Shown here: positions 1 to 34,374 of the stretch, piece by piece | How positions within the stretch are numbered: the stretch's first letter is position 1 | Layout of the letters: every line of letters starts with the position of its first letter | Origin: a virus | DNA length: 34,374 nt | Strand: one strand, 5' to 3' | Virus record (IMG/VR): IMGVR_UViG_3300046467_002051 | Coordinates: 1 to 34,374 of that record | Position numbers and translations under genes: made by a program | The notes under the pieces: model-generated | Database searches by the model: none | Told to the model about the DNA's origin: nothing | Seen by the model: only the letters and a program-made list of their open reading frames with translations

Positions 1-1
1 T

Positions 2-3000
2 CCTGTGTTTCGGAAGCCCTTCTTCTTGGAAGTGGCGCAACAGCAGTTCACTTTAGACACTGACCGAACTTCCGACTTCATCGTTGGGGCATTGTTCTTG
101 GTTGGAACAGCACCCTTCTATGTGGAAGCTGCTGCTTACGATGCGGTTACGGATGTCACCACCGTAGACATATGGCCTCCTGCTCTGACTGAAGTGGGAA
201 GTCGAGCTCCGGGTGCGGATGCTGCATCTTCTCTTTCAGCCGTCCCTGTTGCCATAACGGTTGACCCAGAAGGGGCAGCCATAGCTGCCGGGGGAGCTGC
301 GGGTTTTCTTATGGAATTCCCCGATGCTGTGTTCTTGCCTGTAGATCGAGGTGCTTTGAGCATCAGCTTCTATGGGGATTATCGTGAGTACACACAGCCA
401 CAACACCTAATCGAAATCGGGGGCTATCCCTTTATCGTAGCGGCTTCCGCACTTTCTGCGGATGGTCGATATACGGTAGTGACGCTTGCCAACCCTTCAC
501 CCCAAGGGTTTAGTTGGGATTCCGATCCTGCACAAAGCGATTCCATTCGCATTTCCGTACGTTCGGTGTACCTACCGGGCTCTCGTATATTTACGGGTAT
601 TTCCCCGTTCTTGAACACAGAAGAGTATGAAGCGTTCATACTCGGCCAAAAGGATGCCGCAGGGAATGAGCTTCCCGGCATCGCTTTGACTGCTGGAATT
701 CATTTCACAGCGGATCCCGCCAATGGGCAGATTGTTTTCAACAGCCCGACGCAACCTTCCCTGCAAGGTGGGGAACGGCTCCTCTTTCGCTATACAAGAA
801 TAGATTCAGTGATGCCCGTGATTGTAGATGGGGCGCAATACAACCCTATCTACCGTTCTAAGAACCTCAGTGTGCTCTCCCCTTCTATGGAGAACGGTTT
901 GCTGGGGAGCATCATTGCTGCCAAGTTCACATATTCCAACCCGGACACATTCTATTGTCGGGTTCTTCCCCTTGTGAGCTACTTGCCCGATGTGTCCTCG
1001 TCAGCCATCGCCAAGGTGTCTTCTTCTTCCCCTTCTGGGGGTCCCTTGTTGGCGTTCCCAGGTGCGCCCATTAACTACAAACAAGGAAACCTTGGGTTGC
1101 GGGGGGCTGCTCGGGATGCAAACAACTTGGATCAAGGGGGTCGTGCCTTCTTGGAATTCTACAACGCCATCATTGTGGCGTGGGAACAAGTTCTGGAAAA
1201 CATCGATGGGCGGGTCATTGGGGATAGGGACGGCAAGTTCCGTCTATTCGTGGGTCATGGGAAGCCCTACACCCCTCCCGGATACGAAGACATTTATACG
1301 GGGGATTTGAACTCGCGTAACTTGTGGCGTTTGGTTGTTGAAGAATGGGCAGATCCTACGGCACTGGCAGAAGGGTACCTCAAAGAGTCCGATGGCATTT
1401 ATGGGCCATCCACCTATGTTTTGGACACACATGGCGGGGACACCCCTGGGGATGTGGACGGGTGGACAAAGAGCGGTGGTGAAATCGGGGCTTGGATCGA
1501 GTTCCAACGCAGCAGGGTCAAGAATGACATTGATGACCGTGTTCTGACCGGATTGAAGGGTGGAACCCTTTTGGCCATCCTCTTTCCATGGTTGGAAGTG
1601 GACGGCAAATACGAATTTATGTGGCAACCCCACGAGCTGTCACGGATCTACCCAGAACAAACACTCGCCTTTACCCGATTGTTTCCGGGGCTTACTGCCG
1701 ACTTGGACGCCCAAAACAAAGGCTATTACTCCGCAGGAAGAGTGATTGAAGTTCCGGGGCCGGAACCTGGGGAAGTTACTGATACACGGCTGTCTACTCG
1801 GAACACGGTCATTGGAAATGTTGCTAACCCCGTATTCCCGAGTGGGGTCCCGAACATTTCCGACATCAATGTTCGAAATCGATACCCTCGAGCTCGCATT
1901 TGGGCGTACTACCCCTTCGGGGATGCTGCCTTAGATGCTGCAATGACGGCATTTGACCCTGGGTTCACCGCTACCGTGGGCAAGGCAACCTTTGTAATCA
2001 CACCGTTGCCTTTTTCCGAGTTCCCGATTGATACCGATACGGGATTCCCCGATGTCGGACAATTGATCACCAACGGTGGCGCCTTGGCAGACGGTGCTTC
2101 TGGGGATTTTGGACTTTCTACTCCGGGGTTTAAGGCGAACACAGAACAGCTTCGATGGGGGAAGCCGGATGGTATAACAGGAACCATTTGGGGACCCGCC
2201 GCAGGATTCAGTGATCCCGATGTTCACGCCAATGTGTTTGTGGATGCTATCCAGCTTGGGTGCATCATCACCGTCAATGATGGGGATGGGAATGTGTTGG
2301 CGAGTTCCAATGTGCAGAAGGTCAATGCGGCCCTTACTTACACCCAATTAGAGCTGGAACAGGGAGACACTCTTTGGTGTGGGCCGAAGGGGAACCCTTA
2401 TGACATACCGGATCCCGAAACGGAAGAACCAGACTTATCGGACATTGCGGCCGCGGCGAAAGCACTTGAAGACTACCGAGTCCAATTTGACATCGGAGTT
2501 AACCGCAAGAAGGGGAAGTTCATTGATAAGGGTCTAAGTAAAGGATGGGCGAACGACGAATCCTTCCCGTTCGATTTGCAAGGGATGTTCGGACAAGTAC
2601 CACCCACACCTTTGACCGCTATTGAAGCCGATGTGTCCTTCACTAATACGGGCCAACCGGTTCAAATTCCAGCCTTGAAGGGTGAATCTCTGAATGATTC
2701 GGGGGATGTGAGCATCCCGTATTTGGCTTCGTCTTATACAGAACTGGCAATCTTGGGTGAAGCTGCGGTGTCGATCAAACTGATCTTTGATGCGGATTGC
2801 TTCTTGATACTGTTGCCTGCTCCTGTGTGTTGGGCGGGATTCAACCTGAACCCTAATGAGTACCAGTATTGGAGAGCTATCTTTCCAGACGAGCTTCCGG
2901 ATGCCAATACCTTCGTTGCTCCCGTGGTTGATGTCGTAACGGATACGAACCCCAATGTTCTCTATACAGCAGAAGCAATGCAGCCGGTCACTTCCGGTAC

Positions 3001-6000
3001 TTATGTGAACAATTCGGGGATGGGTTCCGTTCGTCCTTACGACTTCATGTTCGTAGAAGTAGACCAACCGCAAGTTACTGGGGGCGCACTTCTTCCCGCA
3101 GCTACGGGGATCTTGTCGGTAGCTGATGTGCGTTCTGATGGGCCTATCCCTACGGACTACACTTCAGCATTGGAAATCCCTCGCTTTGTGACGGGAACCC
3201 GCCGAGATGAGCAGCACAACTACACCGCATACAATGCTTGGGCGGGGAACACTTCCGATGCGGCGCTTGGCCCAGGGGTGATCGGCCACCACATTGCGGG
3301 AGCCTTTTGGGAAACCTTCATCGACTTCTCGAGTATCGGAGGTTTGACCCTGGATGATGGCTTCGGTGGTGGTAACGGTGGCTTGTGGCACATCATCAAC
3401 TTGTTTGGTAATGCCATCCGAATCGAATTCTACAGCCCAGACCCCGCATATGTGGGTGACCCGCTTCAGGCCACTTTGATTATCGGCAGCCCTTCTATCG
3501 GCAGCCCTGTGTTCGCTATCAATGAAGTGGCTGGAACACCTGCCACCCAACACCGTCTAACGGCTGCCGGCCTCAACATAAATGCGGGGCTCTCTGGTGG
3601 TCCTATGGGCAATCAGTTTGTCCTGCAGACAGACAATGCAGACGGTCCTTTGTTCACCGCTCTGGGGCTATCCCCCACCGTTTATTATGACTTCACCATT
3701 TCGGTGGATACCTACATCACTTTTGAGATCGCAAACCAGACCACCGGAGTTATGCCACAGGGTTCGGGTTTTGGGTCCAATATGGCTCGGATTCAGCGTG
3801 ATCGACTTACCTTCTCGGAACGATACTCCTTTGCTAATGCACTGGATCGCGATGCCCTTCCCCAAAACGGAGACACCACCCATTCAATGGGTCTGATGTT
3901 GAATGTGTGGCAATCCCCTATGCGACATGGGGGTGCTTTTGTCGGCTCCGATGTGAATGCTTGTGCCTACAACATAGCTTCTGGGGGGATCAACGGTGGA
4001 ACTTGGGCCGACCCCGTATTCTTGACGTTCAAGAACAGGGTGGGTCCTTCCCCGGATGGAACGATCTTGGCGGGGGTCGAGTATGTGGGAACCTATACGG
4101 ATGCTACTGCGGATGGGGCTGGCGATGAGGAGGGCTTGGTTCGAGCTATGTCCTTCGAATATGAGAATGAAGCCACCAACTACCTCAACTTCCCGAGCGG
4201 AACAGATCCCGTTGAAGGAATCCGTATATCGGTAGCTTCTTCTTCGGATGCGGAAGAAACAGATCTCATCCTGCATATGCAACCCGCCGTTTTCCCTGAT
4301 TCCGGGGATGTGCTTCGACGCACTGCGGATTTTCCAGTGGCAACGACCCAACCGGTCTGGTCCCCCAGAACTTGGGTGCAAGAGAACGGAGTGTTTGAAG
4401 GAGCAGTGTCCAATGTGCTTCCCGGAGACATTATGCTCATCTCGGGCGGCATCACCGATCCCGAGTGTGGGTCCGTAAAGACAGGCACCTACTTGGTACG
4501 CCATGCCATTGAAGGGGATTCCGTATCCGCAACCTACGGGGACTCGCTCAAGTCGGTGACGAAGACGGTCCTTGCGGGGGAAAAGGGGTGGTTAGACCTC
4601 CGTTTCCCACTCTTGAAGTCCATCGACAGTGTTTCAAATGAAATCGTCTTGGAAGAAGTTCCCAGCTATCTTAATCGGAGCCTTGTTCGATCTCCCGTAA
4701 CAGGAACTTCGGGAGAATTCTTCGTTATTCTCAAAACGCAATATGCCACTTATGATTCCGGGGCAGCTCTGGGAAGTCGCTACACAATGGTCGCAGACTG
4801 TGTGTACCGCATCGATTTTAGTGGGGGTTCTTACGACCCCGAAACGGAAGAGCTGACCGCAACATTGGACCCCACATCCGCAGTGGATGCCGTAGGTGCC
4901 GTTGTGTCTGGGAATGACTTCTACGCCGCCGCCGTTGTAGGTCTTCGGGTGAGCTACAACACAGGTACGGGTCGCCATTCTTCCTTCCCTATTAGGTTTG
5001 AAGGGCTCTCCTCTTCGTTCCCAACCAACAATGTGGTGGGCTATTGGGAACAAGCATTTGGAGGCTTTCAAACGGCTGTGTGTGGGTTTTCCAGCATCTT
5101 TGCGGGTAACCACACCATCCTCGATTCCGGTGGCTCTTCCCCTCCGGACTACACAGATCTCTATTGGGATTGGCAAGCTGCCGAGCTGGTACCGGCTTTG
5201 GTTCCGCCACCGGACCCACCTTATGGAAGAGGGCAAATCAACTATAATTCCGCATTCAATATGATCATCATTCCAGCGCATGAGGCGGACAAGGACAACT
5301 TGTTGGTGGTGTGTAACAACCCTCCAAACAGTACGGCTTTCATTGAAGAGAAACGAGTCCCTATCTATTCAACTGACGATGGGCAACGACTTGTGGCCTA
5401 TAACGAACCGGGGTTTGCCACCCCTGCGAGCGAATCCACCCACCAAGCGCAAGGGGTTCCTGAATACTTGCGCATGCGAAATGATGCCGGGGGTCCCGGT
5501 CCGTTGCCTGCACCGGGAGATCCTGGACCGTACACTTCGGCCTGGAATCGCATCCACTTTGCAAAGGACGATCTGGATCAATGGACGGCAGCTTCGTCAC
5601 CGGTAAGCAATGTTCTTACCTGTATGTTGCCGGGGGACACCTTCCAGCTTGGGACGGATATGGACCCTGCGGTGGCCACCGCTGGTTACTGGGCTTTAGC
5701 GGGGGTGTTCTTTGAACCTTCCATTCCATTTTCTACGATTACGGATACTGATCCAGAGCCTCGGGTGGTTGCTGCTTCATACCCCCTTACAGGGGCTACC
5801 GCAGAGATAACCAAGATTGGAGCCCGTCGTTGGGAAGACCACGACCTTTCTGGTGCGGGGAACCAATGGGCAGACACGTATGCCGTAGCTCGTCGTATCC
5901 GCAGGTTCCATGAAGTGAACACCAACATTTCTACGGTCTTGGAACCCTTACGGTATGTGTACGAAACCCGATGGGGGTATGTAGATCAAGGGGGTGCCCC

Positions 6001-7462
6001 TCCAATACCGGGCGCACTTACTTTCGCCCCAGATTTAGCCCCCTTCGGAACCGCAACCCAATTGGGGGACTTCGGTACGAACCTCGTCAACATCAATGCT
6101 GGAGATGTGGTTCGGTTGTTGGATGCAGATGGGGTGGTGGTGGACACTGCGGAAATCCGTCTGACGGGGGCGACCACACTGCACTTGCGCACTCCCGGTT
6201 GGACTGCTTCTTCCACGGCACTTCAAAGTGCAGTGACCTTCGAGGTCTATCTTGAACAAGCTGCCGTTCCCCACCAACAATCCCATGACCAATTGTTGGA
6301 TCTTCTTACGGATGTGAAGGTTCGTTCAATGCGGGTGGACTATCCAGGGGGTGCCACAACGGGTGGGTTTGTGGATGAGGCAAACAAGATTAAGGATGAT
6401 ACTCTCACTGGAACTTGGGAAGACGAAGGCGTTCAAGAAGGCGACTACATCGTAGTGGACCCGGCAGGAATCCTCTATATCGAGAAAGAACAAGGAGCTC
6501 GGGCGGTAGGGGACGCTTCCACTGTAGGTCGAGTGGGCGGGAACTACACACCTGGTTCTGTTTCTGAGCTTGATGACAACCGAGGCTTCTACTTGGTGGA
6601 AGAAGTCGGGCCTGATTCTCTAACGGTGTCGGGGGCTTCCCGCTTTTGTGGGGGAGACGAGAACGGGGATGATGATGTCATATTTGGGACGGCAGCCACT
6701 TCTGATTATGTCTTGCTGCCTACCGTTCATGATTCATTGTTGAATCCCGGTACAGGTCGGGAAGGACAACAAGACTTGCGGCTCACGGCTCCCGCAGTGT
6801 TGGATGGTGCAGGGGACTTGTCCTACAAATCTCGAGATGCAGGGGACTTGTCCCTCTACAAGAGCCTTGGCCCCTTTGGCTACCGCATCATTCGAACAAC
6901 CCCCGTATTTTCAAAGGATGCTACGGAATTGGTGCTCTTCCAGCGTGGTCGGTTCTTATCTTGGATGGAAGAGATCCAGAACTCTTTTGATAAAGGCGGC
7001 ACCTACTACATCTTCCAAAAGGATGATCATATTACAGAGTTGCCCAGTGCTACAGACCCGACGGCAGGGCTTGGTGTGTTCACCAACGTCTACCTCACCA
7101 GTCTAAGCGGTGAAACCGATGGGGCACCCTTTGAGAACTGTTCTGATTGTGTCTCAATCTTGGATCGACGGTTTTGGGTGTTGGATTACCGTTTGGATTC
7201 GGAGCAAAACCCGTTAGGGGTTGCCTATACGGCATTCGTTACCAACAGCGAAAACCAACGACCTGTTCTATTGGACTACATTGCTGATGCCTTAGACAAT
7301 GAAGACAAGTTCCGGGAACAACGTTTCTCGTGGATTATGTTCCGTGCGGATCGGACAGAAGGTTCCATCATTGTGGCTCGCAGGGAAGAGGATCAATTGC
7401 CGAGCAAACTACGCAAGCAACGCGCTCTTGCGATGCAACGGAAGGCCTTCAAGGAGTCCTGA
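2..7462 (+). CDS. Giant virion structural protein, 5' end probably outside window
   Basis: About 2,486 residues are visible, ending at a TGA. The frame is open to the left edge. A GTG sits at position 5, but no ribosome site can be seen and the protein reads as if already inside a beta-rich fold, so I treat it as 5'-partial. The sequence is rich in Gly, Pro, Asp, Thr and aromatics with alternating hydrophobic residues, typical of beta-sandwich virion proteins. I recognise no named domain. Near the C-terminus there is an NCSDC motif (around residue 2378 counted from the GTG), and the last 30 residues are strongly basic (KLRKQRALAMQRKAFK). Short in-frame repeats occur at 3481-3508 (SIGSP) and 6808-6853 (AGDLS). 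It heads the operon leading into the baseplate wedge genes, so a tail or baseplate location is inferred. Virion protein is likely; exact role unknown. Confidence 0.75.
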   Translation, partial: PVFRKPFFLEVAQQQFTLDTDRTSDFIVGALFLVGTAPFYVEAAAYDAVTDVTTVDIWPPALTEVGSRAPGADAASSLSAVPVAITVDPEGAAIAAGGAAGFLMEFPDAVFLPVDRGALSISFYGDYREYTQPQHLIEIGGYPFIVAASALSADGRYTVVTLANPSPQGFSWDSDPAQSDSIRISVRSVYLPGSRIFTGISPFLNTEEYEAFILGQKDAAGNELPGIALTAGIHFTADPANGQIVFNSPTQPSLQGGERLLFRYTRIDSVMPVIVDGAQYNPIYRSKNLSVLSPSMENGLLGSIIAAKFTYSNPDTFYCRVLPLVSYLPDVSSSAIAKVSSSSPSGGPLLAFPGAPINYKQGNLGLRGAARDANNLDQGGRAFLEFYNAIIVAWEQVLENIDGRVIGDRDGKFRLFVGHGKPYTPPGYEDIYTGDLNSRNLWRLVVEEWADPTALAEGYLKESDGIYGPSTYVLDTHGGDTPGDVDGWTKSGGEIGAWIEFQRSRVKNDIDDRVLTGLKGGTLLAILFPWLEVDGKYEFMWQPHELSRIYPEQTLAFTRLFPGLTADLDAQNKGYYSAGRVIEVPGPEPGEVTDTRLSTRNTVIGNVANPVFPSGVPNISDINVRNRYPRARIWAYYPFGDAALDAAMTAFDPGFTATVGKATFVITPLPFSEFPIDTDTGFPDVGQLITNGGALADGASGDFGLSTPGFKANTEQLRWGKPDGITGTIWGPAAGFSDPDVHANVFVDAIQLGCIITVNDGDGNVLASSNVQKVNAALTYTQLELEQGDTLWCGPKGNPYDIPDPETEEPDLSDIAAAAKALEDYRVQFDIGVNRKKGKFIDKGLSKGWANDESFPFDLQGMFGQVPPTPLTAIEADVSFTNTGQPVQIPALKGESLNDSGDVSIPYLASSYTELAILGEAAVSIKLIFDADCFLILLPAPVCWAGFNLNPNEYQYWRAIFPDELPDANTFVAPVVDVVTDTNPNVLYTAEAMQPVTSGTYVNNSGMGSVRPYDFMFVEVDQPQVTGGALLPAATGILSVADVRSDGPIPTDYTSALEIPRFVTGTRRDEQHNYTAYNAWAGNTSDAALGPGVIGHHIAGAFWETFIDFSSIGGLTLDDGFGGGNGGLWHIINLFGNAIRIEFYSPDPAYVGDPLQATLIIGSPSIGSPVFAINEVAGTPATQHRLTAAGLNINAGLSGGPMGNQFVLQTDNADGPLFTALGLSPTVYYDFTISVDTYITFEIANQTTGVMPQGSGFGSNMARIQRDRLTFSERYSFANALDRDALPQNGDTTHSMGLMLNVWQSPMRHGGAFVGSDVNACAYNIASGGINGGTWADPVFLTFKNRVGPSPDGTILAGVEYVGTYTDATADGAGDEEGLVRAMSFEYENEATNYLNFPSGTDPVEGIRISVASSSDAEETDLILHMQPAVFPDSGDVLRRTADFPVATTQPVWSPRTWVQENGVFEGAVSNVLPGDIMLISGGITDPECGSVKTGTYLVRHAIEGDSVSATYGDSLKSVTKTVLAGEKGWLDLRFPLLKSIDSVSNEIVLEEVPSYLNRSLVRSPVTGTSGEFFVILKTQYATYDSGAALGSRYTMVADCVYRIDFSGGSYDPETEELTATLDPTSAVDAVGAVVSGNDFYAAAVVGLRVSYNTGTGRHSSFPIRFEGLSSSFPTNNVVGYWEQAFGGFQTAVCGFSSIFAGNHTILDSGGSSPPDYTDLYWDWQAAELVPALVPPPDPPYGRGQINYNSAFNMIIIPAHEADKDNLLVVCNNPPNSTAFIEEKRVPIYSTDDGQRLVAYNEPGFATPASESTHQAQGVPEYLRMRNDAGGPGPLPAPGDPGPYTSAWNRIHFAKDDLDQWTAASSPVSNVLTCMLPGDTFQLGTDMDPAVATAGYWALAGVFFEPSIPFSTITDTDPEPRVVAASYPLTGATAEITKIGARRWEDHDLSGAGNQWADTYAVARRIRRFHEVNTNISTVLEPLRYVYETRWGYVDQGGAPPIPGALTFAPDLAPFGTATQLGDFGTNLVNINAGDVVRLLDADGVVVDTAEIRLTGATTLHLRTPGWTASSTALQSAVTFEVYLEQAAVPHQQSHDQLLDLLTDVKVRSMRVDYPGGATTGGFVDEANKIKDDTLTGTWEDEGVQEGDYIVVDPAGILYIEKEQGARAVGDASTVGRVGGNYTPGSVSELDDNRGFYLVEEVGPDSLTVSGASRFCGGDENGDDDVIFGTAATSDYVLLPTVHDSLLNPGTGREGQQDLRLTAPAVLDGAGDLSYKSRDAGDLSLYKSLGPFGYRIIRTTPVFSKDATELVLFQRGRFLSWMEEIQNSFDKGGTYYIFQKDDHITELPSATDPTAGLGVFTNVYLTSLSGETDGAPFENCSDCVSILDRRFWVLDYRLDSEQNPLGVAYTAFVTNSENQRPVLLDYIADALDNEDKFREQRFSWIMFRADRTEGSIIVARREEDQLPSKLRKQRALAMQRKAFKES
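3481..3508 (+). repeat. Short in-frame direct repeat, 15-nt period
   Basis: TATCGGCAGCCCT occurs at 3481-3493 and 3496-3508 in the giant virion protein, encoding IGSP twice. Confidence 0.8.
6808..6853 (+). repeat. Short in-frame direct repeat, 30-nt period
   Basis: TGCAGGGGACTTGTCC occurs at 6808-6823 and again at 6838-6853, giving AGDLSYKSRD followed by AGDLSLYKSL in the giant virion protein. It looks like a recent 30-nt tandem duplication. Confidence 0.85.
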
Positions 7463-7502
7463 CGGTAAGGTGGTGATAGTACGTACCTTAGTGGAGGACT
7501 AA

Positions 7503-7733
7503 ATGACCCCAGATGAAATCAAGAAGAAGCTTCAAGAAATGGGGGTTCCTGTTAATGACTGGGGGAAGACCAACGCCGGAACCGTAAAGTCCCCCATCCT
7601 TGAAAAGCAAAAGATCGCTTTGGACAAGATGCAAGCGTTGCTTGAAGCACAAGTTCAAAAGGATCAAGAAGTGTTGGCACAGCTTCATATTGCACTGCAA
7701 AAAGCGAAGCATGGTGGCGGGGGGGCTATCTAA
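7503..7733 (+). CDS. Small helical protein, unknown, in baseplate operon
   Basis: A 76-residue protein with a GGAGG ribosome site (7493-7497) just before its ATG. It is mostly charged and helical: residues 3-15 (EIKKKLQEMG) and 33-68 look like two amphipathic helices, the second likely a coiled coil, followed by a glycine run (GGGG) at the C-terminus. It has no signal peptide or membrane segment. Its TAA lies directly against the ATG of the next gene (TAAATG), implying translational coupling. Position between a giant virion protein and the 859-residue gene suggests a baseplate accessory or assembly factor, but this is inference from context only. Confidence 0.75.
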   Translation: MTPDEIKKKLQEMGVPVNDWGKTNAGTVKSPILEKQKIALDKMQALLEAQVQKDQEVLAQLHIALQKAKHGGGGAI

Positions 7734-10313
7734 ATGTCCGATTGGGTCACCGTACAACCGAGCTTAGATCCTATTCTGGCTCCCGTAAATGCCGTACTCG
7801 CCGGCATCGATGCGGTGCTTAGTGCGTTGATCGCAATCCTGAACATTGTCCAGATGATCCTCAATGTCATCAAGGCATTCTTGGTTGGCCTCCTTGACCC
7901 ATTGACGGCGATCATCAAGGCCATCATCGCTGAAATCCGAGCCATCATCCAGGATCTCAAAATGATGGGTTTCTATGTCCACATTGGGGACATACGACTG
8001 ATAAAGTTCTCAAACAACTTTCAAGACATTAGAGGTGGTTTTCAAGCTTTTGAGCGGAGGGCGATTGCCCGATTGGTGGACAAGCGAGACCTAAGCCGAC
8101 CGAACTTCTCTTCTTCCAGTGCGGTATTGGCAGGGTTTTTCTATGTGAGTGGTCAAGACATCGATGCACTCATTCGAGTCATAATGACCATCGCCGGCTT
8201 CTTCGGAAAGAAGACAAAGACCCAATCGGCATTCCCACAGCCAACGGGCTTATCGGTTGTGTACGGAAATGAGCCGTTTGCTTCCTTTAAGGAACTGGGT
8301 GCAGCCCTTAGCGGGGGGGAACCCCCTAACAAAGCCATTTTGAAATGGAAGATGCCGGCAGGTCCCGGTGGGGGCGCAGGGTTCAAGATTCCCGCTCCGA
8401 AAGGGTGGATCATTGAAGTCAGCACCGTTGAAAGCGGGTTGAAGGTAGTTGGGACTACACCTTCGGATACGGATTCCTCTGGAATTTTTCCTCCGATTAT
8501 CTCGGCGGTGGGCATCGACCCTGTAACTAATGGTGTGTTGGAAGTGTATGGGGGAGCCGATATGGTTGGCTCCGGGAGTGCCGATTACTCGGATGTGTGG
8601 CCCACCAACGCAGATGATCCTCGTGCAGTGAAGCTGTGGTTCCAAAAGGACATCAACACCCCACTCATCCCGCCCAAGGCACTCAGCAAGGATAACGGTG
8701 GCCCGTGGTTGGCCTCTGCCTTCTTTGTTCCCAACAAGGGCATTACACTTGCGATGCCCGGACAAGAATTCAATGCGGTGTTTGAAGCTTCGATGTTGCC
8801 GAAGGATGCGGACATCGAACAAGACGCAAGTGGCACCTACGGAATCAAGTTTACGGAACGCACTGCGAGCTCGTATTTCTTTCGGGTGCGGGCAGTAGCG
8901 AAGTCGATCTTGGATGCTGTGGATGATGGATCACCTGTGAATCCACAACCTATGAGTGACGAGACACTACGCCTCTACAAGTTCACATCGGACAACATTC
9001 GGCAAGCAAAGTCGGGGCGCTTGTTTCCTTCCCCCCCGAATGCACCAGAAATTCCAGCGGGTGATTGGGGTATTGCTTCGCAAGCGGTTGAAGCAGCGTT
9101 CCCTTCGGAATCTTCACAGTCTTATATTCAAGCTATCCAATTGGCTTTGATTGTTATGTTTCTTTCCCGGTCGGATGCCTCTGCTCCCGCCGATGATGAA
9201 AGGTTTTCTTCCGGCACTGTCTTGGGAACTACGGGATTGGAAGAGGTATCCCAAAAGCTGTTCAAGCAGATGAAGATCAACCAAAAGTGGTTCAATCAAG
9301 AGAACACCATAAAATGGTCCAAGTCGGCTGTCGCCAAGGCGTTGGCAGCGGCGAACACCCTGTACTCTATGGCTTCTTTGTCGGAGACCATTATGGCTGC
9401 GGTGGTGGAGATTGCCGAACCCCTCTTCACAGCCACATGGAAGGACTGTGGGGTTTCTTGGTCACCTATCTCGGGGGGTTCCGGTAGCACAGGGCCGGCT
9501 ATCACAATCGCACAGACTTTCGGGATCGGAGATAAAGAGTATGAAGGGAAGACCCCAAAGGAAGTTCGGAATGACCCCTTGATGGGTTGTGCCCCGAATT
9601 ACTTCGCAGTTCCGGTGCAACAAACATCTCGAGCAATGTATTGGAGGACGAGGGGTGGCCCTGTCCGTTCACCTGGATTTCAAGAACAACTTACATATTC
9701 GGAGCCGCCCCCACCAGTGTACAAGCCCGGTAACGGCTCCTTAGATGCTTCTCCTGTCGTATACACCCTGAGTGCAGACGCCACACAAGTCACCTACATA
9801 GCTTTTGTTCGTAACTTGTTGTTGGCCAACCCAGACTTGGTTTCATCCGCAGCCGGGGTGTTGAAAGTCACAGCCGCAGTGCGTTCCCCCGCAGATGGGG
9901 GTTGGGAAGTCTATCGGCCGCTTTACGAGATGATGGCTCCGTTAGATCAAGTGCTCTCCAAGGTAGAAGACTGGCTGTTGGCACTTTTGTCGGCCCTTGA
10001 TGGGGTCATTGAACGGATTATTGCTTACATCGAAGCCGTTCAAGCTCGCATCTATCAATTTCAGGCTTTGATTGAGTGGATCCGATCTTTGATAAAGTCG
10101 TTGGATTTCGCATTGCCTTCCGCTTCGGGTTTGGTTGTGGTGGCTAACGGAACGGATGGGGTCTTGATGGACCTCATCAGTGCGGGGAACAAGCCCGCAG
10201 ATGACCCTCAATCTATGGGTTGTGGTCTGATCGTGGTTGCAGGGGGAGTGCCTATGCTTCTCTTAGATTTGTTTGCTGCCATTATGGGCGGCAGCTCCGA
10301 TGTGGACGAGTAA
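7734..10313 (+). CDS. Baseplate-region protein with terminal hydrophobic helices
   Basis: An 859-residue protein whose ATG abuts the previous TAA. Residues about 10-75 form an unusually hydrophobic, Ile/Leu/Ala-rich helical stretch (AVLSALIAILNIVQMILNVI and onward) with periodic Asp/Lys breaks, more like stacked amphipathic helices than simple membrane spans. The centre is beta-rich; residues about 165-235 (AILKWKMPAGP, then WIIEVSTVESG) resemble a fibronectin-III-like fold. Residues about 730-790 are again long amphipathic helices, followed by a GTDG segment (about 806) and a Gly-rich hydrophobic end (CGLIVVAGGVPMLLLDLFAAIMGG). I do not recognise the family. Being three genes upstream of the gp25-like and J-like wedge genes, it is probably a baseplate or tail-tip component; the helical ends could mediate oligomerisation or membrane contact. 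TAATG joins it to the next gene. Confidence 0.7.
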   Translation: MSDWVTVQPSLDPILAPVNAVLAGIDAVLSALIAILNIVQMILNVIKAFLVGLLDPLTAIIKAIIAEIRAIIQDLKMMGFYVHIGDIRLIKFSNNFQDIRGGFQAFERRAIARLVDKRDLSRPNFSSSSAVLAGFFYVSGQDIDALIRVIMTIAGFFGKKTKTQSAFPQPTGLSVVYGNEPFASFKELGAALSGGEPPNKAILKWKMPAGPGGGAGFKIPAPKGWIIEVSTVESGLKVVGTTPSDTDSSGIFPPIISAVGIDPVTNGVLEVYGGADMVGSGSADYSDVWPTNADDPRAVKLWFQKDINTPLIPPKALSKDNGGPWLASAFFVPNKGITLAMPGQEFNAVFEASMLPKDADIEQDASGTYGIKFTERTASSYFFRVRAVAKSILDAVDDGSPVNPQPMSDETLRLYKFTSDNIRQAKSGRLFPSPPNAPEIPAGDWGIASQAVEAAFPSESSQSYIQAIQLALIVMFLSRSDASAPADDERFSSGTVLGTTGLEEVSQKLFKQMKINQKWFNQENTIKWSKSAVAKALAAANTLYSMASLSETIMAAVVEIAEPLFTATWKDCGVSWSPISGGSGSTGPAITIAQTFGIGDKEYEGKTPKEVRNDPLMGCAPNYFAVPVQQTSRAMYWRTRGGPVRSPGFQEQLTYSEPPPPVYKPGNGSLDASPVVYTLSADATQVTYIAFVRNLLLANPDLVSSAAGVLKVTAAVRSPADGGWEVYRPLYEMMAPLDQVLSKVEDWLLALLSALDGVIERIIAYIEAVQARIYQFQALIEWIRSLIKSLDFALPSASGLVVVANGTDGVLMDLISAGNKPADDPQSMGCGLIVVAGGVPMLLLDLFAAIMGGSSDVDE

Positions 10314-11188
10314 TGCCTTCTTTTACTTTTCTTGGTCGTTTTCGAATTGGGCAATGGAAGGAATTCCGCAAGTTCATCCTTGAAGAACGGCGTGATGCCG
10401 CTTTGCGGATTGGGGTGATTCAAGCTGAACTCGGACGCATCGGAAAGATAGATGTGGGCTTTCAAGCGGATGAGACGGGTGCGGTGTCTGAGAAGCGAGC
10501 AATGTTGTACGTTCGTCCCCTTTCTTCTTCCTTGGGGAAGCTCTTACAAGCGTACACCGGTATGGGAGGCAACCCTTGGGACATTTCAATGTTCTTGACC
10601 CCAGGTTCCATCGCGGAAGCTGAAGATGGAACATTGGTGTTCACACAACCCAGTGGTGGTGTTTTGCATGCGAAGACGGGACAGTTGGCGTTCTCTGGAA
10701 CCTTGTACCAACAAGGAGTCTCTACACTCTACAAGTACAATGTGAATCGAGTGGGTGGGCGGCGAGAACTAAATAACGAAGCTGATGCCACCCAGATAAG
10801 TCGGGGGCGGCGTTGGGTTGAACAGGAAATCCGTTTCAAGCGCAATGCACTTGAAGAACGCATCATCAAGCTCTGCGATCTCCGAGAACAGCTTCTTGAT
10901 GAGATGGATGCCATCACTTGTGCGGTTGCCGAAACTGCGGGGCTCCAAACTGTATACTCCCCTGAAGGGGTTTCAGGACCGGAATATGCTCGGGATTCTT
11001 CCGTTGCCAGTATTGTGAATCGGTTTGATGGGATTATTTGGCAGTTGGATACGGCACTTACTGAGGATGGTTTACCGACGGTAGCGACATCGGTAGCTGC
11101 AAACACATTCAATGCGGAAGGGTTGGCCGGAGCTATTCACATTATGTCGGATGCCCCAGATGGGGAGGAAGATGGGAGTGCCCTCTAA
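10313..11188 (+). CDS. Unknown 291-residue baseplate-operon protein
   Basis: I chose the ATG at 10313 because it overlaps the preceding stop as TAATG, the junction style used throughout this operon; an in-frame GTG at 10220 would lie deep inside the upstream gene. The protein begins MPSFTFLGRFRIGQW and has two charged helical stretches, one near the N-terminus (about 14-40, EFRKFILEERRDAALRIG) and one around 165-205 (RRWVEQEIRFKRNALEERI) that looks like a coiled coil. The C-terminus is acidic (DAPDGEEDGSAL). I see no catalytic motif, membrane segment or signal peptide. Its place immediately upstream of the gp25-like wedge gene suggests a baseplate component, but the family is not recognised. 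Confidence 0.72.
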   Translation: MPSFTFLGRFRIGQWKEFRKFILEERRDAALRIGVIQAELGRIGKIDVGFQADETGAVSEKRAMLYVRPLSSSLGKLLQAYTGMGGNPWDISMFLTPGSIAEAEDGTLVFTQPSGGVLHAKTGQLAFSGTLYQQGVSTLYKYNVNRVGGRRELNNEADATQISRGRRWVEQEIRFKRNALEERIIKLCDLREQLLDEMDAITCAVAETAGLQTVYSPEGVSGPEYARDSSVASIVNRFDGIIWQLDTALTEDGLPTVATSVAANTFNAEGLAGAIHIMSDAPDGEEDGSAL

Positions 11189-11239
11189 ATGTTGGTCGGT
11201 GTTTTCCCTATCCGCTTCGGATACCGGAGGTTCCATTGA
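11189..11239 (+). CDS. Possible 16-codon bridging mini-ORF
   Basis: The ATG follows the stop of the 291-residue gene directly (TAAATG). The frame reads MLVGVFPIRFGYRRFH and its TGA overlaps the TTG start of the gp25-like gene (TTGA). The ribosome site for that gene (GGAGG, 11226-11230) lies inside it. It may be a leader that keeps ribosomes moving across the gap rather than a functional peptide. A chance open frame cannot be excluded at this length. Confidence 0.3.
   Translation: MLVGVFPIRFGYRRFH
11209..11223 (+). other. Hairpin next to the gp25-like ribosome site
   Basis: TATCCG and CGGATA pair across a 3-nt loop (CTT), two nt upstream of the GGAGG ribosome site of the TTG-started gp25-like gene. 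A 6-bp stem is small and could be chance, but its position would let it modulate access to the ribosome site. Confidence 0.3.
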
Positions 11240-12435
11240 GTATTGAGATCCGATCCGGATACCCGTGTCCACACTTGGTGATGGAAGAACGAGTGGCTTT
11301 AGGGGATGACAAGAGGTCTATTCCTATAAGGGCTCCCGTTGCGGTGGCCTCTACGGCTCGTCTTATGGTGAACGATTCCCATTTCGTCCCGGCCGCAGGG
11401 TTGTACTCACAAGCTATGTTGATTGGGGCTTTCGCAGGCCCCTACAACATCCAAAGGTGTACCGATACGTTGGGCCCGCAAGGGAATGTTCTGCGAATTC
11501 AAACAAGTGTGGACACTACTGACATCGCACTCCCTGTGGGTACGAGAGTACAAGCTGCAGATGTGCTTGCGGCTATTCGGAATTCAAGCAGCAAGGTGGC
11601 AGTGGGGTTGACGGAGTTCAATTCCTTAGTGCTGGTGGATGCGGAAAAGGTGGGAACCAAATCGGTAGTGCGAGTTTCCCGACCTGATGGGGGTCCGGAG
11701 TCAATCGGGGCTGCTGCTGCACTCGGCTTCACATTCCAACGGGGAGCTCGAGGTTCGACCGTCTATCCCCCTTGGCAATTGCATACGCGTCAAGATGTGT
11801 TTCCTACCGCAATGGAAGTGGGGCGATTTCCTGTTAAAGCTCGCTACCCTCGTTTTACGGCTCCCTTGAAAGGCAACCCAACCTTCAAGGCCACCTATGT
11901 TTCATTCCCGGAACGGTGTCCTCGGTGCCAAGGGACATATGTGGAGAATGACTACCGTTTCGATAAAGCGGGTGATGTGGTGACTATCGACAATGAGAAC
12001 TTGCTCTATCAAGCGTGTTTGAAGATGTTGCTTACGGAATTGAAATCGAATCCATACCATCCGGCCTACGGTTCCGACATCATGAAGATGATTGGGATGA
12101 AGCGGTCTGGGGCAGCAGCCGTGCTTATTCAAGAAGCTGTTACCGTTGCTTTAGAGAAGGTCCAAAACATACAAACAACGCAACGCAATTTCCAAACGGT
12201 GTCTGACCGAGAGCGCTTGTATGCTGTGCAAGCGGTGAATGTGACATCTCCCGGAGTAGACCCGACAGCGTTCAATGTGGAAGTAGTGGTCACCAATGCG
12301 AGTATGCAAAGGATACCTGTGTCTATTGCGTATTCTGTTCCCGGTGCGGTCGCTTTGGCGGGATCGACAGGAGCGAGCTTGGGTGCCCAACCCACCAACT
12401 TTGGGCCGCAGTACCGAAACTTGGTGGGGGAATAA
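11236..12435 (+). CDS. Baseplate wedge protein, gp25-like C-terminal domain
   Basis: The TTG start at 11236 is supported by a strong GGAGG (11226-11230) at 5-nt spacing and by a TTGA overlap with the mini-ORF upstream. The protein has 399 residues. Residues about 250-370 match the gp25-like (GPW/gp25) baseplate wedge pattern: LLYQACLKMLLTELKSNP, a YGSDI segment, a helix IQEAVTVALEKVQ, then two beta strands (AFNVEVVVTN, IPVSIAY). In contractile tails this protein joins the inner wedge next to the J-like protein, whose gene follows here by TAAATG. The usual gp25 protein is only about 130 residues, so about 240 N-terminal residues are an extra module. A CPRC pair at 228-231 immediately precedes the domain. 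The wedge call is from motif and context, not a search. Confidence 0.7.
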   Translation: MSIEIRSGYPCPHLVMEERVALGDDKRSIPIRAPVAVASTARLMVNDSHFVPAAGLYSQAMLIGAFAGPYNIQRCTDTLGPQGNVLRIQTSVDTTDIALPVGTRVQAADVLAAIRNSSSKVAVGLTEFNSLVLVDAEKVGTKSVVRVSRPDGGPESIGAAAALGFTFQRGARGSTVYPPWQLHTRQDVFPTAMEVGRFPVKARYPRFTAPLKGNPTFKATYVSFPERCPRCQGTYVENDYRFDKAGDVVTIDNENLLYQACLKMLLTELKSNPYHPAYGSDIMKMIGMKRSGAAAVLIQEAVTVALEKVQNIQTTQRNFQTVSDRERLYAVQAVNVTSPGVDPTAFNVEVVVTNASMQRIPVSIAYSVPGAVALAGSTGASLGAQPTNFGPQYRNLVGE

Positions 12436-15400
12436 ATGAGTGCTTCACCGAAAATACTGTCCCCGGATGGGGAATACCGAACACAAGTGGTGTTTACGAC
12501 CTCTATGGAGCGGAGAGTTTTTACCGGCACTGTGGGCATGAATGCCGTTGAGATGCAGGTTTCCGTAAATGGTTCGGGGTTTACTTCCGATCCTTCTATG
12601 GTCACTTTCGATAGCGGAACATGGGTGGTTCCCAACCCGTCCTATGAACCTGATGGCTTGTACCTCCTATCGGGGGAAAATACCTTTGTGATCCGAGCAG
12701 TCTTGGCCTCTGGGAGTACGACACCGGAAGCCACTGCCACACTGCGCCTAATTTCTACGGCTGATATAGGGGTGGTGGCTTCTCCTCCCACTAACTTGTC
12801 TGTTGTTCAAGCCGACCATTCAGTAGTGATCCAGTCCGAACCAAGTGTGGTAACTGGCTTTCAAGGGCTGAACTTCTATGCTTCCCAGTTCGCAGGGGGT
12901 GGTGCCACCGGCTATCGCCGGGTGAATGTTGAATTAGTTTCCACCGGGACAAAGACAGAAGAGCTCAGCACCTTTGGGACACAAGAGCTCAATGCCGATG
13001 TCGCTGTTGATGACAATGGGGTTCCATTGGCCGACCCCATGTATTTTCGAGTCCGCACCGACCAAGAAGATGAGGAAGAAGTGGTCCTTCAAACGGACTT
13101 GAGTGTGCGGTTTGAAATCCCTGAAACAGCACGCAAGCTGCGCTTCACTTCCAGTGTGGCAAGTGTTCGCGATACGACGTTGTATTCCTTCTCTCATAAC
13201 CGTAGCAACACCACTACCAGCACCCCTTCTACTGTTTTCATCGGGGAATTTGCATCACTCCCTACAGAAAGGGATCTCTACTATGTAGTGACTGCGGTTT
13301 ACTACGATGCGGATAAGAACCTTGAATTCGAATCCTCCTTCTCTGACGAGCTTGCAGGTAAGCCCCTCAGAGTGACGGGGGTGATGGGTGCTTTCCCTTC
13401 TACCAAGCGGTCTGAAATCGTCACCCAGTTCATCGGTGCCATTTTCAAGTCCAACCCTCAAATCAATGTGGTTGCCGGATCTGTATTACGGGACACCGTT
13501 ATTGATCCCTTCTCCTCAGAATCGGAGCGCATTCGCTTCATCTTGGACTTCTTCCATCGGGCTCGGACACCCCTCTTGTTGCTTCAAGTAGATGATCCCA
13601 CTTCCAATGGCACATCTATTCCCGTCAACCAATCCGCTTACAAGCTGGCGTTGAAAGCCGCTATGTATTTGGGGTCTAACAATGATGTACAGGGGGTCAT
13701 CGATTCCGCATTTGAGGCTTATTCTTCAAACTTCGGTGTTTCCAGACGAGCGGGGGTGGCCGCACAAGGTGAAGTCACCCTATACACCACTACGCGGCCC
13801 ACTAATTCCATTGTGGTGCTCATCGGAACTACGGTGTCTTCAGGGGCGGGTCAATTCACTACGACCCGAGAGGCGGTCATCAATGTCAACCAACTGGCTA
13901 CCTATTACAATCCGGTAAGCGGTCGGTATTCCGTCACTGTTCCTATCCGAGCTGCGACCGCAGGTTCAACAGGGAATGTTGGGGTGGGTCAAATCACATC
14001 CGTTGAGGGGAGTGCGACAGGACTTACTGCCTACAATTCGGGTGCCACCTTTGGCGGAACTGATTCAGAATCCAATCTGGACCTTACCACTCGGGTAATG
14101 AACGCATTGGCTTCGGTTGATTCGGGCACCGCACGAGGCTACCTCCAAACCGCCGCAGATACACCGGGCATCGTAAAGGCCAATGTGGTGGCGGCGGGTG
14201 ACCCTATGATGCAACGAGATATAGATAGTGCTGGTGTTCATCGGGGTGGGAAGGTGGATGTGTGGGTCCAAGGCTCTAACGAAGCTACCGTTACGGATCC
14301 CTTTTCCTTCGCTTTCGACATCGCACAAGATGTCCAGTTCGAGTTGCAAGGGGACCCGGAAGACTTAACCTTTGTGGCAGTCGACACCTCCCTTTCATCG
14401 GAAAGCCCTATTGTTGAGCTCTTGGACTTCCCTGATGCAGGGTATGAGTTCAGAAACGCTTCTACGGGTGAAGTGTTTAACCTTACGGACTACACCATCA
14501 CCCACTACAACACCGTGAAGCTGTCAACCGATGTGGTGCAGCCTTCCGTTACCTATGCGAATGTTGTTCTGGGTTCTTATCGTCGTCGTAGTGGGAATAA
14601 GTTTGTCTTCCCTCGCCAACCTGTCGATGGTGTCACCTCAGTCGTAGGTGCTGTGAGTGGGGCGTTGCCCGTTACCGCATGGGATGTGGTTTATCCCGAT
14701 GCCCCCTTGGATTTGGGGCGATCTTCCTTGGCCAATACTTATATAGACATCACAGGGTATGTGGATGAAGAAGGTGCAATAGTTCCTTCCGGGGATCTCA
14801 TCCAAATCACAAATGAATCCCATGTCTTGGTGGGGTTGTATCCCGAATACCTGGACAGCTTGGGTGCTAACTTCTTGACTGTGAACGTCTATAATGAAGA
14901 CCGGACTATTGAGTACAAGGGTCCCGATGACCCTTCTGGAACTCCGGATTACACCATTAACTTGGGAACGGAAACCGTAGCCATTTCTATCACTCGGGTG
15001 GAATCTGGCGACATCCCCAGTGGGGCAACCGTTTCTGTGGACTATGCACACGATGAGAACTTCGTAGTCACCTACACTACGAACCTGCTTGTTTCCACCA
15101 CACAAGAGAACATAGACGAACACAAGCATGCTACGGCTGATGTGGTGGTGAAAGAAGGCATAGCAGTCCCATTAGACATCTCCGCGACTATTGTTTTGGC
15201 GAAGGGTGCAGATCGAAGCACAGTGGATTCAGACCTCCGAACAAATTCTACGAACTTCTTCAGCAACTTGCGATTAGGGGATCCGGTTCGGCAATCCGAT
15301 GTGATCCGAGTGATGGAAAATACGGAAGGCATTTCCTATGTTGTTGTTCCGCTCAACAAGCTGGTTCGACAAGAACTGGCTACAGTTGTTCGAGAATCCA

Positions 15401-15897
15401 TTTCCACAGACACCGCCGCAGAAAGTACACTCATTACAAGCCTCACTTCCGCTTCCGCTGCGGTGTATTTGTTGAACAACCCTTTATCAGCAGCGACTGT
15501 CGATGGTGGTGGGCCCATAGGGACATACAAAGGGGTGTTCCAAGATGACGAGGCACTTCTATTATTGAATGCTACCGCGGTGTTCGAAATCCTCGGGTTT
15601 GCGAGTGGTTCCGCTTATATTATTGGTGGTGCTGGTGCCGTTATTCAAGGTCTAACCGATGATGCGACTTTGATTTCAAAGGGCTATGTGCAGGAAGAGG
15701 CACGAGTAGAACGGAGGGTGGCACTCACAGCTAATCGAGTGCTGGTTTCAATCCCCATCGGGGACAGTCCAACAGCCCATACCTATGCGTGTACCTACAT
15801 TGTAGGGGAAGATAGTGGGGCAAAGGACATAGATCCCAACTCCGTTGAGTATTTGGTGGAAGGGGCATTTGTGTTCACTTACGATCAGGACCAATGA
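12436..15897 (+). CDS. Baseplate J-like wedge protein
   Basis: A 1,153-residue protein whose ATG abuts the previous TAA. Residues 1-330 are beta-sandwich-like modules, including a segment GLNFYASQFAGGGATGYRRVN. About 322-390 is a helical lead-in. Residues about 437-640 carry the Baseplate_J signature: a strand repeat around IGTTVSSGAGQFTT, GSTGNVGVGQITS, GGTDSESNLDLTTR (about 540), GTARGYLQTAADTPGIVKANV and GGKVDVWV (about 604). Residues about 905-980 match the J C-terminal part (AVPLDISATIVLAKG, then LRLGDPVRQSDVIRVM). In P2, Mu and T4-type tails the equivalents (gpJ, gp47, gp6) form the wedge ring that opens on contraction. The length is far above the P2/Mu form and above T4 gp6 because of added N-terminal and central beta domains. 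Strong call. Confidence 0.88.
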   Translation: MSASPKILSPDGEYRTQVVFTTSMERRVFTGTVGMNAVEMQVSVNGSGFTSDPSMVTFDSGTWVVPNPSYEPDGLYLLSGENTFVIRAVLASGSTTPEATATLRLISTADIGVVASPPTNLSVVQADHSVVIQSEPSVVTGFQGLNFYASQFAGGGATGYRRVNVELVSTGTKTEELSTFGTQELNADVAVDDNGVPLADPMYFRVRTDQEDEEEVVLQTDLSVRFEIPETARKLRFTSSVASVRDTTLYSFSHNRSNTTTSTPSTVFIGEFASLPTERDLYYVVTAVYYDADKNLEFESSFSDELAGKPLRVTGVMGAFPSTKRSEIVTQFIGAIFKSNPQINVVAGSVLRDTVIDPFSSESERIRFILDFFHRARTPLLLLQVDDPTSNGTSIPVNQSAYKLALKAAMYLGSNNDVQGVIDSAFEAYSSNFGVSRRAGVAAQGEVTLYTTTRPTNSIVVLIGTTVSSGAGQFTTTREAVINVNQLATYYNPVSGRYSVTVPIRAATAGSTGNVGVGQITSVEGSATGLTAYNSGATFGGTDSESNLDLTTRVMNALASVDSGTARGYLQTAADTPGIVKANVVAAGDPMMQRDIDSAGVHRGGKVDVWVQGSNEATVTDPFSFAFDIAQDVQFELQGDPEDLTFVAVDTSLSSESPIVELLDFPDAGYEFRNASTGEVFNLTDYTITHYNTVKLSTDVVQPSVTYANVVLGSYRRRSGNKFVFPRQPVDGVTSVVGAVSGALPVTAWDVVYPDAPLDLGRSSLANTYIDITGYVDEEGAIVPSGDLIQITNESHVLVGLYPEYLDSLGANFLTVNVYNEDRTIEYKGPDDPSGTPDYTINLGTETVAISITRVESGDIPSGATVSVDYAHDENFVVTYTTNLLVSTTQENIDEHKHATADVVVKEGIAVPLDISATIVLAKGADRSTVDSDLRTNSTNFFSNLRLGDPVRQSDVIRVMENTEGISYVVVPLNKLVRQELATVVRESISTDTAAESTLITSLTSASAAVYLLNNPLSAATVDGGGPIGTYKGVFQDDEALLLLNATAVFEILGFASGSAYIIGGAGAVIQGLTDDATLISKGYVQEEARVERRVALTANRVLVSIPIGDSPTAHTYACTYIVGEDSGAKDIDPNSVEYLVEGAFVFTYDQDQ

Positions 15898-15964
15898 TTC
15901 TTAGTCGGTGAATTGTCGATAGCCACCCTACAGTGTTGACCGTTAATACTGGAAGAGCTGTGCG

Positions 15965-16411
15965 ATGACTGATTCCCTCCTATCTCAACTTTTTGACTTT
16001 GGTGCTTTGGGTGCCTTTGCAGCTTTTTTGGTGTGGCAACACCTTGGGATGCAGAAGCGTTTGGACACCTTGACTGAAAAGTTCCAGGAACAAATGTCCA
16101 ACTTGGTGGACAAGTTCCAATCCCAGCTTAAAGACATTGAAGCTCGCCATGAAGAACGCATTGAAATAATGCGGGGTCGTTACGATGAGGTAATTGATGG
16201 CTACCGACAAGAAGCCTTGGATTGCCAAAAGCAAATGTCTGAATGTCGAAGGGAACTGGTAGAAGTGGTGCAAGGTAATACCAAGACATTGGAAGAAAAC
16301 ACCGAAATGCTTCAAGAGATTGGATCCGGTGTTAAGGAAGGGCTGGACGAGATGCGCGACCAGTACAAGGAAATGGAAATTGAACGGCGTGCTCGCAAAA
16401 AGGATTCTTGA
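15965..16411 (+). CDS. One-TM coiled-coil protein, holin/BhlA-like architecture
   Basis: A 148-residue protein with ribosome site GGAAGAG at 15951-15957. Residues about 6-26 (SQLFDFGALGAFAAFLVW) form one hydrophobic helix, then residues about 28-145 are a long, highly charged, heptad-rich coiled coil with two Cys near 80-86. No signal cleavage site is visible. This layout resembles the BhlA/holin-like family of phage and bacteriocin clusters (one N-terminal membrane helix followed by charged coil), but those are shorter, and the call rests on layout alone. It could instead be a tail- or membrane-anchoring accessory. Its TGA overlaps the next ATG as TGATG, so it is translated with the tail-I-like gene, an odd place for a holin. 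Confidence 0.65.
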   Translation: MTDSLLSQLFDFGALGAFAAFLVWQHLGMQKRLDTLTEKFQEQMSNLVDKFQSQLKDIEARHEERIEIMRGRYDEVIDGYRQEALDCQKQMSECRRELVEVVQGNTKTLEENTEMLQEIGSGVKEGLDEMRDQYKEMEIERRARKKDS

Positions 16412-17709
16412 TGGCAGACGATGAAACCAAAGTTCCGTATTCGGCCACCCAAAACCCGAGCCCTACCCCACCGTCCGGTCAACAATACCTCATACGCCGT
16501 GCTGAACTCATAGATGAAATTCTGGTCACCTTTCGGGCGGTTCTCCCTTCCAACTATGTAGCTTCAACTAATGGCCCTTGGTATTCGTTGCAGTTCCAAG
16601 CGATGGCCGACCAGTTGGCAGAGATCCAGCTCAAAACGACACAAGTATTTCAAGATTCCAATTGGGATTTCACTCGCCCTGAGTTCTTGTGGCAAGTTCT
16701 GGGAGCCTTGGTGTTCCCAGATGCAGACATGGAAGAAGGTATCCCTGAGATCGATGGGGATACTTTGTATCGAAGCTTCTTGTTGAAGATGGTGAACCTT
16801 TTACTGCAAGGGGCTACCAAGATGGCAATGGTAGGCGGCATTGAAGCCTTGGATCCCAATGTTACTGCGTATATCATTGAAAAGGTCATGGGCTCACCTC
16901 CTCGAGACCCAGAAGGCTTGTGGACCATCGACAACCAGTTTGAAGTAGAAGTCTTCATCGCTGCCCACAATCAGTTCCCGACCGATCCCTTCGTATTGGA
17001 ACGGAATGTACAAATCGTACTGGCTGCCTTGAAACCCGCTCATGTTATCTACTCGTATAGCCATCTCTTTAGGGATGCCTTTGACACCATCGCTTCTGAT
17101 GATGGTGGGATGTCGTGGGGTTTGGACTCCTACTATTACGATGACACTCGTAAGTGGTGCTTGGGTGCCAAGACAATCGTAGGAACGGGGGACACCCTCA
17201 CGTCTCGAACTTCGTTTCGAGACCCTTCGGTTTCTTTTTCCAGTGTGCGTCTTGGTGCGAAGCTCGCCATAGAAGGCGGTGCGAACGAAGGGGTGTACCG
17301 AATTCAGGAAGTGATCACCTTCCCTTATGGAAAGGACACCACCCCGCGCACTTACACAACGGTTCCTACGGGGCTTTCCGGCACCTTGACGGTGACTTCT
17401 TCAGACACACTTCAGGATCTGGCTCAGAACTGGGGTCTTGCCACAGATGGGGAGCTCGTAACCATTGCTGCGGGTCCGAATGCCGGGGAATACCGTTTGA
17501 ACACACTATTAGGTTCTACGGGCGGTTCTGTAGGTGTTTCTTCCGGTCCCGCTACATCTGTTCGGTGTTCGCCCAGTATCTTAAAGGTGGCTCGTCGGAT
17601 GCCTGCTGTCGCTACGGGTCAAGCCTACACCGTTGAGGTTGACCGCTTGGGGGTTCGTGTTCCCCATACCATTACGGATGAAGACGCATCAGAGCAGTTC
17701 TATTTGTAA
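16411..17709 (+). CDS. Tail protein I-like baseplate protein
   Basis: The ATG at 16411 is chosen because it forms TGATG with the preceding stop; a TTG one codon earlier is less likely. The 432-residue product has an N-terminal part typical of P2 gpI/YmfQ-like baseplate proteins: a helical start, a segment about 45-80 (SLQFQAMADQLAEIQLKTTQV), PEFLWQVLGALVFPD, a LYRSFLLKMVNLLLQGAT helix and, near 200-220, LAALKPAHVIYSYSHLF, the 'L-x-x-x-KPAH' strand seen in that group. In P2 this protein attaches to the J wedge and helps hold the fibre. The C-terminal half is beta-rich, with two repeats of the type EGVYRIQEV / AGEYRLNTL. Its end overlaps the convergent minus-strand gene by 10 nt. Moderately confident. 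Confidence 0.62.
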   Translation: MADDETKVPYSATQNPSPTPPSGQQYLIRRAELIDEILVTFRAVLPSNYVASTNGPWYSLQFQAMADQLAEIQLKTTQVFQDSNWDFTRPEFLWQVLGALVFPDADMEEGIPEIDGDTLYRSFLLKMVNLLLQGATKMAMVGGIEALDPNVTAYIIEKVMGSPPRDPEGLWTIDNQFEVEVFIAAHNQFPTDPFVLERNVQIVLAALKPAHVIYSYSHLFRDAFDTIASDDGGMSWGLDSYYYDDTRKWCLGAKTIVGTGDTLTSRTSFRDPSVSFSSVRLGAKLAIEGGANEGVYRIQEVITFPYGKDTTPRTYTTVPTGLSGTLTVTSSDTLQDLAQNWGLATDGELVTIAAGPNAGEYRLNTLLGSTGGSVGVSSGPATSVRCSPSILKVARRMPAVATGQAYTVEVDRLGVRVPHTITDEDASEQFYL

Positions 17710-18140
17710 GCCACAGGCCAAGCGACTTCATCTTCGCCATCCCACGGGGTTTCTTTCATTACGACCCACCCATCTCGAACAAGGAAGCGAACCGCTTCTG
17801 AAGAAGCTTCCTTCTTAGTCGGGAAGGGTCCCACTTCGGAACCGTCTTGAAGGGTGACCCACCAATGTTCAGTGAAGGGGTTTCCGCTATCTTTTTCCCT
17901 CCACACTTCCGCAAGGATGTCACTGCGGTCTGCACGGTCTACACCCTTCGGCTCCCCATAGTGTTTCAGGTGCCAACGGAACGACATGTAGCACATCGTT
18001 CCGTTGGCGCCATCTTCAGGGGGTAGTGCCAGACTACGAGGCCTTTCAAGCTCACCTCTGCGCAGCAATTCCCGAATAACACATGCGAAGTTCGCATCGT
18101 TATCAAGCATCGCCACTACAGTGGTGTACCTCGTAGACAT
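17700..18140 (-). CDS. Unknown 146-residue protein
   Basis: A minus-strand gene, ATG at 18138-18140, seven nt downstream of the stop of the companion gene. Only a weak GGG-type ribosome site is visible, so translational coupling is likely. The product is soluble, Trp- and charge-rich (HWWVTLQDGSEVGPFPTKKEASSEAVRFLVRDGWVV). I see no known catalytic motif or zinc ligands. The C-terminal 50 residues look like a small alpha/beta domain. It converges on the tail-I-like gene with a 10-nt overlap. It is probably a non-structural accessory gene; function unknown. Confidence 0.7.
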   Translation of the reverse strand: MSTRYTTVVAMLDNDANFACVIRELLRRGELERPRSLALPPEDGANGTMCYMSFRWHLKHYGEPKGVDRADRSDILAEVWREKDSGNPFTEHWWVTLQDGSEVGPFPTKKEASSEAVRFLVRDGWVVMKETPWDGEDEVAWPVAYK

Positions 18141-18146
18141 AGGACC

Positions 18147-18374
18147 CTACTTGCCGGAAAGGAACTTGTTCAGCTTGTCCGCAGTCTCAATCACCTCATC
18201 GGTGGTGAAGAAAGTCTTACGACCATCCTTGTTCGTATCCTTCACCTTGTCTTCTCGCGCCATATGGGCGTTTTGTTCCAAGATGTCCTTGGCCAAATGT
18301 AAGAGGTCGAACCGCATTTGGTAGGGGTTCATCGTATTGGGGGTGGGCGCATCGCCCGGCATTTGAGAAGCCAT
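18147..18374 (-). CDS. Small helical phage protein, unknown
   Basis: A 75-residue product from the ATG at 18372-18374, preceded by GGAGG at good spacing; an in-frame TTG at 18428 is rejected because it lacks a ribosome site and would add a His/Thr-rich leader. The sequence begins MASQMPGDAPTPNTMNPYQMRF and then has two charged helices (FDLLHLAKDILEQNAHMARE and TTDEVIETADKLNKFLSG). The 'NPYQMRFDLLHLAKD ... A-x-K-L-x-x-F' pattern reminds me of small helical hypothetical proteins in many large phages; that is recollection, not a search. It leads the two-gene minus-strand unit. The leader contains a UUCG-type hairpin. Confidence 0.72.
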   Translation of the reverse strand: MASQMPGDAPTPNTMNPYQMRFDLLHLAKDILEQNAHMAREDKVKDTNKDGRKTFFTTDEVIETADKLNKFLSGK

Positions 18375-18395
18375 CGCTTCCTCCGTGTGTGTGTT

Positions 18396-18407
18396 GGTCC
18401 GAAGACC
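18396..18407 (-). promoter_or_regulatory. UUCG tetraloop hairpin in the minus-strand leader
   Basis: On the minus strand, GGTC-TTCG-GACC forms a 4-bp stem closed as C(UUCG)G, an exceptionally stable RNA tetraloop. It is flanked on both sides by AC-dinucleotide tracts and lies 22 nt before the start of the 75-residue gene. A role in leader stability or ribosome loading is inferred only. Confidence 0.35.
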
Positions 18408-18454
18408 GTTGTGTGTGTAGTGCCGCAAGAAACCTTACGACAGAGTTATTTTAC

Positions 18455-18496
18455 CCCGTAGGGCCATAAAAGGGATGCCACCTCGTATAAGTAATG
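18455..18496 (+). promoter_or_regulatory. Promoter-like block A, copy 1
   Basis: CCCGTAGGGCCATA (18455-18468), 17 nt, then TATAAG (18486-18491) and TAATG. The same arrangement occurs on the minus strand at 32921-32879. TATAAG resembles a sigma70 -10 box and lies 17 nt after GCCATA, which is not a consensus -35, suggesting an activator-dependent promoter. It faces the 125-residue gene. The predicted start site falls at or next to a 5' hairpin (18500-18521). Confidence 0.5.
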
Positions 18497-18499
18497 TGA

Positions 18500-18521
18500 G
18501 AGGGGGTAATCCCACCCCTTC
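18500..18521 (+). other. 5' leader hairpin of the 125-residue gene
   Basis: GAGGGGGT pairs with ACCCCTTC (8 bp including one G-U) across a 6-nt loop. It starts about 9 nt after the TATAAG box, so it would be at the extreme 5' end of the transcript, a place where hairpins protect phage mRNAs. The protective role is inference. Confidence 0.4.
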
Positions 18522-18561
18522 CAACCTACGGGCCACTTGAAGAGCCCCCAGGAGAACTCCC

Positions 18562-18939
18562 ATGTCCAAGTTTGATAGAGCAACTGTCCGAATGGTTTCC
18601 GATGAAGCCGAAGCCGCACTTGAAGCCGTAGCCGCTAAGTATGGAATGACCCTTTCCCGCGGAAACGGACGTTTCAGCCCCGACCGCCTCACTGTGAAGT
18701 TCGACTTCTGCATGGCAACGGGTACCGGAGCCCCTTCCGACTTCGCCCAGAAGGCTAAGATGGTCGGTCTCCCTGAGGATTGCTTCGGCAAGACCTTCAT
18801 CAGCGGCAGCACTCGCTACACCGTTACGGAGATCAACCTTCGCCGCCGTAAGTACCCCGTCAGCGGAACCGGCCCCAAGGGTGGTCGCTACAAGTTCACC
18901 GCCGATACGGTGAAGCGGGGTCTTGTTCGCGCCGCATAG
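18562..18939 (+). CDS. Unknown 125-residue protein, monocistronic
   Basis: The ATG follows AGGAG (18550-18554) at 7-nt spacing. The product is basic and soluble, with an N-terminal helix (about 12-27, SDEAEAALEAVAAKYG), a central segment GLPEDCFGKTFISGSTRYTV and a basic strand region LRRRKYPVSGTGPKGGRYKF ending in KRGLVRAA. The GKTF-x-x-x-x-x-x-YTV and RRKYPV stretch looks like a compact beta fold that I recall from hypothetical proteins of other phages, but no function is known to me. Codon use is noticeably richer in C-ending codons (ttc, gcc, cgc, gac) than the neighbouring tail genes, suggesting high expression or a different origin. It stands alone between a promoter-like block and an intrinsic terminator. 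Confidence 0.78.
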   Translation: MSKFDRATVRMVSDEAEAALEAVAAKYGMTLSRGNGRFSPDRLTVKFDFCMATGTGAPSDFAQKAKMVGLPEDCFGKTFISGSTRYTVTEINLRRRKYPVSGTGPKGGRYKFTADTVKRGLVRAA

Positions 18940-18957
18940 TAGCCCCAACTCTCAGGC

Positions 18958-18993
18958 AACCCCCTTCATCCTCTGTTGGTGAAGGGGGTTTTC
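18958..18993 (+). terminator. Intrinsic terminator after the 125-residue gene
   Basis: AACCCCCTTCA (18958-18968) pairs perfectly with TGAAGGGGGTT (18980-18990) over an 11-nt loop and runs into TTTT-CC. An 11-bp G/C-rich stem followed by T residues is a convincing rho-independent terminator. It would separate this gene from the fibre operon that starts at 19053. Confidence 0.85.
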
Positions 18994-19009
18994 CTATTCG
19001 GTGTGTTGT

Positions 19010-19029
19010 CTATCAAGTGCGAGGGGTAG
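19010..19029 (+). promoter_or_regulatory. Motif B copy 1 (CTATC-N7-AGGGGTAG)
   Basis: CTATC, exactly 7 nt, AGGGGTAG, in the 59-nt gap between the terminator and the first fibre gene. The same 13 bases with identical spacing recur at 24826-24845, upstream of the next large tail gene. Since a terminator lies just upstream, a promoter is needed here; the motif is a candidate element of a late promoter. Confidence 0.42.
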
Positions 19030-19052
19030 GATTCTATTCTGGAGTTTGATAG

Positions 19053-19871
19053 ATGGCTGCGCGCATTCAAAGCCTCAGGAATGGGGTGGACCCCATCGAT
19101 GATGCCAGCCGAAACGACCTCGTTTCGGGCGACATTGTTACGGTCACCGCACTGGATGCGGCTACAACCTACAATTGGGCGATTGTCTTCGCCCCACAAA
19201 GCCCTGCGGGTGTTCCAAGCACTGCCACCTTTACCGGTGATGTGTCGATGGTCAGTCCCGGCACCTTCACTGTGGACAACGAAGGTGCTTACCTCGTTCG
19301 CCTCATTGTGGATGCGGGGCTTGCTTCGGAAAGCACCCAATATGTAAGGCTTCGCGCCTTGACTGCTTCATTGAACCTACAGCTTGTAGCTGCGGGGGAA
19401 CGTAGGGACACCACAGGCATCATCCCTGTTGATGTGAGTATCGAAGGGTGGGCCAACGAACAGAACTTCAACCTACAAGCTCTTGAAGCTGCGGCTATCG
19501 CTGCTAAGAATCAGGTGTACCATTTTGCTTTGAACCCAACGAGTCCTTCCTATACCTATCAAGGTTGGGTGTCCGAAACTTGTGTTCTCAAGTCGGTAAC
19601 GGTGTACCTAACTTCGTTTACGGTAGGGACTTGCACCTTCGGGGTGCGAAATGTGGAAACGGGGAACATCGTATTGTCTGGTGGCGCCTTGTACGATTTG
19701 GAGACCACCCCTCTTGGAACGGTGACCAATCTTCCATTAGTAGCGGCCGGTGACCCAGATTTGGTCTTTGACCCCACATTGTCCAACGGTCAGTGGGATG
19801 TGGAACTTAATGCTGGGGCTGGGTGGGATGGTACGAACATCTTCGTTCAACTCGTGTTTGGGGTGGCCTGA
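19053..19871 (+). CDS. Short tail-fibre/adaptor protein
   Basis: A 272-residue product with GGAG (19041-19044) upstream of its ATG. Residues 1-135 are clearly paralogous to the start of the next gene: RNGVDPIDDASRNDLVSGDIVTV here versus RNGIDPELNVSRDDLEVGDIVTV there, then shared YLVRL, QYVRLRALTA, LQLVAAGE and WANEQNFNLQALE. The remaining residues, about 155-272, are a separate beta-sandwich (CVLKSVTVYLTSFTVGTCTFGV, ending NIFVQLVFGVA). The shared part most likely attaches both proteins to the same baseplate partner; this shorter one may be a short fibre or connector. TGATG couples it to the long fibre gene. Confidence 0.68.
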   Translation: MAARIQSLRNGVDPIDDASRNDLVSGDIVTVTALDAATTYNWAIVFAPQSPAGVPSTATFTGDVSMVSPGTFTVDNEGAYLVRLIVDAGLASESTQYVRLRALTASLNLQLVAAGERRDTTGIIPVDVSIEGWANEQNFNLQALEAAAIAAKNQVYHFALNPTSPSYTYQGWVSETCVLKSVTVYLTSFTVGTCTFGVRNVETGNIVLSGGALYDLETTPLGTVTNLPLVAAGDPDLVFDPTLSNGQWDVELNAGAGWDGTNIFVQLVFGVA

Positions 19872-22800
19872 TGTATGTAGCGAGTATCCGAAGCAAACGA
19901 AATGGCATCGATCCCGAGCTCAATGTAAGCCGAGATGACTTGGAAGTTGGGGACATCGTAACCGTCGAGTCTGAGAACATCGGCACCGCATATGCGTGGT
20001 CTTTGGCTTATGTCCCGGATGGAAGTACGGCTGCCTTGACCCCTCCGGGGGCGGTGATCACCAAGGGTCCGCTTTCTTTCCAAGTAGACAAGGCAGGACC
20101 GTACCTTGTACGGCTCCAGTACAGCACACCCAAGGTTGACATAGCTGCTCCCGTAGCGGTGGGCGAAAGCCTAACCATCAACGGCCTCGCTCTTAATGCC
20201 GTAGCTGTTGTCGTCGGCATCAACGAATTCGCAGTGACAGGAAGCACTACAACGGATGCTTCGGCTATTGCCAGTGCCATCAATGATGTTGCTAATGGTT
20301 GGGCCTCTTCCATCACCGCATACAATGTACCGGGTTCCAGTCAGGTATTGATGACCCCGGATGTAGATGGCTTCGCAATCGTTATACAGTCCACCACTTC
20401 AAATATGGTTGTGGGTACGGCCACTACGGAACAGTTCGTTAGACTTCGTGCACTCACCGCTTTTGGTGCCTTGCACCTTGTAGCTGCAGGGGAACAGTAC
20501 GGTGGCTCCAACCCACCCATTCCCGCAGACATCGACCCCGTGGGGTGGACAAACGAGCAGAACAACAACCTTCTCTCATTGTTGAGTCTGGTTGAAACCG
20601 TTTCTGCTTCTGGGAACATCCTTTATGTGGATCCCATTTCAGGGGACTTCCATACCATTCAAGCGGCTATCGATGATGCCGTAAGCAAAGGACCTTCAGT
20701 GCAAAGCCAATGGCTTGTGGCTGTTCGTCCGGGGGTTTACCAAGAACAACTGACCTTCGCACCCTTTGTGCATGTGGTGGGGTGGCCTGGAGTGACCGAG
20801 TTCACTTCTATCTATGCCGGTGCAGAAGTCGTTAAAGTCCAACAGACGGCTGCGATGGGTGCGCACTCAATCGCATTGCCTGTGGCTAACGAATGCCTTT
20901 TGATTGCAGGAATCCACTTTGAACGCCCCGGTGCTGGTGCATCGGATGTGATCCAAGAACAAGCCGGCAGCAGGGGGCTCACCCATCTGCACCATTGCAG
21001 ACTCACCAGTTCTGGAACTGGCGCTTGCTATCATTCAGGAGGAACCACCGGTGCCCCAACCATCTTGGAAGATTGCTACCTTGCTGCGGATTTGGGGTGG
21101 GCAGTAGCCATTGGGGAAAATTCCTACACACAACTATTTCGTTGTCGCCTGGGTGGCCAAAGCGGTATCCAGCTCGTACACAATTCGACAGGGTACCTCC
21201 GAGATTGTTGGGTTGACCCTACGGGGGCGACGGCCGTCGACATCCAATTTTCCGCAGTTGGTTCGCCGGGGTCTACTTTTGAAGCAGTCTATACGCGCTT
21301 CAAGGGGGAATGTACCGTCAACAACAGTCAAGATGGTTGCAATACCGGTGTGGAATTCCGCGGCTATTGGTGTGACTTCCAAAACCCTGGCGACATCTCG
21401 ATGGATGGAACCAACGTCGCTGCGGCTGCAAACATCCGCTTGGGTGCCAGCCAGCACGGAACCATCGAAGCGATTAACGGTGCCCTTTATGTAGCCTCGG
21501 TGCCTGCCGATACCATCTTCTACGACCACGCTTTAGTGAACCACAGTCGTATCATCGGGGTCACTGAAGTTGCGGGGGATCTCACAGCCGAAAATGTTCA
21601 AGATGCTATCGATGAAGTGTATTCGTACGCCATCGAAGCTCGCACCTTGGACGATGCTTACGATGCCGGAATGGTTGGTGGGGGTCTTGGGCGAGACATC
21701 GTTGCGGACTCCGAAGCGGTTCGCATCCTCGATGGGAACCCTCCGGGAACCGACACTCCGATTACCAGTACCGATGGGCAGCTCCAAGTTGTTTCCAAAA
21801 TAGAAATCGGTGGCATCGGCAAAGCTGAAATCAAGCTCGACCCCAACCCTTTCGGTGGGGGTGCTGAAATTACTCTCGGTGAAGCGGTCTGGGTTGGTAA
21901 TGCTCCTTATGGAAGTCCCACTTTCATTTGGGGAAACTCTACTTCTACGGCCACCTACCACAACTATGACTTGTTTCTGAGCGCACAGCCTACGGATGGT
22001 GGGGGCCAAGTCGGTTCCATCATTATGCGCGGCGGTGCGGGGCTCAATAGCGGTAAGGGGCATGATCCCACAGGCGGTGATGTTCATCTTGTTGGTGGTG
22101 ATGCACTGGGAGAGAACCTTCCAGCTTCAGGCACCGGAGCCCCAGATGGGGGAACGGTTTATATCGCCCCTGGTGGTCTTCGGTATCCAGCTACCGCAGG
22201 AAGCGTCGGAACTATCCTTTTGGGTAGGCCTGAGGATGCTACGCGAGCGGTTTTGAATGCACCCGCTGCCTATACGGTTCCTCTCGCTAACGGTATTGCA
22301 ACTTTCGGTACGGACCTTGGAGCTTTCACTATTGATTTGGTTGCTGGGTCCCTCATTGCAGATGCAATCTCCAAGCTGAACCAATCCCAATATGTGATCG
22401 CAGATGAGAGCCCTGTGGGGTTCATTCGAATCCAGAGTGCTACCAAAGGACCGTTGGCTCAAGTCTTCTACATCACAGGGGATCCCGCCATCCAAACAAA
22501 CCTTGGGAACTTTCAAGCGACCACTCAAACGAATGGCGATTGGCCTTCCCACATGGAAGTGGTTGTTTCGGCAGCCAATGAGATTTCATTCGGCCCCAAT
22601 GCTCCAGCCGGACCCCTTGTCTACAATGCGAATAGCGGTAAGCTCACCGTTCCGGGTGTGATTGATCCCACTGGGATGATCTACACCGAGTCCACACTTG
22701 CCAATCTCACATTGGCAGCCAATGGATGGACCGCAACCGACATCGGGGGCTTGTTTGTTGCCGATGGAACAGCCGGGTTGGATGACAACCATCTCTACTA

Positions 22801-23416
22801 TGTCTTCGAAGACGGCACCCCACTCAAGCTTTCGGGCGGTGGGACTGGAGATGTGGTTGGTCCGGCTTCTTCAACCCACAATGCAGTAGTTCGATTTGAT
22901 GGTGCAACGGGGAAGATCCTCAAGGACAGCAACGCCCTATTGGCCGATAACGGTGATTTGGGGCTCGTAGGTTCGCTTACGGTTGACATCGTAGTTGCGG
23001 GTACGGATGCCTTCGTCCTCCTTAACCGTTTTACCAATGCTGCCTCATCCGCAATCATCCACACAACAGGTGGGGTTCCGGATTGGACGACTGGGACACA
23101 AACGGTCAGCAGTGACTACGCAATCGCAGACGGGGGCGGCAATGAACGGTTCAAGGTTGCTGCTACAGGGGCGGTTACAATCAATACGGCCTACACCCTT
23201 CCTGTTACGGATGGTGTTGCCTCAGGGGATGTTCTAACAACGGATGGGGCAGGTACGGTGACTTGGGCGACAAGTAGCGGTGCGCTTCCAGCTCCTACGG
23301 CAGAAGGGGAAATCCTTTATGCGGTAACCGCTGCGGCCTTTGTGCGTGCAACCCCTTTAGTCAACTCTTCCGGGTTCATTCTCGTCAACTCTTCAGGAAA
23401 TATGGTGGTGGTTTAA
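19871..23416 (+). CDS. Long tail fibre/tailspike with beta-helix
   Basis: The start is the ATG at 19871, which overlaps the previous stop (TGATG) and puts the shared domain at the N-terminus; an in-frame start at 19823 is rejected. The product has 1,181 residues. Residues 1-87 and 182-240 are the anchor domain shared with the 272-residue paralogue, split here by an inserted domain at about 88-181 (ESLTINGLALNA, AIASAINDVANG). Residues about 248-560 look like a pectate-lyase-type right-handed beta-helix (HTIQAAIDDA, VAVRPGVYQEQL, repeated short strands and Cys). About 563-620 is the fibre motif ENVQDAIDE...LDDAYD. About 717-790 is Gly-rich. Residues about 1002-1170 carry fibre-type motifs (NAVVRFDGATGKILKDSN, GDVLTTDGAGTVTWAT). 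It ends with a tandem LVNSSG repeat. The likely role is receptor or surface-polysaccharide binding; no catalytic residues could be assigned. Confidence 0.82.
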   Translation: MYVASIRSKRNGIDPELNVSRDDLEVGDIVTVESENIGTAYAWSLAYVPDGSTAALTPPGAVITKGPLSFQVDKAGPYLVRLQYSTPKVDIAAPVAVGESLTINGLALNAVAVVVGINEFAVTGSTTTDASAIASAINDVANGWASSITAYNVPGSSQVLMTPDVDGFAIVIQSTTSNMVVGTATTEQFVRLRALTAFGALHLVAAGEQYGGSNPPIPADIDPVGWTNEQNNNLLSLLSLVETVSASGNILYVDPISGDFHTIQAAIDDAVSKGPSVQSQWLVAVRPGVYQEQLTFAPFVHVVGWPGVTEFTSIYAGAEVVKVQQTAAMGAHSIALPVANECLLIAGIHFERPGAGASDVIQEQAGSRGLTHLHHCRLTSSGTGACYHSGGTTGAPTILEDCYLAADLGWAVAIGENSYTQLFRCRLGGQSGIQLVHNSTGYLRDCWVDPTGATAVDIQFSAVGSPGSTFEAVYTRFKGECTVNNSQDGCNTGVEFRGYWCDFQNPGDISMDGTNVAAAANIRLGASQHGTIEAINGALYVASVPADTIFYDHALVNHSRIIGVTEVAGDLTAENVQDAIDEVYSYAIEARTLDDAYDAGMVGGGLGRDIVADSEAVRILDGNPPGTDTPITSTDGQLQVVSKIEIGGIGKAEIKLDPNPFGGGAEITLGEAVWVGNAPYGSPTFIWGNSTSTATYHNYDLFLSAQPTDGGGQVGSIIMRGGAGLNSGKGHDPTGGDVHLVGGDALGENLPASGTGAPDGGTVYIAPGGLRYPATAGSVGTILLGRPEDATRAVLNAPAAYTVPLANGIATFGTDLGAFTIDLVAGSLIADAISKLNQSQYVIADESPVGFIRIQSATKGPLAQVFYITGDPAIQTNLGNFQATTQTNGDWPSHMEVVVSAANEISFGPNAPAGPLVYNANSGKLTVPGVIDPTGMIYTESTLANLTLAANGWTATDIGGLFVADGTAGLDDNHLYYVFEDGTPLKLSGGGTGDVVGPASSTHNAVVRFDGATGKILKDSNALLADNGDLGLVGSLTVDIVVAGTDAFVLLNRFTNAASSAIIHTTGGVPDWTTGTQTVSSDYAIADGGGNERFKVAATGAVTINTAYTLPVTDGVASGDVLTTDGAGTVTWATSSGALPAPTAEGEILYAVTAAAFVRATPLVNSSGFILVNSSGNMVVV

Positions 23417-24808
23417 ATGAGTGCTTTTCATAATCAACAGACAACAGCCGATGGCATCCACATCTTGCCGCGATACACTTTTGGCTCGGCGGCAGATATG
23501 CTCGTAGGGGTATACACCGCAGCCGATGATGGTTGTTGTATTCAAGTAGGGGCTGCGGCACCTTTCACATACTACATCTTGAAGGATTCCAGTAATTCAG
23601 GGGATCTGGCTCTCGGCTATGTGGGCATTGCCACCGGGACGGGTGACTTTGTTGGTCCCGCTGGGGCTACCGTAGGCAATGCTGTTTCCTTTGGGGATGC
23701 GACGGGGCTTGTGGGTGCGGACAGTGGAAGGGCCGCAGGCAACATTCCTTCGTCACTTCCGGTAGGGTTTGGTGAAGGTGGGACGGGGCAATCAACACAA
23801 CAAACCGCCATGGAAGCTCTTTCCCCACCAAACAAAACCACATTGTGGGTTAATTCCGAGTACACAGGAACATCCACCGGTTCCGTCAATGCTCCTTTCT
23901 CCCACATTCAGGATGCACTGACCCATATTGGACCCGCAACAACGGCTGCGGAAGAGTATGAATCTTGGGTCCTCGAAGTCGCTCCTGGTTTTTACCCCGA
24001 AAACCTCATTATCCCGGAATTGCGAACCATTGCCATCAGCAGTGTGGGAATTGTGATTATGAGCGACCACACACTTGCACCGTCACATTCCGTAACGATG
24101 AACAATACTTCCACACCCATTACCGCATTTCCCCACCTGCTTTCTTTCGTCAACATTTTCTTGACGGGATCGGTAGTTCTTCTTTCCAATGCTGCGGGGT
24201 CTATGTATGAAGTCCATTTCACAGGTTGTAACTGGGCAAACTCTGCATTTGCAGGAGCTTGCATCGACGCCACAGGTTGGCCGCAAGGCCCCGAACTTCG
24301 GTTTTTCCTCACCAAATCCCGACCCCAAAGTTCTGGGACAGACATGATTCTTTCTAACACCGCCCATCCGCAAGCTGATGTAGGACTTTCATCCGCCGTC
24401 GATTGTGATCTTTCTTCAGGAAACATCACTTTAGGAGGGTACGGGCGCCTTCAAGGTTGCCGCTTCGGTGGTGACTGCGATTTCACATGGGTTGGGGGTG
24501 CAAGCACTGGCAGCAATTTGGATCACCCTGTCGGGTTCGTTGACTGTTCGTGGGACAATCCCGCCACGCATACTATCAAGTGTCATGGTGTCGGGGACTT
24601 CCGTGTGGACTCTATGACTTATCGTTCAACGGAGGGGATTCTCTTTGCAGGATCTGCCGCTTTTACAGCGGACCCTTACAGGGGCTTGTCGAACCCTTAT
24701 TTCCCCTATGGGGGGCAATGGGTTGGCGGCGGACAGCCCGACCAGCGGACTGCACTCGACCGCTTGGCTTCGGCGGTTCAAGGACTGCTTGGCGGTCAAA
24801 TCCCATAG
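23417..24808 (+). CDS. Second tail fibre with beta-helix domain
   Basis: A 463-residue product whose ATG directly follows the previous TAA. The N-terminal 135 residues are Gly/Ala-rich fibre sequence ending in the common phage fibre motif GEGGTGQSTQQTAMEAL. From about residue 141 a beta-helix-like region begins (APFSHIQDALTHI, WVLEVAPGFYPENLIIP), with the same PG-F/Y-Y-x-E-x-L turn as the long fibre upstream, then strand repeats with CDLSSGNITLGGYGRLQGCRF. The C-terminus has an aromatic/Gly-rich patch (NPYFPYGGQWVGGG) and a short helix. Fibre identity is well supported; whether the helix cleaves polysaccharide or only binds it cannot be told. Confidence 0.76.
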   Translation: MSAFHNQQTTADGIHILPRYTFGSAADMLVGVYTAADDGCCIQVGAAAPFTYYILKDSSNSGDLALGYVGIATGTGDFVGPAGATVGNAVSFGDATGLVGADSGRAAGNIPSSLPVGFGEGGTGQSTQQTAMEALSPPNKTTLWVNSEYTGTSTGSVNAPFSHIQDALTHIGPATTAAEEYESWVLEVAPGFYPENLIIPELRTIAISSVGIVIMSDHTLAPSHSVTMNNTSTPITAFPHLLSFVNIFLTGSVVLLSNAAGSMYEVHFTGCNWANSAFAGACIDATGWPQGPELRFFLTKSRPQSSGTDMILSNTAHPQADVGLSSAVDCDLSSGNITLGGYGRLQGCRFGGDCDFTWVGGASTGSNLDHPVGFVDCSWDNPATHTIKCHGVGDFRVDSMTYRSTEGILFAGSAAFTADPYRGLSNPYFPYGGQWVGGGQPDQRTALDRLASAVQGLLGGQIP

Positions 24809-24825
24809 CCTAATCGTTGGTCTCC

Positions 24826-24845
24826 CTATCGTTCTGCAGGGGTAG
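24826..24845 (+). promoter_or_regulatory. Motif B copy 2 (CTATC-N7-AGGGGTAG)
   Basis: This copy lies in the 100-nt gap before the 1,914-residue gene and matches the copy at 19010-19029 in all 13 defined bases and in the 7-nt spacing. The rest of the gap shows no terminator hairpin, but it contains a GGGAGG and a possible mini-ORF (24874-24909). Confidence 0.42.
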
Positions 24846-24873
24846 ATGTCTTTATTGTCTGTGGGAGGAAGGT

Positions 24874-24909
24874 TTGCCAAGGTTGGGTCGCAATAGGATA
24901 AGTCTCTAA
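24874..24909 (+). CDS. Possible 11-codon bridging mini-ORF
   Basis: A TTG codon lies 5 nt after GGGAGG (24863-24868), the strongest ribosome site in this gap. The frame reads MPRLGRNRISL and its TAA overlaps the ATG of the 1,914-residue gene (TAATG). The large gene itself has only a weak AGGAT upstream, so coupling through this leader is plausible. It may also be chance. Confidence 0.33.
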   Translation: MPRLGRNRISL

Positions 24910-27900
24910 TGCCTATCTTCTTACCGGGTCCCATTTTTGGGTTTGGGTATGGAGGGGATTCCTACGGTTATTCCCCTTACGGAGCTCCGGCTTTTCCGAG
25001 GCTCCCCGTTCCAACTACTGGGGGCTATGGTGGCGCTCCCTTCGGGTACTCCTCCTATGGATCGGTGGACATAACCCCACCGAGGGTTACTTCTGTTCAA
25101 TCCCTTGATGGCTTCCGTGTGGAAGTGTTCTTCAGTGAGGAGATGAATACCGCTTCCGTTTTGGCTGGTGTGTACACTTTCACAGCTACCTTCGGGGTAG
25201 CTGTGACTTCGGTTGCGGTTACTCCCGGTACTGCTGGGGCATTGGGGCTCACTTCAGCCATCGTGGAGCACACAGGCACCACTTTAGGCGGTGCCTATGT
25301 ATTGACCGCTTCTGGGCCAACGGATGCCGCCGGGAACCCTTTAGGGCCTCCTCCAGTCAATAGTGCGGGGTTCTTGGCTTATGGGGATGTTCCTCGGGTA
25401 GAAGCGGTGCTCCCAACCCCTGATGATGGTCGAACCGTAGAAGCGCACTTCTTCCGTTCTACGGGGGCTGCTACTCAAGATATGCTGCCCGAAGCTGAGT
25501 ACACTCCTGGTATCGACGACCCTTCTTCCTACTCCATTTCCACAAGCTATCCGGTAGCCCCAACCCTCAACTCTGCCGAGCTTCAAGCCCCACCCAATAA
25601 TTCTATCGTGCTTCTGGATGTCCACCCAATGACATCCACTTCCTATGACTTGTTGGTTGGTCCTTCGGAAGCCTTTTCCTACTCTGGAAATGTCCTTCCT
25701 TCCGCAGACCCAGACATTACGGCAATTGAAGAAGGGGTTGGTTCAAGCAGTCCTTCATCGGCAGGTTTGCTGTTGTCCAAAGCGGGAGGGGATTCCTATG
25801 GCTGGATTTTTGGGGATTCTTCCGGGCGATTAGTTCCGAACACTTCCTTCCGTTCCGCTTGGACCTTTGATGTTTCCACTGCGGTAATAGCTCCCCCCAT
25901 TGTGGGGGCGCCCACTGCGGTTTTCGCCGTTTGTGATGGCGGGGTGCAGATTAACATCCTTCTCAACGACTTGGCTGGAACCAAGGTGATCGACGTGATG
26001 AGTCCCGGTCTCATCGCACAAGCTCCGGCAGAATGGGATAGTGGACCCCATACCCTTTCCTTGATCCGCAACATCAAGGGTGGGTTTTATTCCGTACTGC
26101 TTGATGGAACACCCCTTCTGTCATTCCTCGCGGGGGCTGCTCTTGGTCCCCCTATATTCCCCGTCGGAGCTCCGACGGGGAATTCCCTGATCCTTCCTGC
26201 GGCCGGTTCCTCGATCAGTCTCTTCAAGGTTCAAAAGGTGAACCTCACCGCTTCGGATACGGTGTTCACGACGGCGTGGAACTTCGTTCATGGTGTTGTG
26301 TCCAGCTTCACAGGATCGGCCGTTCTTACTCGGGACAATCTGTATACCGATAGGGGGCCGCTTGTTCGAGGCTGGGGAGATGCCACACCTGCCAAGAAGG
26401 AAGATGTATCCATTGAATTGAACGGGGTGGGGGTAGCCGTCAAGAAGGTAAATCCCTACCACGGCCAGATCTTCCCTGAAATACCGATTCCCCTTACGGA
26501 AAAGCCTTCTACGGCTGTTGGAACCATAGGGATCGGCCCCGCACAACCCTTGGTCGGAGCCATTGTTACCGTAAACGGTGTCTCCCTTCAGGAAGGTGCG
26601 GTCGTTGGGTGGGCTAATGGGGCAGACATCTATGCCACTGCCGCAGCTTTAGGTGCAGCCATCGCAACCCATTGTGGGGTGGCGGTGGATGTAATGGGTT
26701 CCTTGCTCGAGCTTTCGGCTCTCACCGTAGGGATTGCAGGGAACAGTATCGGCCTGGCAAATACGAGTGGCGATACCAACATTGCCATTTCAGGGGCGAC
26801 CTTGAGTGGTGGCATCAATGAGATGGCGGTCTCGACAGACTACATCTGGTTTGCCAACCCGCCATTGGAATTTGCGGGTCTCAACACTATGGGGCTCACC
26901 CTAAACAAGTGGGATCGGGCTGTAGGGCATACGGCACCACCTGTTTCTCCTACGATGATGGGTCCGGGAACTCCCAATATGGGGCGTTTTCCTATGGGGT
27001 TGTTGCTTGCCCCGATGGAACGAAAGTCGCCCATCAAAATCGGACATCGCTATCACGGTCTTCAAAGGGACTATTCTGCCCTTCTTAACGAACCTACGAG
27101 CCTCCTGCTCAACATAAATCCCCATTCAGTTTCTCTTGGGGGGGTGTCTGCGACCGCTATTGAGGAACGGGGATACTTTTCTGGGGATGTAGATCCCGTA
27201 CTGCAAGCCGGTTTCCCCTGGGTGGCTGAAGGGGTTGTACAAGGGGAGCTGGTTACTTCTGGGTGGACCCTTACAGATGCGACCTCAGGTTCCTACGACA
27301 TCGGATTTCCTGCGCTGTATTCCCGAGAAGCTGATCTCTCGTTATCGACAGAGTGTCTTTACTACACTCGCTTGCGCGTAGATTCATACACTGCGGACGG
27401 TGTTTTTACCGGCATCGGTTTCGGGGTTCACGATAACAATCATCTTGTTTTGGCAGGGTTCGTTGTCGTTGATGGGATTCGCCACCTGGGATTGCTGAAG
27501 GATGCAGAAAAAACCCATCTGGAAGAAGGGTGGGAATTAGGTCCCAAGGCGACGGCTACGGGGCTTACCACCACTACTATTTCCATTCCCCACACCGCAC
27601 TTCCGACAGGATTGCATCAAGCCTCCGGGTCTGACCTCACATGGACGAAGTTTAGGATTCCTTCAGGGGTGCAAGCAGGGGTGTATCAAATCGCAGCTTG
27701 TGGGATGGAGCTCGACACAGACGGCAATGTGGAAATCACATTGGTTTCCCCATTGGCGGTTAGTCCGACTGAGTACGGTGCGGACGTGTTCGAAGTCTTG
27801 TTCGATGTCCCATGGGATTCGGACTTCGCCACCTACCAATTACGGAGTGCCTTCCCTTCAAGCTCTGCCGAACTCTATATGGGTGGGATGCTGTCGGGGA

Positions 27901-30653
27901 TGGTGGTTTCCATCACAGAAGCTGTTCCTTACCCTGCAGACACCGCATTGGTGTTGCCTGAAGGTGATGAAGGTGTCTTCTTCTGGGGCTCCGTATCACG
28001 CTTGGCAATGTCGGTTTCTACATGGGGTTTGGCGCAATACAGTTCATCACCCCTCCGGATCCTCAATACTGTTACGGGTGTCAATGTCTTTACGGAAATG
28101 GGCAAGACCCCTCAGGAAGAGACCACCGACCCTTGGTTCATTACGGGTGGTTTCGGGTTTTCCGAAGTGGATGCGACAGGGGACACACTCCTTTTGTCCA
28201 GCACTTCCTCCACCGCTACGAGCGTACCCAATTTAGAATTTGGGTACGCTCGTATTGAGCCGTACTTGACCCCCCAAGTCACTACGGATTTGGAAGCCAC
28301 CTTCTTATTGGAAACGGCTTCTTTAGGGGCGGGTGCCGCTCAACTGCGCATCCAAGATACGGAACGTGAAGTTCGAATCGCTACTCTGCGCATCCAGCAA
28401 TACCCCCCTTCCAGCAACCCCAACACCTTGCGCGCATTGCCCGTTGTTTCCATATCCGGCTTGCAGGATCCAACAGCAGAAGGATGGACAGCGGGGGCAT
28501 CAAACGACCTGGCTATGAGCATTCGGGGTCAGCTCTTGTCGCTGGAGACCTCTTCCGGCACCCAAGGGTTTTGGTCCCAGGAAGTTGAACCCCCACCTGT
28601 TATGGATGAGGGGCTTATCACCCAAATGCGGGTTGGGGTGGAGTCCTACAGTCTGGGCAGCACCCCTTATTTGGGTGTGTTCGTAGGTGGCTCTACGGCA
28701 CATTTGGCGATCCCGTTGGTCACCCGCAATGTGTCCACCATCTTGGCAGAAATTGGAGGGGTTCCTTCCGTTGCACTGGTAGATAATGCGGGCACCTTAG
28801 TGGGGGCCTTTGCATTCGACTTTACGGATGGGGAACTCCACACCTACCGCACCTTCATCGATCCAAACGCCAACATCGTGGTGCTGAAGGTAGATGATGT
28901 GGTGCTCGGGAATGTGCCCTTCTCAGACTTTTCCGCTATCGCCAATAGCGAAATTGTATGCCAATTCGGGATTATGGGCACCGCTTCTGTGAAGTCCGTA
29001 TGGGATTCCGTAACGGCTCTTCCCCTAAGACCGGGTGGCGGTCTGAGCTCGGCTACTTTTGTTCGCACCCTTGGTATTTGGAATGGGGGTCCTGAACAGG
29101 ACATCAACAGCTACACAATTCCCCGGGAAGATGGATTAAGTGTTCCCAACTCAGATCACCAAGCCGTTTTTGTGGAAATGGATTGGCGTTCAAGCTGCCG
29201 TGTTCGAGCATACTTAGACCCTGCGTGGGGAGTGGGTTTGTATCGCCCAGATCTTCCGTTGCCTCCTTGGGCAACGGAAGACTTCGCTACGGAAACTACC
29301 GATCCTTCGGCCGCTTGGGCCAACCTCGAGTATTCACAGCTTCCCCATCAAGAAGAAGAACGGGGAATAGTTAGTTTCGGTGCCATTGACCCGCAGGGTG
29401 TATCCCAACAACGGTGGGATTCTGTTCGGTATCGAATCCGAGCTCTTCCCACCGGTTACGGAATTGCTCCCCAAGGGATGATCCTAAATCGAGCGACACC
29501 GCTTACTTCAGGGGAATTCCTTTACGACACCACACCAGAAGTGGTGACGGTTCGATCCCTGACTGCGCGCACCGTAAGTGTGTGGTCTTCAAATATGATC
29601 GCAGATCGGGTGTTCGTAGTGGTGGTGGATGGGGCGGTTATTCCTTCCACCCATTGGACCTTCCAGCACGACACTCAAATTATCGTTCTGACGGATTCCC
29701 TGCCTGAAGACCGCTATCCAGTCACTGTGACCTTTGCTGCCGGGAAGCCTGTAACCGACACCTACTTGTGTTCACAACCCATCAGTGGGTCAGTGACCCT
29801 TCTCAATGAAGGCACCCCACCGATACCGTTGTCTCGCGACAGTGCCGCTACTCGTTCCATCGTAGCGGGGTCTATCATCAATGACCCCCTTGATGTCTTA
29901 GATGATGCAGCCACACTCATCACAAATGACCCCAAGAGGACCGTAGAGTTCAGCCTTGGGCCGGATGCGTTGTATGCGGATTTGGATACTTGCGAGGTCA
30001 CCGATGGTGAGAGTGTTCATATCACCACTTTGTGTGATGCTCCCGGTCCTGGAATGGGCTTTTCAGCTCTTGAAATCGATGGGCCCTTCGTCAATAACGA
30101 GTTCACTGTTCCCGGTGGTCCTGCGGGACCGCATAAGGGTTCACCTTCTATTAAGGGTTCTACCACCCACTTCAACCCCGCCGTTATCTTTGTCGCTTCC
30201 GGTGGGGGGATCACTGGTGGGAACCTTGGTCCCGGCACCGCTATCCTCCATCCGAACCAACGCGGTCCGGCACACACACCGCCTCCGGGGGGATTCGGGA
30301 TCAATCAGGACTTCGGGATGGCCCTCGCGCTTCGGGCTGTGGTGACGGATGCGTCAGCAGATCCGGTTGTTGAACAACTCCTCAATGAAACCTTCGACTT
30401 CCCTGCTGAAGCTGACAACACCACACCTTCTGGAGTGACCCCCGCAAACGGGTACGGGGCAGCCGATGCGGTGTTGGAAGATTTTGCTCTTGTGGCTTCC
30501 CATCTTGGCCCGGCGGGTGGGTTGTCGGACTTGATTGCGAGTAAGTCTTTACTGGCGGGTGGGGCACCCTTGAATGGTGGGGAATTCACTCTTATCGGGG
30601 GAGCCTTGTTGCCGGCACCTGTGGTTACAGACTTCGTAATCCAACACCCTTGA
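24909..30653 (+). CDS. Giant tail/spike protein with Ig-like and LamG-like domains
   Basis: A 1,914-residue product. Residues about 9-52 are a Tyr/Gly-rich, low-complexity start (GFGYGGDSYGYSPYG). Residues about 54-150 match an SbsA-like (Big_5) Ig domain: PPRVTSVQSLDGFRVEVFFS, EEM, then TDAAGNPLG. A second related domain follows (about 160-275). Residues about 280-440 look LamG/concanavalin-like (HTLSLIRN, FYSVLLDGTPLLSF), and similar lectin-like segments recur near 805-890 and 1270-1340 (GELHTYRTFIDPNANIVVLK, VDDVVLG). Residues about 545-640 contain a relative of the LTING domain inserted in the long fibre. The C-terminal third is Pro/Gly-rich beta structure. The likely role is a large virion decoration or receptor-binding protein at the tail. 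The gene contains three long perfect inverted repeats. Confidence 0.78.
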   Translation: MPIFLPGPIFGFGYGGDSYGYSPYGAPAFPRLPVPTTGGYGGAPFGYSSYGSVDITPPRVTSVQSLDGFRVEVFFSEEMNTASVLAGVYTFTATFGVAVTSVAVTPGTAGALGLTSAIVEHTGTTLGGAYVLTASGPTDAAGNPLGPPPVNSAGFLAYGDVPRVEAVLPTPDDGRTVEAHFFRSTGAATQDMLPEAEYTPGIDDPSSYSISTSYPVAPTLNSAELQAPPNNSIVLLDVHPMTSTSYDLLVGPSEAFSYSGNVLPSADPDITAIEEGVGSSSPSSAGLLLSKAGGDSYGWIFGDSSGRLVPNTSFRSAWTFDVSTAVIAPPIVGAPTAVFAVCDGGVQINILLNDLAGTKVIDVMSPGLIAQAPAEWDSGPHTLSLIRNIKGGFYSVLLDGTPLLSFLAGAALGPPIFPVGAPTGNSLILPAAGSSISLFKVQKVNLTASDTVFTTAWNFVHGVVSSFTGSAVLTRDNLYTDRGPLVRGWGDATPAKKEDVSIELNGVGVAVKKVNPYHGQIFPEIPIPLTEKPSTAVGTIGIGPAQPLVGAIVTVNGVSLQEGAVVGWANGADIYATAAALGAAIATHCGVAVDVMGSLLELSALTVGIAGNSIGLANTSGDTNIAISGATLSGGINEMAVSTDYIWFANPPLEFAGLNTMGLTLNKWDRAVGHTAPPVSPTMMGPGTPNMGRFPMGLLLAPMERKSPIKIGHRYHGLQRDYSALLNEPTSLLLNINPHSVSLGGVSATAIEERGYFSGDVDPVLQAGFPWVAEGVVQGELVTSGWTLTDATSGSYDIGFPALYSREADLSLSTECLYYTRLRVDSYTADGVFTGIGFGVHDNNHLVLAGFVVVDGIRHLGLLKDAEKTHLEEGWELGPKATATGLTTTTISIPHTALPTGLHQASGSDLTWTKFRIPSGVQAGVYQIAACGMELDTDGNVEITLVSPLAVSPTEYGADVFEVLFDVPWDSDFATYQLRSAFPSSSAELYMGGMLSGMVVSITEAVPYPADTALVLPEGDEGVFFWGSVSRLAMSVSTWGLAQYSSSPLRILNTVTGVNVFTEMGKTPQEETTDPWFITGGFGFSEVDATGDTLLLSSTSSTATSVPNLEFGYARIEPYLTPQVTTDLEATFLLETASLGAGAAQLRIQDTEREVRIATLRIQQYPPSSNPNTLRALPVVSISGLQDPTAEGWTAGASNDLAMSIRGQLLSLETSSGTQGFWSQEVEPPPVMDEGLITQMRVGVESYSLGSTPYLGVFVGGSTAHLAIPLVTRNVSTILAEIGGVPSVALVDNAGTLVGAFAFDFTDGELHTYRTFIDPNANIVVLKVDDVVLGNVPFSDFSAIANSEIVCQFGIMGTASVKSVWDSVTALPLRPGGGLSSATFVRTLGIWNGGPEQDINSYTIPREDGLSVPNSDHQAVFVEMDWRSSCRVRAYLDPAWGVGLYRPDLPLPPWATEDFATETTDPSAAWANLEYSQLPHQEEERGIVSFGAIDPQGVSQQRWDSVRYRIRALPTGYGIAPQGMILNRATPLTSGEFLYDTTPEVVTVRSLTARTVSVWSSNMIADRVFVVVVDGAVIPSTHWTFQHDTQIIVLTDSLPEDRYPVTVTFAAGKPVTDTYLCSQPISGSVTLLNEGTPPIPLSRDSAATRSIVAGSIINDPLDVLDDAATLITNDPKRTVEFSLGPDALYADLDTCEVTDGESVHITTLCDAPGPGMGFSALEIDGPFVNNEFTVPGGPAGPHKGSPSIKGSTTHFNPAVIFVASGGGITGGNLGPGTAILHPNQRGPAHTPPPGGFGINQDFGMALALRAVVTDASADPVVEQLLNETFDFPAEADNTTPSGVTPANGYGAADAVLEDFALVASHLGPAGGLSDLIASKSLLAGGAPLNGGEFTLIGGALLPAPVVTDFVIQHP
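26156..26183. repeat. 28-nt perfect palindrome inside the 1,914-residue gene
   Basis: ATTCCCCGTCGGAG followed by its exact reverse complement, with no spacer (centre GGAGCTCC). It is coding, around residues 416-425. The transcript could form a long hairpin or the DNA a cruciform. Confidence 0.9.
28217..28254. repeat. 15-bp perfect inverted repeat, 8-nt loop
   Basis: TACGAGCGTACCCAA (28217-28231) and TTGGGTACGCTCGTA (28240-28254) are exact reverse complements. They lie inside the 1,914-residue gene, around residues 1103-1115. Confidence 0.9.
29252..29281. repeat. 12-bp perfect inverted repeat, 6-nt loop
   Basis: TCTTCCGTTGCC (29252-29263) and GGCAACGGAAGA (29270-29281) are exact reverse complements. 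They lie inside the 1,914-residue gene, around residues 1448-1458. Confidence 0.9.
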
Positions 30654-30705
30654 TCTGTTCGGTAATGTTTTTATTCACCTTCATAAGTAAACCTTGGAGA
30701 TAGAT

Positions 30706-31467
30706 ATGCCTGCCCTTCGTATTGCCACCATCAAGTTGGCTGCTGAACTTCCCAAAGGAAGCGCAGCGAAAATCGCGCTCTTGAAATTGCTTCGCAAGGT
30801 GGCGAACCGTCCTATGACTGAAGGTGTGAACCTCAAGGCTTATCGGGATGGTAATGCTTGGATGGGATACGTGATCGATGCGGGCGCTTCTGCAAAGGGT
30901 GCCTCCAAGTTCTACGAGATGGTTGTGAGGCCAGGTGGGATGAAAGGTTGGCAACTTGATAAGGTGTACGGAGCTCTGACTGACCGCGGCAGTGGTGCCA
31001 ATGTGCGCACACTCACCGAAGACCACGGGTCCCAGATGTCAGCTCAAGCTGCTATGGCAAAGCATATTCGCAAGCGTAAGAGCCGGGGATACACCGATGC
31101 TTTCCGTACCCGTCCTCTTGGGCAGTATCCATTGAGCTTCCGTACCGAGAGTCCCGGCTTCGGCCATGGCACACAGGAAGGGCTTTCTTGCCTTCCCGAA
31201 ATGCGGAACCTTCTCCTTCTTGTTGAAGCCGCTGTGGATGCCGCAGAAGTGTCGGATGAGATCGAATTGGTGGAACAACTCGAGGATGCTCGGGACAGCT
31301 TGAACCGATTGCAACGGTCAGATGTGAAGAATGAAGTTCAGAAGAAGCTGCGCGGCCCCATTTCAAGGCTTCGGGGACAACCTCGATGGATCAAGGAAAT
31401 GCCACGGGTTCTTCGGGAATTGCTTACGGCTCGGAACTACTTGCGCCGCATGTTGAAGCACTGCTGA
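30706..31467 (+). CDS. WGR-like domain protein
   Basis: The ATG at 30706 follows GGAGA (30696-30700); an in-frame TTG at 30694 overlaps that site and is rejected. The product has 253 residues. Residues 1-35 are a helical segment (LAAELPKGSAAKIALLKLLR). Residues about 66-133 resemble a WGR domain: ASKFYEMVV, KGWQLDKVYGALTDRGSGAN, then a helix AQAAMAKHIRKRKSRGYTDAF, matching the family layout of K-F/Y-x-x, a W-G-R-like G-x-x-G turn and a closing K-x-x-x-GY. The literal W-G-R triplet is VYG here. WGR domains bind nucleic acids or regulate PARP-type enzymes in other proteins. Residues 165-253 are charged helices. It follows the giant spike gene by 52 nt and is probably not a virion protein. The domain call is tentative. 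Confidence 0.6.
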   Translation: MPALRIATIKLAAELPKGSAAKIALLKLLRKVANRPMTEGVNLKAYRDGNAWMGYVIDAGASAKGASKFYEMVVRPGGMKGWQLDKVYGALTDRGSGANVRTLTEDHGSQMSAQAAMAKHIRKRKSRGYTDAFRTRPLGQYPLSFRTESPGFGHGTQEGLSCLPEMRNLLLLVEAAVDAAEVSDEIELVEQLEDARDSLNRLQRSDVKNEVQKKLRGPISRLRGQPRWIKEMPRVLRELLTARNYLRRMLKHC

Positions 31468-31472
31468 TTGGG

Positions 31473-31817
31473 TCAAACCCCAACATTGAAAGCTTGTACT
31501 TCAGCCCCACATTCGGGGCAGCAAGGTTCGTTCTTACTCTTAGACCAGTCGGGTTCAAGGGTGGGTTCAAGGCACGCATTCCAACCGCATCGGTCTTTGG
31601 AAGCCTCAACCTTTGTCCAATGTGAACAAGTCCCGCGAAAGGCGAACCCTTTACAGGTGCAAGTCCAACCGTATTGACAACCTTGAATGTCGCGGTCCCG
31701 GTTGTTCAACCTGCCAAAGCGCACAACATAATCGGTTCCTTTGGAACCAGATACGGTGGTAGACCAATCAAGGTTTGTGGTGCAAGTCCATGCACCCATA
31801 ATCGTTAAATCAGGCAT
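31473..31817 (-). CDS. SWIM zinc-finger protein
   Basis: A 114-residue product from the ATG at 31815-31817, preceded by AAGGAG that overlaps the stop of the upstream minus-strand gene; an in-frame TTG at 31835 is rejected. Residues 53-66 read CTCKGFAFRGTCSH, an exact SWIM motif (C-x-C-x(n)-C-x-H). A second potential metal site is C99, C100 and C103 (PCCPECGAE), with C77 and C82 between. SWIM domains bind zinc and act in DNA or protein binding, for example in SWI2/SNF2 ATPases, MuDR-type transposases and Sws1/Shu complexes. A free-standing 114-residue SWIM protein suggests a small adaptor or regulator. It is translated with the KOW-like gene and converges on the WGR-like gene with a 5-nt gap. 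Confidence 0.72.
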   Translation of the reverse strand: MPDLTIMGAWTCTTNLDWSTTVSGSKGTDYVVRFGRLNNRDRDIQGCQYGWTCTCKGFAFRGTCSHWTKVEASKDRCGWNACLEPTLEPDWSKSKNEPCCPECGAEVQAFNVGV

Positions 31818-31827
31818 CGCTATCTCC

Positions 31828-32862
31828 TTACACAAGAATGCGGATTTCAGGGTTTTGTTCTACAAGTCGATTTCGACCTCTTTCCGTAAGGGTGGCAATT
31901 ACTTCACCCCGATAGTTCAGTGCATCGGCACCATCGACAAAGCAAACTTCATTGTAGGGCCACCGAAGTTCTTCTTTCTTGGGAGCCGGAACCGCTACAG
32001 GAGCAGCTACGATGGTGGAACGGCTACCGTCCAAGCGTTCAACTTCATCAAGGGGCAACCACAGGGGTTCAGGGCTGCGTCCTCGTTGTTCTTTGACGGG
32101 GCGCGTATCGACACCGCAACGGTCACCGTTAATCCAGAACAAGGTTCCTTTGGTTCCATCTGCGATGACCCGAACCCGATGCCCCTTCTTCGGGCGAGAG
32201 GCAATAGTGGCAGTCTCCGCTGCGATGACAGCATCCCGATAAGCGGCCCAACCACCAACAGGGGTTTCATTAGGTTCCAAACCGGCAACAAGGGCTTCGC
32301 AATTGGAGATGGAAGTGTAGGTCAACTTGTTGAGGAGGGGGTCGAAGCCTTTTGGGGGTTGACCGGTAACGGCGATGCCGACGCGGTAGCCCCATTCGGT
32401 AGCCCCCATCCATCGGACGAGGCCTCGCGTTCCTACGGGAACCTTGCGACCCTTTACCACTACGACTTCACGCCCGTTCACCACTTTCTTCAGTTCTTCT
32501 TGTGCTTCCTTTTCCAAACGGCGAGCCGTATCAAGTTCTTCTCTTGCGGCACGGATGCGAGCCTTGCGGTCTTGCGCAGCCTTATATGTAGCAATGATAT
32601 GTGCAGGAGCATCAACTTCCGAAACACACCCACAACGAGAACTGAGGTTCGTCGTATAGATGGTAATGGTTTTTACCTCTTTGGATTCCTCATCCCAAAC
32701 CTTTACGAAGGTCTGGTTTTCCCAGACATCAGACATGACCCGGACACACTTGACCCAAGATTCGGTTACCACCAACCCTTTGTGGGAAACACCGTCAGGC
32801 TTCCACTCATTGGTATACCGACCGTCTGGTCCTTTCACTCGTGCAGTCCACTGGATAGCCAT
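31828..32862 (-). CDS. KOW-like domain protein with coiled coil, unknown function
   Basis: A 344-residue product, ATG at 32860-32862 with a strong GGAGG upstream. Residues 1-92 are beta-rich with a CGC pair at 77-79. Residues 93-128 form a charged coiled coil (KARIRAAREELDTARRLEKE). Two KOW-like segments follow: about 139-165 (RKVPVGTRGLVRWMGATEWG) and about 224-256 (KKGHRVRVIADGTKGTLFWI, then DRCGVDTR), each with the G-x-x-G-x-V/L core of KOW/SH3-type RNA- or ribosome-binding loops. A nucleic-acid or transcription-linked role is possible but not shown. It is the first gene of a two-gene minus-strand unit with promoter-like block A directly upstream. Confidence 0.7.
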   Translation of the reverse strand: MAIQWTARVKGPDGRYTNEWKPDGVSHKGLVVTESWVKCVRVMSDVWENQTFVKVWDEESKEVKTITIYTTNLSSRCGCVSEVDAPAHIIATYKAAQDRKARIRAAREELDTARRLEKEAQEELKKVVNGREVVVVKGRKVPVGTRGLVRWMGATEWGYRVGIAVTGQPPKGFDPLLNKLTYTSISNCEALVAGLEPNETPVGGWAAYRDAVIAAETATIASRPKKGHRVRVIADGTKGTLFWINGDRCGVDTRPVKEQRGRSPEPLWLPLDEVERLDGSRSTIVAAPVAVPAPKKEELRWPYNEVCFVDGADALNYRGEVIATLTERGRNRLVEQNPEIRILV

Positions 32863-32878
32863 GCTTTCCTCCTTCGCT

Positions 32879-32921
32879 CATTAACTAATACGAGACGGGT
32901 CCAAATCTATGGCCCTGTGGG
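32879..32921 (-). promoter_or_regulatory. Promoter-like block A, copy 2
   Basis: Read on the minus strand: CCCACAGGGCCATA, 17 nt ending CTCG, then TATTAG and TTAATG. The block matches the one at 18455-18496 in 12 of the first 14 bases, in the spacing, and in CTCGTAT-A/T-AG. The start codon of the KOW-like gene lies about 16 nt after the block, giving a very short leader. The block is probably the promoter of the minus-strand KOW/SWIM pair. Confidence 0.52.
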
Positions 32922-32981
32922 TGTCGCTTTTCGGTGGTCTTCCGATAGTTCCCCTATGGAACAGGTGGAGCGGAGGCTTCT

Positions 32982-33149
32982 ATGGGTTGTGGATGTAAGA
33001 AAGCGGGGTTGGCTCGCAAAGCGAAGCGAATACCGGCAGCAGCAAAACAAGCCGCGGCTCAAGGTAGGCTTCGCACTGCGTCCAATAAGCCAAAGCGCCA
33101 AAACCCTGCCAATACCCGCCTGCCAGTTGGGAAGCGGGGGCGTCGATGA
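32982..33149 (+). CDS. Small very basic protein with MGCGC start
   Basis: A 55-residue product. The ATG follows GGAGG (32972-32976) at 5-nt spacing. It begins MGCGCKKAGLARKAKR and continues as almost pure Lys/Arg/Ala/Asn/Pro sequence ending in VGKRGRR, with about 16 basic and no acidic residues. The two Cys are within the first five residues. Small 'MGCGC + basic' proteins occur in some large phages as far as I recall, with no known role. The composition suggests nucleic-acid binding or disorder. Its TGA overlaps the next ATG (ATGA). A 68-codon frame overlapping it (ATG 32956) lacks a ribosome site. Confidence 0.62.
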   Translation: MGCGCKKAGLARKAKRIPAAAKQAAAQGRLRTASNKPKRQNPANTRLPVGKRGRR

Positions 33150-33199
33150 ACGATGTTCTTAGCATGCTTTTGGGTAAGGTAGGATCGGTGGAGATTTAG
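33146..33199 (+). CDS. Possible 17-codon bridging mini-ORF
   Basis: The ATG overlaps the stop of the 55-residue gene (ATGA), the frame reads MNDVLSMLLGKVGSVEI, and its TAG directly abuts the ATG of the next gene (TAGATG). It contains the GGTGGAG ribosome site of that gene. It may be a translational coupler; a functional peptide is not supported. Confidence 0.32.
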   Translation: MNDVLSMLLGKVGSVEI

Positions 33200-34374
33200 A
33201 TGGCAATCAGAAATAAATACTTCCCCGGAACTTCCGTTTCTCGCTACCTCCCCCCAGGGGAACATTCGTGGGATTCTGAAGTCTACCAGTCTGGGAAACC
33301 CGTTTTGGATGCGGAACTCAACCTCTCACAAGAGGTCCGTTCCCATTTAGAAAACCTTATCCAACAACGCGAAGCCCCTTCGGGATGGCTTAGGGGCCCG
33401 ATTCCTAACCAGCCGATGGCTGATTTCAACTTCCTTGGTACCAGTGACCCGGAGTTTGTAGACAACACTTTTTGGATGCGTAAGCGCACCGCTTTGGTGG
33501 CAGGAATGCCAGTGGTGGTGGACTACACTGCTACTGCAATAGCCGGGTGGAATATGGTTCAGCTTGAACCCGCCACCATCTACGAAGGAACCCCCCCTTC
33601 AGTGAAGCGTACGGACTTTGTGTTCTTGGAAGTATTCCGAACACTCGTTCAGCCCCCTATGACTGCTTCTGCTACCGTTCAAGTAGCGAATCCTGTGGTG
33701 TTGGCTCCAGCGGACACCCTTACGATTAATGGTGTGCTTCTTACTGCGACAGCGGGTGTTCCTGGTGTCGGTGAGTTCCATGTCGATACCTTGGATTCTG
33801 TTATCACAGCAGGCAACATTCGGGATGCCATCAATGACGCTGCCAATGGCTTCACCGCTATTTGCACAGCAAGTCTCGATGCCACCGTTCCGGATCAAGT
33901 GAACTTACGGGCGGTTCCCGCAGGAACCTTGGGCAACGTCATCACCCTTGCTGCCTCAAACGGCCTTGCGTTCATCCCTAATCCACTTCCAGCCACCTTC
34001 TCAGGTGGAACCAACCCCACACCGAATGCGTACCCCACAGAGGGCAACCTGTATCGGTATGGGAATGTCTTGTCTCCGGCAGCCACCAATCTGCTCAACA
34101 ATATGATTGACCCGACGGTGGACACCGAAACTGCAGCTCGAGTGCAAATCCAGTACCGGATTAGAGCTACGGGTGCGGCTCAGGGTGTGAACTTCAAGAC
34201 TGAAGCTGACGGCTTCACCAATACACAAGTGTTGGCTTGGGGTTCTACTGGCGGTGATGTTGTCAACTATCCCTTTATGAAGGCAGATGGGGTGTCCACT
34301 CCTGTAGCCCCCGTAGTTACCGACCCCACCCTCTACCAGACGGTAGACAATGGCTTGTGGATTGCGGGGGATGG
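33200..34374 (+). CDS. Tail structural protein, 3' end outside window
   Basis: About 391 residues are visible and the frame is open at the right edge. The ATG is preceded by GGTGGAG at 6-nt spacing. Residues about 28-50 read EVYQSGKPVLDAELNLSQEV, and about 138-150 DFVFLEVFRTLVQ. Residues about 159-273 are the LTING domain (DTLTINGVLLTATAG, GNIRDAINDAANGF, LGNVITLAAS). After it, LYRYGNVLSP and ETAARVQIQYRIRATGAA continue what looks like the interrupted host fold. The PVLDAELN-x-x-QE and ET-x-x-RVQ-x-QYRIR combination is one I recall from large phage tail proteins, without a named function. It restarts the + strand tail gene series after the minus-strand cassette. Confidence 0.7.
   Translation, partial: MAIRNKYFPGTSVSRYLPPGEHSWDSEVYQSGKPVLDAELNLSQEVRSHLENLIQQREAPSGWLRGPIPNQPMADFNFLGTSDPEFVDNTFWMRKRTALVAGMPVVVDYTATAIAGWNMVQLEPATIYEGTPPSVKRTDFVFLEVFRTLVQPPMTASATVQVANPVVLAPADTLTINGVLLTATAGVPGVGEFHVDTLDSVITAGNIRDAINDAANGFTAICTASLDATVPDQVNLRAVPAGTLGNVITLAASNGLAFIPNPLPATFSGGTNPTPNAYPTEGNLYRYGNVLSPAATNLLNNMIDPTVDTETAARVQIQYRIRATGAAQGVNFKTEADGFTNTQVLAWGSTGGDVVNYPFMKADGVSTPVAPVVTDPTLYQTVDNGLWIAGD

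Follow-up and report, generated by a model that had tools for sequence, protein, structure and literature searches.

Two copies of a bipartite sequence block probably represent a promoter class of a huge phage, which would serve accessory genes, be recognised in a sigma-type manner and be read in the direction of the blocks themselves; we put the probability of this reading at about two in three. The blocks lie in IMG/VR record IMGVR_UViG_3300046467_002051, the whole of which (34,374 bases) was analysed and is called the window here. Its last gene continues past the end of the record, and the window is a fragment of a huge phage genome. Together with a second motif found upstream of other genes, the blocks make a two-class promoter system in this phage likely. 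From the arrangement of these sequences, we infer the promoter role of the blocks, the factor that would read them and the timing of their use.

Two equally spaced blocks in the window

The initial annotation had proposed that the window carries two copies of a shared block, and both were found at the positions and on the strands that it gave (Table 1). The core GGGCCATA-N13-CTCGTATWAG occurs exactly twice in the window with equal spacing, and the longer left box CCCNNAGGGCCATA has two perfect matches, at 18455-18468 on the plus strand and 32921-32908 on the minus strand. The equal spacing that had been noted, 17 nt from GCCATA to TATWAG in both copies, was confirmed, as was the lack of TTGACA at the -35 position, where GCCATA shares two of the six letters with it. 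The description of both blocks as lying directly upstream of a gene stood for copy 2, whose hexamer is 22 nt from the ATG, and did not for copy 1, where the distance is 70 nt. Since the intergenic region of each block is flanked by a second gene on the opposite side, the direction of the blocks needed to be argued. A phage-specific multi-copy class would have several oriented copies ahead of genes; the window has two copies, both upstream and oriented, and the blocks are probably phage-specific.

Table 1 Blocks, motifs and neighbouring genes in the window
Feature	Position	Strand	Description
Block copy 1	18455..18496	+	Candidate class 1 promoter; CCCGTAGGGCCATA, N13, CTCGTATAAG, TAATG
Copy 1 -35-like box	18461..18468	+	GGGCCATA
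Copy 1 -10-like box	18482..18491	+	CTCGTATAAG; TATAAG at 18486-18491
Block copy 2	32879..32921	-	Candidate class 1 promoter; CCCACAGGGCCATA, N13, CTCGTATTAG, TTAATG
Copy 2 -35-like box	32908..32915	-	GGGCCATA
Copy 2 -10-like box	32885..32894	-	CTCGTATTAG; TATTAG at 32890-32885
g9	17700..18140	-	146 aa; after g10
g10	18147..18374	-	75 aa; diverges from g11; GGAGG ahead of ATG
g11	18562..18939	+	125 aa; no known family; first gene past copy 1
Terminator-like hairpin	18958..18990	+	Strong; closes g11 as a separate transcription unit
g18	31828..32862	-	344 aa; no known family; first gene past copy 2
g19	31473..31817	-	114 aa; cysteine-rich; after g18
g20	32982..33149	+	55 aa; basic; divergent neighbour of g18
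Class 2 motif	11194..11215	+	Upstream of g5 (baseplate family)
Class 2 motif	15903..15924	+	Upstream of g7 (spanin-like)
Class 2 motif	18996..19017	+	Upstream of g12 (no known family), just past the g11 terminator
Class 2 motif	24812..24833	+	Upstream of g15 (1914 aa; conserved among relatives); motif in its TCGTTG form
Class 2-like site	30657..30678	+	Weaker; upstream of g16 (no known family); leave-one-out rank 26 of 68706
Class 2 motif	32929..32950	+	TTTCGGTGGTCTTCCGATAGTT; precedes g20 and stands back-to-back with copy 2

Location sets the pair apart

The left box CCCNNAGGGCCATA alone is unremarkable, with three window matches at up to two mismatches against a shuffle mean of 3.86. At up to three mismatches, GGGCCATA-N13-CTCGTATWAG matched the window twice and none of 100 shuffles; the pattern was built from the same two sites on which it was scored, so this contrast mainly shows that the window holds no third or weaker copy of the core. 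The two copies are identical at 25 of 37 positions, a level attained somewhere at 98 internal alignment offsets of the window, and window-wide similarity therefore proves nothing.

The location of the blocks, not raw similarity, carries the argument. Under the gene calls of this analysis, which define the divergent and upstream regions, the copies occupy 18375-18561 and 32863-32981, which are the only divergent intergenic regions of the window. None of 1500 dinucleotide shuffles of this pair of regions matched the observed score on either measure, and of 3971 random pairs of equally long window segments, 25/37 was reached by 12, the local score of 14 by 34, and both by 7. The pair ranked best of 36 intergenic pairs. 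It was also the best among 42 pairs of oriented upstream regions, a set from which three same-region or mirror-image pairs and the upstream regions of g21 and of gapless genes were excluded; there, 16 of 1000 shuffles equalled it. With two copies only and this figure of 16/1000, the corrected significance is moderate.

No convincing copy of the block turned up elsewhere. Exact scans of IMG/VR for the block and of the GTDB genomes for AGGGCCATA-N13-CTCGTATWAG gave no match in collections from which records very near the window were possibly left out. At up to three mismatches the block was absent from seven related records (three of them, G002, G006 and G007, look like the phage of LR745208.1 again) and from LR745208.1 itself, a 485-kb uncultured phage; the exact block was absent from Tunturiibacter phage Tunturi_5. 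The shortened form GCCATA-N13-CTCGTATWAG matched 12 IMG/VR contigs exactly once each, five of them sharing one sequence and two another, and AGGGCCATA-N12-14-CTCGTA matched once in each of 32 stretches, none of which continues as TATWAG. A functionless chance resemblance, picked out by eye, would fit this lack of further copies, the frequency of 25/37 identity across the window and the shuffles that yield an equally good pair. We consider it very unlikely, because three things coincide: the copies sit in the sole two divergent regions, their spacing is the same, and both point toward genes without a known family.

Genes and transcription units at the blocks

Copy 1, g11 and the hairpin behind it form a self-contained unit. 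The initial description of the blocks as promoter-like, and of the genes downstream as not obviously virion genes, was supported. Searches for relatives of g11 found none at the limits used, the few other matches being insignificant, and homology searches with g18 found none either; neither protein had a significant match in Pfam, NCBIfam or PDB. Against PHROGs, g18 gave one partial match, to phrog_37790 of no assigned function (E 4e-5, 38 residues), and its coding score was better than that of the antisense reading frame at 31741-33162. Genes g9-g14 have no counterpart at the corresponding place in relatives, where the matched stretches of the homologues of g8 and g15 are separated by 25 nt in L003, 133 nt in L006 and 202 nt in L010; g16-g20 had no match at E 1e-4 among the seven loci compared. 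Judging from this lack of matches and from position, g11 and g18-g19 would be non-virion genes. No signal was recognised upstream of g10, and the leader folds were not significantly better than those of shuffles. Within the window, a tRNA search, an Rfam search and a search for sigma-family proteins were all without a match.

A second motif upstream of plus-strand genes

A separate motif, TCGKTG-N5-YCNATM (class 2), lies upstream of five plus-strand genes of the window, and its copy before g20 is 7 nt from block copy 2. Class 2 was initially spotted by eye, and the blind comparison of upstream pairs recovers two of its pairs. In leave-one-out scoring, its sites, including the weaker one before g16, ranked 6, 7, 8, 6, 26 and 6 of 68706, where rank 6 is the place immediately behind the other five sites.

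In related records, the best score of the window-built class 2 matrix exceeded that of a reversed control in G001 (17.0 versus 10.9) and G003 (17.9 versus 13.6) and hardly did so in L011 and Tunturi_5, whereas the reversed control won in LR745208.1 (15.8 versus 18.7) and G005 (15.2 versus 16.8). Among the top 20 hits of a shorter matrix, scored with no reversed control, 5 in G003 and 8 in LR745208.1 were intergenic, above expectation, and just 2 of 20 in each lay within 150 nt of a same-strand gene; G001, G005 and Tunturi_5 showed no intergenic excess.

A broader reading, which we regard as doubtful, is a two-code system in this lineage of huge phages: TCGKTG-N5-YCNATM would be a late code shared across the lineage, class 1 would be written anew by each phage, and the private code would act as a passport or a barrier to gene exchange between huge phages. 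The host RNA polymerase would be used, accessory cassettes would bring their private code, and a fast-changing phage or host sigma would read it; the early or accessory code would be GGGCCATA...TATWAG in the window phage and sigma28-like in LR745208.1. We lowered our estimate of this reading because the reversed control of LR745208.1 outscored the real sequence with the class 2 matrix.

Proposed reading of the blocks

We propose that class 1 would serve accessory genes interspersed with the structural genes of a huge phage. Transcription would follow block orientation, from copy 1 into g11, ending at this gene's own terminator, and from copy 2 through a short leader into g18-g19, while several plus-strand genes may rely on the separate class 2 signal. 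With GGGCCATA at -35, CTCGTATWAG at -10 and a 17-bp spacer, recognition would be of the sigma type. Sigma factors that contact both boxes usually span a spacer of 17 bp, which makes an alternative or phage sigma the simpler reading; the reader would be the host RNA polymerase equipped with a sigma-like factor, either an alternative one or one specified by the phage, and not with housekeeping sigma70.

The position of both copies in divergent intergenic regions would also suit an operator, at which a repressor or other regulator bound to the paired boxes controls the genes on both sides and the promoters lie elsewhere, and in copy 1 CCCGTAGGG is nearly self-complementary. The boxes are not inverted copies of one another, however, unequal boxes with a 17-bp spacer suit a promoter better, and a class 2 motif is already present on the far side of copy 2; we give this explanation little credence.

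A promoter read the opposite way, into g10 and g20, perhaps by a phage RNA polymerase of the single-subunit type, appears extremely improbable. A T7-type promoter is a sequence of roughly 23 bp resembling TAATACGACTCACTATAGGGAGA, and inspection by eye revealed only the T7-promoter-like TAATACGA on the reverse strand of copy 2. The counterpart in copy 1 is TTATACGA, the remainder of the T7 promoter is absent after these letters in both copies, and g20 has its own class 2 motif. A PF00940 search of five related records gave no match, and the search control was likewise without a match.

To our knowledge, little is known of gene timing in huge phages without their own polymerase. If the sigma-type promoter reading is correct, each huge phage would have long, private and easily found promoter codes, and accessory and structural genes could be sorted from sequence alone. 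This would aid operon prediction in unannotated huge phages and the search for the sigma-like reader of each code. LR745208.1, with its 52 sigma28-like sites, and the cultured Tunturi_5, with its two classes, make the idea directly testable.

Comparison with known promoters and related huge phages

The T4 MotA/AsiA middle promoters resemble the blocks in having a non-TTGACA box near -35 and a TATA-type -10 at phage genes, and the initial annotation had suggested a mechanism of this kind, in which a phage activator on CCCnnAGGGCC recruits host sigma70 polymerase and only the -10 hexamer is read. The absence of TTGACA, the accessory genes downstream and the reach of the longest conserved box, CCCNNAGGGCCATA, farther upstream than a normal -35 box would agree with it. 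The MotA box is (a/t)(a/t)(a/t)TGCTTtA, and a near-perfect sigma70 -10 lies 12+/-1 bp from it; MotA tolerates deviations from this box, whereas an excellent -10, TAtaaT, is needed by almost every T4 middle promoter (PMC2988021). The blocks thus differ in box letters, box-to-hexamer distance and hexamer quality: they carry CCCNNAGGGCCATA without TGCTT, the box ends 17 bp before the hexamer, and TATAAG (5/6) and TATTAG (4/6) both end in G. The MotA-type mechanism was not supported in these respects in either copy, and an activator-dependent promoter seems unlikely. The blocks also depart from housekeeping sigma70 promoters (TTGACA, 16-18 nt, TATAAT), with GCCATA at 2/6; a sigma70-type scan of the window returned four sites and neither block, under a rule that requires a final T and so excludes them.

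Flagellar sigma28 (FliA) promoters, with the consensus TAAAGTTT-n11-GCCGATAA (PMC2859248, Table 1), share the sigma-type bipartite geometry, but the blocks lack GCCGATAA. A promoter of this type would carry TAAA-N15-GCCGATAA; the pattern TAAA-N15-[AG]CCGATA was absent from the window and occurs 49 times in LR745208.1, versus once in its reversed control.

LR745208.1, of which a literature search found no mention, carries homologues of window g4, g5, g6, g8, g15 and g21 in the same order. Like the window, it has a bipartite block with -35/-10 geometry, found phage-wide just upstream of mostly small genes: 52 exact CTAAA-N15-17-CCGATA sites form its class 1, and a start lies 14-25 nt downstream for 41 of the 51 sites with an assigned start. 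Copy 1, 70 nt from its start codon, is unlike most of these sites. No exact site falls in 212,430-313,903, the stretch holding the homologues of the window's structural genes, and masking left no clear second motif. Its letters differ from those of the blocks (CTAAAA-N15-CCGATAGGG, sigma28-like), and relative to FliA the motif TAAA-N15-RCCGATAG lacks the GTTT half of the -35 and the final A of the -10. Homology of the blocks with this motif, raised by the CTCGT before both -10 elements, was rejected by a scan with its matrix, in which 1170 and 2413 window positions outscore the blocks. Two LR745208.1 genes have a sigma region-4-like part and Tunturi_5 encodes an annotated sigma factor, gp211; a sigma region-2 family had no match in five records, and one RNA polymerase beta model had none in LR745208.1 or Tunturi_5. 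In two 76-kb relatives, a dyad search (38 and 15 upstream regions) gave nothing above shuffles, and pairwise upstream comparison stayed at shuffle level.

Tunturi_5 is a more distant relative (baseplate protein 31% over 38%) and an imperfect precedent. The main text of the Tunturi paper contains none of the terms 'promoter', 'motif' and 'sigma factor'. Four of its class A sites precede genes in an opposite-strand block, containing an endolysin, between the portal and baseplate genes, and class B sites lie before structural genes and also before genes of replication and metabolism. A match of the blocks to the class B matrix was rejected (block ranks 369 and 283 of 68660). Since the matrices of the relatives miss the blocks, the similarity is one of architecture, not of sequence. 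Tunturi_5 differs in upstream boxes and spacing (ATAWTC-N22-TATTAG; TCATCTTTG-N13-TGTAGGTTG), yet it shares with the window phage the presence of two bipartite classes within one huge phage (A and B, 29 and 30 sites), back-to-back sites of both classes at 167248(-) and 167305(+), and a class B core, GTATTAG, that is also the core of copy 2.

Two related blocks in the divergent intergenic regions

Both blocks lie exactly where, and on the strands that, the initial annotation described, and they share the core GGGCCATA-N13-CTCGTATWAG; CCCNNA stands before this core and T(T)AATG after it. Read along their own strand, the blocks place the -10-like hexamer 22 nt from the start of g18 and 70 nt from that of g11. 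The bare similarity of the pair is unremarkable: 98 offsets in the window reach 25 of 37 matches. By our gene calls, which took ribosome-binding sites into account, only g10/g11 and g18/g20 form divergent pairs in the window, and each of the two intergenic regions between them contains one copy. Shuffling of these two regions never yielded an equally good pair (0/1500), and of 3971 window-segment pairs drawn at random, 12 equalled it on one measure, 34 on the other and 7 on both. The block pair ranked best among 42 oriented upstream-region pairs (45 pairs from ten regions, minus three that were same-region or mirror images; the g21 upstream region was left out), with 16 of 1000 shuffles equally good. 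On these sequence comparisons, the resemblance is probably real, if not proven.

A strong terminator closes g11, which is therefore a unit that would need a separate promoter. On its other side, copy 2 is flanked by a different motif (class 2), and no signal was recognised for g10. A plus-strand open reading frame (31741-33162) would enclose copy 2 if it were a gene, but minus-strand g18, which has a strong ribosome-binding site, has the better coding score over the same span (0.189 versus 0.013 bits per codon).

The window covers the whole of an IMG/VR virus record, 34,374 bases in length. Since g21, the final gene, runs past the record end and the related uncultured phage LR745208.1 measures 485 kb, the record is a fragment. 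LR745208.1 and IMG/VR contigs carry homologues of g4, g5, g6, g8, g15 and g21 in an unchanged order. Between the matched parts of the g8 homologue and those of the g15 homologue lie 25, 133 and 202 nt in three related loci (L003, L006 and L010, respectively), so that g9-g14 have no counterpart there; g15 is also without a match over its initial 477 to 637 residues. No match to g16-g20 was found at E 1e-4 across the seven loci compared, and no relative or family was found for g11 or g18, except one partial g18 match to a PHROG of unknown function.

The similar starts of g12 and g13 (SLRNGVDP / SKRNGIDP ... GDIVTV) suggest duplicated genes, perhaps encoding fibres. At the starts of g6 and g14, a 30-nt stretch around the ribosome-binding site is 83% identical, the upstream gene's stop codon being directly followed by ATGAGTGCTT. 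The 1914-aa g15 contains an inverted repeat, nearly perfect at 94%, whose 18-nt arms are separated by 2 nt. The product of g19 is rich in cysteine (CTC...CSHW, CCPEC), a pattern that we take to resemble zinc-binding proteins; it had no significant family match.

Positions of promoter-like sites and other features
Feature	Genome	Position	Strand	Context
Block copy 1	window	18455-18496	+	upstream of g11
Block copy 2	window	32921-32879	-	upstream of g18-g19
Class 2	window	11194	+	upstream of g5 (baseplate family)
Class 2	window	15903	+	upstream of g7 (spanin-like)
Class 2	window	18996	+	upstream of g12 (no assigned family)
Class 2	window	24812	+	upstream of g15 (large, conserved)
Class 2	window	32929	+	upstream of g20 (no assigned family)
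Class 2, weaker	window	30657	+	upstream of g16 (no assigned family)
g12	window	19053-19871
g13	window	19871-23416
g6 start stretch	window	12416-12445
g14 start stretch	window	23397-23426
Inverted repeat	window	28217-28254		within g15
g19	window	31473-31817	-
Sigma region-4-like gene	LR745208.1	153904-154695	+
Sigma region-4-like gene	LR745208.1	419691-420173	-
Class A	Tunturi_5	167305		upstream of gp226
Class A	Tunturi_5	168700		upstream of gp228
Class A	Tunturi_5	169022		upstream of gp229
Class A	Tunturi_5	170089		upstream of gp231
Class B	Tunturi_5	167248		back-to-back with class A site 167305

A second motif upstream of other plus-strand genes

The class 2 motif (TCGKTG-N5-YCNATM) was first noticed by reading the window's remaining intergenic regions. 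The pattern built from its sites has five plus-strand matches, all among those sites, and none on the minus strand; leave-one-out matrix ranks, in order of position, were 6, 7, 8, 6, 26 and 6 of 68706, the weaker site being the one at 26. In a blind pair comparison these sites supplied the second- and third-best pairs, and 0 of 1000 shuffles had three pairs that good. The motif is a candidate late promoter. A class 2-like site, TCGGTGTCTCGTCTATA, lies 35 nt before the g5 homologue of the related record G003, and others were seen by eye before this homologue in L011 and G001. In LR745208.1, the best match to a shorter matrix is intergenic, at 270697 and thus 315 nt away from a start; another match, at 313807 (-), faces a site at 313903 (+) of that genome's own class 1, the sigma28-like motif described below. 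When the longer matrix was used, real sequence scored below its reversed control in LR745208.1 and in the record G005, and matrix scans gave no excess in Tunturi_5, so conservation across the lineage is only suggestive.

Promoter-like motifs in two other huge phages

A blind search upstream of LR745208.1 genes for spaced word pairs returned TAAA-N16-CCGA in 26 of 410 regions, the maxima for any pair in five shuffles being 9 to 10. This genome has 52 exact CTAAA-N15-17-CCGATA sites (loci L047-L071), 39 of them intergenic by our gene calls; the 48 with the main spacing give the consensus CGATTTCnCTAAAAAGT...CCGTRCCGATAGGG. When starts were assigned 8-120 nt downstream, near ones being preferred, 51 sites received one, at 14-25 nt in 41. 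The sigma28 consensus, TAAAGTTT-n11-GCCGATAA (PMC2859248), is alike in its TAAA and GCCGATA parts and exactly equal in spacing, whereas its GTTT part and last base are absent from the LR745208.1 consensus. No exact site falls within 212,430-313,903, the stretch with structural homologues, where three one-mismatch matches all lie inside genes. Among the 51 proteins following the motif, 12 Pfam families occur, each in one protein, including HNH endonucleases, NADAR, GmrSD_N, HATPase and one Peptidase_M23, a possible enzyme of lysis or of the tail; of 39 PHROG families, the 25 listed are mainly HNH endonucleases or unnamed.

Two LR745208.1 genes, 48% identical over their shared part, have a sigma region-4-like part above the Pfam cut-off, with one further match below it, and are candidate readers of the motif. 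The best solved relatives of one are sigma factors, at non-significant values (E 0.024, 0.066). Sigma region 2 was not found in LR745208.1, and one polymerase beta model likewise gave no hit.

The same spaced-word-pair method gave two bipartite promoter-like classes in the more distant Tunturi_5 (PP885688.1; loci L141-L156), described as a 309-kb myovirus (PMC11924767): class A with 29 sites and class B with 30 sites of GGGTATTAG. The genes gp226, gp228, gp229 and gp231 belong to a block on the opposite strand that lies between the portal and baseplate genes and also includes an endolysin. Class B sites are found before genes for replication and metabolism as well, so the class is not purely structural. 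The genome carries an annotated sigma factor, gp211.

Proposed mechanism and comparison with known systems

We propose that the block would act as a sigma-type promoter serving accessory cassettes, with other plus-strand genes preceded by a different signal. The 17-bp spacer and unequal boxes would suit a sigma factor touching both boxes. Sigma70 prefers T at the last hexamer position; the -10-like hexamers of both blocks end in G, which speaks for a sigma other than sigma70. According to one review (PMC13282480), jumbo phages that have no polymerase of their own frequently carry genes for sigma homologues. We infer, rather than observe, the identity of the factor reading the block and its timing. 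Judged from sequence, the pair probably forms a working promoter class peculiar to this phage.

Of more interest than the block itself is the wider pattern of private promoter codes among huge phages; no description of it was found in listings of open-licence papers or in passages on promoters from PMC7162821, PMC13282480 and PMC11924767. The initial annotation had drawn a parallel to activator-dependent middle promoters of the T4 MotA type, which is not supported: box, spacing and hexamer quality all differ from those of the T4 promoters (PMC2988021). Some activator could still exist at the blocks, by these tests not of the MotA kind. For the sigma-type promoter that we favour, the letters of the block are new, and the kind of promoter class is one already known.

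Follow-up and report, generated by a model that had tools for sequence, protein, structure and literature searches.

The question raised by this locus is whether a segment found in three unrelated virion proteins is a single domain that has been inserted into each of them and, if it is, how it came there and why it is kept. The locus is a virus record of 34 kb (IMG/VR record IMGVR_UViG_3300046467_002051; "the window" denotes the whole stretch of 34,374 nucleotides that was analysed). A baseplate J gene lies near the region and the gene order is common to relatives, which identifies the window as a tail module from very large phages. Viral contigs were scanned with the three host proteins, and relatives were found on contigs of up to 297 kb and in the 485-kb metagenomic phage record LR745208.

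Three copies of the domain in the window

The initial annotation had described a segment of about 90-115 residues that recurs in the long fibre, in a protein of 1,914 residues and in the protein at the right edge of the window. Profile searches place a copy in each of them, here called a, b and c, with HMM envelopes of 99-117 residues for a module of about 105 residues overall. The relevant features are as follows.

19305..19340, plus strand: empty site in the 272-residue fibre-head paralogue, a 12-residue loop (IVDAGLASESTQ) between YLVRL and YVRLR
19871..23416, plus strand: long fibre with a beta-helix-like middle, host of copy a (probable start)
20129..20425, plus strand: copy a (HMM envelope), residues 103-201 of the ORF from 19823 (long fibre), 99 aa
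24909..30653, plus strand: structural protein of 1,914 residues, host of copy b
26514..26819, plus strand: copy b (HMM envelope), residues 536-637 of the 1,914-residue protein, 102 aa
33200..34372, plus strand: right-edge protein, host of copy c, cut off at the window end
33665..34015, plus strand: copy c (HMM envelope), residues 156-272 of the right-edge protein, 117 aa

Within the ORF that runs from 19823, residue 17 (ATG at 19871) is the probable start of the fibre, since the equivalent methionine begins the fibre heads of relatives. The 1,914-residue protein matched no Pfam or PHROG family, and the relatives of the truncated right-edge protein are mostly about 1,080-1,260 residues long. 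A suspected further copy in the fibre (residues ~826-905) found no support, and the search of the window yielded no copy beyond the three.

Copies a and c are 38% identical and give a Smith-Waterman score of 111, against a mean of 38.6 (sd 7.4) for shuffled sequences; none of 500 shuffles scored as well. The pairwise comparison of copy b with copies a and c gave a score of 51, which was reached by 44 and 23 of 500 shuffles and is not significant. Since pairwise statistics alone do not reach significance for copy b, it was judged by profile and bridging evidence. An independent profile, for which 12 first-site copies from the right-edge family and no others were used, detects copy a with an independent E-value (iE) of 1.7e-11 and copy b with one of 2.6e-4, while reversed ORFs gave no match below 0.1; BLASTP also connects copy b with a copy carried by one of the right-edge relatives (E 1.9e-5). 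Taken together, these comparisons establish the homology of the three copies at the level of sequence. The motifs that had been claimed for the segment hold in part: the "EF-V" and "AIN" positions are present in the fibre and right-edge copies, and they are degenerate in the 1,914-residue protein, where EF-V is missing and AIA stands for AIN. The positions that are conserved in the domain look structural, and neither a conserved surface patch nor a ligand motif was found among the copies. In composition, all copies stand out from the remainder of their host proteins by very little Lys and Arg and by much Ala and Thr. Scans of Pfam, NCBIfam and PDB sequences with the domain copies yielded no family, and a search of plasmid records gave no match.

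Empty sites in related proteins

The fibre copy had been regarded as an insertion relative to the 272-residue paralogue, and this was upheld: YLVRL and QYVRLR are joined by 12 residues in the paralogue and by 106 in the fibre. About 20 fibre-head relatives have 11-12 residues between the same two VRL strands, and among the relatives checked the insertion is common only to the closest, a 297-kb contig (G001). A comparable situation is seen in the 1,914-residue family, where 22 related ORFs, some of them near-duplicates, contain roughly 25 residues (range 22-43) at the place where the window has 130; PIPL and VDYIWF flank the empty site, whose junction is clean, and the insertion is shared only by L028/L004, which belong to the same 297-kb contig. 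In both families, the boundaries of the insertion agree with the ends of the HMM match. It was also observed, at residues 475-640 of the 1,914-residue protein, that a strand of the empty site (AxGTxTV) resembles the first strand of the domain (ASGTIxV), which marks a possible recombination point.

In the right-edge family, the domain is present in 12 relatives and absent in three distant ones, which agrees with the earlier impression that it interrupts the host fold. By this comparison, the insertion in the right-edge family is old and nearly fixed, unlike those in the fibre and 1,914-residue families, and from the near-fixation it follows that the domain may have become structurally needed there. 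The domain also occurs in two tail sheath homologues that are 51-56% identical; it lies at residues 695-796 in one and at 957-1071 in the other, and each insertion site is empty in the other protein. With clean empty sites for all three hosts of the window and reciprocal sites in the two sheaths, the alternative that related phages always carry the domain in the same proteins, with no insertion/absence polymorphism, is false.

Predicted fold and relation to known families

A common fold had been expected for the three segments. Copy c folds confidently in an AlphaFold2 model made with 19 copies in the alignment (pLDDT 85.4, pTM 0.81) and consists of four strands, one helix of 13 residues (residues 45-57) and four further strands. 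The model of copy b, made in host context with only two inserts aligned, was unusable (pLDDT 43) and was kept out of the fold searches; copies a and b are expected to share the fold of copy c on the basis of sequence profiles. In BFVD, the copy c model was matched best by proteins of RcTitan and by further tail, sheath and capsid proteins of phages, whereas Foldseek against PDB alone gave nothing below E 0.2. Alignment with VIA-align gave a Z-score of 12.2 for residues 94-198 of the cyanophage A-1(L) sheath (8kee_A; rmsd 2.9 over 99 residues), 9.4 for the sheaths of Sf14 and phiTE (9cba, 9c3b), 9.1 for the Mu sheath, 8.4 for the T7 tail (nozzle insert), 7.0 for T4 gp11 and 6-7 for the outer domains of FliD and flagellin; values of Z below 8 may reflect only a common arrangement. 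The modelled fold of copy c is thus shown to be closest to the outer domains of tail sheaths, and the likeness extends over the whole domain.

Sheath outer domains (A-1(L), Mu, phiTE, Sf14) are accordingly the best fold matches, with Z from 12.2 to 9, though the sequence identity to the solved sheaths is low (11-20%). Domain copies match positions 100-223 of the tail-sheath profile phrog_165 (E 3.1e-7 and 4.4e-6). An hhalign comparison with the A-1(L) sheath finds the matching place (102-186) at E 0.025, which is only suggestive, and HMM scores of the domain against the A1, Mu and T7 proteins were not significant. Unlike the sheath outer domains, the domain occurs in many proteins that are not sheaths, and it is also inserted in the sheaths of this phage group. 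The outer domains of FliD and flagellin, Flagellin_IN (PF07196) and the FD domain of the crAss auxiliary protein share with it a similar fold, an ING...AIN-like signature and an accessory position. The likeness to FliD and flagellin stands at Z 6-7, short of direct homology; the Flagellin_IN model scores 13.7 bits, below its gathering cut-off of 22.7, and two of 21 copies match it (best E 0.048).

By profile, phrog_28344 is the same domain; it is an unannotated viral cluster that has not been described as a mobile domain. Nine of 21 copies of the window's family match it at E up to 1 (best 6.9e-9), as do many further hosts, among which the tandem pair of RcThunderbird reaches E 2e-38.

Ig-like domains have been reported in diverse phage structural proteins (Fraser et al. 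2006, as cited in PMC9230969). The domain described here behaves in the same way, being sporadically inserted in or fused to diverse virion proteins, apparently dispensable and spread between phages, and some of its hosts belong to the Ig-bearing major tail families phrog_807 and phrog_2175. It differs in the helix at the middle of its predicted fold and in that, by structure, it matches the outer domains of sheaths best. Antibodies appear among the Foldseek matches only at E > 1, and no other Ig-fold chains are among the structural matches listed. Pfam Ig, BIG or FN3 were not matched by the copies at a useful level; one copy gave a weak TIG match (E 0.006). Domain mosaicism in phage proteins has been described as a general shuffling of fragments in tail proteins (Smug et al. 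2023, PMC10684548), and a term search of the main text of that paper found no mention of a flagellin- or sheath-type domain. No account of the domain as a mobile module was found in the open-access literature, to which the search was confined. Hence, the behaviour is known from phage Ig-like domains, and sheaths and the crAss auxiliary capsid protein have each been noted to contain a similar fold, while the domain itself appears to be undescribed.

Further hosts and the relationships of the copies

Relatives of the right-edge protein carry extra copies at two other sites, namely residues ~367-475 (L004-L007) and 713-822 (L017). The 297-kb contig G001 has ten copies in seven genes: one in the fibre, two in the homologue of the 1,914-residue protein, two in the right-edge homologue, one in the sheath (phrog_2839, E 2e-24), a tandem pair in a 703-residue protein and one each in a beta-helix-like protein and a protein of 389 residues. 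As judged from these sequences, several insertion sites and several host genes per phage are shown. The protein with the tandem pair was seen in two large-phage contigs (L096:1286-3394 and L102:1170-3296); it is 703-709 residues long and Cys-rich, with CxC...CxxC motifs, and the pair lies near its N-terminus. The body of this protein has no family match.

Outside this phage group, the domain matches the tail tube proteins of Rhodobacter phages (E 1e-5). In these proteins (PF18906/phrog_290), a tandem pair precedes the tube fold in RcThunderbird, and a single copy lies inside it in RcMeacham. Scans with degenerate peptides were unproductive, as no stretch was conserved enough, and a wider sample was obtained with an exact DNA pattern for VSGATLTGG.D; this sample is biased to copies with that ending, so the conservation of the motif in it is no evidence. 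All 36 viral loci found with this C-terminal-motif pattern carry the domain. Their hosts include head decoration proteins (phrog_49), head-tail adaptors (phrog_442/132), major tail proteins (phrog_807/2175) and sheaths, and non-contractile sheath proteins (PF23845) also act as hosts. There were four prokaryotic hits, one of them an SLH-bearing S-layer-type protein with two copies, which was located in a Clostridiales MAG (L071:565-4401, minus strand). The diversity of host proteins, which the initial annotation had wished to see explored by a profile search, therefore extends over tubes, decoration proteins, adaptors, major tail proteins, sheaths and an S-layer protein.

A tree of 63 domain copies, in which the deep order is poorly resolved, groups copies from the same site in different phages; at the site in the 1,914-residue protein, the window and G001 are joined with a support of 100/98. 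No two copies of the window form a supported pair. Recent duplication within the genome was considered as the source of the three copies and found no support, since none of them is closely sister to another in this tree. One viral contig contains sister copies in a 263-residue protein (L045:5868-6656) and in a phrog_807 major tail protein (L045:9563-10675), and these are the best candidate for spread within one genome. The second copy of the Clostridiales S-layer protein groups with copies from the phage contigs L034 and L040 (support 100/94). This grouping hints at an exchange of the domain between phages and bacterial surface proteins.

Proposed origin and role

The reading that is preferred here, to which a probability of roughly 60% is given, is that of a promiscuous virion accessory domain that would be surface-exposed and dispensable, would spread by in-frame recombination and would be kept for weak adhesion. 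The sequences show one domain family that occupies many loop sites in frame and is often missing in relatives. It would be a self-contained module of about 105 residues that entered unrelated structural proteins and was then inherited together with the host gene, the spread itself probably proceeding by illegitimate or homologous recombination of the ordinary kind, from one structural gene to another. Like its structural kin, the domain would be displayed on the exterior of the virion. The host protein would assemble without need of it, as its absence in relatives and the structural kin suggest. Present many times along tail and fibres, an extra exposed domain may bind cell surfaces or polymers weakly and without specificity; weak surface adhesion has been proposed both for Ig-like domains and for the additional domains of sheath proteins (PMC9230969).

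The main rival to adhesion is stabilisation of the virion. The domain would then serve as a structural spacer or clamp, with neighbouring copies touching each other or the adjacent subunit and stabilising tail, sheath or capsid, and there would be no binding to host cells. A role in stabilising the disk has indeed been suggested for additional domains of sheath proteins (PMC9230969), the crAss auxiliary protein touches the major capsid protein through its FliD-like FD domain (PMC10172136), and the near-fixation in the right-edge family would fit. However, fibres, 1,914-residue proteins and sheaths exist in relatives without the domain, and a single kind of contact is difficult to reconcile with insertion into fibres as well as decoration proteins and adaptors, so that this role is regarded as rather unlikely. 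It is more doubtful still that the domain is a tolerated passenger, a cheap insert that loops accept and that has no function of its own. Such a passenger would suit the sporadic distribution, the lack of a conserved ligand motif and the composition, which is rich in Ala, Thr and Gly and almost free of Lys and Arg (1.8% K+R, compared with 6.3% in the rest of the hosts), but ten copies in one contig argue for selection that keeps a folded domain, and old sites have long been retained with the core motif conserved.

Two further explanations carry very little weight. The segments might not be homologous at all, their likeness being an artefact of the Ala/Thr/Gly-rich composition or of convergent beta-hairpins; the biased composition and the pairwise scores of copy b lean this way, but the independent profile with its clean reversed-sequence control, the agreement of insertion boundaries with HMM ends and the full-length matches across hosts make this highly improbable, and the empty sites contradict it. 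A self-mobile element, e.g. an intein or an insert associated with a homing endonuclease, would account for precise in-frame insertion alongside empty alleles. This is hardly credible for a domain of only ~100-117 residues in which no intein or endonuclease family was matched, which has no direct repeats at its boundaries and the same GC as the host gene, and which is accepted by many unrelated sites; in addition, no copy of the window has another of the three as its clear nearest relative.

Many stretches of tail, sheath and head proteins of phages, to which Pfam assigns nothing, gain a domain that can be detected by profile and named. The natural empty-site pairs (fibre, 1,914-residue protein and sheath) make its function testable, as they provide nearly alike proteins with and without it. 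The idea of the promiscuous Ig domain is extended to a fold that looks nearer to the outer domains of flagellar caps and sheaths, and the findings suggest that, in very large phages, a single virion bears this module on many of its parts. More tentatively, and at somewhat less than even odds, the domain may represent a second promiscuous virion superfamily, independent of the Ig-like one, that links sheaths, nozzles, tubes, decoration proteins, adaptors, fibres, S-layer proteins and flagellar cap proteins, and that is copied around single huge-phage genomes and exchanged with host surface proteins as a general display module.

Gene order around the host genes

Between the genes of the 1,914-residue and right-edge proteins, the window contains an ORF of 344 residues with an ATG start on the minus strand (31828-32862). 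It sits amid tail genes on the plus strand and is overlapped by a plus-strand ORF (31741-33162). In LR745208, relatives of the two leftmost large proteins of the window are found downstream of the tail genes and on the opposite strand (L003:32083-41132, minus strand); the changed place and strand of these genes indicate that the module has been rearranged.
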